NCBI RefSeq assembly: GCF_003290025.1
Contig: NZ_QNHG01000003.1
Location: forward strand, 762,438 to 826,437
Direction of reading: 5' to 3'
DNA from: Pseudogemmobacter bohemicus
Lineage (GTDB): Bacteria > Pseudomonadota > Alphaproteobacteria > Rhodobacterales > Rhodobacteraceae
Length of the DNA: 64,000 bases
Both the position numbers and the translations under genes were made by a program. The notes below the pieces were generated by a model. The model had not been told where the DNA came from. It worked only from the letters and a program-made list of their open reading frames with translations, and ran no database searches. Positions 1 to 64,000 of the stretch are shown here, piece by piece. Positions within the stretch are counted from its first letter, which is position 1, and each line of letters opens with the position of its first letter.

Positions 1-879
1 GACCACCGAGACCACCGAGGCGATGCCGATGATGATGCCCAGCATGGTCAGGAAACTGCGCATCGGATGCGCCATCAGCGCGTGGAACGCCATCGACCAG
101 GCCTCGCGCAGCCGGCCGGTGCCGCCAAAGCGCCGCTGACCGGTGGGGGGCGAGGGCAGGGTCGGGGCGGGCAGGGGGCGGCGGGTGACGGTATCCGAGA
201 CCACCCTGCCGTCGCGCATCTCGATCACGCGGCCGGCGCGGGCAGCCACGTCGCGGTCATGGGTGACGATGATGATCGTATGGCCAAGCGCGTGCAACTC
301 ATCCAGCAGTGCCAGCAACTCCTGCCCCGAGCGGCTGTCCAGCGCGCCGGTCGGCTCATCGGCAAGGATCACCTCGCCGCCATTCATCAGCGCCCGCGCG
401 ACTGATACCCGTTGCTGCTGGCCGCCCGACAGCGCATTGGGCCGGTGATCGAGCCTTTCGCCAAGGCCAAGCCGCTGCAAAAGATCGCGCGCGCGCAGGC
501 GGCGCGACCGGCGGGCGGCGCCGGCATAGATCGCCGGGATCTCGACATTGCCGACCGCGTCAAGATCGGAAAGCAGTTGATACCGTTGGAAAATAAATCC
601 GAAATGCGCCCGGCGCAGCCTGGCGCGGCCGGCCTCGTCCATCTGGCCCACATCCTGGCCGTCATAAAGATAGCTGCCGCCCGAGGGGCGGTCGAGGCAG
701 CCGATGATATTCATCAGTGTCGATTTCCCCGAGCCGGAGGTGCCGATGATCGCGACCATCTCGCCGCGTCCGATGCTGAGGCTGATGCCGTGCAAGACGG
801 TCAGATCCTCATCACCCGAGGTGAAGCGGCGGCTCAGGTCGCTGAGCGCGATCAGGGGGGCGGAGCAGGGATTGGTCAC
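1..879 (-). CDS. macB: MacB-type ABC transporter, ATPase plus permease (partial, 3' end off window)
   Basis: The N-terminal 293 residues of a MacB-like tripartite efflux component are visible; the rest lies beyond base 1. The ATPase domain comes first, with Walker A GTSGSGKST near residues 46-54, signature LSGGQQQR and Walker B VILADEPTGALD. A linker then leads into the first membrane segment, which begins just before the edge (FLTMLGIIIGIASVV). This ATPase-first, single-chain order is typical of MacB, which works with a periplasmic adaptor and an outer-membrane channel. No ATG fits, so the start is taken as the GTG at 879, 10 bases after the macA stop. The pair is co-transcribed with macA upstream. 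The substrate (macrolide, peptide or lipid) cannot be told from sequence. Confidence 0.9.
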   Translation of the reverse strand, partial: MTNPCSAPLIALSDLSRRFTSGDEDLTVLHGISLSIGRGEMVAIIGTSGSGKSTLMNIIGCLDRPSGGSYLYDGQDVGQMDEAGRARLRRAHFGFIFQRYQLLSDLDAVGNVEIPAIYAGAARRSRRLRARDLLQRLGLGERLDHRPNALSGGQQQRVSVARALMNGGEVILADEPTGALDSRSGQELLALLDELHALGHTIIIVTHDRDVAARAGRVIEMRDGRVVSDTVTRRPLPAPTLPSPPTGQRRFGGTGRLREAWSMAFHALMAHPMRSFLTMLGIIIGIASVVSVV

Positions 880-889
880 GGCCAGGGCC

Positions 890-2062
890 TCAGAACAGCG
901 AGATCGGCGCGTTGCGCGGGCGGGCGGGGCCGGCTCGGCTGGCCGAGGGCGTGATCGCGACCAGCTCTCCTGCGCTCACGCCTGCGCGCAGCGAAATTTC
1001 ATGGGTGGTGATGATGCCGGTTTCCACCTCGCGTTCGGTGAGGCGCGCAGTTGCCGGGTCCCAGACCTGGACCAGCGCCGCGCCGCCGGGCCTGCGTGTC
1101 ACCGCCGAAGCCGGTACGATCAGCACGTCTTCTTCAGAGGCAAGCGCGATGGTGACCTCGGCCGACATACCGATCCTGAGCAGCCCGTCGGGGTTCGGAA
1201 CATCCAAAAGCGCGTTGTAATAAATGGCTTTTCCGGTATCGACCTTATCGGCGGTGGCGATCGAGGCCGGTGCGGGCTCCACCGCGCGCAGCACCGCTTC
1301 GAATTGCAGGTCGGGGGCGCCGGAAAGGGTGAAGCCGGCTTTCTGGCCGGGCCGGATATGGATCACATCGGCCTCGGAAATCTCGGTCGTGACCACCATC
1401 ATGCCCAGCTCCGCCAGTTTGATCACCGTCGGGCTGGACTGATTCGCATTGATCGTCTGCCCCTCGCGCAGCACCATGGCGACCACGGTGCCGGCGATGG
1501 GGGCGGTGATGCGGGTGCGTTCCAGCGCGATCCGCGCCGATTTTACCGAAAGCCCGGCCTGGGCGCGCTGCGCTTCGGCGGATTTCAGATTGGCGCGGGA
1601 GATTTCCAGCTGGGCCTCGGCGGGTTCCAGGTCCTGGGCGGTGGTCAGGCCTTTCTCATTCAGCTGGCGCTTGCGGGTAAGGGCCTTTTCGGCCTCGGAA
1701 ATATTGGCCTTCAGCGCGAGGATCTGCGCCTCGATCTGCGCCAGCGACGCCTCGGCGCGCAGAAGATCGGTCTGTTGTTCCTCGGGGTCGATCTGCGCCA
1801 CCAGATCGCCGGCGGCGAGCACCTGGCCGAGCTCGACCGGCAGCGACTGGATCTGACCGCCGACCTGGGCGCCGACCGAGACGAGGCTCGACGCTTCGAT
1901 CACGCCGGTTGCGCGCACTGTCTGGCTGATCGTGCCCTTGCGCACCGCAACCGTCTCGGGCGCGGTGCCGTCAGTCTCGGCCGGTTGGGTGGCCCGCCAG
2001 CCCGCCCAGGCAAGCCCCGCCGAGACAAGCAGGAAAAGGGCAATCAGGGCGGTTCGGCGCAT
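890..2062 (-). CDS. macA: MacA-like periplasmic adaptor (HlyD/RND membrane fusion protein)
   Basis: A 390-residue adaptor that links an inner-membrane pump to an outer-membrane channel. It has an N-terminal membrane anchor (about residues 4-21), a lipoyl half-motif (VGAQVGGQIQSL), a long alpha-helical hairpin rich in A, E, K, Q and L (about residues 95-190), the second lipoyl half (ITAPIAGTVVAM) and beta-barrel and membrane-proximal domains. The length is close to E. coli MacA. The ATG is preceded by a GGAG ribosome-binding site. The partner ATPase/permease gene starts 10 bases downstream of the stop. No outer-membrane channel gene is visible, so a TolC-like protein is presumably encoded elsewhere. 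Confidence 0.9.
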   Translation of the reverse strand: MRRTALIALFLLVSAGLAWAGWRATQPAETDGTAPETVAVRKGTISQTVRATGVIEASSLVSVGAQVGGQIQSLPVELGQVLAAGDLVAQIDPEEQQTDLLRAEASLAQIEAQILALKANISEAEKALTRKRQLNEKGLTTAQDLEPAEAQLEISRANLKSAEAQRAQAGLSVKSARIALERTRITAPIAGTVVAMVLREGQTINANQSSPTVIKLAELGMMVVTTEISEADVIHIRPGQKAGFTLSGAPDLQFEAVLRAVEPAPASIATADKVDTGKAIYYNALLDVPNPDGLLRIGMSAEVTIALASEEDVLIVPASAVTRRPGGAALVQVWDPATARLTEREVETGIITTHEISLRAGVSAGELVAITPSASRAGPARPRNAPISLF

Positions 2063-3493
2063 GGTCTGGTCTCCGGCTGCGGGTGTTTTCGGGAACCGCC
2101 ACAGGTGCCGGAATGGGTGCCGGAGGTTCGCAGCATGTTAAACGGCACGCCTCGCCACAACCGTCGGAGCGCGTGGAATTTTATCGGGAAAAGACCGTGC
2201 TTTGCCAGAGCCTTCCTGTCGGGAAATCTGCATAGGGCGGGGATGAAGGGGGGGCGGCGCCTCTGCGGATGCGGGCCGATTTGTCCGGCGCCGATACGGT
2301 TGCAAAGTGCAGGGCGGCTTCCGGGCAGCGTCTGGAAAGCCTGGCTCATCGGGGCAGGATTTGCCGCATCCTTGCCGGCTGGCGCCGCGCCGGCTTTGGC
2401 AGGTCTGAAACAGGCCTGGTTGATGGATTTGTGCGCGGGCCGCCGCCCGAAAGGCCGGGCAGAACTCTGGAGTGCGGAATGAGGAGGGCGGTCGGGACGG
2501 ATTGCTGACAGGGAATGGCGGCCTGGTCGCGCATCATGTTCCTGCGGAACCGCGTGACAAGGGGCGGGCTGACCTCGGATGAAGGCGCCACCCATTGATC
2601 GGCAAGGAAACCGGACGGGGGACCGCTGGTTCAGGAAGGCCGGGCGAGCCGTCGCCGCATTGCGGGAGCGCGGGGATCGGGCCAATTCTGTGCGTCGGCA
2701 GACGACCTCATCGCGGGGGACAGTTTTATGCCCATCCTTGCGAACGGGGCCATGCGGGGGAACCTGTGCAGCCGCGCGCCATCACGGCGCCAGGCCGATG
2801 TTCTGACCAGGATCCTGATCTGGCATGAACCTGTGCCTGATGGAACTGAGGAGCCAAAGCCGCATCGCCCTGACCGTTTCCATGGCAGCGGGCCTCAGCC
2901 TGAAATGCGGCCTTCGCCGCCGGATCAGCGCAGGCCCTGAGCCGCGGATGCTCTGGTCGCGGACCCCTGGCTGAAGGGCCTCGGTGGTCGCAGGAGCGGC
3001 GGTCGCAGGGGTGGCGGGCTCCGGCGGGTCTGAGCCGGATGCGCGAAAGGACACAGAGGCCGTCACCATCGGCGCACCGCCGGCCCTGAGGCCGCTCCGG
3101 GGAGGGGGCATGCGGCATCGACCCGTACCCGTTTTCCCGGCGCCGCCCTGGCGCCCGGCAGCCCGGGCCCTCGACGCCCGACAGGTTGGAGCCAGGACCG
3201 GTTCAGCTCTCACTAAATTGGGGCTGAGGCCCTTTTCGGAGATCAATGCGCCGGGCAACCTGGTGGTTTCACCCTGGTCGCAGGCACAGCGAGACCTGTC
3301 AGGAGCCGCATGCGGCGCTGATTTGCCCGGGTTTTTGCGGTGGTTCCGGCCATGATCCGGCGCGCTGACCGGGAACCATGCCTGCGCTGCCGGGCCGATC
3401 GCGGCGCTGGTCAACAGCGTCTTGCCTGGCCCGGGGCTGCTTTGCGGAGTGTCGGGATTTTGGCGGCGGAGGGCGAAGGGGGGGCGCCTCGTC
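2063..3493. other. Gene-poor stretch upstream of macA, no convincing gene
   Basis: About 1.4 kb in which the open frames on both strands give Arg/Pro/Gly/Ala-rich translations without recognisable domains, secretion signals or good ribosome-binding sites. The macA promoter must lie at the left end. One plus-strand stretch around 3180-3340 reads a little more like old protein sequence (SEINAPGNLVVSPW) but is quickly interrupted. I read this as decayed or intergenic DNA. Confidence 0.5.
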
Positions 3494-3544
3494 TTGACAG
3501 CGCCCCGGCGCCGGCGTTTATTCAGCAAGTAACCAAATGTTTAC
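3494..3544 (+). promoter_or_regulatory. Promoter with regulon operator, site A
   Basis: A TTGACA -35 at 3494-3499 is followed 17 bases later by TTTATT (3517-3522) as a possible -10. Just downstream, at 3529-3544, lies GTAAC-N6-TTTAC, flanked so that AAGTAA (3527-3532) and TTACTT (3541-3546) form perfect 6-base arms. The repeat recurs upstream of five other transcription units to the right. An operator overlapping the start point would fit repression by the nearby TetR-family protein. Confidence 0.65.
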
Positions 3545-3634
3545 TTTGTCCCACATATGGCCCCTGCATCCGCGCGTATGGCGGACGGGGCCGCACCATG
3601 CGGGTCGGCAAATGAATGAGACGGAGGCACTGGA

Positions 3635-4063
3635 ATGATCCATGAGACCCGGAATATCGCCAGCGACATGGCCTGGAAGCTCGCCGCTCTCGCGCGCGAT
3701 CATGCGGCGGATAGCGGCTGGCTGGTGGCGGTGGTGGTGACCGATGCCCAGGGCTGCCCGTTATCGGCGCTGCGAATGGATGGGGTTGCGCCGCCGATTC
3801 TCGATTTTGCCGGCGACAAGGCCTATACTGCCGCCACCATGCGGCGAAGCACTGCCGCCTGGTTCGAGCGGATGAATGCCTCACCGGGGCTGCGCACCGG
3901 ACTTGCCAATCGCAGCCGCCTGCTGGTCTGGGGCGGCGGGTTGCCGGTGGTGCTGGAGGGGCAGGTGATCGGCGGTATCGGGGTTTCCGGCGCAGCCGAA
4001 GCGGAAGACATCGCCTGCGCCCGGGCGGCGCTGGAGGCGCTTGGCCTGTTTTCCGAACTCTGA
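3635..4063 (+). CDS. GlcG/HbpS (DUF336) family protein
   Basis: A 142-residue protein covering the whole GlcG/HbpS fold (DUF336), with the typical hydrophobic strand AVVVTDAQG near residue 32 and the glycine-rich VLEGQVIGGIGVSG near the C terminus. Members occur beside oxidoreductase and glycolate genes; some bind haem or act as accessory sensors, but the biochemical role of most is unknown. A GGAGG ribosome-binding site precedes the ATG. The promoter carries the operator shared with the sugar/CoA catabolic operons, so I infer it belongs to that regulon although it is transcribed alone. No signal peptide is seen, so it is probably cytoplasmic. Confidence 0.8.
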   Translation: MIHETRNIASDMAWKLAALARDHAADSGWLVAVVVTDAQGCPLSALRMDGVAPPILDFAGDKAYTAATMRRSTAAWFERMNASPGLRTGLANRSRLLVWGGGLPVVLEGQVIGGIGVSGAAEAEDIACARAALEALGLFSEL

Positions 4064-4158
4064 CCCCTGGCGGGCGCATTGCAGATGGCCGCCATCCGGC
4101 CTGTTCGGGCGCTTGTCAGTGGGGCGGATCAGGCGCTGAACTCGCCCGCCACTATGGC

Positions 4159-4839
4159 TCAGGCGCTGACCAGACGGATGATCGTCTCGATATTGAAGCT
4201 CAGCCGCTCTTCCAGCGCCTCTTTCGCCATCAGATCGCGTTCATAGATGATGGTGCCGGTGAACCGGTTGGTGAAGTAATAGAAGCCGATGGCCGCGATG
4301 GTGATATTGAGCTGAACCGGATCGACCCCTGGGCGGAACACGCCCTGGGCGACACCGCGCTCGACGATTCCCCCCACCATCGAGACCAGCTTTCTGCTGG
4401 TGGCAGCGACCAGTTCCGACTTTTTCAGATGTTTGGCCCGGTGCAGGTTTTCGCTGTTCACCAGCGTGATGAATTCCGGGTTTTTCAGGTAGTAATCCCA
4501 GGTGAACCGCACCAGCCGCTCCAGCGCGGTGCGGGGATCGAGATTGTCGAGATTGAGCCGCTGCTCGGCGGCCCGGATATCGAGATAGGCATTCTCCAGC
4601 ACGGTCTGGAACAGACCCTCTTTGCTTTCAAAATAGTGGTAGATCATCCGCTTATTGGCTTTCGCCTTTTCGGCAATCACATCGACCCGGGCGCCGCCAA
4701 GGCCGTTGCGGGCGAATTCCCGTTTGGCGGCTTCAAGAATGCGGGTTCGGGTGGCCTCGGCATCGCGGATCCGGATGCGGGTCTTCGGGCTGGCTGCGGG
4801 TTCCCCGGCGGCGGCTTCGGTCTCTGACGGGGTGCTCAC
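4159..4839 (-). CDS. TetR/AcrR-family transcriptional regulator
   Basis: A 226-residue regulator. After a flexible N-terminal tail (residues 1-25) comes a TetR helix-turn-helix (about 30-75), recognisable by RILEAAKREFARNG and IAEKAKANKRMIYHYFESKE. The rest is the helical ligand-binding and dimerisation domain. The start is GTG at 4839, with GGAGAA five bases upstream; there is no suitable ATG. The gene is divergent from the ABC importer operon, and the intergenic region carries one copy of the inverted repeat found at six promoter regions in the island. The simplest reading is that this protein binds those repeats and is released by the imported substrate or a CoA intermediate. Regulation is inferred, not shown. 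Confidence 0.88.
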   Translation of the reverse strand: MSTPSETEAAAGEPAASPKTRIRIRDAEATRTRILEAAKREFARNGLGGARVDVIAEKAKANKRMIYHYFESKEGLFQTVLENAYLDIRAAEQRLNLDNLDPRTALERLVRFTWDYYLKNPEFITLVNSENLHRAKHLKKSELVAATSRKLVSMVGGIVERGVAQGVFRPGVDPVQLNITIAAIGFYYFTNRFTGTIIYERDLMAKEALEERLSFNIETIIRLVSA

Positions 4840-4962
4840 ACAATTTCTCCGACAAGCGGCCCGCCGGCATCAGGCCCGCCAGGCTTTCCCGACCTATAGA
4901 CCAGCGCGCCGGACCTTCAAAGCCGAACCTTCGTCTCAGCACGGAAAAGCGCATCAAAACGC

Positions 4963-5004
4963 TTGACTCACGGGGTTGCAAGAAAGTAACCAGTTAGTGC
5001 GTTA
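4963..5004 (+). promoter_or_regulatory. Promoter/operator of the ABC importer operon, site B
   Basis: TTGACT at 4963-4968 could be a -35. GTAAC at 4986-4990 is the conserved left half-site. The right half differs from the consensus: it reads GTGCGTTA (4997-5004), the same eight bases found at site D (20402-20409), giving TAAC-N10-GTTA instead of TAAC-N6-GTTA. It lies between the divergent TetR gene and the importer, so it could serve both. Confidence 0.6.
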
Positions 5005-5122
5005 AGTGAATAGGGCCATGCAGGAAGGAGGCGCATTTCCATCGGGGAGTGCGGCGGCTGGTCTTATCCGGAGCCTGAGAACATCGCGGCCTGAGCCGTG
5101 CTTGCCAAATGGGAGGAAATGC

Positions 5123-6232
5123 ATGTCGACCTTCATCAGGGATTATATCGAGGCGCAGACGCTGAGCCGCAGGAAGTTCCTGCTGGCCTCGGCCGCCGGC
5201 ATGGGGGCCGCGCTGGCGCCGATGGGGATGGCCGGCCGCGCAAATGCCGCGCTGACCGATCCGGCCATGGCCTGGAGCTATCGCGACCGCACCAATCCCT
5301 ACTGGAATTCCATTGTCTCGGGCGGTGAGAGCTTTGCCTCCTCCATCGGCAAGGACAAAGGCTTTATGACCCATCTGATCAATGAGGGGTCGTCCGAGAA
5401 ATCGCTCTCGGATATCAAGGCGTTCCTGTCGAAAACCGGCGGCAATTGCGCCATTGCCTGCGATGCCAATGACAGCCCCAATGCGCGCCCCGTCGTCGAG
5501 GCGGTGAAGGCGGCGGGCGGCTATGTCTCGACCATATGGAACAAGACCGACGACCTGCATCCCTGGGATTTCGGTGACAATTATGTCAGCCACATGACCT
5601 GGTCTGATGAGGGGCCGGCGGAACAGACCGCGCGCATCCTCTTCGAGGCGATGGGCAACAAGGGGGGCGTCGTCCATCTGGGTGGCATCGCGGCGAACAA
5701 CCCGGCGATTGAACGGCTGAACGGGCTGAAAAATGCGCTGAAGGATTTCCCGGATATCGAACTGCTCGACGCGCAGCCGGCCGACTGGGATACGCAAAAG
5801 GCCAATGAGCTGATGGCGAGCTTCCTCACCCGCTACGGCGATGAGATCAAGGGCGTCCACTGCGCCAATGACACCATCGCTTACGGGGTGCTGGAGGCTT
5901 TGCGTGCCGAAGGGATCGAGGGGATGCCGGTCGTCTCATATGACGGCAATCTCCAGGCGGTCGAGCTGGTGATGAAGGGCGATATCCTCTGCACCGTCTC
6001 GACCAACCCCTATTGGGGTGGCGGTATCACCTCGGCTCTGTCCTATCACGCGGCCATCGGCACCTTTAAGCCCTCGGAAGAGCCGCCCGAACATCGCGAA
6101 TTCTACGGCCCGACCGTGCTGATCACCAAAGCCGATGCCGAAGAGTTCAGGAAAACCAATCTCGACGCGACACCGACCTATGACTGGACCGATTTCTGGG
6201 GTCCGGGCAATGGTCAGATCCAGTATAAGTAA
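5123..6232 (+). CDS. Sugar ABC transporter substrate-binding protein (ribose/galactose type), Tat-exported
   Basis: A 369-residue periplasmic binding protein of the RbsB/MglB class (PBP type I fold). It begins with a twin-arginine signal (SRRKFLLASAAG near residues 14-25) and a likely cut after GRANA, so export should go through Tat. A longer open frame starts at 5006, but the ATG at 5123 has a GGAGGA ribosome-binding site and puts the Tat signal at the N terminus. It heads the importer operon of permease, ATPase and permease. The ligand cannot be read from sequence; neighbours suggest a sugar, sugar acid or polyol. Tat export of a sugar-binding protein suggests folding or cofactor loading before export. 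Confidence 0.9.
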   Translation: MSTFIRDYIEAQTLSRRKFLLASAAGMGAALAPMGMAGRANAALTDPAMAWSYRDRTNPYWNSIVSGGESFASSIGKDKGFMTHLINEGSSEKSLSDIKAFLSKTGGNCAIACDANDSPNARPVVEAVKAAGGYVSTIWNKTDDLHPWDFGDNYVSHMTWSDEGPAEQTARILFEAMGNKGGVVHLGGIAANNPAIERLNGLKNALKDFPDIELLDAQPADWDTQKANELMASFLTRYGDEIKGVHCANDTIAYGVLEALRAEGIEGMPVVSYDGNLQAVELVMKGDILCTVSTNPYWGGGITSALSYHAAIGTFKPSEEPPEHREFYGPTVLITKADAEEFRKTNLDATPTYDWTDFWGPGNGQIQYK

Positions 6233-6245
6233 GCCGGGTATAAGA

Positions 6246-6268
6246 GGGGCCGCGCCAGGCGTGGCCCC
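6246..6268 (+). terminator. Intra-operon stem-loop after the binding-protein gene
   Basis: GGGGCC and GGCCCC arms enclose a nested GCC/GGC pair, 13 bases after the stop codon. No T-tract follows. Such structures commonly protect the mRNA of the abundant binding protein and reduce read-through into permease genes. Confidence 0.5.
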
Positions 6269-6301
6269 CTGACCGGATTTCCACAAATCGGGGGGCTGCA
6301 A

Positions 6302-7267
6302 TTGGGCGCTCGCATCTCGCGCGCGACCTTGCTCAGATGGGCACCGTTTCTGGTGCTGATCGCGCTGGTCGTCTTCTTCACGATCCTCAATCCGAGTTTC
6401 TTCTCGCTGCGCAATGCGGCGCGGATCGCGCTGGCCGCGACGCCGGCGCTGATGGTGGCGATCGGGGTGACCTTCATCCTGATCATGGGGTCGATCGACC
6501 TGTCGATGGAGGGGGCGGTCTCGGTTACCGCCGTGCTGTTTGCCACGGTGTTTTTGCAGCTGGGGGGCACGCTGGCCTCCTGGGCCTGGATCGCACTGCC
6601 GGCGGCGGTGCTGGCGGGGGCGGTGTTCGGGATGCTGAACGGCTGGCTGCATGTAAAGCTGCAGATCCCCTCTTTCATGGCGAGCCTTGCTTTCGGTTTC
6701 GTCGGCACCGGTCTTGCGCTGATGATGACCGGCGGCGACCGGATCCGGGTCGAGGATGAGCTGTTCAGGGGCCTTCTGACCTTCCGCTTTGCAGGCTTTC
6801 CGCTGATGGTCTGGCTGGCCTTCGGTTTCGTGCTGATCGCCTGGTTCATTCAGACCCGGACCACCATCGGGCGCAATCTCTATGCGGTCGGCGGCGGCGA
6901 GGAACTGGCCCATGCCTCGGGGCTGAACACGCGGCGGGTGCGGGTGATCGGCTTCACGCTTGCCGGCGCCTTCTACGCGCTGGGCGCGCTGATGGCGGTG
7001 GCGCGGATCGGCATCGCGGAAACCGCTACCGGCAATAACTTCATGTTCATCTCGATCACCTCGGCGGTGGTCGGGGGCGTTGCGCTTTGGGGTGGTATCG
7101 GCGGGGTGTGGAACGCGGTCGTCGGCGTGCTGATCGTCAATGTCATCAATAACGGCATGGTGGTGATCGGACTGCCCGATTACCTCCAGGACGGGGTGCT
7201 GGGGCTGATGGTGATCCTCGCCGTGGTCCTTTCCACCGACCGCCGCCTTGTCAGTTTCGTGAAGTGA
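6302..7267 (+). CDS. Sugar ABC transporter permease (RbsC type)
   Basis: A 321-residue inner-membrane permease of the branched-chain amino acid/ribose family (BPD_transp_2), with about nine hydrophobic segments and the cytoplasmic-loop sequence NLYAVGGGEELAHASG typical of RbsC-like proteins for contact with the ATPase. The first usable start is TTG at 6302, about eight bases after a G-rich ribosome-binding site; no in-frame ATG lies near the N terminus, and the first membrane helix begins around residue 13. It probably forms a heterodimeric channel with the second permease encoded at 8791. Confidence 0.9.
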   Translation: MGARISRATLLRWAPFLVLIALVVFFTILNPSFFSLRNAARIALAATPALMVAIGVTFILIMGSIDLSMEGAVSVTAVLFATVFLQLGGTLASWAWIALPAAVLAGAVFGMLNGWLHVKLQIPSFMASLAFGFVGTGLALMMTGGDRIRVEDELFRGLLTFRFAGFPLMVWLAFGFVLIAWFIQTRTTIGRNLYAVGGGEELAHASGLNTRRVRVIGFTLAGAFYALGALMAVARIGIAETATGNNFMFISITSAVVGGVALWGGIGGVWNAVVGVLIVNVINNGMVVIGLPDYLQDGVLGLMVILAVVLSTDRRLVSFVK

Positions 7268-7277
7268 GGGCCGGGCG

Positions 7278-8783
7278 ATGTATCAGCTGAAAGCGGTCGA
7301 CAAGAAATTTCCCGGCGTCCATGCGCTGAAAGCGGTGGATTTCGAGGTGAAACGTGGCGAGGTCGTCGGCCTTGTCGGCGAGAATGGCGCCGGCAAATCC
7401 ACCCTTATGAAGGTGATCTACGGCGCCTATCAGCCCGATGGCGGCGAGATTTCCATCGACGGGCGCGCGGTGCATTTCGCCAATCCGCGCCAGGCGATGG
7501 AGCAGGGCATCGGCATGGTGTTCCAGGAGCAATCGCTGATCCCGAACCTTACGGTGATGGAGAATGTCTTCCTGGGGCAGGAGGCGCAATTCGTCCGCTT
7601 CGGCGTGATCAACCGCCGCGCCATGGCGGCGGCGACGCGCCGCCAGCTGGCCAAGGTGAAACTGGATATCGACCCGGGCATGGTCACGGCGGATCTCTCC
7701 TTCGCGCAGCGCCAGCTGGTCGAACTGGCCAAGGTGCTGACGCTGGAGGAACGGGTCGAGGGCGATCTGGTGATCCTGCTGGATGAGCCGACCTCGGTTC
7801 TGAACCGCGAAGAGGTTGAACTTTTGTTCGGCCTGGTGCGGGAACTCACCTCGCGCGCATCGTTCATCTTCGTCAGCCACCGCATGGACGAGGTGATGGA
7901 GCTGTCCGACCGCATCTATGTGATGAAGGACGGCCAGGTGGTTGATGTGGTGACGCGCGGCGCCTCGGATGTCGAGGCGATCCAGAAGAAGATGGTCGGC
8001 CGCTCGGTCGATAAGGAATATTACCGCGAGCCGCGGCAGAAACCCTATGATCCCTCGCGCGTGCTGGTCGAGATGGACCGCGTCCGTTTCCCGGGCCGCG
8101 CGGCCGAAGTGTCGCTGAAGCTTCATGCCGGTGAGGTTCTGTGCCTCGTTGGCACCGAAGGCTCGGGCCGCGAGGCGGTTTTGCGCACCATTTTCGGCAT
8201 GCGCACGCCGCTTGCCGGCCGTGTCTCGATCAAAGGGCGCGAGGTCACCCGTTTCTCCCCGCGCAATGCGGTGGAGCAGGGCGTCGGCTATGTCCCGCGT
8301 GAACGCAAGATCGAGGGCATCGTCGCGGGGATGAGCGTTTACGAGAATATGACGCTCTCGCAGATGCGCCGCTATTCCGGTGCCGGCGTGTTGCGCACAG
8401 GCGAGGAAAAGGCGCTGGCGCGCGACTGGATCAAAAAGCTCTCGATCAAGGCGCATTCCGAATTTGCCGATTGCGGCAATCTTTCGGGCGGCAATCAGCA
8501 AAAGGTGGTGCTGTCGAAATGGCGCTCCGGCGGCTCGGATATCATGCTGCTGGACCACCCGACGCGTGGCCTCGATATCGGTGCCAAGGAGGATGTCTAT
8601 GACATGATCCGCGACATGTCGGATGATGGCGTGGGCGTGGTGCTGGTCGCCGATACGCTGGAAGAGGCGATCGGGCTTTCCCACACGATCCTTGTCCTGA
8701 AGGACGGGGTCATTCAGCAGAAATTCGACGGCGCGCCGGGTGCGAAACCGACGCTGTTCGATCTGCTTCATTACATGATCTGA
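7278..8783 (+). CDS. Sugar ABC transporter ATP-binding protein (RbsA/MglA type, two ABC domains)
   Basis: A 501-residue protein with tandem ABC modules. The first has Walker A GENGAGKST (residues 34-42) and Walker B VILLDEPTSVL but a degenerate signature (LSFAQRQ). The second lacks the Walker A lysine (GTEGSGRE) but keeps a good signature (LSGGNQQK). This split of functions is normal for RbsA/MglA proteins. It lies 10 bases after the first permease and 7 before the second, so the four importer genes form one operon starting at 5123. Confidence 0.93.
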   Translation: MYQLKAVDKKFPGVHALKAVDFEVKRGEVVGLVGENGAGKSTLMKVIYGAYQPDGGEISIDGRAVHFANPRQAMEQGIGMVFQEQSLIPNLTVMENVFLGQEAQFVRFGVINRRAMAAATRRQLAKVKLDIDPGMVTADLSFAQRQLVELAKVLTLEERVEGDLVILLDEPTSVLNREEVELLFGLVRELTSRASFIFVSHRMDEVMELSDRIYVMKDGQVVDVVTRGASDVEAIQKKMVGRSVDKEYYREPRQKPYDPSRVLVEMDRVRFPGRAAEVSLKLHAGEVLCLVGTEGSGREAVLRTIFGMRTPLAGRVSIKGREVTRFSPRNAVEQGVGYVPRERKIEGIVAGMSVYENMTLSQMRRYSGAGVLRTGEEKALARDWIKKLSIKAHSEFADCGNLSGGNQQKVVLSKWRSGGSDIMLLDHPTRGLDIGAKEDVYDMIRDMSDDGVGVVLVADTLEEAIGLSHTILVLKDGVIQQKFDGAPGAKPTLFDLLHYMI

Positions 8784-8790
8784 GGGGGCG

Positions 8791-9735
8791 ATGATGGATT
8801 TTCAGCGCATCAAACCGCATCTGCCCTGGCTGACGCTGGTGGTGCTGACCGCTTTCGTCGGCATTGCCAATCCGACATTCCTGGCGCCGTCGAACCTGCT
8901 GATGCTGGCCGGCGATATCGTGCCTTTGTTCATCATGGCACTGGGTCTGACCTTCGCCATCTATATCGGCGGCATCGACCTTTCGGCGCAGTCGATGGCC
9001 AATCTGGTGACGGTGATCGCCTCGATTTACCTCGCCTCGATGGGGGCCTTTGTGGCGGTGCTTTGCGTGCTGGCGGGCTTTCTGTTCGGCACCCTTTCGG
9101 GGGTGATCACGACAAAGCTGAAAGTGCCCTCCTTCATCTCGACCCTCGCGATTGGCGGCGTGGCGTTTTCGCTGGCGCAATGGCTTTCCGGCCAGAAGGC
9201 TTTGTTCATGGATGCCAGCCAGCGCGACGCGAGTTTCGGCTGGATGATCGGGCGCACCGGCATCATCCCGAACGAGCTGTTCCTGGCCGCCGCCCTGTTG
9301 CTGCTGTGTCTTTTCATCGAGCGCCGGACGGTGCTGGGACGGGCGCTGAAGGCGGTCGGCGCCGGAGAGCTGGCGGCGGCGGCCTCGGGGCTGAATGTGG
9401 CGCGCTACAAGATCCTCGCTTTCGCGCTATCGGGCGCGCTGGCGGCGATTGCGGGGCTGTTGTTCTCGGTGAAACTCTCGGGCGGGGCGCCGACGATTGC
9501 GAATGGCTTCCTCTTGCCGGCGATTGTGGCGGTGCTGGTGGGTGGCACGCCGCTGACCGGGGGGGTGGGGGGTGTGTTGAACACGGTGATCGGCACGCTG
9601 ATCGTCGCGGTGATCCGTGCCTCGATGCTGTATTTCGAAATCGACGCCACCCGTCAGCAGATGGTCTTTGGCCTGGTGCTGATTGCCGCCATCGCGCTGA
9701 CCATCGACCGATCAAAACTGAGGGTGGTGAAATGA
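8791..9735 (+). CDS. Sugar ABC transporter permease, second subunit
   Basis: A 314-residue RbsC-type permease with about eight to nine hydrophobic segments and the loop ALKAVGAGELAAAASG, which matches the equivalent loop of the first permease. It starts with two consecutive ATG codons after a GGGGG ribosome-binding site; either could be used. Its stop overlaps the start of the alcohol dehydrogenase gene (ATGA), so uptake and first oxidation are translationally coupled. Confidence 0.9.
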   Translation: MMDFQRIKPHLPWLTLVVLTAFVGIANPTFLAPSNLLMLAGDIVPLFIMALGLTFAIYIGGIDLSAQSMANLVTVIASIYLASMGAFVAVLCVLAGFLFGTLSGVITTKLKVPSFISTLAIGGVAFSLAQWLSGQKALFMDASQRDASFGWMIGRTGIIPNELFLAAALLLLCLFIERRTVLGRALKAVGAGELAAAASGLNVARYKILAFALSGALAAIAGLLFSVKLSGGAPTIANGFLLPAIVAVLVGGTPLTGGVGGVLNTVIGTLIVAVIRASMLYFEIDATRQQMVFGLVLIAAIALTIDRSKLRVVK

Positions 9736-10763
9736 TGCGCGCCGCCGTGCTGACCGCGCCGGGCCGGTTTGAGATCCGCGAGGTGCCCCGGCCGGCAGTC
9801 GGCCCGCGGGATGCGCTGATCCGGGTGACCCGCACCGGCATTTGCGGCACCGATCTGCATATGTTTCATGGGGCTTACGCCGCTGACAGCCTGCCACTGA
9901 TCCCTGGGCACGAGTTTTGCGGCGTGATCGAAGACCTGGGGGCAGAGGTTGCCAGCCTTACCCAGGGCCAGACCGTTGTGGCCGATATCAATATCGGTTG
10001 CGGCACCTGTTTCTGGTGCCGTCGGAACGAGGTGCTGAACTGCCCCGATATGGCGCAGCTGGGCATCTCGCGCGATGGCGCTTTCGCGGACTATGTCGCG
10101 CTGCCGGCGCGGCTGGTGATCCCGGCGCCGGAAAATGCCGCGCCCGAGCTGCTGGCGCTGGTCGAACCGGTCGCCTGCGTGGTCAGGGCGGCCAGGAAGG
10201 CCGGCGCCGGCATCGGTCAATCGGCGGTGGTGCTCGGGGCCGGGCCGGTCGGCAACCTGCATGTGCAGATGCTGCGGCTTTGCGGCGTCGCCCCGATCAT
10301 CGTGGCAGACCTGTCGCAAGACCGCTGCCGCATGGCGCTGGAGGCCGGGGCCGATGCTGCGGTTTCCGACCCCGCGCTGCTGCAGGCCCGCGTGCTGGAA
10401 ATGACCGGCGGGCGCGGCGCCGATCTGGTCATCGAAAGCGTCGGCTCGCCGCGCCTTTACACCGAGGCCTTTCGGCTGATCCGCAAAGGCGGCCATGTTG
10501 CCTTCTTTGGCCTGACCGGGCCGGAGGCGGCGGTCGAGGTCAATATTCTCGACACCATCCTGCGTGAAAACAGCCTCAAAGGCTCGGTCGCAGGGATGGG
10601 GGAGGATATGCATGAGGCGCTTGTGCTGCTGACCCATGGCCGGTTCCGCACCGATGCCTTTACCCGCGCCAGCTATCCGCTCGACCGGATTCAGGAAGCG
10701 TTCGAGAGTTTCGCGGCGCGGCCCCGGGACCTGAAAACCCAGATCGTGATCGGCCCCGGCTGA
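9732..10763 (+). CDS. Zinc-dependent alcohol/polyol dehydrogenase (MDR family, sorbitol-dehydrogenase-like)
   Basis: A 343-residue NAD(P)-dependent medium-chain dehydrogenase. Catalytic zinc ligands are visible as C38 (GICGTDLH) and H60-E61 (GHEF). The structural zinc cysteines are C90, C93, C96 and C104. The Rossmann glycine motif is VLGAGPVGNLH. The closest functional classes are sorbitol, threonine and related sugar-alcohol dehydrogenases, which oxidise a secondary hydroxyl. The frame is open far upstream inside the permease gene, but the start at 9732 overlaps the permease stop as ATGA and matches family length. It is the last gene of the importer operon and probably carries out an early oxidation of the imported compound. 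Confidence 0.9.
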   Translation: MMRAAVLTAPGRFEIREVPRPAVGPRDALIRVTRTGICGTDLHMFHGAYAADSLPLIPGHEFCGVIEDLGAEVASLTQGQTVVADINIGCGTCFWCRRNEVLNCPDMAQLGISRDGAFADYVALPARLVIPAPENAAPELLALVEPVACVVRAARKAGAGIGQSAVVLGAGPVGNLHVQMLRLCGVAPIIVADLSQDRCRMALEAGADAAVSDPALLQARVLEMTGGRGADLVIESVGSPRLYTEAFRLIRKGGHVAFFGLTGPEAAVEVNILDTILRENSLKGSVAGMGEDMHEALVLLTHGRFRTDAFTRASYPLDRIQEAFESFAARPRDLKTQIVIGPG

Positions 10764-10774
10764 GGCCGGCTGGC

Positions 10775-10801
10775 TTGACAGATTAATAACCATATAGTTA
10801 C
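10775..10801 (+). promoter_or_regulatory. Promoter/operator of the ALDH-GMC operon, site C
   Basis: TTGACA at 10775-10780 is a strong -35. Within and after its spacer lies ATAAC-N6-GTTAC (10786-10801), the island's common inverted repeat. The -10 would fall at about 10798-10804, so a bound repressor would cover the promoter core. Confidence 0.65.
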
Positions 10802-10842
10802 TTATCGCCGCGCCCGCTCCTCGCGGCGCAGGGGAGGATATC

Positions 10843-12338
<1,496 letters not shown>

Positions 12339-12339
<1 letters not shown>

Positions 12340-13940
12340 TGGCGGATGTGTTCGATTATGTGATCGTGGGGGGCGGCTCGGCCGGCTGTGTGCTGGCGGC
12401 GCGGCTTTCCGAGGATCCGGCGGTCCGGGTCTGCCTTATCGAGGCAGGAAAGCGCGACAGCCATCCCCTGATCCATATGCCGGTGGGCTTTGCCAAAATG
12501 ACCACCGGCCCCCTGACCTGGGGGCTGGTGACCGCACCGCAAAAACACGCGATGAATCGCGAGATCCCTTACGCCCAGGCGCGGGTGCTGGGGGGCGGTT
12601 CGTCGATCAATGCCGAGATTTTCACGCGCGGCCATCCGTCGGATTACGACCGCTGGGTCACCGAGGGCGCCACCGGCTGGGGCTTTGATCAGGTGCGGAA
12701 ATATTTCCTGCGCTCCGAGGGGAATACGGTGCTGTCGGGCGCGTGGCATGGCACCGATGGGCCGCTCGGTGTCTCGAACCTGCCTTCGCCGAACCCGACA
12801 ACGCTTGCTTTCGTGCAAAGCTGTCAGGAGCGCGGGCTGAACTACAACCCGGATTTCAGCGGGCCGGAACAGGCCGGGGCCGGGGTCTATCAGACCACGA
12901 TCCGGAACAACCGGCGCTGTTCGGCAGCGGTGGGTTACCTGCGCCCGGCGCTTGGCCGCAAGAACCTGCGGCTGATCACGGGCGCCCAGGTGTTGCGGCT
13001 GAGCTTCCAGGGCAATCGCGCGACCGGGGTGGAGTATGCGCTCGGGTCTGCGGTGCATCAGGCGCGGGCCGAGGCGGAGGTGATCGTCACCTCCGGCGCT
13101 GTCGGCAGCCCGAAGCTGCTGATGCTGTCGGGTATTGGCCCGGCGGCGCATCTGCAAAGCCATGGCGTCAAAGTGGTGCAGGATCTGCCCGGCGTCGGCC
13201 AGAACCTCCAGGACCATTTCGGCATCGACATCGTGGCCGAGCTGAAGGGCCATGACAGCCTTGACAAATACAACAGCCTGCACCGGATGGTCTGGGCCGG
13301 GCTGCAATATATGCTGTTCAACTCGGGCCCGGTGACGTCGAATGTCGTCGAGGGCGGGGCGTTCTGGTATGCGGACGGGCCGGGTTCCGCCCCGGCGCCG
13401 GATCTGCAATTCCACTTCCTTGCCGGGGCCGGGGCAGAGGCCGGGGTGCCCTCGGTTCGCAAGGGCAGCTCGGGGATCACGCTGAACAGCTATACTTTGC
13501 GCCCGAAGGCGCGCGGCACGGTGACCCTGCGGTCTGCCGACCCAAAGGACAATCCGGTGGTTGATCCGAATTTTCTTGGCCATCCGGATGATTTGCGGGT
13601 CTCGGTCGAGGGGGTGAAGCTCAGCCGTGAGATCTTCAGCCAGCCGAGCCTGCAGAAATACATCCGCGAGATCCGGTTTCCGGATAACAGCGTCAGAACC
13701 CGGGCAGATTACGAGACCTATGCGCGGCAATATGGCCGGACATCCTATCACCCGACCTGCACCTGCAAGATGGGCACGGATGAGATGGCGGTGGTCGCGC
13801 CGGATCTGCGGATCCGGGGGCTCGACGGGATCCGGATTTGCGACAGTTCGGTGATGCCCTCGCTGGTGGGGTCAAACACCAATGCGCCGACGATTATGAT
13901 CGCCGAACGCGCCGCAGATCTGATCCGGGGCAATCACTGA
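12339..13940 (+). CDS. GMC-family FAD-dependent oxidoreductase (choline dehydrogenase-like)
   Basis: A 533-residue flavoprotein. FAD binding is shown by the N-terminal VIVGGGSAGCVLAARLSE and the GGGSSINAE loop. The active-site pair is H471 (YHPTCTCKMG) and an Asn in SNTNAPT (residue 513 or 515), the His/Asn arrangement of choline and other alcohol dehydrogenases. No signal peptide is seen. With the aldehyde dehydrogenase directly upstream, it probably oxidises a primary alcohol of the substrate, passing electrons to the respiratory chain. Relatives also oxidise C3 of sugars and glycosides, so a 3-keto-sugar role cannot be excluded. A hairpin follows the stop. Confidence 0.9.
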
Positions 13941-13988
13941 AGACAAATGCCCGGGCAAGACAAGCGCCCGGGAAGAACGGCGCGCGCG

Positions 13989-14017
13989 GAAGGGGTGGCT
14001 GGTGGGCCGCCCCTTTT
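13989..14017. terminator. Convergent terminator between the GMC and aldo/keto reductase genes
   Basis: An 11-base imperfect stem (GAAGGGGTGGC with GCCGCCCCTTT, one G-T pair) with a six-base loop lies between two convergent genes. It has a T-run on the plus strand. A second hairpin (CCCGGGC/GCCCGGG, 13950-13972) precedes it. Confidence 0.6.
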
Positions 14018-14021
14018 CGCA

Positions 14022-14840
14022 TCAGTCGAATTCGGGCGCGTAGGGCACCTTGTCTCTCCCGACGACGCGAAAGCCGGTCGCGTTCAGCGCGTCGATCCGG
14101 GCCATGTCGATGGAGGAAAGCGTGAAATCCATCACCTCGAAATTGGCGCGGATGTTTTCCGGCTTTGTCGACATGGTGGTGATCGGCAACCCCTTTTGCA
14201 GGATCCAGCGCAAGACGATCTGGGCGGCGCTTTTGCCGTAACTGGCCCCGATTTCCGCGAAAAGCGGATAGCGGAACACCTCGCCCCGCGCGACCGAACA
14301 GTAAGAGCTGAGCGGGATGCCGGTCTCATTCGCCGCCGCCAGCAGCCGGCTTTGATCCAGCAGCGGGTGGAATTCGACCTGGTTCACCACCAGCGGCCCC
14401 GAAACCCGCGCCCGCGCCTCGCGCATCATCGCGGCGGTGTAATTCGAGAGCCCGATATGGCGGGTAAGGCCCCGCGCCTGCGCCTCCTGCAAGAGATCAA
14501 GCGAGCGCGCATTGTCGCCCGAAGGGTCGGGCCAGTGCAGCAGCAGCATATCGACCTGGTCCAGCTGCAGCGCGGCAAGCGAGGCCTCGACCGAAGGCAT
14601 GAACTTCCCGGTCGTGAAATTCCCGACCCCGACCTTGGTGGTCACGCAAAGCGCGCTGCGAGGCAGGCCGCTGGCCGCCAGCGCGGCGCCGGTCGTCGAT
14701 TCATTCTCATACATCTGCGCGGTGTCGAAAGCGCGGTAGCCGGTCTCGATCGCGGCGGCAATGGCTGCTTCCAGTACGCTGTCTTTCAGGGGAAATGTCC
14801 CGAAAGATCGCTGCCATGTCTTTGAAAACAATATGTTCAT
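14022..14840 (-). CDS. Aldo/keto reductase (AKR3/AKR5 type, diketo-gluconate reductase-like)
   Basis: A 272-residue NADPH-dependent reductase with an (alpha/beta)8 barrel. The catalytic tetrad is visible as D and Y in FDTAQMYENE, K in VTTKVG and H in LLLHWPDP. The length fits 2,5-diketo-D-gluconate reductase relatives. A GAGGAG ribosome-binding site precedes the ATG. It is divergent from the CoA-transferase operon, and the shared intergenic region contains operator site E. It could reduce a keto-sugar acid or aldehyde intermediate. Confidence 0.88.
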   Translation of the reverse strand: MNILFSKTWQRSFGTFPLKDSVLEAAIAAAIETGYRAFDTAQMYENESTTGAALAASGLPRSALCVTTKVGVGNFTTGKFMPSVEASLAALQLDQVDMLLLHWPDPSGDNARSLDLLQEAQARGLTRHIGLSNYTAAMMREARARVSGPLVVNQVEFHPLLDQSRLLAAANETGIPLSSYCSVARGEVFRYPLFAEIGASYGKSAAQIVLRWILQKGLPITTMSTKPENIRANFEVMDFTLSSIDMARIDALNATGFRVVGRDKVPYAPEFD

Positions 14841-14935
14841 TTTTCTCCTCCCATTGCGTTTCCCCCTGGTCTCTGCCGGCCGCCGGGGTAATCGAGATTG
14901 CCCCTTGCTAAGGTGTGTGATGGCGCTCTATTCTT

Positions 14936-14951
14936 ATAACTGGTTAGTTAC
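14936..14951 (+). promoter_or_regulatory. Operator site E between the aldo/keto reductase and CoA-transferase genes
   Basis: ATAAC-N6-GTTAC, 27 bases before the CoA-transferase start. TTGCTA (14905-14910) and TATTCT (14929-14934) could be the -35 and -10 for the rightward promoter, putting the operator at the transcription start. Confidence 0.62.
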
Positions 14952-14977
14952 TTATTGCCAACCGGAATGGGAGGGGG

Positions 14978-16552
14978 ATGATGAATAAGGTCAGGACCGC
15001 AGCCGAGGCGGTACAGCTGATTGGCAGCGGCGCGATGGTGGCGGTGAACGCGTCCTCGGGGCTCTTATGCCCGGATGCGGTGCTCAGGGCGCTTGGCGAA
15101 CGCTTTCTCGCCGAGGGCGCGCCGAAGGATCTGACCACCATCCACCCGATTGCCGCCGGCGATATGTTCGGAACCCCGGGCGTCGATCACATCGCCCATA
15201 AGGGGATGATCCGGCGCATCATCGGCGGCTCCTATCCTTCGGGGCCATCGAATGCCGAACCGCCGCTGATCTGGCAGCGCATCCTCGCCGAAGATCTCGC
15301 CGCCTATAATTTCCCCTCGGGTGTGATCTTCGACATGCTGCGAGACGGGGCGGCGCAGCGGGCGGGTGTGCTGACCAAAGTGGGGATGGAGACCTTCGTG
15401 GACCCCGATCTGGAGGGCGGTGCGATGAATGCCACCGCCCGGGCGACGCCTCTGGTCCGGCGGGTGGATTTCGACGGCGAGGACTGGCTGCATTTCCCGG
15501 CTTTGCGCCCCGATGTGGCGATCATCCGCGCCACCACCGCCGATGAGAATGGCAATCTGACCTTTGAACATGAGGCGGCGACGCTGGGTGCGATGGAAAT
15601 GGCGCTGGCGGCGCGCGGCGCGGGCGGTATCATCATTGCCCAGGTGAAACGGGTGGCGGCGCGCGGCACTCTGGGGCCGCATGATGTGAAAGTGCCGGGG
15701 ATTCTTGTCGATGTGATCGTCGAGGCGCCCGACCAGTTGCAGACCACCGCGACCCAATATGACCCGGCGATCTCGGGCGAGATTTTCCGGCCGCTGTCAA
15801 GTTTTCGCCTGCCGGAATTCGGCATTGGCAAGGTGATCGCGCGCCGTGTCGCGCAAGAGCTGAAATCCGGCCAGGCGGTCAATCTGGGCTTTGGCATCTC
15901 GGCCAATGTGCCGCGCATCCTGATGGAAGAGGGGCTGCATGGCGCGGTGACCTGGGTGATCGAACAGGGGCCGGTGGGGGGCGTGCCGCTTCTGGATTTC
16001 AAATTCGGCTGCGCGTCGAATGCCGAGGCCTTTGTCGCCTCGCCGCATCAGTTCATCTATTTCCAGTCGGCGGGGTTCGATTGCTCGCTCTTGTCCTTCC
16101 TTGAGATCGACGCCGATGGCTCGGTCAATGTCAGCCGCCTGGCGGCGACGCCGCATCGCACCGCCGGGGCGGGGGGCTTTGTCGATATCACCGCCCGCGC
16201 CCGCCGCATCGTGTTTTCGGGCAATTTCAACGCGGGTGCGAAGATGCGGATCGAGGAGGGCCGCCTTGTGATCGACCGCGAGGGCAAGATCGCCAAAATC
16301 GTGCCGAAGGTCGATCAGGTCAGTTTCTCTGGGCGGAGGGCGCGCGCTCAGAGCCAGCAGGTGACCTATGTGACCGAGCGCTGCGTCCTGCAGCTGGAAC
16401 CGGCCGGCCTGACCGTGACCGAAATTGCGCCGGGGGTCGATCTCAGGCGCGACATTCTCGACCAGACCGACGTGGCGCTGCATGTCTCGCCCGATCTGAG
16501 GCTGATGGACGCCGCTCTTTTCCAGCCCGGCCTGTTCGGGCTGCGGCTGTGA
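14978..16552 (+). CDS. Family I acyl-CoA:carboxylate CoA-transferase (fused alpha-beta, YdiF/propionate CoA-transferase-like)
   Basis: A 524-residue protein carrying both CoA-transferase halves in one chain, as in YdiF and propionate CoA-transferase. The predicted catalytic glutamate that forms the glutamyl-CoA intermediate is E329, in VIEQGPVGG. It would activate a carboxylate using acetyl-CoA or another donor. Two ATG codons follow a GGGAGGGGG ribosome-binding site; the second has the better spacing. It is the first gene of an operon coupled by four-base overlaps to an enoyl-CoA hydratase, a Dabb protein and a glycerate kinase. This is the point where the island moves from free acid to CoA-thioester chemistry. 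Confidence 0.9.
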   Translation: MMNKVRTAAEAVQLIGSGAMVAVNASSGLLCPDAVLRALGERFLAEGAPKDLTTIHPIAAGDMFGTPGVDHIAHKGMIRRIIGGSYPSGPSNAEPPLIWQRILAEDLAAYNFPSGVIFDMLRDGAAQRAGVLTKVGMETFVDPDLEGGAMNATARATPLVRRVDFDGEDWLHFPALRPDVAIIRATTADENGNLTFEHEAATLGAMEMALAARGAGGIIIAQVKRVAARGTLGPHDVKVPGILVDVIVEAPDQLQTTATQYDPAISGEIFRPLSSFRLPEFGIGKVIARRVAQELKSGQAVNLGFGISANVPRILMEEGLHGAVTWVIEQGPVGGVPLLDFKFGCASNAEAFVASPHQFIYFQSAGFDCSLLSFLEIDADGSVNVSRLAATPHRTAGAGGFVDITARARRIVFSGNFNAGAKMRIEEGRLVIDREGKIAKIVPKVDQVSFSGRRARAQSQQVTYVTERCVLQLEPAGLTVTEIAPGVDLRRDILDQTDVALHVSPDLRLMDAALFQPGLFGLRL

Positions 16553-17331
16553 GCGTTCAGCGGCTCGATCTGACCTTTGACGGTCCGGTCGCGACCCTGA
16601 CGATCCGGCGTGAGGAAAAGCGGAACGCGCTGTCTGCGGCGATGCTGGCGGCGCTGCCGGAACTTTGCCGCAGGGTCGAGCAATCATCCGCGCGGGTGCT
16701 GATCGTGACCGGGGCGGGGGGGCGCGCTTTCTGTGCCGGCGGCGACATCGCGGCCTGGAGCACGCTGTCTGCGCGTGACTTCGCGATGCGCTGGCTGCGC
16801 GATGGCAATGCCGCCTTCGATGCGCTGGCGCGGCTGTCGGTGCCGGTGATCGCGGTGTTGAATGGCCATTGCCTCGGCGGCGGGCTGGAGCTTGCCGCCT
16901 GCGCCGATTTCCGGATTGCCGAGGCGCATATGCGGATCGGCCAGCCCGAGCCGGGGCTGGGGATCATCGCGGGCTGGTCCGGCACGCAGCGCGCCACCCG
17001 TCGCTTTGGCGCGCAAACAGTGCGGCGGATGCTGCTGGCGGGTGAGGTCTTCGGCGCCGAAGAGGCGCGGCATCTTGGGCTGGCCGACCGTATTGCGCCG
17101 GAAGGCGGTGGTCTGATCCTTGCCCGCGAGATGGCCGCGCGGATCGTTACGCTGTCACCCGAGGCGGTGGCGCTGAGCAAGATGATGATCAACGCAGCCG
17201 AGGGCGAAGAAGGCGGGCGGGTGATTGACGCGCTGGCCGGGCTTGCCGCCGCGCGCGGGCCCGATCTGCGCGAGGGGCTCGCCGCCCGCGCCGCCGGACG
17301 ACAACCGGATTTTGGAGGAGATCCAGCATGA
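16549..17331 (+). CDS. Enoyl-CoA hydratase/isomerase (crotonase fold)
   Basis: A 260-residue crotonase-superfamily protein. The oxyanion-hole strand is AFCAGGDIAAW and the second glycine-rich segment is GHCLGGGLELAAC, followed by the active-site region QPEPGLGIIAGWSGTQR. The glutamate in QPEPG fits a hydratase. The start is GTG at 16549 overlapping the CoA-transferase stop (GTGA); no ATG lies nearby. The reaction is probably hydration of, or water loss from, a 2-enoyl/3-hydroxyacyl-CoA derived from the imported compound. Confidence 0.88.
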   Translation: MSVQRLDLTFDGPVATLTIRREEKRNALSAAMLAALPELCRRVEQSSARVLIVTGAGGRAFCAGGDIAAWSTLSARDFAMRWLRDGNAAFDALARLSVPVIAVLNGHCLGGGLELAACADFRIAEAHMRIGQPEPGLGIIAGWSGTQRATRRFGAQTVRRMLLAGEVFGAEEARHLGLADRIAPEGGGLILAREMAARIVTLSPEAVALSKMMINAAEGEEGGRVIDALAGLAAARGPDLREGLAARAAGRQPDFGGDPA

Positions 17332-17648
17332 TACGCCATATTGTTGCCCTGCGGTTCCGGGCCGGGGTCAGCCCCGACCGCAAAGCCGCGCTTTACGCAA
17401 AGCTTGCAGGATTGCAGGGTCGGATCGACGGGCTTGCCGGCTTCCGCAGCTTTGCCAATTGCTCGGTCGAGCTGCCGCTTGTGCGCGGCTTCAACGATGT
17501 CTTCTGGTTCGATATGCGCGACGCGGCGGTGCGTGACGCCTATCTGGCGGACAGTGAGCATCAGCAGATCGGGGCGGAAATCGTCTCGGAACTCGACGGT
17601 GGCGCCGGGGGTGTGTTCGTCTTTGACCTCGACATGACCGCCCCATGA
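17328..17648 (+). CDS. Dabb-family (stress-responsive alpha/beta barrel) protein
   Basis: A 106-residue protein of the Dabb ferredoxin-like fold, recognised by the start MIRHIVALRFR and the conserved end of the domain (VFVFDLDM). A GGAGGAG ribosome-binding site precedes an ATG that overlaps the previous stop (ATGA), and its own stop overlaps the next start. Dabb proteins are dimeric and include cyclases, monooxygenase-like enzymes and proteins of unknown role; in catabolic operons their function is usually unassigned. It is probably an accessory or missing-step enzyme of the pathway. Confidence 0.85.
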   Translation: MIRHIVALRFRAGVSPDRKAALYAKLAGLQGRIDGLAGFRSFANCSVELPLVRGFNDVFWFDMRDAAVRDAYLADSEHQQIGAEIVSELDGGAGGVFVFDLDMTAP

Positions 17649-18901
17649 CCGAAGCGGATCGCGCATTTCTGACCGGGCTCTTCACCGCGGCGGTCGCGTC
17701 CGTCATGCCCGAGGGCGCGCTGGCGGCGCATTTGCCGCCCGTGCCGCGCGGCCGCACGGTGGTGGTCGGCGCCGGCAAGGGGGCGGCGCAGATGGCGGCG
17801 GCGTTTGACCGGCTCTGGCCCGGGCCGCTCTCGGGGATGGTGGTGACGCGCTACGGCTACGCATGTCCGGCGGGCCGCATCCGGGTGGTGGAGGCGGCGC
17901 ATCCGGTGCCCGATGCCGCCGGTCTTGCCGCCAGCGCGGCGCTGTTTCATGCGGTGCGCGAAGCGGGGCCGGAGGATCTGGTGGTGGCGCTGATCTGTGG
18001 CGGCGGCTCGGCCCTTTTGCCCGCGCCGCCCGGCGGGCTGACACTTGCCGATGAGGCCGCGCTGAACGCGGCGCTGCTGGCTTCGGGCGCGCCGATCTCG
18101 GTGATGAATGCGATCCGCAAACAGGTCTCGGGGATCAAGGGCGGGCGGCTGGCAGCGGCAAGCCTTGCGCCGGTGGTCACGCTGGTCGTCTCGGATGTGC
18201 CGGGGGATGATCCGGCCCAGGTGGCCTCGGCCCCGACCATCCCGGATGCGGGCAGCCGGGCTGAGGCGCGGGCGCTGGCAGAGCGCTGGCGCATCGCCTT
18301 GCCTCGTCCGGTGCAGGCCTGGCTGGGCAGTGATGAAGGCACGGCGCCGCACCCGGATGACCCGGTTTTCGCGCGGCATCAGACCCGCGTGATCGCCTCG
18401 GCGCGCATCGCGCTGGAGGCGGCGGCGGCGCGCTCCGAGGCGGCGGGTGTGCCGGCGGTGATCCTCTCTGACGCGATGGAGGGCGAGGCGCGCGAGGTCG
18501 GTCGCGTTCATGCTGCCATCGCGCGCGAGACCGCTTTGCGCGACCGCCCCTTCCGCCGCCCCGTCCTGCTGCTGTCGGGCGGTGAGACCACGGTGACGCT
18601 GCGGGCCAAAGGCCGGGGCGGGCGCAATTCCGAATTCCTGCTGGCGCTTGCGCTGGCCGCCGAGGGCGTGAATTTCGCGGCGCTGGCGGCGGATACCGAT
18701 GGCATTGACGGCTCCGGGCAGAATGCCGGCGCCTTTGCCACCGGGGCGACGGCGGCGCGGCTGCGCGACCTTGGGCTGGACCCTGCCGGGCTTTTGGCCG
18801 CGCATGACAGCTGGGGGGCGTTCAACGCGCTGAGTGATCTGTTCCAGCCCGGGCCGACCGGCACGAATGTCAATGATTTCCGCGCGATCCTGATCCGCTG
18901 A
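17645..18901 (+). CDS. MOFRL-family glycerate 2-kinase (GckA/TtuD type)
   Basis: A 418-residue protein with an N-terminal DUF4147 nucleotide-binding half and a C-terminal MOFRL half (conserved LLSGGETTVT and GRGGRNSEFLLALA). This family phosphorylates D-glycerate to 2-phosphoglycerate; it was once annotated as hydroxypyruvate reductase. It ends the CoA-transferase operon. Its presence argues that a C3 fragment such as glycerate is released by the pathway and fed into lower glycolysis. Confidence 0.9.
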   Translation: MTEADRAFLTGLFTAAVASVMPEGALAAHLPPVPRGRTVVVGAGKGAAQMAAAFDRLWPGPLSGMVVTRYGYACPAGRIRVVEAAHPVPDAAGLAASAALFHAVREAGPEDLVVALICGGGSALLPAPPGGLTLADEAALNAALLASGAPISVMNAIRKQVSGIKGGRLAAASLAPVVTLVVSDVPGDDPAQVASAPTIPDAGSRAEARALAERWRIALPRPVQAWLGSDEGTAPHPDDPVFARHQTRVIASARIALEAAAARSEAAGVPAVILSDAMEGEAREVGRVHAAIARETALRDRPFRRPVLLLSGGETTVTLRAKGRGGRNSEFLLALALAAEGVNFAALAADTDGIDGSGQNAGAFATGATAARLRDLGLDPAGLLAAHDSWGAFNALSDLFQPGPTGTNVNDFRAILIR

Positions 18902-18907
18902 GGCGGG

Positions 18908-19360
18908 TCAGGCCAGCAACATCACCTGATTGCGCCCGCGCTGCACCAGGGTGCCATGCTGGTTTGTCACCGTGAAGTCCAGCGTGACGATACCGCGCCC
19001 CGGGTCCTTGGTCGCCCGCATATCCACCACTTCGATCCGCGCCGTGATCCGGTCGCCGGCAAGGACCGGTGCGGTGAAGCTCTGATCCCAGCCCAGCGAG
19101 GCCACTGCGCGGAATTGCGCCGGCGCCTGGTTCTTCAGCCCGTCAACCAGCGACAGAACCAGCAGCCCATGGGCCACCCGACCCGCAAAACCATGCTCTG
19201 CGGCGGCCTCACGACTCATATGGATCGCGAAACGGTCGCCGGTGAGATCCGCAAAGGCGTCGATCATCGCGGCGGTGACCACGCGGCTGCCGGTTTCGAC
19301 CACATCGCCGGGGTGCAGGTCAGCCAGACCGTAGCGCCCCGGCGCCAGCAGCCGTGTCAC
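18908..19360 (-). CDS. MaoC-like (R)-specific enoyl-CoA hydratase
   Basis: A 150-residue single hot-dog protein. The hydratase motif is clear: LTGDRFAIH followed by EHGFAGRVAHGLL, with the catalytic Asp/His pair. The frame is open further upstream, but the GTG at 19360 overlaps the stop of the aldo/keto reductase (GTGA) and gives the family length. It would hydrate an enoyl-CoA to a 3-hydroxyacyl-CoA of R configuration. The island therefore has two hydratases of opposite expected stereochemistry (crotonase and MaoC), as if an epimerisation or two sequential steps were needed. Confidence 0.85.
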   Translation of the reverse strand: MTRLLAPGRYGLADLHPGDVVETGSRVVTAAMIDAFADLTGDRFAIHMSREAAAEHGFAGRVAHGLLVLSLVDGLKNQAPAQFRAVASLGWDQSFTAPVLAGDRITARIEVVDMRATKDPGRGIVTLDFTVTNQHGTLVQRGRNQVMLLA

Positions 19361-20373
19361 ACCGGGACCGGAGCGTCTTCGCGCAGCAAGCCGCGCGTCT
19401 TCAGCGCCGCCCAGAATTCCGCCGGGATCGGATGGCTGAACCAGGCGAGGTTCTGCTCCAGCTGCCCGACGGTGCGGGTGCCGGCGCAGAAGGAGGGGAT
19501 CGCCGGATGCGCCACCACGAATTGCAGCGCCGCCGCCGGCAGCGGTACGTTGTATTCGGCGCAGACGGCCTCGATCTTTGCGACCTTTTCCATGATCGCG
19601 GCCGGGGCGGGGGCGTAATTGTATTTCGCCCCCGGCACCGCGCCGGTGGCGAGGATGCCCGAATTGAAGCCACCGCCCACCACCACCGCCGCACCGCGCG
19701 CCTCGCAAAGCGGCAGGAACCCGTCCAGCGCGTCCTGCTCCAGCAGAGTGTAGCGGCCGGCCAGCAGGAAACAGTCGAAATCGCGCTGCTCAAGGGCGGC
19801 CTGGCAGACCTCCCATTCATTGACACCGACGCCGATGGCTTTCACCACCCCCTGGTCGCGCAGGCTGGCCAGCGCGCGCCAGCAGCCATCCATCGCTTGT
19901 GCAAAGACTTCGGGCTGCTCGGCGCCACGGGTGAAAACGTCGATATCATGGATGAACATCATGTCGATCCGCTCCAGCGCGAGACGCTGCAGGCTGTCCT
20001 CGAACGCGCGCATCGTGCCGTCATAGCTGTAATCGAATTCCATCCGGAACGGCGCCGCATTGACCCAGGGCGCGAAGTCGACCGAGCCGCGCGGCGCCGG
20101 ATGCAGCACCCGCCCGACCTTGGATGCCAGCACGAAATCATCGCGGTTTTTCCAGCGCAAAGCCTGGCCGGTGCGGATTTCCGCCAGCCCATGGCCATAC
20201 ATCGGCGCGGTATCGAAGAATCGCACGCCGCCCTCCCAGGCGTGGCGGAACATCTCTTGCGAGGTGTCTTCGTCGATCTCCCGCAGGAAGTTCCCGACCG
20301 GCGCGGTGCCGAAGGCAAAGGCGGTAACGTCAAGATCGACACGGCCGAAGCGGCGCTTCTGAGCGGGATGCAT
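19357..20373 (-). CDS. Aldo/keto reductase (aldose 1-dehydrogenase-like)
   Basis: A 338-residue AKR with the catalytic residues visible in FFDTAPMYG (D, Y), VLASKVG (K) and MMFIHDID (H). The best family match is the group holding L-fucose/D-threo-aldose 1-dehydrogenase and pyridoxal dehydrogenase, which oxidise an aldose to its lactone with NAD(P). A GGGAGGAG ribosome-binding site precedes the ATG. Operator site D sits about 18 bases upstream of the start codon. The gene is coupled to the MaoC gene downstream and divergent from the acyl-CoA dehydrogenase operon. Confidence 0.88.
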   Translation of the reverse strand: MHPAQKRRFGRVDLDVTAFAFGTAPVGNFLREIDEDTSQEMFRHAWEGGVRFFDTAPMYGHGLAEIRTGQALRWKNRDDFVLASKVGRVLHPAPRGSVDFAPWVNAAPFRMEFDYSYDGTMRAFEDSLQRLALERIDMMFIHDIDVFTRGAEQPEVFAQAMDGCWRALASLRDQGVVKAIGVGVNEWEVCQAALEQRDFDCFLLAGRYTLLEQDALDGFLPLCEARGAAVVVGGGFNSGILATGAVPGAKYNYAPAPAAIMEKVAKIEAVCAEYNVPLPAAALQFVVAHPAIPSFCAGTRTVGQLEQNLAWFSHPIPAEFWAALKTRGLLREDAPVPV

Positions 20374-20390
20374 GCGGTTCTCCTCCCAAA

Positions 20391-20409
20391 GTAACCATAT
20401 GGTGCGTTA
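20391..20409 (-). promoter_or_regulatory. Operator site D upstream of the aldose dehydrogenase-like gene
   Basis: On the plus strand it reads GTAACCATATG followed by GTGCGTTA. As at site B, the arms are TAAC-N10-GTTA and the right half is identical to site B. On the minus strand TTGCGA and CAATAA, 17 bases apart, may be the -35 and -10, placing the operator right at the start of transcription. Confidence 0.6.
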
Positions 20410-20482
20410 TTGGCATAGTCGCAGCGCTTTCGCAAGCCTGTCGCCCGTTCACCTCTGATCCGGCTGCGCCTGATTTTCCGTC

Positions 20483-20555
20483 TTGACGGCAGGGGAGAGA
20501 TCAAAATATGTAACTGATTAGTTACTAACCATTCGGTTACAAACGCAGTGGTTAC
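20483..20555 (+). promoter_or_regulatory. Promoter with three tandem operators, site F
   Basis: TTGACG at 20483 is a possible -35. Three copies of the island repeat follow head to tail: GTAAC-N6-GTTAC (20510-20525), CTAAC-N6-GTTAC (20525-20540) and CAAAC-N6-GTTAC (20540-20555). The right half GTTAC recurs exactly every 15 bases (20521, 20536, 20551), while the left half decays stepwise. The array ends 20 bases before the acyl-CoA dehydrogenase start codon. Confidence 0.7.
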
Positions 20556-20575
20556 ATACTCCAGGGGAGGGGGCG

Positions 20576-21718
20576 ATGGTTCTGACCGGGATGCAGGTGC
20601 AGGTGCGCGATATGGCGCGGCGTTTCGCCGATGAGACGATCCGGCCCGCCGCCGAGGCGCTGGATCGCGACGAGCGCTTCCCTGCGGAAATCTACGAGGA
20701 AATGGCACAGCTTGGCCTGTTCGGCATCGGTGTGCCCGAGGAATTCGGCGGCCCGGGTTTCGACACGCTGACCTATGCCGTGGTGATGGAAGAGCTGTCG
20801 CGCGGCTATGCCAGCGTGGCCGATCAATGCGGTCTGGTCGAGCTGATCTCGAGCCTCCTCGTGCGGCATGGCACAGCCGGTCAGCGCGCGCTGCTGCCCG
20901 ACATTCTCGCCATGCGCAAAAAGGTCGCCTATTGCATCACCGAGCCCGAGGCCGGCACCGATGTCTCGGGGATCCGCACCATCGCCACGCCGGATGGCGC
21001 GGGCTGGCGGCTGAATGGTGGCAAGATCTGGATCCATAATGCGCCGGTCGCCGATCTCGGCTTCGTGCTGGCGGTGACGGATAAAGCTGCCGGCAATCGC
21101 GGCATGTCGATCTTCATCGTCGATCTGAACGGCCCGGGCGTCGAGCGTGGTCCCAAGGAACACAAGATGGGCCAGCGCGCGAGCCAGGTCGGCGCGTTGA
21201 ATTTCACCGATGTGAAACTCGGGCAGGAGGCGCTGCTGGGCGACCAGGGCCGGGGCTTTCATATGATGATGTCGGTGCTGGACAAGGGCCGGGTCGGGAT
21301 CGGCTCGCTCGCGGTCGGCATCGGCCAGGCGGGGCTGGAGGCTGCGGTGGATTACGCCGCCACCCGCAAGCAATTCGGCAAGCAGATCGCCGAATTCCAG
21401 GGCGTGCAATGGCTGCTTGCGGATATGGCCAAGGATATCGAGGCGGCGCGGCTGCTGGTGCGCTCGGCCGCGCATAAGATCGACGCGGGCGAGGACGCGA
21501 CGCGGGCCTGTTCGATGGCGAAATGCTTCGCGGGCGATATGGCGGTGGCGCGGACGGCGGATGCGGTGCAGGTCTTTGGCGGCTCGGGCTATATTCGCGG
21601 CTTCGAGGTCGAGCGCCTCTATCGCGATGCCAAGATCTGCCAGATCTATGAGGGGACGCAGCAGATCCAGCGCATGATCATCGCGCGGGAACTGTTGAAA
21701 AAAGGCGCGCTGGCATGA
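20576..21718 (+). CDS. Acyl-CoA dehydrogenase
   Basis: A 380-residue flavoprotein with the three-part ACAD fold: an N-terminal helical domain, a middle beta domain (YCITEPEAGTDVSG) and a C-terminal helical domain. The catalytic base is E359 in IYEGTQQIQR, the position used by short- and medium-chain ACADs. It should introduce a 2,3 double bond into an acyl-CoA and pass electrons to ETF. A GGGGAGGGGG ribosome-binding site precedes the ATG. It is the first gene of a four-gene operon (SDR, DUF993, TIM-barrel) and is controlled by the triple operator. Confidence 0.92.
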   Translation: MVLTGMQVQVRDMARRFADETIRPAAEALDRDERFPAEIYEEMAQLGLFGIGVPEEFGGPGFDTLTYAVVMEELSRGYASVADQCGLVELISSLLVRHGTAGQRALLPDILAMRKKVAYCITEPEAGTDVSGIRTIATPDGAGWRLNGGKIWIHNAPVADLGFVLAVTDKAAGNRGMSIFIVDLNGPGVERGPKEHKMGQRASQVGALNFTDVKLGQEALLGDQGRGFHMMMSVLDKGRVGIGSLAVGIGQAGLEAAVDYAATRKQFGKQIAEFQGVQWLLADMAKDIEAARLLVRSAAHKIDAGEDATRACSMAKCFAGDMAVARTADAVQVFGGSGYIRGFEVERLYRDAKICQIYEGTQQIQRMIIARELLKKGALA

Positions 21719-22479
21719 GCCGGGTCGCGCTGGTTACCGGGTCTTCGCGCGGGATCGGGCTGGCTGCGGCAAAGGCGCTGGCAGCCGAAGGTTTTGCCGT
21801 CGCGCTGAATGGCCCGGCCGATGATGAGGAACTGCGCGCCGCCGTCGCCACCCTGGCGGCAAGTGGCGCGCGGGTGATTGCTGCGCCCTTTGATGTCAGC
21901 GACATAGCGGCCCATACGGGCGCGCTGACCCGGATCGAGGCCGCGCTTGGCCCCCTGACCACGCTGGTCAATAATGCGGGTGTCGGTGTCCTCAGCCGGG
22001 GTGATCTGCTCGATGTGACCGAGGCCAGCTGGGACCGCTGCCTGACCATCAACACCAAGGCGATGTTCTTCCTCTCCCAGGCCTTTGCGCGGCTTTTGCT
22101 GTCGCGCGAACGCGGGCCGGATTTCCACGCCATCGTCAATGTCACCTCGTCGAATGCGGTGGCGGTGGCGGTGCAGCGCGCCGAATATTGTGCCTCAAAG
22201 GCCGCCGCCGCGATGGTGTCGAGAACGCTCGCCGCCCGGCTCGGGGCCGAGGGGATTGCGGTCTATGACGTACAGCCTGGCCTGATCGCCACCGATATGA
22301 CCGCCGCCGTCATCGAAGGCTACCGCGCCCGCGCCGAGGCCGGGCTGACGCTGATCCCACGCGTGGGCACGCCCGGGGATATGGGCGCCATCATTGCCAG
22401 CCTGGCGTCAGGCCGGCTTCCCTATACCACCGGGCAGGTGATCTCCGCCGATGGCGGCTTGCTTGTCCCTCGTTTCTGA
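21715..22479 (+). CDS. Short-chain dehydrogenase/reductase (3-ketoacyl reductase-like)
   Basis: A 254-residue classical SDR. The cofactor motif TGSSRGIG is near the N terminus, NNAG lies in the middle, and the catalytic Tyr/Lys pair is Y158 and K162 (EYCASK). The closest group annotates as 3-ketoacyl-ACP reductase, often a label for sugar or hydroxyacyl dehydrogenases in catabolic operons. The start overlaps the ACAD stop (ATGA). It is a candidate for the 3-hydroxyacyl-CoA dehydrogenase step, since no FadB-type gene is present. Confidence 0.9.
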   Translation: MSRVALVTGSSRGIGLAAAKALAAEGFAVALNGPADDEELRAAVATLAASGARVIAAPFDVSDIAAHTGALTRIEAALGPLTTLVNNAGVGVLSRGDLLDVTEASWDRCLTINTKAMFFLSQAFARLLLSRERGPDFHAIVNVTSSNAVAVAVQRAEYCASKAAAAMVSRTLAARLGAEGIAVYDVQPGLIATDMTAAVIEGYRARAEAGLTLIPRVGTPGDMGAIIASLASGRLPYTTGQVISADGGLLVPRF

Positions 22480-22488
22480 GGTTCGGCC

Positions 22489-23640
22489 ATGAAGATTAAG
22501 CTCCCGGATCAGACTGGCCGGATGGTGGAGTATATGCTGAGCGGCACGCCGATTGCCGCCGGCACCCTGGCGAAAGACGTGGCGCGGGTGGTTTATTCCG
22601 CCGCGCATGTGGTCGCGGACCCGTTCAGCGCGGCGGACCCTGGCGGCCCGGCGGCGATTGACTGGCAAAAGACGATGGCGTTTCGCCATTACCTCGCGGG
22701 GCTTGGCCTGGGCATTGCCGAGGCGATGGATACCGCGCAGCGCGGCATGGGCCTTGACTGGGGCGCGGCGCTGGAACTGATCCGTCGCACGCGCGAAGAA
22801 CTGCCTGACGCGCTGGTGGCCAATGGCTGCGGCACCGATCATCTGGCGCCCGGGGATGCGCAGGGTGTTGAGGATGTGATCCGCGCTTATCTCATGCAGG
22901 CCGATGCGATCCAGGCTCTGGGCGGCGATCTGATCGTGATGGCGAGCCGGGCGCTGGTGCGGGTCGCCACCGGCCCCGCCGATTACATCCGCGCCTATGA
23001 TGCCGTGCTGGCGGGCTGCGACCGCCCCGTCGTGCTGCACTGGCTGGGCGAGATGTTCGACCCGCAACTGGCCGGCTATTGGGGCGCCCGGGATTTCGAC
23101 GCGCAGATGGAGGTCGCGCTGGAGGTGATCGCCCGCAACACTGCCAAGGTCGACGGGATCAAGATCAGCCTGCTCGACAAGGATAAGGAAATCGCGATGC
23201 GCCGTCGCCTGCCCGCAGGCGTGAAGATGTATACCGGCGATGATTTCAACTACCCCGAGCTGATCCAGGGCGACGAACAGGGCTATTCCCATGCGCTGCT
23301 GGGGATCTTCGATCCGCTTGCGCCGGCGGCGGCCCATGCGGTTTCGCGCCTTGGTGCCGGAGATGTGGCCGGGTTCCGCGCCACGCTGGACCCGACCGTG
23401 CCGCTGGCGCGGACGATCTTCCGCGCGCCGACGCAATACTACAAGACCGGGGTGGTTTTCCTGGCCTGGCTCAACGGGTTCCAGGACCATTTCATCATGC
23501 CGGGGGGCCATCAGGCGCTGCGCCCGCTGCCCTATTTCACGGACTGTTTCCGGCTGGCCGATCAGGCCGGTCTGCTGCGCCAGCCGGAGCTTGCCGTGAC
23601 CCGAATGAAGACCCTCCTCGCGCTTTACGGCGCAGAATGA
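22489..23640 (+). CDS. DUF993 protein, candidate class I aldolase of dihydrodipicolinate-synthase fold
   Basis: A 383-residue protein that I place in the DUF993 family, distant relatives of the DapA/NanA TIM-barrel aldolases. The segment VDGIKISLLD resembles the strand that carries the Schiff-base lysine in DapA (GIK motif), making K225 the predicted catalytic residue. The segment after it, GVKMYTGDDFNYPEL, is like the product-side strand of that family. No function is established for DUF993 that I know of. In an operon with an acyl-CoA dehydrogenase and an SDR, and with no thiolase in the island, it is the best candidate for the carbon-carbon cleavage step. Its stop overlaps the next gene. 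Confidence 0.8.
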   Translation: MKIKLPDQTGRMVEYMLSGTPIAAGTLAKDVARVVYSAAHVVADPFSAADPGGPAAIDWQKTMAFRHYLAGLGLGIAEAMDTAQRGMGLDWGAALELIRRTREELPDALVANGCGTDHLAPGDAQGVEDVIRAYLMQADAIQALGGDLIVMASRALVRVATGPADYIRAYDAVLAGCDRPVVLHWLGEMFDPQLAGYWGARDFDAQMEVALEVIARNTAKVDGIKISLLDKDKEIAMRRRLPAGVKMYTGDDFNYPELIQGDEQGYSHALLGIFDPLAPAAAHAVSRLGAGDVAGFRATLDPTVPLARTIFRAPTQYYKTGVVFLAWLNGFQDHFIMPGGHQALRPLPYFTDCFRLADQAGLLRQPELAVTRMKTLLALYGAE

Positions 23641-24485
23641 GGGACTTCACGAAAGGCCACCCGGCGCTTGCGCTGAACACTGCCAGCCTGGGCCACAATC
23701 TGGACGGGGCAGGGGCCGGGTGGTCGCCAGAGCGTGTGATTGACGCCTGTGCTGCGCGCGGTTTTGGCGGCATCACCTTCTGGCGCCGCGAGATCGGGTC
23801 GCGGGCGGTCGCGATCGGTGACAGGGTGCGGGCAGCCGGGATGCAGGTTGTGGGGCTCTGTCGTACCCCGTTCCTGACCGGGCCGGATGTGCCGGCGGCT
23901 CTTGCCGATGAGATGAAAGCGGCCATCGACATGACGGCGGCGCTTGGTGCGCCGGTGCTGACCATCGTGACCGGCGGCACCGAGCCGGGGCTGCGCGGTC
24001 TGGCCGGCACCTGGGATCTGCTGGCGGAACGGCTCGCCCCGGCCTGTGACCGCGCGGCAGAGGCGGGTGTCCGGCTGGCGCTGGAGCCACTGAACCCGAT
24101 GTTCGGCGGCAACCGGACCTGTCTTTTCACCGTGGCCGATGCGCTGGAGATCTGCGACCGGCTCAATCACCCGGCACTTGGGATCGCGGTCGATGTCTAT
24201 CATGTCTGGTGGGACAGCCGCCTTTCCGACAGCCTTGCCCGCGCCCGGGGCCGCATCCTGGGCTATCACCTGTGCGACTGGCTGGCCGCGACCTCGGACA
24301 TGCTGCTTGATCGCGGCATGATGGGCGACGGCGTTGCCGATCTGCGCGCCATCCGCGCGGCGGTCGAGGGCGCCGGCTATACCGGCGCCTGCGAGGTCGA
24401 GATTTTCTCGGCGGCAAACTGGTGGCGGCGTGATCCGGGCGAGGTGCTGGATGTGATCGCCTCGCGCTTTCGCAATTGTTGCTGA
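23637..24485 (+). CDS. Sugar phosphate isomerase/epimerase-like TIM-barrel protein
   Basis: A 282-residue protein of the AP-endonuclease-2 fold (IolE/IolI/hydroxypyruvate isomerase group). Metal-site segments are visible: LALEPLNP (Glu), GIAVDVYHVWWD (Asp/His) and GYHLCDW (His). The family isomerises, epimerises or dehydrates sugars and keto-sugars, and some members act on 3-keto-glycosides. It begins in an ATGA overlap with DUF993 and ends the operon. A sugar-acting enzyme beside an acyl-CoA dehydrogenase supports a pathway that joins sugar and CoA chemistry. Confidence 0.85.
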   Translation: MRDFTKGHPALALNTASLGHNLDGAGAGWSPERVIDACAARGFGGITFWRREIGSRAVAIGDRVRAAGMQVVGLCRTPFLTGPDVPAALADEMKAAIDMTAALGAPVLTIVTGGTEPGLRGLAGTWDLLAERLAPACDRAAEAGVRLALEPLNPMFGGNRTCLFTVADALEICDRLNHPALGIAVDVYHVWWDSRLSDSLARARGRILGYHLCDWLAATSDMLLDRGMMGDGVADLRAIRAAVEGAGYTGACEVEIFSAANWWRRDPGEVLDVIASRFRNCC

Positions 24486-24521
24486 GGCGCCTCGATCCGG
24501 GGGTCTCGCGAGTGGGGGGCG

Positions 24522-24539
24522 GGGGCTGGCCACAGCCCC
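24522..24539. terminator. Hairpin between convergent genes
   Basis: GGGGCTG and CAGCCCC arms with a four-base loop lie between the end of the catabolic island and the convergent GST gene. There is no T-tract, so intrinsic termination is uncertain. Confidence 0.35.
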
Positions 24540-24540
24540 T

Positions 24541-24576
24541 CACAGGGGGGCCGCACAGGGGGTCCCGCACAGGGGG
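24541..24576. repeat. Three short direct repeats of CACAGGGGG
   Basis: The unit CACAGGGGG recurs three times with a period of about 12-14 bases (spacers GCCG and TCCCG), just after the hairpin. It looks like a small slippage-prone tandem repeat marking the island's right edge. Confidence 0.5.
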
Positions 24577-24591
24577 CCGTGGCCGATCTGA

Positions 24592-25179
24592 TCAGCGCTC
24601 GCCGGTCTGACGCACCGCCTCGCGGTCCAAAGAGCGCGCGACCCAGGCTTTCACCGCCGGCGTCACGGGCAGATTGTCGCCGAACCAGGCAAACGGCGCC
24701 GCACAAAGCAGATCCGCCGCGCTGTATTCCGCGCCCAGCAGATAGGGATGTTTCACCAGCGCCTCATCCAGCCGCGCCAGCGCCGTGTCATAGTCGCGCA
24801 GCGAGGCTTCCACCGCCGGATGTTTCAGCCCGGCCCAGTTCAGGATCGTCACCGGCTCGAACACGCCCTGATACCAGATCAGCCAGGAGAGATAGCGCCC
24901 GCGCTCGGGGTGGCCGACCGGGCGGCCCAGCCCGCCCGCCGGAAAGCGGTCGGTCAGGTAAAGCATGATCGCCGCCCGCTCGCGGATCTCATCCTCGCCA
25001 TCGGTCAGATAGGGCACCTTGCCCTCGGGATGCGGATTGGCCGGGTCGCGGGCGCCCGATCCGTCCTGGCGCGGAATATCCACCTCGATGGTCTCGATCT
25101 GATCGCTGATGCCCAATTCCAGGATCAGCTGTTTCACGCTGGTCGAGCGGCTGTTCGGGGCGTGGTAGAAGGTCAGCAT
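24592..25179 (-). CDS. Glutathione S-transferase
   Basis: A 195-residue GST with an N-terminal thioredoxin-like domain (MLTFYHAPNSRSTSVKQL; PEGKVPYL is the cis-Pro segment; ERAAIMLYL binds glutathione) and a helical C-terminal domain. Bacterial GSTs of this type serve detoxification or accessory catabolic roles; the substrate cannot be predicted. It is divergent from a WYL-domain regulator, which may control it. Confidence 0.88.
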   Translation of the reverse strand: MLTFYHAPNSRSTSVKQLILELGISDQIETIEVDIPRQDGSGARDPANPHPEGKVPYLTDGEDEIRERAAIMLYLTDRFPAGGLGRPVGHPERGRYLSWLIWYQGVFEPVTILNWAGLKHPAVEASLRDYDTALARLDEALVKHPYLLGAEYSAADLLCAAPFAWFGDNLPVTPAVKAWVARSLDREAVRQTGER

Positions 25180-25242
25180 GATTTGACTCCTTTGCTGTTT
25201 GGCCGCATCTCTGCACCAGCCCTGCTGACAGAAGGTGACAGG

Positions 25243-25953
25243 ATGGCCCGCACCGACCGGTTGATGCGTCTGATGGATATGCTGCGGCGTTTGCCCCCGC
25301 CGGTCACTGCCGACCGGCTGGCGCAGGAGACCGGCGTGTCACAGCGCCAGCTTTACCGCGATATCGCCACGCTCCGGGCCGGGGGCGCGCTGATCGACGG
25401 CGAGGCCGGGCTTGGCTATGTGCTGACCGAGGATCCGGCGCTGCCGCCGCAAAGCTTTTCCCGGCTGGAGATCGAGGCGCTGCTTATGGCGGTGCAGTCG
25501 CTGGACCGGGTCGGCGATGCGGCACTGACCGAGGCGGCAAGAGCCGCGATGGCGCGCATCATCGCAACGCTGCCCGGCGACCAGCCGCGCCAGGCGCTGC
25601 ATGCGATCATGCGGAGTTTTTCCCCCGGACCTGACCGCATGCCGCCGGTGATCGACCTCGGCGCGCTGCGCCGCGCCTGCTGGGAGGAGGAGGCGGTCCG
25701 GATCACCTATACCGATCTGAAGGGCGAGGCCTCCGAGCGGGTGATCTGGCCGCTCGGCATGTCCTATGGTGACCGCAATCTCCTGCTGCTGGCCCATTGC
25801 CGCCTGCGGCAGGATTACCGGCTGTTCCATATCAACCGGATCGCCCGCCTGGAGGCGACCGGCGAGAGTTTCCGACCGCAGCGCGTGCCGCTGATGCGGG
25901 CCTACCGTCAGAGCAGGGTTATGGAAGGAGCTTGCCGGGAAGGGGCGCTCTGA
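25243..25953 (+). CDS. YafY-like transcriptional regulator (HTH_11 plus WYL domain)
   Basis: A 236-residue regulator. The N-terminal winged helix (about residues 5-60) shows LAQETGVSQRQLYRDIATLR, and the C-terminal WYL module shows VRITYTDLKGEASER and WPLGMSYGDRNLLLLAHC. The frame is open upstream, but the ATG at 25243, preceded by an AGG-rich site, gives the usual length. It is divergent from the GST gene with about 60 bases between them, a common arrangement for YafY regulators and the enzyme they control. Members of this family often respond to small ligands or nucleic acids through the WYL domain. Confidence 0.88.
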   Translation: MARTDRLMRLMDMLRRLPPPVTADRLAQETGVSQRQLYRDIATLRAGGALIDGEAGLGYVLTEDPALPPQSFSRLEIEALLMAVQSLDRVGDAALTEAARAAMARIIATLPGDQPRQALHAIMRSFSPGPDRMPPVIDLGALRRACWEEEAVRITYTDLKGEASERVIWPLGMSYGDRNLLLLAHCRLRQDYRLFHINRIARLEATGESFRPQRVPLMRAYRQSRVMEGACREGAL

Positions 25954-25954
25954 C

Positions 25955-26323
25955 TCAGGCGGCCTTGTCGCCTTTGGCCGCAGTTTCCACTGCGGCAGGT
26001 GGACGGGCGGGCCGCGCGGGCTTTTTGCCACGCTGTGGTTCGCGCCGTTCCGCAATCTGGCGGATCAGCATCGCCACCGCAAAAGCCGCCACCGTCGCCA
26101 GCCCAAGCCAGGCTGAAATGGCAATCGTCAGGTTAGGCCAGACCTGCAGCGCCAGCGCGAAAGACAGCGCAAGCAGCGCGATGGCGGCGGCGCGATACAG
26201 GATCCGGCGCCGGCGCGGCGGCTTGCCGCCCAGCACTTCCTCATGGTGGCGCGGCATGGCGAGCGACAGGGCCGCAAAGCCGAAGCCACACAGGATCAGG
26301 GAAAGCCAGCCTTGCATGATCAT
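25955..26323 (-). CDS. DUF3325-like small membrane protein of the iron-uptake island
   Basis: A 122-residue protein with about three hydrophobic segments (near residues 5-20, 45-62 and 65-85) and a charged Ala/Pro/Lys tail. I place it near DUF3325 by size, topology and position after a PepSY protein. The ATG at 26323 overlaps the PepSY stop (ATGA); an in-frame second ATG is at 26317. DUF3325/DUF3649/PepSY triplets accompany TonB receptors and are thought to assist siderophore-iron reduction or uptake at the inner membrane; the exact role is unknown. Confidence 0.65.
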   Translation of the reverse strand: MIMQGWLSLILCGFGFAALSLAMPRHHEEVLGGKPPRRRRILYRAAAIALLALSFALALQVWPNLTIAISAWLGLATVAAFAVAMLIRQIAERREPQRGKKPARPARPPAAVETAAKGDKAA

Positions 26324-27903
26324 TCTCCGGGTACGGTCGCGGGGCGGCGGGGCGGGGCGATCCGGGCGGCTTTGGAGCGGCTGTGCCAGGCGGCATAGCC
26401 GGCGGCGAGGCCAGAGATCAGCGCCATCAGATCGACCGAGGCCAGCACCATATCGCCTCGCCACAGCGCCAGCGCGAGGTTCGAAGGGCCGGTCACCGCA
26501 TTCAGCACCGGCATCAGCAGCAAAAGCGCGGCAGTCAGCCCCAGCTGCGCGGTCCAGGCCCGGGCAGGGGGGCGCAGGAAACCATGCAGCATCGCTGCGG
26601 CCCAGATTCCGAAGAAGGCGGCGATCTCCAGCTCTGCCCGCCCCAGCGAGGCGGTCGCAGCCTCGGCCGGAAGCAGCCGGCTGGCCCAGAAATAGCCGGC
26701 ACAGGCAAGGCAAAGCCCGGCAATGCTGCCGATATTCAGCCGGTCTACAAGGCACAGACCAACGGGTTTCACCGCCGCTTTCGCGTGTTTGGCCGCCCGT
26801 TTCGACACCCAGAGCACCAGCCCCGTCCCGACCATCACCGTGCCGGCAAGGCCCGCGATAAAGAACAGCCAGCGCAGCCCGGTATCGGCAAAGCGCGCCC
26901 GGTGCAGCGCGCCAAGCGCCATATTGATCTTCGCAACCGCGCTGGCCCCGGGGCGCCCTGTCTCGTCCAGCAGCGCGCCGCTCAGCCCGTCGAAACGCAA
27001 CCGCTCGACCCCGTTTGACCCGGAGCCGCTTTGCACCGTCACCACCGATTGCCTCAGCGGCACCAGCACGATTTCAGGGGCCGCAGTGTCGAGTTTCCCG
27101 ATCTGGATCCGCCCGACCGGCATCCAGTCCCAGGTTGCCTCTGCCTGGGCCATCAACGGCGCGAGCGGGGTCAGCACCGGCAGCGGGCGGGGCGGCGGCG
27201 GCTCGACCACTTCCTGTGGGGGGGCAGGCCCCCGCGCGGGCCCGCGCTCGATCACGAAGGGCATCAGCGTGGCGACAAACAGCACAAGGCCCGAAAAGGT
27301 GATCATAATGTGATAGGGCAGCGCCAGAACGGCGGTCATATTATGCATGTCCAGCCAGGAACGTTGGCCCTTCCCTGGGCGGAAGGTGAAGAATTCCTTG
27401 AATATTTTCTTATGGGTGATCACGCCCGAGAGGATGGCGATGAACATGGCCATGGTGGCGATGCCGACGATCCAGCGGGCCAGCTCGCGCGGCAATCCGT
27501 AAAGCTCGTAATGGAAACGGTAGAGGAATTCGCCGCCCGCCGTCTCGCGCGGGTGCAGGATCTCGCCGCTGCCGCTGTCGAGCACGGTGACCGGGCCGCC
27601 GCGCCGGCCGGCGGCCTCGCCCGGTTTCGACCAGGAGACCGAAAGCACCGGGCTGCGCGGATCGGGCAGAGTGATCGACCAGGAGGAGGCCTCCGGCGCC
27701 AGCTCGGCCAGCCGTTTCAGTGCCAGAGCCGCCGGGTCTTCGGCGGGGCGCTGGCCATGCAGCTCGGGGCGCATCCAATAGGTCACTTCCGAGCGGAAAT
27801 AGGCGATGGTGCCGGTCAGGAAGATCGCAAATAGCAGCCAGCCCAGCAGCAGGCCGGTCCACGTATGCAGCCAGGCCATCGACTGGCGGAAACCGGTTTT
27901 CAT
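26320..27903 (-). CDS. PepSY-associated transmembrane protein (PiuB-like, iron uptake)
   Basis: A 527-residue inner-membrane protein with the PepSY_TM architecture. The first helix follows the conserved SMAWLHTWTGLLLGW; a periplasmic PepSY portion and three or more further helices follow (HMMTAVL-like His-rich contacts occur in DMHNMTAVLALPYH). Proteins of this type sit beside TonB-dependent siderophore receptors and are believed to reduce ferric siderophores. The start at 27903 is preferred to the upstream codon because it begins the conserved region and overlaps the DUF3649 stop as ATGA. Confidence 0.88.
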   Translation of the reverse strand: MKTGFRQSMAWLHTWTGLLLGWLLFAIFLTGTIAYFRSEVTYWMRPELHGQRPAEDPAALALKRLAELAPEASSWSITLPDPRSPVLSVSWSKPGEAAGRRGGPVTVLDSGSGEILHPRETAGGEFLYRFHYELYGLPRELARWIVGIATMAMFIAILSGVITHKKIFKEFFTFRPGKGQRSWLDMHNMTAVLALPYHIMITFSGLVLFVATLMPFVIERGPARGPAPPQEVVEPPPPRPLPVLTPLAPLMAQAEATWDWMPVGRIQIGKLDTAAPEIVLVPLRQSVVTVQSGSGSNGVERLRFDGLSGALLDETGRPGASAVAKINMALGALHRARFADTGLRWLFFIAGLAGTVMVGTGLVLWVSKRAAKHAKAAVKPVGLCLVDRLNIGSIAGLCLACAGYFWASRLLPAEAATASLGRAELEIAAFFGIWAAAMLHGFLRPPARAWTAQLGLTAALLLLMPVLNAVTGPSNLALALWRGDMVLASVDLMALISGLAAGYAAWHSRSKAARIAPPRRPATVPGE

Positions 27904-28277
27904 GCGCGCACGTCCGGCAGGAACCAGACAAGGGCGCCGCACAGCGCCACCGGGATCAGCACCCCGGCCCAGGCTCTGTAACTGTCGCGGGCGGCGAAGA
28001 CCCAGACCGAGACCAGCGCGAAGACGATGAAGGACAGCATCAGCGCCAGCTGACTGGCATCGCGCACCTCCATCGGCACCACGCGGCGGAAGGCCAGCAC
28101 GAAGAGATTGGCAAGCAGATAGCCCCCCGCCACCGCCGCAAGACTGCGCGAGGCGACCGCGATCCGGTAGCGCAGGCCCTCATCATCGGGTTTTGGCCTT
28201 TTGGCCCCGGCGGTGCGGATGCCGCCCGCTTTGGTCAGGGTCTCAGGGGCGTCGGTCTGGCCTGCGCTGGCTGGCAT
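27900..28277 (-). CDS. DUF3649-like small membrane protein
   Basis: A 125-residue protein with an N-terminal polar region and three hydrophobic segments (SLAAVAGGYLLANLFVLAF, LALMLSFIVFALVSVWVF, AWAGVLIPVALCGALVWF). This matches the size and position of DUF3649 iron-transport accessory proteins. A TTG start at 28298 would add seven residues; ATG at 28277 is chosen. The stop overlaps the PepSY start. About 150 bases of very GC-rich, low-complexity DNA separate it from the beta-propeller gene. Confidence 0.7.
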   Translation of the reverse strand: MPASAGQTDAPETLTKAGGIRTAGAKRPKPDDEGLRYRIAVASRSLAAVAGGYLLANLFVLAFRRVVPMEVRDASQLALMLSFIVFALVSVWVFAARDSYRAWAGVLIPVALCGALVWFLPDVRA

Positions 28278-28424
28278 ATCGGGTTCCGGTCGGGGCAAAA
28301 GCTGCGGGGAAGGGATGCCCCCGCGCCCGGCGAGGGGCGCGGGAGCGAGGGGGCCGGGCGCGAGGGGCGCAAGCGCGGCGAGGCTGCGGCGCGGGAGCAG
28401 GGCACCGCAGCCCGGGGAATGGCT

Positions 28425-29786
28425 TTACTGAACCGGCGCGATGCGGGTCAGCTGATCGCCTTTGGCATCATCCTGGCCACGCGCCTTGTTGACGGCGAAG
28501 ACCACACCCTCCGACGTCACCGCCAGGTGGTTCGGGAAGGAATACCCGTCGAGATTGGCGGTGATCGCCCCGCTTGCCGCATCGACCACGGTGATGGTGT
28601 CAGAGGCGCGGTTCGCGACATAAAGCTGGCCGCTGGTTGCATCGAAAACCACGTTCAGCGTCTGCGCGCCGACCGGGGTGTCAAAGAGAACCTTGCCTTC
28701 AGCATCCAGCGCGATCACGTCATCGCTGCCTTGCGAGGCGATGAAGATCCGTCCGGTCGCCGGGTCGATATCGACGCCCGACGCGGTTTTCGCGCCCGGC
28801 AGCGGGATGATGGTGGTCTCGCGGCTGGCAAGGTCGATCCGCGCCAGTTCCGGCGTCCGCAGCGATACGGTGTAAAGCTGGCCCTTATCGGCGTCGAGCA
28901 CGAGGCTCATGGTGCCGAACTGGCCGCCACGCTCGGCCGATTGCACCTCGAACCCTTCCAGTTTCTCCAGCGTTTTCAGATCGAATTCCTCGATCCGGGT
29001 GCGGTGGGTCGAGACCCAGGCCCGGCCGCGCGCGGTGTCGATCACCACATCGCGGGGCTTTTCGACCGAACCCGGCTCGAATTGTTTGACCAGCGAGAGG
29101 TCGTCCTGCTTGTAGATCGCGACCGAGGAGGTGCGGGTATTCGTCACCCAGACGGTGCCGTTCTCATCATCCACCGCGATGCCGAAAGCACCGTAAAGCC
29201 CGTTTTCCTTGTCGAAATAGGGCGAGGCCTCGGCCAGTTTCTCCAGCGTCGTTGCGTCGAATTTGACGATGGAAGAGGTGCCCTTGTCGCCGCGCCCGGT
29301 GGCCGAGGCGGTAAAGACGGTGCCGTTCTTCGCGCTGACCGCCACCTGATAGACGCCCGGCGCGGTTTTGACGCTGATGCCGGTGAATTTCTCAGCCCCC
29401 GAAAGCGGGATCTCGGGCGAGATTTTCAGATCGACCACGGCGGCGCTGTCGGGGCCTTCCGCCTCGACCACGATCGGATGCTGACCGGTCACCGCGTCAG
29501 CAGGCAGCGTCAGCGGGAAGGCGAATTTGCCCTCGGTATCGGCGCTGAGCCCCTCGGGCGAGATCAGATCGCCGCCACGGCTGAGCGTGACGATCTGGCC
29601 GGGGGCAAAGCCCTCGCCCGAAACCTCGACCATGCCGCCGGCATAGGCCGGGCTGCGGTTCGGCCCCGAGAAAGAGACCTTGCCGGCAAAGGATGCGGGC
29701 GCGTCGAACACCGCCTCGGCGGCGGCAAGCGAGGTGCTGCCCAACAGAAGGACAAGCGCGAAAGCGGGGCGGGAGAAGCGGACCAT
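28425..29786 (-). CDS. Secreted YncE-like beta-propeller protein
   Basis: A 453-residue protein with a Sec signal peptide (residues 1-23, cut after AAA-type sequence), an Ig-like region (about 30-130, VSGEGFAPGQIVTLSRGG) and a C-terminal propeller with repeated strands such as GTVWVTNTRTSSVAIY, GRIFIASQGSDDVIAL and GQLYVANRASDTITVV. This is the YncE class, which in Gram-negatives is periplasmic and often under iron control. It follows the TonB receptor gene in the same direction, separated by a strong hairpin, so it is probably made at lower levels than the receptor. Confidence 0.85.
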   Translation of the reverse strand: MVRFSRPAFALVLLLGSTSLAAAEAVFDAPASFAGKVSFSGPNRSPAYAGGMVEVSGEGFAPGQIVTLSRGGDLISPEGLSADTEGKFAFPLTLPADAVTGQHPIVVEAEGPDSAAVVDLKISPEIPLSGAEKFTGISVKTAPGVYQVAVSAKNGTVFTASATGRGDKGTSSIVKFDATTLEKLAEASPYFDKENGLYGAFGIAVDDENGTVWVTNTRTSSVAIYKQDDLSLVKQFEPGSVEKPRDVVIDTARGRAWVSTHRTRIEEFDLKTLEKLEGFEVQSAERGGQFGTMSLVLDADKGQLYTVSLRTPELARIDLASRETTIIPLPGAKTASGVDIDPATGRIFIASQGSDDVIALDAEGKVLFDTPVGAQTLNVVFDATSGQLYVANRASDTITVVDAASGAITANLDGYSFPNHLAVTSEGVVFAVNKARGQDDAKGDQLTRIAPVQ

Positions 29787-29814
29787 GACGGCTCCAGAAT
29801 GTCGGTGAATGAGG

Positions 29815-29839
29815 GCCGGCCCCCGGTTTGGGGGCCGGC
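29815..29839 (-). terminator. Strong hairpin between TonB receptor and YncE-like genes
   Basis: Perfect 10-base arms (GCCGGCCCCC and GGGGGCCGGC) with a five-base loop. No T-run follows on the minus strand. It may be a partial terminator or an mRNA-protecting structure downstream of the receptor gene. Confidence 0.55.
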
Positions 29840-29847
29840 TGCCGGGA

Positions 29848-31878
29848 TCAGAAGGTCGAGGTCAGCCCGACAAAGAAGCGACGGCCATCATTGTAATTGG
29901 TGGCGCCGAAGGTCTTGTCGCCGATATTGTAGATGGCGACCGAGCCCTTGATAGTGTCGTTGAACCGGTAATCGAGGCCGATATCAAAGATCGCGTGCTC
30001 CTTGATCCTGCTGTTGCCGGTATCGAAAGAGGCGCTGCGATATTGCGCATTGCCCCAGACCGAGAGCGCCTCATTCGCCTGCCAGTCCACGCCGAGATTG
30101 GCAACATGCAGCGGGCTGTTGTTGAAGCGGGTGCCAGTGCGGGCGCCTTTGGTCACCTTGCTGTCGGCATAGGTGTAGTTGAGGTTGAAGCCGACATCGC
30201 CCAGCGTCCAGTCAACGGTGGCCTCGACGCCGTTCAGCTCGGCCGCGTCGCGGTTCACATATTGGTTGATCCATTTGATCGGATCGGTGGGGGTGTTCAT
30301 GCCGCAATTCGTCGGCAGGCCCGGGTAATTGACCGGATCGGCGGGGTTCATACAGATCCGCTCGGTGGTGATGCGGTTCTTGAACCGGGTGTGATAGGCG
30401 GTCAGGCCGATCTGCACACCATTTTCCGCTTCCCAGATCGCGCCGATCTCGAAATTGGTGCTTTCTTCGGGTTTGAGGCTGGTATTGCCCTGATCGCGCG
30501 CCCGGCCATCGCCGCCCGAGGGTTCAAAGATATTGTCATCCGCCTGTTTCAGCGTCGGCGTCTTGTAGCCGCCCGACACGCCGCCCTTGATCGTCAGCGC
30601 CTCTGACGCGTGCCAGACCGCATAGAGGCGCGGCGTCACATGCGAGCCATAGCGCTCATTCTCGTCATAGCGCAGGCCGAAGGTCACCGTCACATCATCG
30701 GTGAGGTGGAAATTGTCCTCGCCGAACACCGCCCAGTTCCAGCGCGTCATCACCGGGTTGACGCTGACCCGGTTCGGCGAATGGCGGGTGGTCTCGTCGC
30801 GGTAATCAAAGCCCAGCGTCAGGTCGTGACGGCCGATGCTGAGGTTGGTTTTGGAGTTCAGGTTCCACAGCTCATAGCCGGAAATATTGGTGCCGTTCCT
30901 GAAATCGACATCCTCATAGGTGACGAAGCTGTTGGTCTCATAGCCCTGGCCCCAGGTGATCTTATGACCAAGCGCATAGTTCATCCGCTCGACCTCGACG
31001 CCGCCGGGCGTGCCGCCCGGGGTCAGGTTGACGGTGTCAGACGCGCTGGAAACCATTTCGAACTCAAGCCCCTGGCTGTCGTCGATGGCCCAGGTCAGCT
31101 TGGCCCCGATGGATTTGCGCTCGGTATCCTGCGAGGGGCGGGCGCCGGTGCCCGCGACCTGCAGCGCCGGTTTCGAGCGGTCATGGATAGAGCCGTAGAC
31201 CGCAAGGCCAAGGCGGCCCTCGATCAGCGGCCCGCTCAGGTAGAACCGGCCCTCATAGGCGCTGCCGGCATTGTTGTCCTGCCAGGTCGAGTTCCCCATC
31301 ATCAGCGAGCCCGACCAGACATCGGAAACCGGTTTGGTGATGACATTGATCACGCCGCCCGAGGCCGCAGTGCCGTAAAGCGAGGACATCGGGCCACGGA
31401 TGACCTCGATCCGCTCGATGGCGGAAGGCGGCGGCAGGTAAGACATGGCAAGGCCCGAGCCAAAGCCGTTATAGGTGGCCTCCTGCGAGTTGCCGATGGG
31501 GCGGCCGTCAACCAGGGTCAGCACATAGCTTTCACCCAGACCCCGGATCGAGATGGTCTCGGCCCCCGAACGGGCTGACGGGGAGGAAACCACGACCCCC
31601 GGCACCCGGCGCAGCACATCGGCGATGGTGGCATAGGGCTGCGATTCGATCTCTTCGCCGGTGATAACGGTGATGGTCGCCGGCGCATCGGGCAGCGCCT
31701 GGGCCTGGCCGGTTGCGGTCAGAACGATGGTCCCGAGGGTCTCTGCCTCTTCCTCTGCTTCGGTCTGCTGCGCATGCACCATGCCGGTCAGTTGCGGCAG
31801 CGCGACCGCCAGCGCGACGGCCCAGACCGGCAGGCCGGACAGCAGCCCCGCCCTGATATCACGGTGTTTCTTCATCAT
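29848..31878 (-). CDS. TonB-dependent siderophore receptor (CirA/FepA-like)
   Basis: A 676-residue outer-membrane receptor. It has a signal peptide (residues 1-36, ending VHA), a TonB-box-like segment after it (GTIVLTATG), the plug domain (PATITVITGEEI, VLRRVPGVVV, GPMSSLYGTAASGGVINVI) and a 22-strand barrel ending in the terminal Phe (GLTSTF). The start is the first of two ATGs behind GGGGAG; the frame is open further upstream, but that part lacks receptor features. It is likely to bind a catecholate-type ferric siderophore. It heads the operon of YncE, DUF3649, PepSY and DUF3325. Confidence 0.92.
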   Translation of the reverse strand: MMKKHRDIRAGLLSGLPVWAVALAVALPQLTGMVHAQQTEAEEEAETLGTIVLTATGQAQALPDAPATITVITGEEIESQPYATIADVLRRVPGVVVSSPSARSGAETISIRGLGESYVLTLVDGRPIGNSQEATYNGFGSGLAMSYLPPPSAIERIEVIRGPMSSLYGTAASGGVINVITKPVSDVWSGSLMMGNSTWQDNNAGSAYEGRFYLSGPLIEGRLGLAVYGSIHDRSKPALQVAGTGARPSQDTERKSIGAKLTWAIDDSQGLEFEMVSSASDTVNLTPGGTPGGVEVERMNYALGHKITWGQGYETNSFVTYEDVDFRNGTNISGYELWNLNSKTNLSIGRHDLTLGFDYRDETTRHSPNRVSVNPVMTRWNWAVFGEDNFHLTDDVTVTFGLRYDENERYGSHVTPRLYAVWHASEALTIKGGVSGGYKTPTLKQADDNIFEPSGGDGRARDQGNTSLKPEESTNFEIGAIWEAENGVQIGLTAYHTRFKNRITTERICMNPADPVNYPGLPTNCGMNTPTDPIKWINQYVNRDAAELNGVEATVDWTLGDVGFNLNYTYADSKVTKGARTGTRFNNSPLHVANLGVDWQANEALSVWGNAQYRSASFDTGNSRIKEHAIFDIGLDYRFNDTIKGSVAIYNIGDKTFGATNYNDGRRFFVGLTSTF

Positions 31879-32219
31879 GGTCTCCCCTTGGCCGGGACCC
31901 GCTGAGGGTCCGGATGAATGCGGCGTTATGATTGCTTCACGCAGCAGGGCGCCGGCACTGAACCGCCGTACAAAGTTTTTTTGTCGGATTTTCCGGTGCC
32001 GGTTTCCGCCAGATCCGGGCCGCCCGGCGCCACGGGGGGGGGAAGGGCGGAAAAATTGGCGCGAATTTGCAACAGGACCGGCCCGGCCCCTGCCGGCCAT
32101 GGCGCCCGTGGTGGACAGGCCGGGTGTCACAAAATAGGACTGAGGCACAGCCGGACCCGGCCCCTGTGGCCTGCCATGCCAGAAATTCCCCGCGCTTCAA
32201 TGGCTTACTGGCACTGGCT
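31879..32219. promoter_or_regulatory. Divergent promoter region between TonB receptor and FecI-type sigma factor
   Basis: About 340 bases without a gene, between two outward-facing iron genes. The more AT-rich part, about 31975-31995 (a run of eight T), is the likely promoter area. I did not find a convincing Fur, Irr or RirA site by eye, and no canonical -35/-10 pair stands out. Confidence 0.45.
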
Positions 32220-32726
32220 ATGTCTTCCACCGATTCCGACAATATCGGCCGGCTTTACAGCGAGGAGGGCGACCGCCTTGAGCGCCAGATTGCGCGCCGT
32301 ACCGGCAACCCGTCGGTGGCGCGCGACCTGGTGCATGATGTCTTCCTGCGCTTCTGGGAGCGGACGGCAGCGCTGTCGGGCAATCCTGCGGCCTTTCTCA
32401 GCCGCTCGGCCCGCAATGTTTCGATCGACCATCTGCGGCGCGAAAGGGTGCGTGAGACCTATGCCCGCGTCACGCCGGCGGCCGAGGCGCCCAGCGATCC
32501 CGCCTATGAGGCCATCGCCGCCGATCAGTCGCGCGAGGCGGTGAAACAGGCGATCCGCGATCTGCCCGAGGTGACGCGGCGGCTTTTTCTGATGAACCGC
32601 GCCGAGGGTCTGACCTTCCAGGAAATCGCCAGCCGCTGTGGCATGTCAGAGCGCAACGTGGCAAAGCATATGGCGAAGGCCGTCGCCTCCTGTGCCCGCG
32701 CGCTGGACGACACGCAGACTCCATGA
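32220..32726 (+). CDS. FecI-family ECF sigma factor
   Basis: A 168-residue ECF sigma factor. Region 2 is visible as VARDLVHDVFLRFWE and the RSARNVSIDHLRR segment; region 4 as LPEVTRRLFLMNRAEGLTFQEIA and the helix-turn-helix MSERNVAKHMAKA. The start at 32220 gives the usual FecI-family N terminus; the frame is open upstream without sigma-like sequence. It overlaps the FecR gene by ATGA. It should be activated by FecR when the STN-containing receptor binds its ligand and then transcribe the receptor genes. Confidence 0.9.
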   Translation: MSSTDSDNIGRLYSEEGDRLERQIARRTGNPSVARDLVHDVFLRFWERTAALSGNPAAFLSRSARNVSIDHLRRERVRETYARVTPAAEAPSDPAYEAIAADQSREAVKQAIRDLPEVTRRLFLMNRAEGLTFQEIASRCGMSERNVAKHMAKAVASCARALDDTQTP

Positions 32727-33733
32727 GGTTCCAGGATTTGACCCAGGACCAGAGGCAGGATCAGAGGCAGGTGGCCAGCCGGGCGCCGGGCGAGGCAGAG
32801 GCTGCAAAGCGCGAGGCCGAGGCCGCGCGCTGGCTGGTCGACCTGATCGCCGATCCGGCAGCCCGCCAGGATGCGGGTTTTCAGGCCTGGGCCGGTGATC
32901 CGGCCAATGCCCGGGCCTTTGCGACGGCGGAAAAAGCCTGGGATATGGCGGCGGACCTTGCCCCGGACCTCGCCCGTGAGTTTCCGCGCCAGGAGCGCCC
33001 GGTCGGGCGAAGCTGGCGCTGGCCGCGCCTTTTGCCCGCAGGTCTTGCCATGGCTGCGCTGGCGCTGGCCGGGATCTGGCTGGACCAGGTTCGCCCCGAT
33101 CTGCGGCTTGCGCTGCTCGCCGATCACGCCAGCCGGGCGGGTGCGGCGCAGGCTCTCGCGCTGAGCGACGGCTCGCGCCTGGTGCTTGATGGCGGTTCGG
33201 CGCTGGATTTCGCTGATCTCGCCGATGGTCGCCAGGTGACGCTGCTGGGCGGCGCTGCCTTTTTCGATGTGGCAAAGGATGGGCGGCCCTTTACCGTGCG
33301 CCTCGGTCGCACGACGGTGCGCGCGCTTGGCACCCGTTTTGCGGTACGAGATTGCGGTGGCTGTATCGAGGTGACGCTGGAAGAGGGGCGGGTCGAGGTC
33401 GCGACCGATGGTGGCGTGGCGCTGGCGCTGGAGCCGGGCCAGCAGCTGCGCCAGGTCGCGGATGGGCCCGAACGCATCCGCGCGGTCGATCTGCCCGCGG
33501 CCCTGGCCTGGCGCGAAGGACGCTACACTTTTTACGACGCGCCGCTGCGCGATGTGGCGGGCGTGCTGGAGCGCCATGGCGCCGGCGCGATCTTCATCCG
33601 CAACCCGGCGCTTGCCGGCAGGACGATTTCCGGCAGCATCGACCTCGGCGATGCGCCGGCCGAGCTGGAAGCCCTGGCCGAAGCGATGGGCTTTCGCATC
33701 ATCCCTCTGCCGGGTGGTCAATTGCTGATCTGA
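32723..33733 (+). CDS. FecR-family anti-sigma/transmembrane sensor
   Basis: A 336-residue sensor with an N-terminal cytoplasmic anti-sigma helix region (EAARWLVDLIADP, DPANARAFATAEKAWD), one membrane segment (about residues 100-118, PAGLAMAALALAGIWL), the periplasmic FecR domain (SDGSRLVLDGGSALDF) and a C-terminal STN-like part (AGVLERHGAGAIFI). Its gene overlaps the sigma factor gene and precedes the STN-bearing receptor, the classical order of a surface-signalling system. Confidence 0.9.
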   Translation: MRFQDLTQDQRQDQRQVASRAPGEAEAAKREAEAARWLVDLIADPAARQDAGFQAWAGDPANARAFATAEKAWDMAADLAPDLAREFPRQERPVGRSWRWPRLLPAGLAMAALALAGIWLDQVRPDLRLALLADHASRAGAAQALALSDGSRLVLDGGSALDFADLADGRQVTLLGGAAFFDVAKDGRPFTVRLGRTTVRALGTRFAVRDCGGCIEVTLEEGRVEVATDGGVALALEPGQQLRQVADGPERIRAVDLPAALAWREGRYTFYDAPLRDVAGVLERHGAGAIFIRNPALAGRTISGSIDLGDAPAELEALAEAMGFRIIPLPGGQLLI

Positions 33734-33879
33734 TCCGGTTCTGCCCCATTCCGCCAGCCAGACAGCCCGCGAAACTCTCTTCCCTTCTCCGGGCCGCATG
33801 CAGCCAGACCCTGCAATCCCCGCCCCGCAGCGGCCCCCGGAGCCGACCCGCTGCGCGCAGCGCCAGAGACTGGAAAACA

Positions 33880-36114
33880 ATGTCGGATCGCCGCCACTTC
33901 GCTTGCAAAGGGCCTCTCGCCGCGCTGGCGATGGGGCTTTTACTGGTTCTGGCACTGCCCCGCCCCGTCATGGCCGAGGCGCCGGGCCATGAGTTCAGCC
34001 AGCCTGCGCAACCGCTTTTGCAGGCGGTGACCGAAATCGCACGGGTGGCCGGGGTCTCCGTGGTGATCAAGGGCAGCGGCGCGGGGCTGAGCGGGCCGGC
34101 CCTGGCGGGGCGCATGACGCTGGATCAGGCGCTGGCAACCGTCCTTGCAGGAAGCGGCGCCACCTGGCACCGCAGCAGCGGCGGACGTATCATCGTGACG
34201 CTGCCGATACCGCAAAGCGCGCCGGAGAAAACCGCAGCCGAGCCGGAAATGAGCCTTGGCACCATCGTGCTGACCGCGACCGGCCAGCCGCAGCTCCTGA
34301 CCGATGCCCCGGCGACGATGACGGTGATTTCCGGCGATGACATCGCCACCCGCCCCACCGGCACGCTTGCGGATCTCTTGCGCGATGTGCCGGGGCTTGC
34401 GGTGACCGGGCCGCTGCGCGACGGGGTGCCGCTGGTGACCCTGCGCGGCATGGGTCCGTCTTGCCTGCTTTTTATGATCGACGGCCGCCCGCTCAGCGCC
34501 TCGGAAGAGGCCAGCTATAACGGGCACGGCATCAATTCCAAGATCGGTTTCCTGCCGCCGGTGCCGGTGATCGACCGGATCGAGATCATCCGCGGCCCGA
34601 TGTCCTCACTTTACGGCTCGGCTGCTTCGGGCGGGGTGATCAATGTGATCACCCGCAGCATTCCGGATCAGTGGGGTGGCTCGGCCGCACTGGGCTATAC
34701 CCATGATACCAGCCCCGATGCCGGGGCCTCGACCGAGGCACGGCTGATGCTGGGAGGGCCACTGATCGAAGACCGGCTGGGCCTGATGCTCTATGCCGCG
34801 CGCAACCGGCGCGGCGAGGACGGGCCGGGTTTTGGCGGCCAGGGGCAGGGGGGCACCGATCGCACGGGCCTGGGCCTGCGGCTGCGCTACAGCCCGGATG
34901 CGCGCCAGAGTTTCGACTTTGACCTGCGGCAAAGCCGGCTGGATTTCCACCGCAGCGCCATCGGCACCGGGCGGGCGCGTGACACGCTGGTGGTGAACCG
35001 CGCGCTCAGCCTCAGCCATCATATGGACTGGGGCGGCGGCGCCGTCACCGACAGTTTCCTCCAGGGCGAGGCGACGGATTTCCGCTCGGGCACCGCCAGC
35101 GGCCATGATGCCATCACCTTCAACACCCATACCGCGCTGACCGCAGGCCGTCACAGGCTGAGCTTTGGCTATGAATACCGGTTCGAGCGCACCCGCCATG
35201 ACCCGGGCCGCCTGCTTGGCTCGGCGGATACCAGCCCCGACCGCTGGCATCACGCCTGGTTCGCCGAAGGGGAGTTCAGGCTGCGCGAGGATATGGTGCT
35301 GACCCTTGGCCTGCGCCGCGACCGCAACGAGAATTACGGCACCGCCTTTACGCCGCGTGCCTGGCTGGTCTGGCATCTCTCGCCAGAGCTGACGCTGAAA
35401 GGCGGGATCGGCACCGGCTACCGCGTGCCGGCGCTGAAACAGGGCGACAGCAACGTCTCCGAACCCTCGGGCGGCAATGGGCGCTCCCGCGATCGCGGCA
35501 ACTCGGCGCTCAGGCCCGAACGCAGCACCAATCTGGAGCTGGGCCTGGTCTGGGAACCGCAAAGCGGCCTGCAACTGGGCGCCACGCTGTTCCATACCGG
35601 CTTTCACGACCGGATCACCCGGCGCGACCTGTGCCGCACTCCCTCCGATCTGCCGCCCGGCTGTATGCTGGAGGGCGCGGTCTATGAGGCGGTCACCCAA
35701 TATGTGAACGAGGACCGCGCCGATATCACCGGGGTTGAACTGACGCTGGATATGCCGCTGGGGCCACTGGATCTGTCAGCCAACTATACCTGGTCGGCCT
35801 CGGAGGTGACGCGCGGCAGCAATCGGGGCCAGCCCTTTCACCGCCTGCCGCGCCATATGCTGAACCTTGGCGCTCGGATGGAGGCGGGCGACACTCTGAC
35901 CCTGCGCGCAGATCTGCGCCTGCGCAGCCATTCGCTGTCGACGGGACGCAGCAGCCGGGTGCCGGGGCATATGATCCTGGATCTGGGCCTTGATTGCCGG
36001 CTGGGTGACGAGACCGTGCTGACAGCAGGCATTTACAATGTCACCGACAGGCGGCTGGATGAGTCCGTACCCAATGGGCGGAGCTTTTATCTCGGACTGA
36101 GCCGCAGCTTCTGA
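33880..36114 (+). CDS. TonB-dependent transducer receptor with N-terminal STN signalling domain
   Basis: A 744-residue receptor. After a signal peptide (about residues 1-32) comes an STN domain (about 35-110, FSQPAQPLLQAVTEIARVAG), which contacts FecR. The plug (PATMTVISGDDI, VPGLAVTG, GPMSSLYGSAASGGVINVI) and barrel follow, ending in GLSRSF. The plug is very like that of the divergent receptor at 29848, so the two are probably paralogues. The start at 33880 lies 146 bases after FecR and has a weak ribosome-binding site; the frame is open upstream. Together with FecI/FecR it forms a complete cell-surface signalling unit. Confidence 0.92.
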   Translation: MSDRRHFACKGPLAALAMGLLLVLALPRPVMAEAPGHEFSQPAQPLLQAVTEIARVAGVSVVIKGSGAGLSGPALAGRMTLDQALATVLAGSGATWHRSSGGRIIVTLPIPQSAPEKTAAEPEMSLGTIVLTATGQPQLLTDAPATMTVISGDDIATRPTGTLADLLRDVPGLAVTGPLRDGVPLVTLRGMGPSCLLFMIDGRPLSASEEASYNGHGINSKIGFLPPVPVIDRIEIIRGPMSSLYGSAASGGVINVITRSIPDQWGGSAALGYTHDTSPDAGASTEARLMLGGPLIEDRLGLMLYAARNRRGEDGPGFGGQGQGGTDRTGLGLRLRYSPDARQSFDFDLRQSRLDFHRSAIGTGRARDTLVVNRALSLSHHMDWGGGAVTDSFLQGEATDFRSGTASGHDAITFNTHTALTAGRHRLSFGYEYRFERTRHDPGRLLGSADTSPDRWHHAWFAEGEFRLREDMVLTLGLRRDRNENYGTAFTPRAWLVWHLSPELTLKGGIGTGYRVPALKQGDSNVSEPSGGNGRSRDRGNSALRPERSTNLELGLVWEPQSGLQLGATLFHTGFHDRITRRDLCRTPSDLPPGCMLEGAVYEAVTQYVNEDRADITGVELTLDMPLGPLDLSANYTWSASEVTRGSNRGQPFHRLPRHMLNLGARMEAGDTLTLRADLRLRSHSLSTGRSSRVPGHMILDLGLDCRLGDETVLTAGIYNVTDRRLDESVPNGRSFYLGLSRSF

Positions 36115-39100
36115 GCGTTCCGGAGCTGCGTCAGGGATGAGGCAGGCGGCCAGATACTGTTCCGTATCAGGGGCCGGGTTTCACGATGCGCAGCCCATGG
36201 ATGCGGCGTAAAGGGGCCGGCTGCCTGGGCGGAGGCACCCGGAAGACAGCGCAGGGCGCAGCAATCACCTGGTGGAAAAGGCGTTTTCCACCCCGAGCGC
36301 ATCCAGCGCGATTGCCGGTGGTCCGGCGGCGAAGTCGTGGCGCCCCTGCCCGAAGGAAGAGAATTGCGTCAGCGGGTCATCCTGTGCCCAGCCCAGGCGG
36401 TCGCAAAGCAGCAGCCAGGCAAGAGCAAACAAGGGAAACAAAGCAAGCAGGGCCAGCAAGTGTCATCCTTTCTTGTCAGATCCGTGCCAGTCAGGCTCAA
36501 AATTATGAACAAACTACAAACAGGAAATGGCCGAACGGAGGCAGGATGAAAAAAAGCCGGCTGGTGGCGGAGGCGGCCATTGCTGGCGGGCCAGATCAGT
36601 GCGGCTGGACAGTTTCTGGCCCGGTTTCCCGGCGAGGCTTACCGGAAGGCTTTCCCCCGGGCTCTCTCGGGGGGCTTTCCAGGAGTGGCAGCGGTGCCGT
36701 CGGCTTTCCCGCGTCATATGCGCAAAGCCTGGCCGCCGTCATGTGGCCAGCAAAGCCTGGTTTCGCGGATCGATCCCGTCATCCCCTCCACGCGTGAGCC
36801 GCGTCCCCGCGACAATCTCCGACCCGAGGGGCGTCAGCTTACAGCCGGCCCGGAGCCAGGTCGCTCAGTTATCCCTGGGCAGGTGGCAGATGCGCCGCGA
36901 ACAGACAGCGCCTCCAGGAAGTGCAGCGCTTTCAGCAAGATGCCGGTCTCGTCGGTCATCAGGTCAGGATCATGCCCTCGCGGGTCGGGGCCGGCTGCGG
37001 CTGGTATATGCGCCCGGGATATAGCCCACCGCCCTGAAGGAGCTGCCTCCTCCAATGGCCGCGACCCGCCGCAGCACCGCATCGGCTCCACATCGAAACG
37101 GGGCCAGCCGGGTCAGTGTCGCCGGACAACATGATGGGACTGACCCGGTACAGAGCCAGATAGCCGGTAAGGCAGCGGGAAACCGCAGTTGCAAATAGCG
37201 CGGGAAACCTCAGCCTGGGGCAGGGGAGACATCGCCGGGAGGCCGGCTGAAAGCCAGTCCTGAACCTGCAAACCTTGTCAGGGACATGTCAGGCCAGGCC
37301 ACAATGGGCAGGGCGACCCGGCAGGCATTCGCAGCCTCAAAGCAGGTGAGTTTCGCCGGGAGGCACAGGGCGATATGACGGATGAAAATCTCGGTCAGGT
37401 GAGGGTTCTGGCGGCATTCCTGCCCACAAACCGGCAGCGACCGGCGGGCATGCGCGCGCGACGGAATGTGCGGTCCGTCTGTCGGTCTCGTCTGCTGACC
37501 ACTTATCAGAATGCCGGTACAGGTCCCGGTGGGGATGGAGTCGGTTGCCTGCAGCCGGCGCACGCAAACAGGCAGGGTCGGACAATCGGCGAGCCGGGTT
37601 GGCAGCCTGTGACCAACGGGCAGAATTGACCCTTCGACCGCTTGGGCAAAGGGGCGAATCCCGCCTGCATGCGCCGTTTTGGCGGGCTGGCGGGAAGGCG
37701 CCCGCCGGGGGCGCTGCACTATGGCCAGGCCGGATCGGCCCGGATCGCGCGGTGGTCGCGGCTGATGACGCGGAGTGGCTGGCAAGACCTCGGGAACGGC
37801 CATTCCCGGTCGCCATTGCGTCCCTGGTGCCGGCAACGGAGGCGGGGCCGGAAATCCGGCATGCATCCCGGGCAGAGCGTCGGGCAGCAGTTGTGCTCCC
37901 CGCAAGGGGCGGCTCTCGGGCATGAGAAAAGCACCCCGCATCGGGATCGCTCTGCCCCGCGATGATCGGCCCCTCAGATCGCGGACTGGGTCGGGGGACC
38001 CTCGGGTTCCGGTGGTGCGGTGGCGCGACGCACGATTGCGCGCATCCCTGGGCAGGGTGACGAAACGGGTGCCGCTCAGGCAGGCGGTCGGGGTGGCAGC
38101 GGCAGGCCACGGCCCCAACCGGCCTGTCGGGGATCACGAAGATACCGCAGGCCCCGGGGCTGTCTCCCCCACCCAGAGCCATCGGCCCGGGTGCCGGCCT
38201 GGCTCTGCATGACCTTCCCGGCTTTCAGCGTGACGGTCAGGGCACGCTGAATGCGGCCCGGATGTTGAGGCGCCTGCGAGAACCTCTGTTCTGGCCTGTC
38301 GCCCTTGCACATCAAAGCGGCTTTGCCCTGGCGCCGTCATTGAGGACAGAGGGCAGACCGGCCGGACAGGTGTTTTCGCTTCGATGATCCTGACGCTGCA
38401 CAAATCGGCTTTTGCGTATGCTCGCGGCCGGGCCTGGCGGTGTCGGCATATCGTCGGTCTATGCCGTGCTGCGGGGACCTCGTCTCGTCCGGGGGCGGCA
38501 TCGCGAGGGACGGCCAGTCGGGCCCTTGCGAAGATCTCGATATCGTTCTTCCAGGCCTCAATCCGGGCCGTTCCCGGGGGCAGAAGACGGTGCCAGCGGT
38601 TTGACAACGCCATCCGGCCTTGTGAGGGGGCGTTCCGGGTCGGCGATGGTCTGACGGGGCTGCCCGGAACGATTCAGGAAACATCTCTGATAATCCGCCC
38701 GCAATCCGGTCATTGCCCGAAGGCATCAAGGCTCACGATCAGGACAGGTTGCGCGGCCGCTTGCGGGCGCCGCTATGGGCGGTCAGACGGACGAACCCCA
38801 TTGACGAGGATCTTTTGGGTCGTGACGCGGGGACGTGCTGCGGAGGGCGAAATCGGTCTCGGTGAAGTTGCGAAGGGCAGAGGGTCGGGGGGCGCCTGAG
38901 CGATCAGCGACTTTCACATGAAAGCTCCGCCAGAATCACCTCGCTGCCGCAAAGCCCGGGGCCAAACCCCTTTCTCCTCGCGAGGCGTATGCGCAGCCCG
39001 TTCCTGGCACAGGGCACAGCCTTTCACTCATCACAAGGGCAAAAGTCGCCCCCTTTTTTGCCGCAACGCAGCCCAATCCCGCAGGTTGCCGCAGTGCAGA

Positions 39101-39271
39101 ATACAGCCCTTTGCTAATGCAGCGAAGCCCCGGCCAGATTTGGATTGACTTCTCGCAGTGGTCGCAGCAAACCAGACGCTGGGTTAACCAATCGTATTTT
39201 TTTTAGTTCCGCGTCGTGTCCCTGGTTGCCACACCTTCGCATTAGAACCTCAAATTAAACATAGGTTGGAA
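36115..39271. other. 3.1-kb gene desert
   Basis: Apart from one small possible protein (36265-36459), no open frame here reads like a real protein. Long frames exist because of the GC content but are Arg/Pro/Gly-rich, lack domains and contradict each other between frames. The last 100 bases (about 39170-39270) are clearly more AT-rich, with a run of eight T at 39198-39205, and probably carry the promoter of the WecA-like gene. I read the rest as decayed genes too far gone to name. Confidence 0.5.
36265..36459 (-). CDS. Possible small secreted or membrane protein
   Basis: A 64-residue frame that starts TTG behind GAAAGGA and opens with a strong hydrophobic stretch (LALLALFPLFALAWLLLC), followed by a polar tail with a WAQDD segment that could be a signal-peptidase site. 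Composition is unlike the surrounding noise frames. No family is recognised and no neighbour supports it, so it may be chance or the remnant of a longer gene. Confidence 0.3.
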   Translation of the reverse strand: MLALLALFPLFALAWLLLCDRLGWAQDDPLTQFSSFGQGRHDFAAGPPAIALDALGVENAFSTR

Positions 39272-40375
39272 ATGCATTTTACTCATTCCATGCTTGTGGC
39301 TTTTGGTACCGCGTTTTCGATTGTCGTTTTGCTTGTCCTTACGCGCCGGTTGCATGGCCGCTACTCGCTTGACAGTCAGGCGGGGGTGCAGAAGCTGCAC
39401 ACCGCTCCGACCCCGAGGATTGGCGGAATAGCTATCATGGCCGGCTTACTCTTGGCGGGTCTCGCTGTGCCCGAGGGTGAGAAAACGCTCTGGGCGCAAC
39501 TCGGCATCGCGGCAATTCCTGCTTTTGTCGCGGGTCTGGCCGAGGATATGACCAAGCGCGTCGGCGTGGGCGCGCGGCTGTTCGCGACCATCTGCTCGGG
39601 GCTGATCTTCTGCCTTCTCAGCGGAATCGCCCTTACGCGGGTCGATCTGCCCGGGGCAGACTGGCTGTTGTCCTTCCCGGTGATGGCGCTGTTCTTCACC
39701 GCTTTTGCCATTGGCGGCGTGGCCAATGCGATCAATATCATCGACGGGGTGAATGGGCTGGCCTCGGGCACTGTGATCATCATCCTGTCGGGCTTTGCTG
39801 CGCTGGCATGGCAACAGGGCGATACCGAGCTGGTCGGCGTCAGCCTGATCATGGCCGCCGCCCTGGGGGGCTTCTTCCTGATGAATTTCCCGGTGGGGCG
39901 AATCTTCCTTGGCGATGCCGGCGCCTATACGGCGGGCTTCATGCTTGCCGCGATTGCCGTCGCCCTGCCGATGCGCAACCCCGAGATCTCGCCGCTGATC
40001 GGTCTTCTGGCCCTGTCTTACCCGGTGATCGAAACCATGGTCTCGATCCATCGCCGCATGGTGCGCGAGGGCGCCCATCCCGGCCAGCCCGACCGGTTGC
40101 ATCTGCACAGCCTGGTCTATCGCAGCCGCGCCAGGCGCCTCGCGCAGCTGATCGGAGCGCCGCATATGCGCAATCCGCTGACCAGCGTGATCCTGTGGTC
40201 ATTGTCGCTGATCCCCGTCGCGCTGATGGTGCTGTTCCACAATTCGACCGTTGGTATCCTGCTGTCTCTGGCAGGGATGACGGTCCTGTATCTGATGATT
40301 TATCGCAGGGTCGCGCTGTTGCGCCGTCTGGCTCCGAAAGGCCAGAGCTGGCAGAGCGTGACCGAGGCAAAGTGA
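39272..40375 (+). CDS. WecA/TagO-like undecaprenyl-phosphate sugar-1-phosphate transferase
   Basis: A 367-residue integral membrane glycosyltransferase family 4 protein with about ten helices. Family motifs are clear: TPRIGGIAI near the start, NIIDGVNGLASG (metal/catalytic aspartates), FLGDAGAYTAGF and the cytoplasmic DRLHLHSLVYR. It transfers GlcNAc-1-P or a related sugar-1-P to undecaprenyl phosphate to begin a cell-surface polysaccharide. ATG at 39272 is chosen over TTG at 39266. The upstream region is AT-rich and the gene stands alone between two gene deserts, without other polysaccharide genes. Its last codons run into a 14-base tandem repeat that includes the stop. Confidence 0.9.
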   Translation: MHFTHSMLVAFGTAFSIVVLLVLTRRLHGRYSLDSQAGVQKLHTAPTPRIGGIAIMAGLLLAGLAVPEGEKTLWAQLGIAAIPAFVAGLAEDMTKRVGVGARLFATICSGLIFCLLSGIALTRVDLPGADWLLSFPVMALFFTAFAIGGVANAINIIDGVNGLASGTVIIILSGFAALAWQQGDTELVGVSLIMAAALGGFFLMNFPVGRIFLGDAGAYTAGFMLAAIAVALPMRNPEISPLIGLLALSYPVIETMVSIHRRMVREGAHPGQPDRLHLHSLVYRSRARRLAQLIGAPHMRNPLTSVILWSLSLIPVALMVLFHNSTVGILLSLAGMTVLYLMIYRRVALLRRLAPKGQSWQSVTEAK

Positions 40376-40412
40376 CCGAGGCAAAGTGCCGAAGCAAAGT
40401 GACTGAGGCAAA
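40358..40412 (+). repeat. 14-base tandem repeat across the stop codon of the WecA-like gene
   Basis: Four units of GTGACCGAGGCAAA or close variants (14, 14, 13 and 14 bases) run from the last sense codons through and past the TGA stop at 40373-40375. A fifth, degenerate unit (ATGATGGAGGCAG) follows. Because 14 is not a multiple of three, gain or loss of a unit changes the C-terminal reading frame. Confidence 0.85.
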
Positions 40413-42485
40413 ATGATGGAGGCAGCCCGCAGCGCCGGATTGACTGCTGAACAGCGCTCTGCTTCGGGTGAACCGGATCAAAGCGCCGCCTGGTGAGCGG
40501 CGCCTTTCTCGCGCCGGATTGTGCCCTTGCCGGGCCGGGTGCGGTCTGGCTTTGATCCACAGAAGACAGGGCATGCCTGGCCGCTTTCAACGGGCCTGCG
40601 GGTTTCGATGATCGGAGCCGGCAATGCCCTGCGCTGATCGACATCGTTGCCCCTGCGGGCTGCGACTTTCGGCATACCCATCCCGGGAACGGCCAGCAGG
40701 GGGATGAACGCCTGCCGGTATCTGTCGTGACCCCCGGCAGCTGAGACCCGTTCCGGTTGATCTGCGCCGGGCGGATTTTTCCATCGGCCCCGCGCCGCAG
40801 ATCGCGCGTCATTGCGGCGCGCCGGAAAGGGGATGCCGGCCTTGCGGGCCAGAAACTGGCCGGGCAACCACGTCTTCCGGCCAGAGGGGCCGCTGCCGGA
40901 TCGCCGCTCCCCTGATCCGTGCGACCATATCTGGCGGGGGGTGCTGACGGTTTCGCCACAGCCATGCCGGCCTGTCTCGCCTGTACCCTGTATCCCAGGC
41001 CTTGCGCTTCGCGCGGCAAGGGGAGCACCCATTGACTGGCATCGTGTTGGTGCTTCTGAGGGGATCAGGCGCCCTTCTGCTGCGCAATCTTTGCCGATTG
41101 ACCATGGCGCGGATGGCGCGGCTCGTGCCTTTCTTTCCCAGGGGTCATGGCCGTCCGCGCGTCGGCGGCCGACGCGGCCTTGGCGTCATAATTTTCATCC
41201 ATAGCAAAGGGTTGCGAGGGTCGCAATGCGCCCCGCGAATAGGGCCCGCCAAAGGCCCCTTGATAGCCGTTGGAGGCGCTGGCGCCGGATGGGCGAGGTC
41301 ACCCTGATGATGCCCGGCCCCCCTGTCTGCGGGTGAAAAAGGGATGTGAAGGGGGCGCGCGTAGGCCTCCGGAATATGCCCGGCTGATCGGTCGCATGAA
41401 ATATGGCCTGAACACCAGGATGGCGTTGTTGGCCTTCGGTCGGGACCGCCCTGTCAGCCCGTTCGTCACCGCAGGACCGGACGGCGATTGCAGCGGAGCC
41501 GCTGCTCTGCTCGGCCGCTTTTCAAGGGCGGACCGGATGCTGGCAGGCCGGGATTATGACGCCGACTGGTTCAGCGAGGCATTGAAAGCCACGGGGACAG
41601 AGGCATGCATCCTGGGCCTGAAGAGCCGCAGGAAAGCGGGCGGCTATGACAAACGCCGCAATCGCACCGACATCATGGTTCACTGGGTTCTGGAACTGGA
41701 GGCGCGGTGCCGGCTGCTGTGACAGATGCCCTTCTCTTCCTCTCGGCAGCACTCCCGGCGCGGCCATCCTTTTTTGGCTTTGATGGTCGACGAGACTGGA
41801 GACTAAGCTCTGACCCCGGGGTACGGTCCGGGCGGGCGGCACCTGGGCTTCCTTTGGAACTGAGCCTGCTCCGGCTTTCCAGTTGTTTCCCCCGTCCCCC
41901 CGTCCCCCCGGCGGCGGCGAGGCGGCCCCACAGGCACGATATCCTTGAAGGTGGTGCCGCATTGCGCAAGGCCCGGAGCATCAGACCCCCTTTGGCGCGG
42001 GAGGAAGGGAGCCCTTTGCGCCGCTGTGAAGGTGACAGGGGCAAGCGTCGATTGACCGGCCCGAAAATGGCAGGCTGCGGGTCTTCTGTGCCGGCGGCTT
42101 CTTCCGGCATCGGTGCCTGCCTTTGCCGGGGTTGCCCGTCGCGGCAAACCTCATATCGGGCCGGGAGCAGGCTGGCGGATCGGGATATGGCCGTTTTGCG
42201 TTTCGCAAGGAAGGATCCGCCAGCGTTGCAGAGCCGGCGCAGAGGGTGGCAGCCGTGACCGCCCCTCGGGGCGTGATCTGCTTGCCGGAGCTCTGTGACA
42301 CCTGACCTCTTCCCTGTCGCGGAGATGCCTGGCGGTCTTTGTCACGCGGGGGCGAAACCGGGGGGGCAGACAGTGACCGGGCTGGCTGCCGGCTCTGGAC
42401 TTTCGCGGCTGACGGTTTCATCGTCGGCCGGATCCGCAAAGGGGCAGGGGCCGCGTGACCGGATCCCCCTGCAAAGGAGCCTGTG
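40413..42485. other. 2.1-kb gene-poor region with an IS relic
   Basis: The only recognisable content is a decayed IS5-family transposase (41083-41785). On either side, 40413-41080 and 41790-42470 give only Arg/Pro-rich frames with no domains. I saw no intact insertion-sequence ends. The final bases carry an AAAGGAG ribosome-binding site for the nitroreductase gene. Confidence 0.5.
41083..41785 (+). pseudogene. Decayed IS5-family (IS427-like) transposase
   Basis: Pieces of one transposase appear in order but in shifting frames. First comes LTMARMARLVPFFPRGHGRP with RVGGRRGLGVIIF (from about 41098). An in-frame stop follows at the expected PREYGP (PRE, stop, GPPK), then SRWRRWRRMGEVTLMM in another frame. 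About 90 bases are missing before LRVKKG, GRMKYGLNTR, SGAAALLGRFSRADRML, GRDYDADWFSEALK and YDKRRNRTDIM. A final frameshift gives WNWRRGAGCCDRCP, the counterpart of DWRRVATRYDRCP. The second catalytic Asp (GRDYDADW) remains, while the catalytic Glu position (RNRIEIM) has become Asp. It cannot encode an active enzyme. Confidence 0.8.
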
Positions 42486-43070
42486 ATGCCCGATAAGAAT
42501 ACCGCAGCGCTGGATTTTCTGGCCTCCCGCCTGTCGCAGCCGGCAAAGATGTTCCGCCCGCCGGTGCCCTCGCATGAGGAACTGGCGGCGATGCTGCACC
42601 TGGCGCTCCGGGTGCCGGATCATGGCAAGCTGGAGCCCTGGCGGCTCATCGTGCTGGAAAGAGCCGATTTCACGCGGCTGGCCGATCTGGCAGAGGCCCG
42701 CGGCCGGGAAATGGGCGCCGATGCCGAAAAGCTGGATAAGGGGCGCGGGCAGTTTGATCGCGGCCATCTTGCAGTGGCGGTAATTTCCGCGCCCAAAGCC
42801 TCGGACAAGATCCCGGTCGAGGAGCAGGTGCTGTCAGCCGGGGCTTTGTGCATGTCGCTCCTGATGGTGGCGACCGCCTCGGGCTGGGGGGCGAACTGGC
42901 TGAGCGGCTGGCCGGCGCATGACGCAGAGTTCTGCGCCCGCGCCTTTGGCTGCAAGGACGGTGAGACCGTGGCCGGGATCATCCATATCGGCACCTCGGC
43001 GCATGAATTTCCAGACCGGCCGCGTCCGGACCCGGCGCGGGTGGTGCAATGGGGCCTCGGCCCCGCCTGA
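42486..43070 (+). CDS. Nitroreductase-family protein (YdjA-like)
   Basis: A 194-residue FMN-dependent nitroreductase-fold protein of the short YdjA type. The FMN-binding segment ALRVPDHGKLEPWRLIVL lies near residues 40-57, and VATASGWGANWLSGW in the middle. These proteins are dimeric NAD(P)H oxidoreductases of uncertain physiological substrate. ATG at 42486 is preceded by GGAG; a GTG one codon earlier is also possible. It is followed within 25 bases by an EI24-like membrane protein. Confidence 0.88.
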   Translation: MPDKNTAALDFLASRLSQPAKMFRPPVPSHEELAAMLHLALRVPDHGKLEPWRLIVLERADFTRLADLAEARGREMGADAEKLDKGRGQFDRGHLAVAVISAPKASDKIPVEEQVLSAGALCMSLLMVATASGWGANWLSGWPAHDAEFCARAFGCKDGETVAGIIHIGTSAHEFPDRPRPDPARVVQWGLGPA

Positions 43071-43092
43071 ACCCCTTCTGACCCCGCGCCTG

Positions 43093-43806
43093 ATGACCCC
43101 GAAACGAGCCCCATCGCCCATGCTTCTGGCCGCGCTGCGTGACACATTCGGATTGCTGCGCGCGCGGCCCTGCCGCCGGCTCGCTCTGCTCTCGGCGGCT
43201 CTGAGCCTTGCGCTGCTGGTCGCGGCGCTGGCGGTTATGCTGCTGATCTATGGCCATATCCTGGCAGGGGAAGGCGCGGAAAAAGGCCGCGATCAGGGCC
43301 TGGCAGATCTCTTCGGGATCAATGGTATCGCCTTTCTGCTGGTTGCCTCCATCGGGCTGATGACCCCGGTTGCGGCGGTGTTCGGCGCGCTTTCTGCCGG
43401 GCCGGTCTCTGGCATGATCGAGCATCTGCGCTGGTCGATGGTCGCAGAGAACCAGAGCAGACCGCCGGCCAGGGACTGGGTTAATTTCACCGGCCTGCTG
43501 GTTGCGGCCAATGCGCTGACGATCATGCTGATCGTGTTTCTGACCGATCTTCTGGGGTCTGCGGCGCTGCTCTTATGGCCCATGGTGAACGGTGCGCTGC
43601 TGGGACGGGAATATTTCACCCTGGTAGCGCGCCGCCATCTTGATCCGGGGGCACTGGCAAAGTTGCGTGCCGCGCATCGCGGCCGGATCTGGGTCGCAGG
43701 GATCGTGACCGCGCTGTTCCTGAGCCTGCCGCTGCTGAACCTGGCCGCGCCCTTTCTGGGGCTGGCCTGGTTTGCGCATATCTTTCACCGGCTGCGTGCC
43801 GGCTGA
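43093..43806 (+). CDS. EI24/CysZ-like membrane protein
   Basis: A 237-residue protein with about four to six hydrophobic helices, and segments typical of the EI24 domain (LWPMVNGALLGREYFTLVA followed by RRHLDPGALAKLRAAHRG). This superfamily includes the sulfate permease CysZ, but most alphaproteobacterial members are uncharacterised. The start may be 43093 or the ATG at 43120; the latter removes a short polar tail. It is probably co-transcribed with the nitroreductase gene and converges on the DUF1467 gene. Confidence 0.82.
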   Translation: MTPKRAPSPMLLAALRDTFGLLRARPCRRLALLSAALSLALLVAALAVMLLIYGHILAGEGAEKGRDQGLADLFGINGIAFLLVASIGLMTPVAAVFGALSAGPVSGMIEHLRWSMVAENQSRPPARDWVNFTGLLVAANALTIMLIVFLTDLLGSAALLLWPMVNGALLGREYFTLVARRHLDPGALAKLRAAHRGRIWVAGIVTALFLSLPLLNLAAPFLGLAWFAHIFHRLRAG

Positions 43807-43811
43807 GCAGA

Positions 43812-44111
43812 TCACTGCGTGGCGGCCGGAGTATCCGCCTCTTTCGGCGGCAGGATGCCCCGGAAATCCAGATCTTCGACGGTGATGCCGCCCCAGATGA
43901 TCACCGACGCCATCGCCCCCCAGATCACCGTCGCGAAACCCGTCGCGATCAGGGCCGAGCGGCCGACATTTTCCTCTGCCGGGGCGCTGGCAGGCGTTCC
44001 GGGCACGATCTCTCCCGCCTCGGCCTGGGTGCGGGTGCGCAGCATCAGCACGATGTAAAAGGTCAGGAACCAGGTGATCGCGTAGAGAACAATGCCCGAG
44101 GTGAGGTTCAT
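43812..44111 (-). CDS. DUF1467 membrane protein
   Basis: A 99-residue protein with two membrane helices (IVLYAITWFLTFYIVLML and LIATGFATVIWGAMASVIIW) separated by an acidic loop, matching DUF1467. The gene overlaps the methylmalonyl-CoA epimerase stop by ATGA; this pairing is common in alphaproteobacteria. No function is established. Confidence 0.85.
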   Translation of the reverse strand: MNLTSGIVLYAITWFLTFYIVLMLRTRTQAEAGEIVPGTPASAPAEENVGRSALIATGFATVIWGAMASVIIWGGITVEDLDFRGILPPKEADTPAATQ

Positions 44112-44512
44112 ACCTGTTCCAGCTCCACCAGACAGCCGTTGAAATCCTTGGGATGCAGGAAGAGGACAGGCTTGCCATGCGCGCCGATCTTCGGCTCGCC
44201 GCTGCCCAGAACGCGGGCGCCCTGTGCCTTCAGCCGGTCGCGCGCGGCAAGGATATCCTCGACCTCATAGCAGATGTGGTGAATGCCGCCGGAGGGGTTC
44301 TTTTCCAGAAAACCATTGATCGGGGAATTCTCGCCCAGCGGGTAGAGGAGTTCGATCTTGGTATTCGGGAGTTCGATGAAGATCACCGTCACGCCATGGT
44401 CGGGCTCATCCTGCGGGGCGCCGACTTTCGCGCCCAGCGTGTCGCGATACTGGCGCGCGGCGGCCTCCAGATCGGGGACGGCAATGGCGACATGGTTCAG
44501 ACGTCCGATCAT
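44108..44512 (-). CDS. mce: Methylmalonyl-CoA epimerase
   Basis: A 134-residue glyoxalase-fold protein. Metal ligands are visible at the N-terminal LNHVAIAV (His), in GIHHICYEV (His) and in the C-terminal GCLVELEQV (Glu). It interconverts (S)- and (R)-methylmalonyl-CoA in propionyl-CoA assimilation, consistent with the ethylmalonyl/propionate metabolism of Rhodobacterales. AGGAG precedes the ATG. The mutase and carboxylase genes are not in this window. Confidence 0.92.
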   Translation of the reverse strand: MIGRLNHVAIAVPDLEAAARQYRDTLGAKVGAPQDEPDHGVTVIFIELPNTKIELLYPLGENSPINGFLEKNPSGGIHHICYEVEDILAARDRLKAQGARVLGSGEPKIGAHGKPVLFLHPKDFNGCLVELEQV

Positions 44513-44728
44513 CGGCTTCTCCTGTACTGTGATCCGGGTCCCGGGGCGACTACAAGGCGGTCCGGGGGCGGGCTGAGACGACTTATGCGCGCAGCAGAAG
44601 GCCCGGGCAAGAGGGCAGGGGTATAAGCGGCGCCCCCGTTAACGCGGGATTCACCCGGATCCTGCCAGTCTGGTGGCCGAGAATCATCCCCGTCCCGCCC
44701 CCCGCCTCTGCCGCGAAAGGAAAGGCCG

Positions 44729-45502
44729 ATGCCCAGTTCCCCCTCCGGTTTCCCGCCCGCCGTTACGGTCCCAAATCCGGTTCTGCTGCCGGGGCTGTTG
44801 CCGGCGGCGATGTCCTCCTTGCCCTTGCGCGGTCTGACCGTGCTGGCGGTGGAGGACAGCCGCTATGCGAGTGAGGCGCTCAGGCTGATGTGCCAGCGTT
44901 CGGGCGCGCGGCTCAGACGGGCGGAAAGCCTTGCCGTGGCGGCGGCGCATCTGGCGCTCTACCGGCCCGATCTGGTGATCGTCGATCTCGGTCTGCCCGA
45001 TGGGCGGGGGGAGGATCTGATCAGCGGGCTGAGCCGGACGGGCGGGCCGGTGGTGCTGGGAACCAGCGCCGACAGCGACGGTATGACGCGGGCGTTGCGG
45101 GCCGGGGCTGTGGGGTTTCTGGGCAAGCCGCTGCCGGATCTGGCAGGGTTCCAGGCGGCGATTCTCGCGCATCTGTGCGACCGGCATCTGCGCGGCAACC
45201 CCGGCGGCGGTGCGGTGACACCCGATGCCCTGGCGCTGCGCGATGATCTGCGGCTTGCCGAGGCGGCGTTGAAAGCCGCTCCCACGGCTCAGGCCACGCG
45301 CGACTGGCTGCGCGGCTTTCTCGCCGGCCTTGCGCTCCAGACCGGCGATGAGGCGTTGAAATCGGCAGCCGATGTCATCAGCCGCAACGGTGACATCAAC
45401 CCGATCCGCGCAATTATCAGCGAGAAAATCCGCCATATGCCGCCCTTCTCCTCGCCCGACACCACCCGGGGCGATGCTGCAAGGCGGGCAGGTCATGCCT
45501 GA
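44729..45502 (+). CDS. Response-regulator receiver-domain protein
   Basis: A 257-residue protein with a receiver domain at about residues 35-150: acidic pair E42-D43 (AVEDSRYASE), phospho-acceptor D86 (VIVDLGLPDG), T112 (LGTSADS) and K133 (GFLGKPLPD). The C-terminal 100 residues are helical and match no DNA-binding output domain I recognise. No partner kinase gene is adjacent. It is transcribed alone, divergent from mce, after a GGAAAGG ribosome-binding site. It could act through protein contact rather than DNA binding. Confidence 0.85.
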   Translation: MPSSPSGFPPAVTVPNPVLLPGLLPAAMSSLPLRGLTVLAVEDSRYASEALRLMCQRSGARLRRAESLAVAAAHLALYRPDLVIVDLGLPDGRGEDLISGLSRTGGPVVLGTSADSDGMTRALRAGAVGFLGKPLPDLAGFQAAILAHLCDRHLRGNPGGGAVTPDALALRDDLRLAEAALKAAPTAQATRDWLRGFLAGLALQTGDEALKSAADVISRNGDINPIRAIISEKIRHMPPFSSPDTTRGDAARRAGHA

Positions 45503-45921
45503 TCCGGCGCTGCGGTCAGGACCTGATCGCTGTCCGGATAAGCATGTCCCGGGACATCGATATCGGGCCCCCCGCGCACCGCAACCGCTCACCCCGCGAA
45601 ACCGCGCGGGCAGGGAGGGCAAAGGGTCAGGGCGCATAACGGCATAGCCCCACCACGCGGCAGCCCATACCGACCGCTCAGATGACACTGCTTCCTCGCT
45701 CACCAGGCAGAAAGGTCTTGTAGTCTGATATGCGATCAGATGACAGCTTCGGCCATAGGCCCCGTCGCGACAGACGGGCTGCCGTTCTGCGCTAACACGC
45801 TGATGGGTGGTGACTTTCTCCGTCGAGCCAGCCCTGCAGGCCGCTGGCTTTCCGGGTGTTCAGCCTGGCTGGGCATGCCCCGGCAGCCAAAAATTCTCCG
45901 CAATACCGCCCCGGGCCTGCC
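45503..45921. other. Intergenic region with inverted repeats
   Basis: No gene is seen. Two small symmetric elements stand out: a perfect 14-base palindrome ATGTCCCGGGACAT at 45544-45557, and TCTGAT-N5-ATCAGA at 45724-45740. The first lies 42 bases after the receiver gene and could be part of a terminator. The second resembles an operator but has no obvious downstream gene. Confidence 0.4.
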
Positions 45922-46653
45922 TCAGGCCAAAGCCGGGTCGCGGGCTGCGAGAAGGGGGCGCGTCAGATCCGACAGCCGCGTCACCTGCCGGCCCGCGGCA
46001 TCGAAATTGGCCGGATCCAGCCAGGCCTCATGCGTCGCCGACAAAGCCGGCCATTCCTTGTCGATCACCGAAAACCAGGCCGTATCGCGGCTGTGACCCT
46101 TCACGATCATATGCTGGCGGAACACCCCTTCGAACCCGAATCCCAGCCGCTGCGCCGCCCGGCGCGAGGGCAGGTTCAGCGCATTGCATTTCCATTCATA
46201 GCGGCGATAGCCGGCGCGAAAGGCCCAGCCCATCATCAGATGCATCGCCTCGGTCACCACAGGCCCACGCTGCAATGCGGGCGAGATGCAGATATGGCCG
46301 ACCTCGACCACACCGCTTTCGGGGGCGATCCGCAGAAAGGATGCGATACCGCCCGCCCGCCCGGTCTCCAGATCCCGCAGCACGAGGTAATACGGATCCG
46401 TGCTGCCCTGGGCCGCCTCCGCCCAGCGGTGGTAATCCGCAGCCGAGGCAAAGGGGCCATAGCCCATATAATCCCAAAGCCGGTCATCGCCGGCGAAGCT
46501 GTCATGCAATTCAGCGGCATGCTGCCAGGCCGAAAGCGGCTCCAGCCGCACGAGCCGCCCCTCTGGCGCGAGGCCGGCGGGCATGGGCGGCGGGGTCCAG
46601 CCGGGCAGGGCTTCGCCCCAGAGAGGGGCGGTCTTATTCTGGTCGCTGTACAT
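45922..46653 (-). CDS. GNAT-family N-acetyltransferase (RimJ/RimL type)
   Basis: A 243-residue acetyltransferase with an N-terminal RimL-like beta segment (GRLVRLEPLSAWQHAAEL), the family segment VGHICISPALQRGPVVTEAM that binds acetyl-CoA, and WKCNALNLPSRRAAQRLGF near residues 170-190. Members of this clade acetylate small molecules or protein N termini; the acceptor here is unknown. The gene is transcribed alone. Confidence 0.88.
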   Translation of the reverse strand: MYSDQNKTAPLWGEALPGWTPPPMPAGLAPEGRLVRLEPLSAWQHAAELHDSFAGDDRLWDYMGYGPFASAADYHRWAEAAQGSTDPYYLVLRDLETGRAGGIASFLRIAPESGVVEVGHICISPALQRGPVVTEAMHLMMGWAFRAGYRRYEWKCNALNLPSRRAAQRLGFGFEGVFRQHMIVKGHSRDTAWFSVIDKEWPALSATHEAWLDPANFDAAGRQVTRLSDLTRPLLAARDPALA

Positions 46654-46754
46654 GCCGGTCTCCCCCTTGGGCCACTCCTCCCGAGGCTAGGCGCGGCCCG
46701 GGTGGCGGGCAAGCGGTCACAGGATCTGGATCGACTGCCGGAAGGCAACTGGTC

Positions 46755-47222
46755 TCAGATCGGGGGACGGGCCGGGGGGCGGGCGAAGCCGTCGAAATCC
46801 GTCTCGCTCAACGCCACGCCCGCCGCCCGCAGCCCGGCATAGCCAAGCGCGGTCTGGAAGAAAAACAACGGCATCCCAAAGAGATGCAGAAATTCCACCG
46901 CCGGCAGAGCGACAGGGATATTGTCGATCTCCCTCCGGATCATCCGTCCGGGATCGGGGTCGAATTCGGCCGGTTTCATCCCGCCCAGCAGCGCCCGCGC
47001 CACCGCGAGGCGTGGCCCGAGCGCCGCCGGCAGATCCGGCAGCTCGCGCCCGGCCAGCGGGCAGGTTATTTCAATGGAAAGGCCCGCCGCGATGGAAAAC
47101 CGCTGACGGGCCGTCATGTCCTGAAAGGGCTGATCCAGCGCATCCGGCCCCGCCAGCGCCACCATATCCGCGATCCGCGAAAGGGTATGGCGAAAGACGG
47201 GGACCGTTGCCTGATACATCAT
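46755..47222 (-). CDS. DUF1993 family protein
   Basis: A 155-residue protein of the DUF1993 family (DinB-like helical bundle), recognised by the start [15 protein letters not shown] and the C-terminal [21 protein letters not shown]. No function is established. Two adjacent ATG codons are possible starts. It overlaps the aspS stop by four bases, so it is co-transcribed with aspS. Confidence 0.82.
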
Positions 47223-49003
47223 GCGTCCTTGGGGATCACCCGGAGCCTGAGCTCGCGCAGCTGTTCGTTGCTGGGCTCCGATGGTGCGTTCATCAGCAGA
47301 TCCTCGGCGCGCTGGTTCATCGGGAACATGATGACCTCGCGGATATTGGTGGTATCCGCCAGCAGCATCACCAGCCGGTCGATCCCCGCCGCACAGCCAC
47401 CATGGGGCGGCGCGCCATATTTGAACGCCTTGACCATGCCGCCGAAGCGCTTGTCGACTTCCGAGTTCGGATAGCCCGCCAGCTCAAACGCCTTATACAT
47501 GATCTCAGGCTTATGGTTGCGGATGCCGCCCGAGATGATCTCATAGCCGTTGCAGGCCAGATCATATTGATAAGCATAGACGTTCAGCGGATCGCCCGAC
47601 AGCGCCTCAAGCCCGCCTTGCGGCATCGAGAAGGGGTTGTGCGAGAAGTCGATCTTGCCCTCATCGGTCTTCTCATACATCGGAAAATCGACGATCCAGG
47701 CGAAGCGGAAGCTGTTTTCTTCGGTCAGTTTCAGCTCACGGCCGATCTCGTTGCGGGCGCGGCCTGCAACGGATTCGAACACATCGGGCTTGCCGCCGAG
47801 GAAGAAGACGGCGTCGCCAACGTCCAGACCCAGCGAGGTTCGGATCGCCTCGGTACGCTCTGCGCCGATGGCCTTGGCGATCGGGCCGGCAGCCTCGGTC
47901 GAGCCATCTTCGGCCTTGCGCCAGAAGATATAACCCATCCCCGGCAGGCCCTCTTTCTGCGCGAAGGCGTTCATGCGGTCGGCGAATTTGCGCGAGCCGC
48001 CGGTCGGCGCGGGAATGGCGCGGATCTCGGTGCCCTCGTTTTCCAGCAGGTTCGCGAAGATTGCAAAGCCCGAACCCCGGAAATGATCAGACACATCGAC
48101 CATTTTGATCGGGTTGCGAAGGTCGGGCTTGTCCGAGCCATACAATTTCAGCGAGTCGCGGTACGAGATCAGCGGCCAGTCGCTATAGACCTTGCGGCCG
48201 CCGCCGAATTCCTCGAACAGGCCCTGCAGCACCGGCTGCACGGTGGCGAAAACGTCTTCCTGGGTGACGAAAGACATCTCGATATCGAGCTGGTAGAAAT
48301 CGGTGGGCGAGCGGTCGGCGCGCGGGTCTTCATCGCGGAAACAGGGCGCGATCTGGAAGTAGCGATCAAACCCGGCAACCTGGATCAGCTGTTTGAACTG
48401 CTGCGGTGCCTGCGGGAGCGCATAGAATTTACCCGGATGCAGACGCGACGGCACCAGGAAGTCGCGCGCGCCCTCGGGCGAAGACGCTGTGATGATCGGG
48501 GTCTGGAATTCGTTGAAGCCCTGATCCCACATCGCATTCCGGAGCCAGCGCACCACGTTCGAGCGCAGGATCATGTTCTTGTGCATCGTGTCGCGACGCA
48601 GATCGAGGAAACGATAGGTGAGACGGGTTTCCTCGGGATATTCAGATTCGCCAAAGACCGGCAGCGGCAGGTCGCCGTCAACCGGGCCAAGCACCTCGAT
48701 ACCGGTGGCATAGACTTCGATCTCGCCGGTCGGGATCTTCGGGTTCACAAGGCTTGCATCACGCGCCTTCACCCGGCCATCAATCCGGATCACCCATTCC
48801 GAGCGCACCTTTTCCAGATCAGCAAAGGCGGCACTGTCGCTGTCGGCCAGCACCTGGGTGATGCCGTAATGGTCGCGCAGGTCGATGAACAGCACGCCGC
48901 CATGATCCCGCACCCGATGGACCCAGCCCGAGAGACGCACCGTCTCGCCGACATTGGCATTGTTCAGGCCCGCACAGGTATGGCTGCGATAGGCGTGCAT
49001 CAT
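47219..49003 (-). CDS. aspS: Aspartyl-tRNA synthetase
   Basis: A 594-residue bacterial-type class II enzyme. It has the OB-fold anticodon-binding domain (residues 1-110, [14 protein letters not shown]), class II motif 2 ([11 protein letters not shown]), the bacterial GAD insertion (about 290-420) and motif 3 ([15 protein letters not shown]). It charges tRNA-Asp. An AAAGGGGA ribosome-binding site precedes the first of two ATG codons. A strong terminator downstream belongs to the convergently arranged upstream unit, not to this gene. Confidence 0.97.
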
Positions 49004-49091
49004 CGTTCCCCTTTCCGAGGTGTGTTTGTTCGGCCTCGGTAAAACGCGGGTCGCGGGGTGAAGTCAAGCTTTGAGCGGGGGCGCATCAGCA

Positions 49092-49117
49092 AAAGGCCCG
49101 CCGGGGGGCGGGCCTTT
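49092..49117 (-). terminator. Rho-independent terminator of the purine uptake operon
   Basis: Perfect 11-base arms (AAAGGCCCGCC and GGCGGGCCTTT) around GGGG, 17 bases after the BMP gene stop. On the minus strand the stem ends in a run of T. This is the clearest intrinsic terminator in the window and ends the xdh-to-BMP unit. Confidence 0.9.
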
Positions 49118-49133
49118 CACGAAGCATATCGGC

Positions 49134-50225
49134 TTATTTCGGAATCTCGCCGGTGATGCCTTCGACATAGAAGTTCATCGTGGCCAGCGCGCCGTCATCG
49201 GCCACTTCGCCCTCGGCCAGCCAGGCCGAGCCGTCCTGCTTGTTCAGCGGGCCGGTGAAGGGGTGGTAAGTGCCGGCGGCGATATCGTCGCGCATCTTTT
49301 CGGCGGCAGCTTTCACATCTGCGGGAACCGCATCGGTGATCTCGCCGATTTCCACTTCGCCGCCTGCAATGCCTTCCCAGGCCGCCGATTGCTCATAGGT
49401 GCCATCAAGCAGCGCGCCGACGCGTTTGACGTAATAGGGCGCCCAGTTGTCGATGATTGCCGAGACGCGCGGGCTGGGCTTATAGGCGGCCATATCCGAG
49501 GCCTGACCGAAGCCGATCACGCCCTCGACCTTTTGCGCTTCGGCCAGCGGTGCGGTGGAATCGGTATGTTGCAGGATCACGTCGACGCCCTGGTCGATCA
49601 GCGCCTTGGCGGCATCGGCCTCTTTCGCCGGGTCGAACCAGGTATAGGCCCAGACCACCGACATGGTGACATCCGGGTTCACCTTTTTGGCATGGATGAA
49701 CGAGGCGTTGATGCCCTGGATCACTTCGGGGATCGGGTAAGAGCCGATATAGCCGATCTTGTTCGATTTGGTCATATGGCCCGCGATGGTGCCCATCACG
49801 GCGCGGCCCTCGTAGAAGCGCGCGTCATAGGTCGAGACATTCGGCTGGTCCCGCTTAAACCCGGTGGCATGTTCGAATTTGATATCCGGGAACTGGGCGG
49901 CGACGGCATTGGTCGCATCCATGAAGCCAAACGAGGTGGTGAAGATGATATTGCAGCCATCCAGCGCAAACTGGGTGATGGCGCGTTCGGCATCGGCACC
50001 CTCGGGGACCGATTCCTGCCAGGCGATCTCGACCTTGTCGCCGTAAGCTTCGGTCAGCGCCAGCGCGCCCTGATGGTGCTGATAGGTCCAGCCGCCATCG
50101 CCGATCGGGCCGACATAGATGAAGCAGGCCTTCACCTTTTCCAGGCCCTGGGCCATGGCAGAGCCGCCGCTCAGCGCAAGGCCAAGCCCGAATGCGGCGG
50201 TGGCCAGCAGGTTTCTGCGTTGCAT
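49134..50225 (-). CDS. BMP-family ABC transporter substrate-binding protein (purine/nucleoside)
   Basis: A 363-residue periplasmic protein of the basic-membrane-protein class (BMP, PnrA-like), with a Sec signal (residues 1-25, ending AMA), the conserved FIYVGPIGDGGWTYQHHQG at the N terminus and HTDSTAPLAEAQ later. BMP proteins bind nucleosides or purine bases. GGGGAG precedes the ATG. It is the last gene of the unit that begins with xanthine dehydrogenase, which points to xanthine, hypoxanthine or a nucleoside as the ligand. Confidence 0.9.
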   Translation of the reverse strand: MQRRNLLATAAFGLGLALSGGSAMAQGLEKVKACFIYVGPIGDGGWTYQHHQGALALTEAYGDKVEIAWQESVPEGADAERAITQFALDGCNIIFTTSFGFMDATNAVAAQFPDIKFEHATGFKRDQPNVSTYDARFYEGRAVMGTIAGHMTKSNKIGYIGSYPIPEVIQGINASFIHAKKVNPDVTMSVVWAYTWFDPAKEADAAKALIDQGVDVILQHTDSTAPLAEAQKVEGVIGFGQASDMAAYKPSPRVSAIIDNWAPYYVKRVGALLDGTYEQSAAWEGIAGGEVEIGEITDAVPADVKAAAEKMRDDIAAGTYHPFTGPLNKQDGSAWLAEGEVADDGALATMNFYVEGITGEIPK

Positions 50226-50275
50226 GGTTAGTCTCCCCTATCAGACCGGGGCAGCAGGCCCCGGCTTATGCTGCC

Positions 50276-51205
50276 TCAGCGAGAGGCGTGAAAATTCTGC
50301 CCCAGCGAGGCCGGCGCGCCAAGACTGCGCCCGCGTCCCGAGGACATGATGACAAGCACGATAATGGTGATGACGTAGGGCGCCATCGAAAGATATTCGA
50401 CCGGGATGGCGTAGCCGGCAGCCTGGAGGTTTGGCCCCAGCACCATCAGCCCGCCGAAAAGCCAGGCCCCGAACAGCACACGACCGGGCCGCCAGGAGGC
50501 GAAGACCACGATGGCCAACGCGATCCAGCCCACGCCATTGGTCATATTGTCGGTCCATTGCGGCACGCGCACCAGGCTGACATAGGCGCCGCCCATCCCG
50601 GCCATGGCGCCGCCGAACAGGATGCACAAGAGCCGGATCCGGTTGACCTTATAGCCAAGCGCATGGGCGGCCTCGTGGTTTTCACCGACCGCGCGGATGA
50701 TCAGCCCGGCGCGGGTGCGGTTCAGCACAAACCAGGTGGCAAAAACCATGAAAAGTGAGAAATACACCACCCAGTCATGGCGAAAAAGCATCGGCCCGAG
50801 AAAGGGAATATCGCGCAGGAGGCCCAGCGGCACGGCGCCGGTCACCGGAGGCTTGATGCCGTTATAGCCCTGACCGGCCAGCGAGGAGACCCCGATCCCG
50901 AACAGCGTCAGCGCGAGACCGGTGGCGACCTGGTTGGCCTGAAACACCTGGGTGAGGGCCGCGAAGATCAGCGAAAACGCCGCGCCACAGAGCGCGCCCG
51001 CGATAAAGCCCGCCACCGCATTCTCCAGCGTTACCGCCGCGATAAAGCCGGTAACCGCGCCGATGATCATCATCCCCTCGACGCCGAGGTTGAGGACGCC
51101 CGAGCGCTCCACCACCGTCTCGCCAAGGGCTGCGAGCAGGATCGGCACTGCGCCGACCATGAGGGACGCCAGCAGGATCGCAATATCAAGACCGCCGACG
51201 ATCAT
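50276..51205 (-). CDS. ABC transporter permease (BMP/nucleoside type)
   Basis: A 309-residue permease of the BPD_transp_2 family with about nine helices; conserved segments include SGVLNLGVEGMM and GLIIRAVGENHEAAHALG. The gene overlaps the upstream permease stop by four bases (ATGA). It pairs with the 364-residue permease to form the channel. Confidence 0.92.
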   Translation of the reverse strand: MIVGGLDIAILLASLMVGAVPILLAALGETVVERSGVLNLGVEGMMIIGAVTGFIAAVTLENAVAGFIAGALCGAAFSLIFAALTQVFQANQVATGLALTLFGIGVSSLAGQGYNGIKPPVTGAVPLGLLRDIPFLGPMLFRHDWVVYFSLFMVFATWFVLNRTRAGLIIRAVGENHEAAHALGYKVNRIRLLCILFGGAMAGMGGAYVSLVRVPQWTDNMTNGVGWIALAIVVFASWRPGRVLFGAWLFGGLMVLGPNLQAAGYAIPVEYLSMAPYVITIIVLVIMSSGRGRSLGAPASLGQNFHASR

Positions 51206-52296
51206 GCGCCTGCCCCTTTCACCCGCGCCGCGCCATAGCGGATGCGGTAATTCGTCAGCATATCAACGCCCAGCAGGAAGAAGAGCAACATCCCCTGAAA
51301 GACCTGGATCGAGGCGGCAGGCAGGTTCAGACGCGATTCTGCCAGGCTGCCGCCCACATAGGTCAGTGCCATCAGCAGACCGGCAAAGATGATGCCAAGC
51401 GGATTCAGCCGGCCAAGAAAGGCCACGATGATCGCGGTAAACCCGTAGCCGGTGGCGAAATTCTCGGTGATCTGGCCCGAGGGACCGCTGGCCTCGAATA
51501 TCCCGGCAAGCCCGGCCAGGGCGCCGGCAAAGCCAAGGCAGAAGATCACCAGCCTTGTGGGGCTGACCCCGTGAAAACGCGCGGCGCGCGGTGCCTGACC
51601 GGCAAGGCGGATGCGAAAGCCGATGCCGTGCCGGGTCAGCAGCACATAGGCCGCCACCGCCACGCCAAGCGCCGCGACCGCGCCCCAGTGAAAGCCCGAC
51701 CGCTCGATCAGGTCGAGATTGCGCGCCGCCGGATAGGTCGAGAAATTGCGGCTGCCGGGAAAGCCCATGCCGTCGGGGTTCCTGAGAAAGCTGAACGAGG
51801 CTTTCGCAAGGATCGCCTGGGCGACATAGACCAGCATGAGCGATACGAGAATCTCATTGGTGTTGAATTTGGTCTTCAGAATGGCCGGGATCATCGCCCA
51901 GGCCCAGCCTCCGAAAGCGCCGGCTGCCACCATCAGGGGAAAGATCAGCCGGTTCTCTGTGGGGAAAAAGGCCAGCCCGACCGAGGCGCCGATGATGGCG
52001 CCCATGATATACTGGCCCTCGGCGCCGATATTCCAGATGCCGGCCCGGAACCCCATGGCAAGGCCGACCGCGATCAGGATCAGGGGGGCTGCCTTGATGA
52101 AAAGCTGGGCGCGGAAATATGAGGCATTGGTGCCCGCCAGCGGATCCCAGAAGATCGTGCGGATCACCGTGAACGGGTTCGAGCCGAGCAGCGCGAACAG
52201 CAACCCGCCCGCCACCATGGTCAGGATGACCGCCAGCACCGGCGTGAACCAGAGCCAGAATTGCGAGGGATTGGCGCGTCTTTCCAGACTCAGCAT
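51202..52296 (-). CDS. ABC transporter permease (BMP/nucleoside type), larger subunit
   Basis: A 364-residue permease with an N-terminal hydrophobic segment (WFTPVLAVILTMVAGGLLFALL), the conserved GIWNIGAEGQYIMGAI and LAGQAPRAARFHGVSPTR, and about nine helices. The start at 52296 is chosen because the upstream 11 residues are Gly/Arg-rich and outside the family; the frame is open there. It lies about 95 bases after the ATPase gene, with two palindromes in the gap. Confidence 0.92.
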   Translation of the reverse strand: MLSLERRANPSQFWLWFTPVLAVILTMVAGGLLFALLGSNPFTVIRTIFWDPLAGTNASYFRAQLFIKAAPLILIAVGLAMGFRAGIWNIGAEGQYIMGAIIGASVGLAFFPTENRLIFPLMVAAGAFGGWAWAMIPAILKTKFNTNEILVSLMLVYVAQAILAKASFSFLRNPDGMGFPGSRNFSTYPAARNLDLIERSGFHWGAVAALGVAVAAYVLLTRHGIGFRIRLAGQAPRAARFHGVSPTRLVIFCLGFAGALAGLAGIFEASGPSGQITENFATGYGFTAIIVAFLGRLNPLGIIFAGLLMALTYVGGSLAESRLNLPAASIQVFQGMLLFFLLGVDMLTNYRIRYGAARVKGAGA

Positions 52297-52325
52297 AGGG
52301 CGCCCCCGTCCGCCAGCCGCACCGT

Positions 52326-52369
52326 CCAATTCCTTGCAAGGAATTGGTCCGATTTCTTTGAAGAAATCG
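52326..52369. repeat. Two adjacent near-perfect palindromes inside the transporter operon
   Basis: A perfect 22-base palindrome (52326-52347; half CCAATTCCTTG) is followed two bases later by a 20-base inverted repeat (52350-52369; arm CGATTTCTT, loop TG). They lie between the ATPase and first permease genes. The AT-rich pair contrasts with its surroundings and looks like a REP-like mobile repeat or an mRNA-processing element. Confidence 0.8.
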
Positions 52370-52392
52370 TCCCCCTGGCTGGCCTTCGCGCC

Positions 52393-53925
52393 TCAGCCCG
52401 CATGATGCGCCTCCTCCATCCCATGGGCGCCGCCCATCATCAGACCGATCTCTTCCGTGCTCAGCCCTTCGACCGGGCGCGGTGCCGAGAGGCGCCCGAG
52501 GTTCAGCACCGCAAATGTGTCGGCGATTTCCATCAGCTCGTCGAGATCCTGGCTGATCACCACCACCGCCGCCCCCTGGCCCGCGCAGTCAAGGATCTTT
52601 TGCCGGATCGCGCTGGCCGCCGCCGCGTCCACCCCCCATGTCGGCTGGTTGATCACGATCACATCGGCGCCCTGTTTCAGCTCTCGCCCCATCAGGAATT
52701 TCTGCAGGTTCCCCCCTGACAGCGCCCGCGCCGCCACATCGGGCCCCGGCGTGCGCACGTCATAATCGCGGATCACCTCTTCGGTGAATTCCCGCGTCTT
52801 CGCCCTGCGGATAAAGCCGCGATCGGCCAGCCCCATCCGGATCGAAGCCGTCAGCCAGGCATTGTCCACAAGGCTCATATCCGGCGCCGCCGCATGGCCG
52901 TAGCGGTCTTCGGGCGCAGCCACCAGCCCCGACCGCCGCCGCCCTGCCGGGCCAAGCCCGCCGATCGGCCTGCCTGCAAGCCGGATCGCCCCGGCGGGCG
53001 CGGGCAATTCCCCCGACAGCGCCAGCAAGAGCTCATCCTGGCCATTCCCGGCAACCCCGGCGATCCCCAGAACCTCGCCCTTTCGCAGGCTGAACCCCAC
53101 CTCTTTCAGCGCGGTGCCAAAGGGGATCGGCGAGGCCAGCGACAGTCCCGTGACCTCCAGCGCGATCTCGCCCCTGGTCTGCGGTCGCCGCGCTGGCACC
53201 GCCAGCGAGGCGCCCACCATCAACTCTGCCATCTCGCGCGCCGAGCGCTCGCGCGGGGTGCAGGTTGCCACCACCCGCCCGCGCCTGAGGATCGTCGCCT
53301 CGTCGCAGAGCGCCCGGATCTCTTCCAGCTTATGGCTGATGTAAAGGATAGAGGTCCCCGCCGCCGCCAGCTGCCGGAGCGTCTTAAACAGGATCTCCAC
53401 CTCCTGCGGCGTCAGCACCGAGGTCGGCTCGTCCATGATCAGCAGTTTCGGATCCTGAAGCAGGCAGCGGATGATCTCCACCCGCTGCCGCTCACCCGCG
53501 GAAAGGTCGCCGATATTGCGGCCGGGATCAAGCGGCAGGCCGTAAGCCTCTGACACCTCGCGGATACGCGCCGCAAGCGCCTTCATCGCCGGCGGGTTCT
53601 CCATCCCGAGTGCTACATTCTCGGCCACGCTCAGCGCCTCGAACAGGCTGAAATGCTGGAATACCATCGCGACACCCAGCCGCCGCGCCTCGGCCGGACG
53701 CGCCGGCGCATAGGGGGCGCCGCGCAGGGTCATGCGGCCCTGATCCGGCCGCACCAGCCCGTAGATCATTTTTACCAGCGTCGATTTCCCGGCGCCGTTC
53801 TCGCCCAGCAGCGCATGGATCTCGCCCTCGCGGATGGTGAAAGAGACATCGCTGTTGGCGATGACACCGGGATAGGCCCTGGTCAGGCCCTCCAGCCGCA
53901 AAAGCTCATCCGAACCGGCTGTCAT
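52393..53925 (-). CDS. ABC transporter ATP-binding protein, two ABC domains (BMP/nucleoside type)
   Basis: A 510-residue double ATPase. Domain 1 has Walker A GENGAGKST (41-49), signature LSAGERQRVE and Walker B LLIMDEPTSVL. Domain 2 lacks a proper Walker A (GVAGNGQDEL) but has signature LSGGNLQK. This matches the YufO class that works with BMP binding proteins. Its start lies 20 bases inside the end of xdhC, so transport and purine oxidation genes are coupled. Confidence 0.93.
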   Translation of the reverse strand: MTAGSDELLRLEGLTRAYPGVIANSDVSFTIREGEIHALLGENGAGKSTLVKMIYGLVRPDQGRMTLRGAPYAPARPAEARRLGVAMVFQHFSLFEALSVAENVALGMENPPAMKALAARIREVSEAYGLPLDPGRNIGDLSAGERQRVEIIRCLLQDPKLLIMDEPTSVLTPQEVEILFKTLRQLAAAGTSILYISHKLEEIRALCDEATILRRGRVVATCTPRERSAREMAELMVGASLAVPARRPQTRGEIALEVTGLSLASPIPFGTALKEVGFSLRKGEVLGIAGVAGNGQDELLLALSGELPAPAGAIRLAGRPIGGLGPAGRRRSGLVAAPEDRYGHAAAPDMSLVDNAWLTASIRMGLADRGFIRRAKTREFTEEVIRDYDVRTPGPDVAARALSGGNLQKFLMGRELKQGADVIVINQPTWGVDAAAASAIRQKILDCAGQGAAVVVISQDLDELMEIADTFAVLNLGRLSAPRPVEGLSTEEIGLMMGGAHGMEEAHHAG

Positions 53926-54910
53926 CCGCGATCCCCGCCCTTTCCGTCCGCCGGGCTCCGGAGGCAGTTCCGGATTCCCGTTTCCGTTTCAATAGTTGCA
54001 CCGCCACCCCGACCGCAATGGCCTGAGGGTGCTTGCCCAGGTTCATATCACCAATCGGCGAGGTGATGCGCGAAATTTCAGCCGCTTCATGCCCAAGCCC
54101 GACCAGGCGGCTGCGAAACCGTGCCCCTTTCGTGACCGAGCCGATCAGCCCGATTCCCCCCGTTTTGTGCAAAAGCAGCCGGTGGCACAGGTCCAGATCC
54201 AGCGCATGCGAGAAGGTGACGATCAGATGCTGCGCATCCGGCGGGGCATGGCGGACCAGAGCCGCGGGGTCTTCGGCCCAGAGCGCATCGACCTCTGATG
54301 GCAGCGTCTCGGGGAAGCGCTCGCGCAGGGTATCAATCCAGGTCAGCGCGAAATCGGGCAGCGGCCCGAAGACCGAGACCAGCGCCCGCCCGACATGGCC
54401 CGCCCCCCAGATCCAGAGCGGGCAGGGCCGGTCCGCCAGCGGTTCCGCCAGCCAGCCGGCGGAAAGCAGCGGGCCACCCTGCCAGGCCTGACCCTTGCGC
54501 GCCCGGGCAAGGGCGCGGCGGATCACAAAGGGCATTGCAGCCGCCCCGGCCTCGCGCGCAGACGCCACAACCGGGCGGGCAATCACGCTGCCGGTGATCG
54601 CCTCAAGGCGCGGCAGATCCCAGATCTCGCTGACCAGATCGACCACGCCGCCGCAGCATTGCCCCAGCCCGGGCCCAAGCGCATGGCGCGTGAGGCTGCC
54701 GGTCTCACTCCGGGCCAGCATCCGCCGCGCCTCACCCACCGCCAGGAATTCCAGCGCGCCGCCGCCGATGGTGCCGGCCTGGCCGCTGCCCCAGACCAGC
54801 ATCGAAGCCCCATCCTCGCGCGGCGAAGATCCCTGATGCCCGGCGATCACCACCCGCACGACCGGCCCATGGCCCGCAATGGCCTGGCGCAATGCGACCC
54901 GGTCAAACAT
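53906..54910 (-). CDS. xdhC: XdhC, xanthine dehydrogenase maturation factor
   Basis: A 334-residue protein with the N-terminal XdhC_CoxI domain (VVIAGHQGSSPREDGASMLV; TIGGGALEF) and the C-terminal Rossmann-like XdhC_C domain (PLWIWGAGHVGRALVS; HPQAIAVGVAVQLL). XdhC binds molybdenum cofactor and inserts the sulfurated form into XdhB. The start at 54910 gives an eight-base overlap with xdhB and the usual length; the frame is open upstream within xdhB. Confidence 0.92.
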   Translation of the reverse strand: MFDRVALRQAIAGHGPVVRVVIAGHQGSSPREDGASMLVWGSGQAGTIGGGALEFLAVGEARRMLARSETGSLTRHALGPGLGQCCGGVVDLVSEIWDLPRLEAITGSVIARPVVASAREAGAAAMPFVIRRALARARKGQAWQGGPLLSAGWLAEPLADRPCPLWIWGAGHVGRALVSVFGPLPDFALTWIDTLRERFPETLPSEVDALWAEDPAALVRHAPPDAQHLIVTFSHALDLDLCHRLLLHKTGGIGLIGSVTKGARFRSRLVGLGHEAAEISRITSPIGDMNLGKHPQAIAVGVAVQLLKRKRESGTASGARRTERAGIADDSRFG

Positions 54911-57260
54911 CGCGCCTGACCCTTTCCACCGCTGCCAGCACCGCCTCGGGCGTCGCGGGCGCCACCAGGTCTGGCCAGATCCGGCCAGCGCCGCAGGCCG
55001 CCACCGCCTCGGAAAGCGCCGTAAAGACCGAGATCCCCAGCATGAAGGGCGGCTCACCCACCGCCTTGGACCGCCCCACCGTCGCCTCGGGATTGGGCCG
55101 GTTCCACAGCTCAACGTTGAAAATGCGCGGCCGGTCGGAACAGGCGGGGATCTTGTAGGTCGAGGGCGCATGGGTCATCAGTCGGCCCTGTCGGTCCCAG
55201 ACCAGCTCTTCGGTGGTCAGCCAGCCGGCCCCCTGGACATAGGCGCCCTCGATCTGGCCGATATCAATCGCCGGATTCAGCGGAGACCCCGTATCATGCA
55301 GGATATCCGCGCGCAGGATGCGGTTCTCGCCGGTCAGGCTGTCGATCACCACCTCGCTCACCGCCGCGCCATAGGCAAAATACAAAAACGGCCGCCCTTC
55401 GCCCTTCACGCGGTCCCAGGTGATCTTCGGCGTGGCATAATAGCCGGTTGAAGACAGCGAAATGCGCGCCTGGTAGGCCCAGGCGGCAACGCGGGCAAAG
55501 GGGTATTCCTCGCCCGCCACCCGTACCAGCCCGCCCTCAAACCGCACAGAACCGGGCGCGACCTGGTGCTTTTCGGCCAGAAACGCCGCCAGCCGCCCCC
55601 GGATCACCAAAGCCGCCTCGCGCGCGGCCATGCCATTCAGATCCGAGCCCGACGAGGCCGCCGTCGCCGAAGTATTCGGCACTTTCGCGGTATCGGTGGC
55701 GGTGATGCGGATACCCTCTGCCTCCAGCCCGAACACCTCCGCCACCACCTGGGCGACCTTTTGATTCAGCCCCTGGCCCATCTCGGTACCGCCATGGTTC
55801 AGATGGACCGAGCCATCCTGATAAAGATGCACCAGCGCCCCCGCCTGGTTGAGCCAGGTCAGCGTGAAGGAAATCCCGAACTTCACCGGCACCAGCGCAA
55901 TCCCGCGTTTCAACACCTTTGAACCCGCATTCCAGGCCGTAATCTCTGCCTTGCGTGCCAGATAGCCCGCGCTCTCCGCCAGCCGCGCCACCAGCTCATG
56001 CCCGACAAAATCCTCCACCGGCATGTGATAGGGCGTCTTCTGAACTGTCCTCTTCCTCTTGACGGAAATACTCCGGGGGGCTCCGGGGGGCTGGCCCCCC
56101 GGCTCCGCCGCAGCCTCATAGAAATTCGCCCGCCGCACCTCCAGCGGCTCGCGACCAAGGGCAAAAGCCACATGATCCATCACCCGTTCGATACCGATCA
56201 TGCCCTGCGGCCCGCCAAAGCCCCGGAATGCCGTGGCCGAGGCGGTATTGGTCCTCAGCCGGTGGCTCTCGATACGGATCGCCGGCAGAAAGTAGCAGTT
56301 ATCCGCGTGCAGCATGGCGCGGTCGGCGACCGGCAAGGACAGATCCTGGCTCCAGCCGCAGCGGAAGAGATGGGTGAAAGCCAGCCCCAGCACACGACCC
56401 TGATCATCAAACCCGGCCTCGTAGCGGATCTCCAGATCATGGCGCTTGCCGGTGATCACCATATCATCGTCGCGGTCATAGCGCATTTTGCAGGCGCGAC
56501 CGGTCAGCCGCGCCGCCACCGCGCAGGCGATGGCCAGCGCATTGCCCTGGCTTTCCTTGCCACCGAAACCACCCCCCATGCGCCGCGTCTCGACCCGGAC
56601 CGCGGCCATTGGCAGATGCAGCGCATGGGCGACCTTGTGCTGAATCTCGCTTGGATGCTGGGTCGATGACAGGATATGCATCCCGTCCTCCTGCGGCAGC
56701 GCCGCCGCGATCTGGCCTTCGAGGTAGAAATGCTCCTGCCCGCCGACGGGAAAGCGCCCTCCGATCCGGTGCGGAGCGGTTGCGATCGCGGCCGCCGCAT
56801 CACCCCGGGCCCAGATCACCGGCCCCTGCTCGAACCGGCTGCCGGCGGCAAGCGCCTCCTCAATGGTCAGGATCGGTGCCTCTTCCCGGTAGTCGATCCG
56901 CGCCAGCCGCGCCGCGCGCCGCGCGTCCAGATGGCTTTCAGCCACCAGGATGAACAAGGGCTGGCCGTGGAAATGGATGGCATCGGGGCTGAGGAGCGGC
57001 TCGTCATGGGTCGAGGGGGAGCAATCCGGCACCGCGCCGAACTCGGTCACCAGGTCTTCGGCGGTGATCACCCGCACCACGCCCGGCGCCGCCAGCACCG
57101 GGGCAAGGTCGATCCGGTCAACCCGCCCGCGCGTGATGGTGGCAAGACCAAAGGCCAGATGCAGCGCGCCCTGGGGCAACGGAATATCATCGAGGTAACG
57201 CGCGGTTCCCGCGACATGCAAAGGCGCGGAATCATGGGGAAGAGGTTTGCCGATGCTCAT
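54903..57260 (-). CDS. xdhB: Xanthine dehydrogenase, molybdopterin-binding subunit
   Basis: A 785-residue molybdenum subunit. Family segments occur in order: [50 protein letters not shown], and [10 protein letters not shown] with catalytic E736. It oxidises hypoxanthine/xanthine to urate. Around residues 382-405, between NFYEAAAEP and TPYHMPVED, there is an extra Gly/Pro- then Arg/Lys-rich stretch encoded by a palindromic GC-rich repeat; this is not part of the family core. The insertion keeps frame. The gene overlaps xdhA and xdhC. Confidence 0.95.
56057..56113. repeat. Palindromic repeat inserted in frame in xdhB
   Basis: Contains CTCCGGGGGG twice in tandem (56071-56090) and the hairpin CCGGGGGG-CTGG-CCCCCCGG (56083-56102), preceded by an AT-richer tail (GACGGAAATA). 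Read on the minus strand, the tail is CCCCCCGGAGTATTTCCGTC. This closely parallels the element in xdhA but in the opposite orientation relative to its gene. Confidence 0.75.
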
Positions 57261-58663
57261 GGTGCCACCCTCAGGACCGAGGTTTCCAGGCCGGCGCGCT
57301 CATAAAAACAGCGCAGCAAAAGGTTCTGTGCGGCGCTCAGGCGGTAGGTGGCCGAGGCCCGCATATCGGAAAGCGGCTGGTAATCCTTTGCGAGGGCGCC
57401 CATCGCAACGCGGATCGTGGCCTCGCTCCAGAGGCTGCCGGTCAGAGCGGCTTCGGTGGCGGGGGCGCGTTTCGGGATACCGGCCATGCCGCCAAAGGCG
57501 ATGCGGGCGGCAGTGATACGGCCATCGGTCACCGTGATGTTGAAACAGCCACAAAGCGCGGAAATATCCTGATCGAAGCGTTTCGAGAGCTTGTAACAGC
57601 TGAGATCGGGCGCCGGAGGAAGGGTGATTGCCTCGACAAATTCGCCGGGGCGGCGGTCCTGTTTGCGGTAATCGAGGAAGAAATCCTCCAGCGGCAGGGC
57701 GCGCCTTTCCGCGCCGCGCCGCAGATGCAGGGTGGCGCCGGCGGCAATCAGCGCGGGCGGGCTGTCTCCGATCGGGGAGCCATTGGCGATATTGCCGCCG
57801 ATCGTCGCCGTATTGCGGATCTGGGCCGAAGCAAAGCGGCGCAAGAGTTCCGCGAGGGCCGGGTGGCTGTGCTGCACCGCCTCGCGCAGCCGGGCGATGG
57901 TGACCATGGCGCCGAGCCGGAGGCCGGTTTCGCTTTCGGTGATCTCCTGCAGGTCCGGGATGCCGTTTAGGAAGATCACCGGGTTCAGTGCGCGCAGCTG
58001 TTTGGTGACCCAGAGCCCGATATCGGTGGCGCCCGCGATCAGAGTGGCCTCGGGGGTGGCGGCGTAAAGCGCGGCGAGCGCATCGGTGTTTCGCGGGCGC
58101 AGGGGGGCTGTCTGCCCCCCTCGGCCTTCGGCCTCACCCCCCGAGGATATTTTCGGACAGATGAAATCGACATCTTTTTCGAGCCAGTCGGGGATGGGCG
58201 CGGATTCAGCGGCCATGGCTGCACGGATGATCGGGGCATAGCCGGTGCAGCGGCAGAGATTGCCGGCAAGCGTGTCGTCATGGGCGGTGTCGCCGTTCAG
58301 ATGGGCGGCGGTCATCGAGGCGATGAAGCCCGGGGTGCAAAAGCCGCATTGGCTGCCGTGATGGCTGATCATGGCCTGCTGGACGGGGTGCATCTGGCCA
58401 TTCGGACTGGTGATGCCTTCGACGGTGCGGATCGCCCTGCCGTCGAGCTGCGGCAGGAAGAGGATGCAGGAATTGACCGCACGGGCGCCGGTTTTATCGC
58501 GCAGGATCACCGTGCAGGCGCCGCAATCACCCTCATTGCAGCCCTCTTTGGTGCCTTTCAGCCCGCGCACCTCGCGCAGCCAGTCCAGCAGGGTTCGGGT
58601 CGGGCTTTCGCCGGCCGGGATATGGGTCTCGCTTCCGTTCAGCCAGAAACTGATGCCGGTCAT
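57257..58663 (-). CDS. xdhA: Xanthine dehydrogenase, FeS/FAD subunit
   Basis: A 468-residue subunit. The plant-type [2Fe-2S] cluster uses C42, C47 and C50 ([11 protein letters not shown]) and probably C66. The second cluster uses C106 and C109 (QCGFCTPGF) with C137 and C139 (NLCRCTGY). The FAD domain follows, with AGATDIGLW and [11 protein letters not shown]. Between the two (about residues 167-188) lies a repeat-encoded linker ([14 protein letters not shown]). It is the first gene of the unit; the ribosome-binding site is weak. Confidence 0.95.
58101..58166. repeat. Palindromic repeat inserted in frame in xdhA
   Basis: Hairpin AGGGGGGC-N5-GCCCCCCT (58101-58121), a second small palindrome (GGCCTTCGGCC) and the AT-richer tail CCCCCCGAGGATATTTTCGG then ACAGATGAAA. 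It falls in the linker between the iron-sulfur and FAD domains. The tail is of the kind scattered through Rhodobacterales genomes. Confidence 0.75.
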
Positions 58664-58915
58664 TCGGTTATCCGCCGCGATACTCCCTGTGGCGGGGCCA
58701 GATCGTCACTCCTGTGCCTGCCGGCCCGATGCGGCGTAGGGCCGGCGGTTTGCCCCTTTGCTTATGGTTTCATCAAGCCGGGGCGGGGCTGGGCTGGCAA
58801 GAGGAAATATCAATCGGGTGACGGAAAGGCACGATCGGGGCGGCCGGCTGCCACCTGTGCGGGCAAAGCGGGTTTCGGCCTTTCGCCGGCGGGGGGCAGG
58901 GGCTAGATTGGGGGC

Positions 58916-61900
58916 ATGTCAGGCGCTTTGAAATTCATCCATCTGCGGACCCATACCGAACATTCGCTGCTGGAAGGTGCGGTGCCGGTGAAGAAACTGG
59001 TCAAGCTGGCGGCGGCGGCAGAGATGCCGGCGATCGCGGTCACCGATTCCAACAACATGTTCTGCGCGCTGGAATTTTCCAGCCATTGCAAGGATGCCGG
59101 GCTGCAGCCGATCATCGGCTGCCAGGTGGCGCTGGATTATGATCCGGCGGCGCCGGGGGAAAAGCCGCGCCTGCCGGCTTCGGTTGTGCTGCTGGCACAG
59201 TCCGAGGCGGGCTACGAGAATCTGATGAAGCTGAACTCCTGCCTCTATCTCGGCAAGGCGGGGCAGCTGGTGCAGGTGACGGTCGATCAGCTGGCGGCGC
59301 ATTCGGGGGGGGTGATCTGCCTGACCGGCGGGCCGGACGGGCCTCTGGGCCGGCTGTTGCAGGGCGGGCAGGAGCCGAAAGCGCGGGCGCTGGTGCAGCG
59401 GCTTGCCGCGATCTACCCGGACCGGCTTTATGTCGAGTTGCAGCGCCATCCGGGCGAGGGTGGGCGGCTGCCGCATGCGGAGGCTTCGTCCGAGCGTGGC
59501 CATATCGAGCTGGCTTACGCGCTGAACCTGCCGCTGGTGGCGACGAATGACGTCTATTTCCCGAAATCCGACATGTATGAGGCGCATGACGCGCTGATCT
59601 GTATTGCCGAGGGCGCCTATGTCGACCAGCTGGAGCCGCGCCGCCGGCTGACGCCACAGCATTATCTGAAATCGGAAGCAGAGATGTGCGCGCTGTTTGC
59701 CGACCTGCCAGAGGCGCTGGAAAACTCGGTCGAGATCGCGCGCCGCTGCGCCTTCATGGCCTATAAGAGGAAGCCGATCCTGCCGATCTTCGCGGAAGAC
59801 GAGGTTGAGGAACTGCGCCGTCAGGCCTGGGAGGGGCTGGAGGCGCGTCTGACTGTGATCCCCCTGGCGGCTCCGCGCGAGGAATACGAGGAACGGCTGA
59901 AATTCGAACTTTCGATCATCGAGCGGATGGGCTTCCCGGGCTATTTTCTGATCGTGGCCGATTTCATCAAATGGGCAAAAGACCACGATATTCCGGTCGG
60001 GCCGGGGCGGGGTTCGGGGGCGGGGTCGCTGGTCGCCTATGTGCTGACGATCACCGACCTTGACCCTTTGCGCTATGCGCTGCTGTTCGAGCGGTTCCTG
60101 AACCCCGAACGGGTCTCGATGCCCGACTTCGATATCGACTTCTGCATGGATCGCCGCGAGGAGGTGATCCAGTATGTCCAGGACAAATATGGTCGCGACA
60201 AGGTTGCGCAGATCATCACCTTCGGCGCTTTGCTGTCGAAAATGGCGGTGCGCGATGTGGGGCGCGTCCTGCAAATGTCTTATGGCCAGGTCGACCGTCT
60301 GGCCAAGATGATCCCGGTCGAAGGCGTCAAGCCGGTCTCGATCACCAAGGCGCTGGCGGATGAGCCGCGCCTGCGCGAGGCGGCGAAGGAAGAGGTGGTC
60401 GGGCGGCTTCTGAAATATGCCGAACAGGTCGAGGGGCTTTACCGCTCTGCCGGCACCCATGCCGCCGGGGTGGTGATCGGCGACCGGCCGCTGGATGAGC
60501 TGGTGCCGCTGTATCAGGATCCGCGCTCGGATACGCCGGCCACCCAGTTCAACATGAAATGGGTCGAGGCGGCGGGGCTGGTGAAATTCGACTTCCTTGG
60601 CCTCAAGACCCTGACCGTGATCAAGGACGCGATCCGCCAGGTGCTGGAGGCGGGGCGGCCCTTGCATATCGGCCCCGATGGCATCCGGCTTTACGATCCG
60701 CCGAAGGGTGCCGAGAACGATATCGGGCATATCCCGCTGGATGACAAAGCGACCTATGAGCTTTACTCGGCGGCGCGCACGGTAGCGGTCTTCCAGGTGG
60801 AAAGCTCGGGGATGATGGATGCGCTCCGGCGCATGAAACCCACCTGTATCGAGGATATCGTGGCGCTGGTGGCGCTGTATCGCCCCGGCCCAATGGAGAA
60901 TATCCCGACCTATTGCGAGGTGAAGAACGGCACGAAGCCGCTGGAATCGATCCATCCAACCATCGACCATATCCTGAAAGAGACGCAGGGCATCATCGTC
61001 TACCAGGAACAGGTGATGCAGATCGCCCAGGTGATGGCGGGCTATTCGCTTGGCGGCGCCGATCTTCTGCGCCGCGCGATGGGGAAAAAGATCGCCGAGG
61101 AAATGGCGAAGGAGCGGCCCAAATTCATCGAGGGCTGCACCGCCACCCACCAGATCGACACCAAGAAATCCGGCGAGGTCTTTGACCTCCTGGAGAAATT
61201 CGCGAATTACGGCTTCAACAAATCGCACGCAGCCGCCTATGCGGTCGTCAGCTACCAGACCGGCTGGATGAAAGCGAACCACCCGGTCGAATTCATGTCC
61301 GGCGTGATGAATTGCGATATCCATCTCACCGACAAGCTGGCGGTCTACAAACGCGAGCTGGACCGGATGGAGGTCCAGGTGGTGCCGCCTTGCGTCAACC
61401 GCAGCCTCGCGGTGTTCTCGGTCAGGGATCAGAAACTGGTCTATGGCCTTGGTGCGCTGAAAAATGTCGGTGTCGAGGCGATGCGCTCGATCGTCGAGGC
61501 GCGCCGGATCAATGGCAGCGAGAAGCCCTTCGCCACGCTTTTCGATTTTGCCCGCAGGGTGGATCTGAAAAGGATCGGCAAACGCCCGATGGAGATGCTG
61601 GCCCGTGCCGGCGCCTTTGATCAGCTTGACCCCAACCGCGCCCGGGTGTTCGAGGCTCTGGACGGGCTGGTGGCTTATTCGGCGGCGGTGCATGAGGCGG
61701 CGGCCTCGAACCAGGTCTCGCTTTTTGGCGAGACGGGCGCCGATATTCCCGAGCCGCGCATGCCCTACCGCGATGACTGGCTGCCGGTGGAACGGCTGGG
61801 GCATGAGCATCAGGCGGTGGGGTTCTACCTCTCGGGCCATCCGCTTGACGATTACATGCCGGCGCTGAAACGGCAGAAGGTCGAGACCCTGGCCGAGATC

Positions 61901-62416
61901 ACCCGCAAAGCGCTGGCCAAAGGCCCGATGGTGGCCAAAATCGCCGGCTCGGTCTCGGCGCGGCAAGAGCGGAAATCGGCGAAAGGCAACCGTTTCGCCT
62001 TTGTCTCGCTTTCCGACCCGACCGGGCTTTACGAGGTCACCTGCTTCTCGGATGTGCTGGAGGCCTGCCGCGAATTCCTCGAACCCGGCAGCAATGTGGT
62101 CCTCACCGTCAAGGTCGATCCGGAGGGCGAGGGCGTCAAGCTGCTTGCCAATGGCGTCCAGCCGATTGACCAGGTGGCGGCAAAGGCCGAGGCCGCCGAT
62201 ATCCGCATCCATATCGACCGGCCCGAGGCGGTGAATTCCATCGCGATGCTGCTCGGCAAATCCGAGGGCAGGATGCGCGGGCGCGTCACGCTTTGCGTCC
62301 CCGACGAAGAGGGGCGCGAGATCGACCTGTTGCTGCCCGATCCTTACCCGGTCAGCCCGCAGATCCGGGGCGCTATCAAGGCGATGCAGGGCGTGGTGAT
62401 GGTCGAAGAGGTCTGA
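58916..62416 (+). CDS. dnaE: DNA polymerase III subunit alpha
   Basis: A 1166-residue replicative polymerase. It has the N-terminal PHP domain (FIHLRTHTEHSLLEGA), the polymerase core with catalytic D404 and D406 (PDFDIDF) and D559 (VKFDFLGLKTL), the helix-hairpin-helix region and a C-terminal OB fold (MVAKIAGSVSARQ). Length and residues match DnaE1-type enzymes. A G-rich site precedes the ATG. It is transcribed alone and converges on the DUF1444-like pseudogene only four bases after its stop, with no terminator seen. Confidence 0.97.
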   Translation: MSGALKFIHLRTHTEHSLLEGAVPVKKLVKLAAAAEMPAIAVTDSNNMFCALEFSSHCKDAGLQPIIGCQVALDYDPAAPGEKPRLPASVVLLAQSEAGYENLMKLNSCLYLGKAGQLVQVTVDQLAAHSGGVICLTGGPDGPLGRLLQGGQEPKARALVQRLAAIYPDRLYVELQRHPGEGGRLPHAEASSERGHIELAYALNLPLVATNDVYFPKSDMYEAHDALICIAEGAYVDQLEPRRRLTPQHYLKSEAEMCALFADLPEALENSVEIARRCAFMAYKRKPILPIFAEDEVEELRRQAWEGLEARLTVIPLAAPREEYEERLKFELSIIERMGFPGYFLIVADFIKWAKDHDIPVGPGRGSGAGSLVAYVLTITDLDPLRYALLFERFLNPERVSMPDFDIDFCMDRREEVIQYVQDKYGRDKVAQIITFGALLSKMAVRDVGRVLQMSYGQVDRLAKMIPVEGVKPVSITKALADEPRLREAAKEEVVGRLLKYAEQVEGLYRSAGTHAAGVVIGDRPLDELVPLYQDPRSDTPATQFNMKWVEAAGLVKFDFLGLKTLTVIKDAIRQVLEAGRPLHIGPDGIRLYDPPKGAENDIGHIPLDDKATYELYSAARTVAVFQVESSGMMDALRRMKPTCIEDIVALVALYRPGPMENIPTYCEVKNGTKPLESIHPTIDHILKETQGIIVYQEQVMQIAQVMAGYSLGGADLLRRAMGKKIAEEMAKERPKFIEGCTATHQIDTKKSGEVFDLLEKFANYGFNKSHAAAYAVVSYQTGWMKANHPVEFMSGVMNCDIHLTDKLAVYKRELDRMEVQVVPPCVNRSLAVFSVRDQKLVYGLGALKNVGVEAMRSIVEARRINGSEKPFATLFDFARRVDLKRIGKRPMEMLARAGAFDQLDPNRARVFEALDGLVAYSAAVHEAAASNQVSLFGETGADIPEPRMPYRDDWLPVERLGHEHQAVGFYLSGHPLDDYMPALKRQKVETLAEITRKALAKGPMVAKIAGSVSARQERKSAKGNRFAFVSLSDPTGLYEVTCFSDVLEACREFLEPGSNVVLTVKVDPEGEGVKLLANGVQPIDQVAAKAEAADIRIHIDRPEAVNSIAMLLGKSEGRMRGRVTLCVPDEEGREIDLLLPDPYPVSPQIRGAIKAMQGVVMVEEV

Positions 62417-62419
62417 TCC

Positions 62420-63420
62420 CTATTCTTCCAGCACCGTCCAGCCGGTATCATGCCAGAGTTGCGGGCCGGTGCGGAGCAACAGGTCGCTGGCGAGGGGCCG
62501 GGGCTCGGCCAGCCGCAGCGGGGAGAGGACCGGGAATGTCTCATGGGGCAGCCGGACATCTGACGAAAACCGTGCCCTGATGGTTTTGACGTCGGGATAG
62601 CGTATCGCCCATTCGGCCAGCTGTCTCAGAATGGCGATTTCCGCATCCCCGGGATCGCTGGCCCAGAGGATCAGGTCGGTACGGGGGATGGCCGCCACGA
62701 TCCGCGCCTTCGTCTGATCCTGCCAGAAGGTGTCCTGCACAGAAATGTCCAGGCATCCGCCCCCATCACCATCTGAATCCGCCCGCCTTGCAGCCGTTCA
62801 GGGTGCAGCCCGGCGGTCATTGCCGGCAGATTGGCCAGCCCGGCGCTGATGGTTTCCCTGCGGTCACAGGCGGAATGACCCACGCTCCTTTCCAGGCAGC
62901 CGGGCGTAAAGACGTGGTTGTTCGAAAACCTCTCCTCCCATATCCCCCAATGAACCTGAAACGCGTCGGTCAGGGTCGTGCTGACGCCCTGATTTTTCCT
63001 CCAGGGCTTCGCGTCCTCGTCGTTGATGTCACGCGGCATCATAATCCGGGGCACGATCAGCTCGGGCTGTGGCGGTTTTACGGTCCGGGGGGCGTTGTTT
63101 TTTGCCGTAGTCTCCTGATGTCGTTGCACCAGGTGCGCAACGAAGTCCTGGACCAGCTGCTCGCGCCCGGCGCCGCTCTTTGTCTCGCGCAGGCTTTCGG
63201 TCAGATCCGGCAGCCCGAGGATGGGTGTGCCTTGGCGCGCCCATGCTCCGCCCCTGTTGCCGGCGTAACGCGCTGCAAGGGCCGGATCCTGGATTTGCAG
63301 CGCGTCCAGCACCATGCGGAGGGTGTGCCGGTCATCCAGCGGGCGCGGCAGATCGGCGAAGCCCGGGGCGGACAGGGCGCCGAGAAGAAGCGAGAGGCAA
63401 AGGGAAACTGGGCGTATCAT
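62420..63420 (-). pseudogene. Frameshifted DUF1444-like exported protein
   Basis: The first part (63420 down to about 62725) encodes a signal peptide (MIRPVSLCLSLLLGALSAPG) and a domain ending GADAWTFLC. The reading then continues in another frame as DTFWQDQTKARIVAAIP and ends GWTVLEE. A single-base change near 62720-62730 would rejoin them into a protein of about 330 residues. The C-terminal half parallels the gene to its right (AAIPTRDTLIW; GWVVLAE), so the two are paralogues. It may be a real inactivation or a sequencing error. Confidence 0.65.
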
Positions 63421-63508
63421 GGTTAAAATCACCGGAAGACTTTCCTGCCGCGCTACCGCGACAAAACGGCAAAGTTTTGCCCCGCATCGCGAAGGACTGC
63501 ACCGGGGA

Positions 63509-64000
63509 TTACTCTGCCAGCACCACCCAGCCCTCGCCTGTCCAGCTGAAGAGATCGGGGCTGACCGCATAGGCCCCGCTTTCCCAGCTGGTTCCGGCCA
63601 GCCCGCGCAGGGCGGCGATGTCATCCGGGCTGCCATCGGCGATCCAGATCAGGGTGTCGCGGGTGGGGATGGCGGCGATCAGGCTCTGATGGCCCTTTGC
63701 CCGCTCCTCCCACAGCGCGGAGATCAGCAGGAGCGAGGATTCGTAATAGCCGTCCAGCCTGACCTGATAATAGGGGCCGGTTTGCGAGATGGTCATTTCT
63801 TTCAGCCGCGCGGCAAGGTTGCTCTGGCTCAGCGAGGCAAGGCCATCGGGGTCCAGCGCCAGCACCTTCATCATATCCTTGTCAAGCGAAGCGGTCCATT
63901 CCGGCTGGTCCACCACCCAATACTGGATCAGGCCGCCGGCAAAGGGCAGCAAGGGCGGCTCCTCTGGCAAAGCAGCGGCCAGCCTCAGCCTGTCGCGGAT
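63509..64000 (-). CDS. DUF1444-like protein (partial, 5' end off window)
   Basis: About 163 C-terminal residues are visible and the frame is open to the window edge. Features are FAGGLIQYWVVDQPEW, a DKDMMKVLALDPDGLASLSQ segment (as in YtpQ/DUF1444, where a strand-rich domain is followed by LGL...L...A..NL), and the end AAIPTRDTLIWIADG and GWVVLAE. No enzyme activity is known for the family. It reads in the same direction as the frameshifted paralogue downstream. Confidence 0.65.
   Translation of the reverse strand: MRDRLRLAAALPEEPPLLPFAGGLIQYWVVDQPEWTASLDKDMMKVLALDPDGLASLSQSNLAARLKEMTISQTGPYYQVRLDGYYESSLLLISALWEERAKGHQSLIAAIPTRDTLIWIADGSPDDIAALRGLAGTSWESGAYAVSPDLFSWTGEGWVVLAE

What the first reader, a model, noticed from the sequence alone, without database searches (positions are those of the whole stretch)
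3494..24485. Candidate undescribed pathway joining sugar import to acyl-CoA oxidation
The island combines a ribose-type importer, polyol/aldose-type dehydrogenases, a GMC oxidase, an aldehyde dehydrogenase, a CoA-transferase, two enoyl-CoA hydratases, an acyl-CoA dehydrogenase, an SDR, DUF993, a sugar isomerase-like protein and a glycerate kinase. Known sugar pathways end in phosphorylated sugars or aldolase products of keto-deoxy acids. A few, such as oxidative deoxyribose catabolism, use CoA-transferases, but not with an acyl-CoA dehydrogenase and DUF993. A plausible route is sugar/polyol to acid, CoA activation, dehydrogenation/hydration, C-C cleavage, then glycerate to 2-phosphoglycerate.
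Basis: inference. Interest (0 to 1): 0.82.

Follow-up and report, generated by a model that had tools for sequence, protein, structure and literature searches.

The report
Sugar oxidation island feeding acyl-CoA enzymes
A block of about twenty bacterial genes that imports a sugar, oxidises its end carbon with close relatives of vitamin-C-industry enzymes, and apparently passes the resulting acid to fatty-acid-type (CoA) enzymes has stayed together in many distant bacteria, but its sugar and its final steps are still unknown.

Summary
Window 3635-24485 holds a TetR gene, a CUT2 sugar importer, Zn-alcohol dehydrogenase, aldehyde dehydrogenase (ALDH), GMC oxidase, CoA-transferase, crotonase, Dabb, glycerate kinase, MaoC, two aldo-keto reductases, acyl-CoA dehydrogenase (ACAD), SDR, DUF993 and a TIM-barrel isomerase. 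It is one unit: same order in Paracoccus, Ensifer and Sinorhizobium meliloti pSymA, rearranged but linked elsewhere. In 196 genomes of the order, all 5 with the importer's binding protein have the DUF993 orthologue 15-17 kb away. A palindrome, GTAACYNNNNRGTTAC, precedes the ACAD gene in 49 of 60 loci and most CoA-transferase and reductase genes. New clue: the ALDH is 76% identical to crystallised Gluconobacter L-sorbosone dehydrogenase and abuts the GMC oxidase, as in the L-sorbose to 2-keto-L-gulonate route. Five variants with TRAP (acid) transporters lack importer, GMC and ALDH at the locus but keep CoA-side genes. So the front half probably makes a sugar acid that the back half consumes as a CoA ester. 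Substrate, CoA steps and cleavage are inferred. Glycerate kinase is not constant (19 of 58 loci).

The parts
3529..3544 (.). operator-like palindrome, 1 mismatch, upstream of the HbpS-like gene
3635..4063 (+). HbpS-like protein (PF03928); assigned by its operator-like site only
4159..4839 (-). TetR-family regulator (TetR_C_29)
   Evidence: matches of 69-77% in 5 of 6 genomes probed, 44% or less in the sixth
4984..4999 (.). AAGTAACCAGTTAGTG, variant site with the same half-sites in the TetR/SBP promoter; such a site found in 8 of 15 SBP-upstream regions read
5123..6232 (+). CUT2 sugar-binding protein with a twin-arginine signal (seen in the sequence); nearest solved structure 2rjo
6302..7267 (+). 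CUT2 permease
7278..8783 (+). CUT2 ATPase with two ABC domains
8791..9735 (+). CUT2 permease
9732..10763 (+). zinc alcohol/polyol dehydrogenase (start)
10786..10801 (.). operator-like palindrome, 1 mismatch, before ALDH-GMC
10843..12339 (+). aldehyde dehydrogenase of the L-sorbosone dehydrogenase type (76% to 7w5l)
12339..13940 (+). GMC FAD oxidoreductase, taken as L-sorbose-dehydrogenase-like from family and position; no signal peptide evident
14022..14840 (-). aldo-keto reductase 1, nearest NCBIfam model DkgB (under cut-off)
14936..14951 (.). operator-like palindrome, 1 mismatch, between AKR1 and CoA-transferase
14978..16552 (+). family I CoA-transferase; conserved EQG motif, Glu329
16549..17331 (+). 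crotonase/enoyl-CoA hydratase; Glu114 and Glu134 conserved
17328..17648 (+). Dabb-domain protein (accessory)
17645..18901 (+). MOFRL-type glycerate kinase (accessory)
18908..19360 (-). MaoC-type hydratase (accessory)
19357..20373 (-). aldo-keto reductase 2, nearest NCBIfam model YdjG (weak, far under cut-off)
20510..20540 (.). two abutting operator-like palindromes (0 and 1 mismatch) between AKR2 and ACAD
20576..21718 (+). acyl-CoA dehydrogenase; Glu359 of YEGT conserved
21715..22479 (+). SDR dehydrogenase (NCBIfam PRK12745, above cut-off)
22489..23640 (+). DUF993, DHDPS-like TIM barrel; conserved Lys225 on the sixth barrel strand (my count)
23637..24485 (+). xylose-isomerase-like TIM barrel; Glu150/Asp186/His211/Glu253 conserved

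Best explanation
One co-regulated catabolic island. A CUT2 ABC importer brings in a sugar or polyol; the zinc dehydrogenase may make the ketose. The GMC oxidase and the aldehyde dehydrogenase oxidise a terminal CH2OH to COOH, as L-sorbose dehydrogenase plus L-sorbosone dehydrogenase make 2-keto-L-gulonate in Gluconobacter; the aldo-keto reductases may adjust keto groups. The family I CoA-transferase activates the sugar acid, the acyl-CoA dehydrogenase (with ETF) removes two hydrogens alpha,beta, the SDR oxidises a hydroxyl, and DUF993 (Schiff-base-aldolase-like) with the metal-type TIM isomerase cleaves and rearranges the chain; glycerate kinase, where present, may capture a C3 fragment. Shown by sequence: gene content, conservation, a shared operator-like site at the CoA and reductase genes, the SNDH family match, intact catalytic residues, and separability of the CoA half. 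Inferred: the substrate class (ketose/polyol giving a 2-ketoaldonate, about 0.4; L-sorbose itself about 0.2), that TetR binds the site, all reactions after CoA activation, and their order.
For: Synteny and co-occurrence. Linkage survives several rearrangements (L028/L029, L035/L045, L037/L041, L046). Operator: 125 sites with at most 1 mismatch in 60 loci, 0 inside genes matched to my reference set; upstream of ACAD 49 of 60, CoA-transferase 37 of 49, AKR1 30 of 34, AKR2 33 of 37; mononucleotide shuffle 1 site, four control patterns 11, 3, 0, 2; in the window 6 sites with at most 2 mismatches against 0.68 expected. ALDH 377 of 494 residues identical to SNDH 7w5l, with Cys295-Cys296, Phe164, Glu171, Val297, Arg445 shared (paper PMC10602560, passages). 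ETF-beta beside 16 of 58 loci, ETF-QO 4 of 58. TRAP loci: GMC or ALDH in 0 of 5 versus 41 of 53 others (Fisher 0.0014). Whole genomes of these five: binding protein in 0 of 5 (limit E 1e-60); GMC best 41% in two and none at E 1e-140 in two more; ALDH best 43-44% in three and none at E 1e-100 in one; the fifth, G005, has 51% homologues of both at another locus. In L020 the TetR orthologue (76%) sits beside the TRAP genes and the site precedes CoA-transferase and ACAD. In PMC7092628 (passages), removing eight E. coli reductases, DkgB and YdjG among them, raised 2-KLG from 4.43 to 5.85 g/L in an SDH+SNDH strain (but lowered it from 2.58 to 2.32 with SDH alone); AKR1 and AKR2 are nearest to these two families.
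Against: S. meliloti carries the island on pSymA, yet L-sorbose is not in the table of carbon sources supporting its growth, and loss of pSymA drops these only from 73 to 69 (PMC4207669, passages; supplement not read, so whether L-sorbose was tested was not seen). The 16-bp site precedes ALDH in only 2 of 29 cases, SBP in 3 of 18, TetR in 2 of 23; importer control rests on a shorter variant in 8 of 15 regions. A 2-ketoaldonate has no CH2-CH2 next to the carboxyl for a classical acyl-CoA dehydrogenase. AroE-like genes in 4 of 5 TRAP loci are unexplained. Outside the 58 loci, L108 has TRAP-like genes together with GMC, ALDH and a CoA-transferase. Profile comparison of DUF993 with one DHDPS protein gave nothing.
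Confidence: 0.55

Rival explanations
1. Same single pathway, but the substrate is not an ordinary ketose: a primary alcohol whose acid carries CH-CH next to the carboxyl (deoxy sugar, branched polyol or hydroxymethyl cyclitol). Import, CH2OH to COOH, CoA ester, classical dehydrogenation, hydration, oxidation, lyase. The L-sorbose activity of the Gluconobacter homologues would be a side activity.
For: An ACAD with intact Glu359, crotonase Glu114/Glu134 and MaoC fit true beta-oxidation steps (roles recalled). AroE-like dehydrogenases occur in TRAP variants L052, L066, L068, L100 and keep a Lys, Asn and Asp that I recall from shikimate dehydrogenases, hinting at a cyclic acid. S. meliloti growth data do not point to a common sugar (PMC4207669, passages).
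Against: ALDH is much closer to the characterised SNDH (889 bits, 76%) than to any other solved ALDH (next 513 bits). Four Pseudomonas/Caballeronia islands show no crotonase or MaoC at my cut-offs within 21 kb (L073 has weak crotonase hits). [quoted passage not shown]
Confidence: 0.3
2. A variant of the known oxidative deoxyribose/deoxyribonate pathway: sugar acid to CoA ester, 3-keto ester, cleavage to acetyl-CoA and glyceryl-CoA, glycerate kinase.
For: CoA-transferase, dehydrogenase and glycerate kinase together resemble the Klebsiella cluster (PMC6365646, passages).
Against: [quoted passage not shown] that paper's main text has 0 mentions of acyl-CoA dehydrogenase and of ABC transporter; glycerate kinase is not constant here.
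Confidence: 0.08
3. Two neighbouring but unrelated operons: a sugar uptake/oxidation operon and an acid-degrading CoA operon.
For: The two halves can be separated: TRAP variants carry only CoA-side genes. The 16-bp site is rare at the importer and ALDH genes.
Against: They stay linked through several rearrangements, 5 of 5 importer genomes carry both, and reductase and CoA genes share the site. The TRAP variants also fit one pathway entered at the acid.
Confidence: 0.07

Closest known systems
L-sorbose dehydrogenase / L-sorbosone dehydrogenase (SDH/SNDH) pair of Gluconobacter oxydans, 2-keto-L-gulonate route
   Same: ALDH (498 aa; SNDH 504 aa) 76% identical to SNDH 7w5l with catalytic and channel residues shared, directly followed by a GMC flavoenzyme
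   Different: Here the pair lies in an island with a sugar importer and CoA enzymes; no SDH sequence was met in the searches, so the GMC match rests on family and position (adjacency of the two genes in G. oxydans T-100 is recalled; the locus of strain WSH-004 was not seen)
Oxidative deoxyribose/deoxyribonate pathways (Price et al. 2019, PMC6365646, passages)
   Same: sugar acid, CoA activation, dehydrogenase, glycerate kinase
   Different: no BKACE, thiolase or lactonase found here; acyl-CoA dehydrogenase, DUF993 and TIM isomerase here
DHDPS/N-acetylneuraminate lyase class I aldolase superfamily
   Same: DUF993 model (mean pLDDT 90.4) matches DHDPS entries after 4dnh, TM 0.57-0.67 by query among the 49 rows listed; conserved lysine on the sixth barrel strand
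   Different: no PF00701 hit at E 0.001, no profile match to one DHDPS protein; the DHDPS tyrosine motif is not evident (recalled comparison)
Xylose-isomerase-like keto-sugar epimerases (IolI, tagatose 3-epimerase, YcjR)
   Same: fold and four conserved E/D/H/E positions
   Different: nearest structures are 3ju2/3qc0 (SMc04130) and 7vpf, whose PDB titles give no function beyond '(putative) sugar isomerase'

Membership tests
SNDH (L-sorbosone dehydrogenase) | high identity to the characterised enzyme, catalytic Cys296 with redox partner Cys295, channel Phe164/Glu171/Arg445 | tested here: met
   377 of 494 identical, all these residues present in the window protein
SNDH (L-sorbosone dehydrogenase) | oxidises L-sorbosone | not testable with these tools
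   needs an enzyme assay
SDH/SNDH pair | FAD GMC oxidase next to SNDH | tested here: met
   10843-12339 and 12339-13940 abut; same neighbours in Gluconobacter L044 and L057
SDH/SNDH pair | GMC is a true L-sorbose dehydrogenase by sequence | tested here: inconclusive
   best solved relatives are other alcohol oxidases; no SDH sequence available for comparison
CUT2 sugar ABC importer | Peripla_BP_4 receptor, two BPD_transp_2 permeases, ATPase with two ABC domains | tested here: met
Fatty-acid beta-oxidation | thiolase in the set | tested here: not met
   no PF00108 match in the window
Fatty-acid beta-oxidation | ACAD and hydratase catalytic residues | tested here: met
   Glu359; Glu114 and Glu134 conserved (roles recalled)
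Oxidative deoxyribonate pathway | BKACE or thiolase cleaving the 3-keto acid/ester | tested here: not met
DHDPS-type Schiff-base aldolase | DHDPS fold | tested here: met
DHDPS-type Schiff-base aldolase | lysine on strand 6 that forms a Schiff base | tested here: inconclusive
   Lys225 at least 95% conserved in 79 sequences, invariant in the 28 of A4, in strand 221-227; no superposition made and chemistry untested

The most novel reading that the evidence does not exclude
The vitamin-C-industry enzymes SDH and SNDH are the front end of a widespread, natural CoA-dependent sugar-acid pathway in which an acyl-CoA dehydrogenase oxidises a polyhydroxy (sugar) acyl-CoA, perhaps to an ascorbate-like enediol, and DUF993 plus the TIM isomerase form a new class of carbon-carbon cleavage pair.
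Probability: 0.25. Interest if true: 0.85.

Novelty: new variant of a known kind. Interest (0 to 1): 0.62.

Why it matters
If right, it joins sugar oxidation directly to acyl-CoA chemistry, gives a context and an assayable reaction to DUF993 (no mention in the 5.39 million held papers), and suggests a native setting for SDH and SNDH, used to make the vitamin C precursor, and a way in which 2-keto-L-gulonate might be lost. The island sits in a genetic model, S. meliloti 1021 pSymA, so it can be tested at once.

Tried and rejected
Known-pathway readings: the deoxyribonate pathway, plain fatty-acid oxidation and two unrelated operons were considered and marked down. The cyclic-acid idea from AroE-like genes stays open. 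Glycerate as obligatory product was dropped. Paper searches for DUF993, PF06187, PDB codes and SMc tags found no functional study; the six-term pathway search, asking for five of six terms, gave 0 papers. Profile comparison of DUF993 with one DHDPS protein failed. Passages of two S. meliloti papers gave no ligand, nor did the SMa14 tags in PMC12542648.


Full report
What is there. The window lies in a 5.6 Mb, 16-contig genome at C3:762438-826437. Gene by gene: HbpS-like 3635-4063; TetR 4159-4839 (-); CUT2 binding protein with a twin-arginine signal 5123-6232; permease, two-domain ATPase, permease 6302-9735; Zn-dehydrogenase 9732-10763; ALDH 10843-12339; GMC 12339-13940; AKR1 14022-14840 (-); family I CoA-transferase 14978-16552; crotonase 16549-17331; Dabb 17328-17648; MOFRL glycerate kinase 17645-18901; MaoC 18908-19360 (-); AKR2 19357-20373 (-); acyl-CoA dehydrogenase 20576-21718; SDR 21715-22479; DUF993 22489-23640; xylose-isomerase-like TIM barrel 23637-24485. 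A GST-like gene (24592-25179, -) and a WYL regulator (about 25243-25953) follow; neither was seen beside the island in the related loci.

It is a unit. The plasmid collection holds the set in Paracoccus, Ensifer, 'Roseateles' XES5 and Sagittula; Paracoccus and Roseateles add ETF-beta and ETF-alpha after the TIM gene. Of the loci examined (L012-L112), 58 carry both an ACAD at 60% identity or more and DUF993; in these 58: SDR 58, TIM 54, CoA-transferase 45, GMC 40, AKR2 35, ALDH 33, AKR1 32, crotonase 29, TetR 22, MaoC 20, glycerate kinase 19, Dabb 17, binding protein 16, ETF-beta 16 (contig ends make these lower bounds). Several arrangements differ in order and strand yet keep importer and CoA genes together. 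S. meliloti 1021 pSymA carries the island in the same order, without Dabb and MaoC matches, from ETF-alpha at 765131 to TetR at 787454. In 196 genomes of the order, 5 have the binding protein at E 1e-80 or better, and all 5 have the DUF993 orthologue at 71-100% identity about 15-17 kb away. Five further genomes have DUF993 at 67-76% without the binding protein; the stretches read there show CUT1-type, TRAP-like or undetermined importers.

It looks co-regulated. A palindrome GTAACYNNNNRGTTAC stands in the window at 3529, 10786, 14936, 20510 and 20525 with at most one mismatch (6 sites with at most two mismatches; 0.68 expected, 0 of 100 shuffles reach 6). Over 60 loci (the 58 plus S. meliloti 1021 and the window) there are 125 sites with at most one mismatch, none inside a gene matched to my reference proteins; 49 of 60 ACAD starts, 37 of 49 CoA-transferase starts, 30 of 34 AKR1 starts and 33 of 37 AKR2 starts have one within 250 bp upstream; GMC, SDR, DUF993, TIM, ADH, crotonase and glycerate kinase starts have none and MaoC 1 of 20, as expected inside operons; one mononucleotide shuffle gave 1 site and four other palindromes gave 11, 3, 0 and 2. 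Weaker: ALDH 2 of 29, SBP 3 of 18, TetR 2 of 23. In front of SBP a shorter variant, AAGTAACYAGTTAGTG or its complement, recurs in 8 of 15 regions read. That the TetR binds these sites is inferred.

Front half. The ALDH is by far nearest to the crystallised L-sorbosone dehydrogenase of Gluconobacter oxydans WSH-004 (889 bits; next solved ALDH 513 bits), 377 of 494 residues identical without gaps, sharing Cys295-Cys296, the catalytic residues and most channel residues named in PMC10602560 (passages; Met167 is Leu here). Of 27 aligned rows (window, 7w5l and 25 others, including four of 36% identity or less to SNDH picked up by the clustering), Glu171 and Arg445 are kept in 23 each. The GMC directly downstream has alcohol-oxidase-type entries as its nearest solved relatives (that these act on primary alcohols is recalled). 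PMC7092628 (passages) describes FAD-SDH plus SNDH making 2-keto-L-gulonate from L-sorbose in E. coli; removal of eight reductases that include DkgB and YdjG raised the titre with SDH+SNDH (4.43 to 5.85 g/L) but slightly lowered it with SDH alone (2.58 to 2.32). AKR1's best NCBIfam match is DkgB (225 bits, under the 327 cut-off) and AKR2's is YdjG (75 bits, far under the cut-off of 550). So a terminal CH2OH to COOH conversion of a ketose-like sugar is the best reading. The receptor resembles 2rjo (278 bits), which is close to the Caballeronia island's own receptor (669 bits); its ligand could not be read here.

Back half. ACAD Glu359 (49 sequences), crotonase Glu114/Glu134 (44) and CoA-transferase Glu329 (51) are kept in at least 95% of the aligned homologues; ETF-QO beside 4 of 58 loci argues for the oxidative direction. 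DUF993 folds as a DHDPS-like barrel with Lys225 on the sixth barrel strand, where class I aldolases of this fold have their Schiff-base lysine (recalled). The TIM protein keeps Glu150, Asp186, His211 and Glu253 in at least 95% of 76 sequences, the metal-ligand pattern of keto-sugar epimerases (recalled). No thiolase match lies in the window.

A natural experiment. Five ACAD-DUF993 loci carry TRAP transporters (L020, L052, L066, L068, L100): none has GMC or ALDH at my cut-offs, against 41 of 53 other loci (Fisher 0.0014; related loci; L052 is only 9.6 kb and shows no CoA-transferase). Whole-genome searches: binding protein in 0 of 5; GMC best 41% in the genomes of L020 and L052 and none at E 1e-140 in those of L066 and L068; best ALDH 43-44% in three and none at E 1e-100 in one; G005 (L100) has 51% homologues of both at another locus. 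L020 keeps CoA-transferase 80%, ACAD 85%, SDR 77%, DUF993 77%, TIM 73% with the same operator-like sites, and the TetR orthologue beside the TRAP genes. This is what one expects if an acid can be imported ready-made. Against a clean split, L108, a DUF993 locus outside the 58, has TRAP-like genes together with GMC and ALDH.

Limits. The sugar is not known. L-sorbose is not in the list of carbon sources supporting S. meliloti growth, and losing pSymA costs only 4 of 73 (PMC4207669, passages). AroE-like dehydrogenases in 4 of 5 TRAP loci are unexplained. How an ACAD would act on a hydroxylated sugar acyl-CoA is conjecture. Judgement: a real, conserved, probably co-regulated island, most likely one catabolic pathway, whose front end resembles a known enzyme pair and whose back end is not matched by any pathway I found in the searches named above.

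Noticed in passing
own genome G000:C3:510351-511508 (L098): A second DUF993 system, without CoA-transferase or ACAD in the 19.5 kb read: CUT1-type ABC importer, two GMC-type oxidases, SDR, Dabb, DUF993; in same-genus relatives also glycerate kinase.
   Followed up: partly
L052 4513-5322, L066 4242-5066, L100 15278-16105: AroE-like (Shikimate_dh_N) dehydrogenases beside TRAP transporters in acid-importing variants of the island.
   Followed up: partly
L074, L079, L083 and related loci: DUF993 in other operons with Gfo/Idh dehydrogenase, TctC/tripartite transporter, enolase-superfamily protein and, nearby, a TPP enzyme, suggesting a general sugar-acid role.
   Followed up: partly
L014 9375, L015 11977: An operator-like site (1 mismatch) also precedes a neighbouring VOC gene (L014) and a GMC gene of a CUT1 importer cluster (L015), so the regulon may be larger.
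   Followed up: no
L114 (S. meliloti ml21 pSymA) 15595-21119: The AKR1/CoA-transferase stretch holds an IS21-type element, a group II intron and a ParDE-type pair, while strain 1021 has full-length matches to both genes.
   Followed up: no
window 24592-25179: A GST-like gene directly after the island on the other strand; not part of the conserved set.
   Followed up: no
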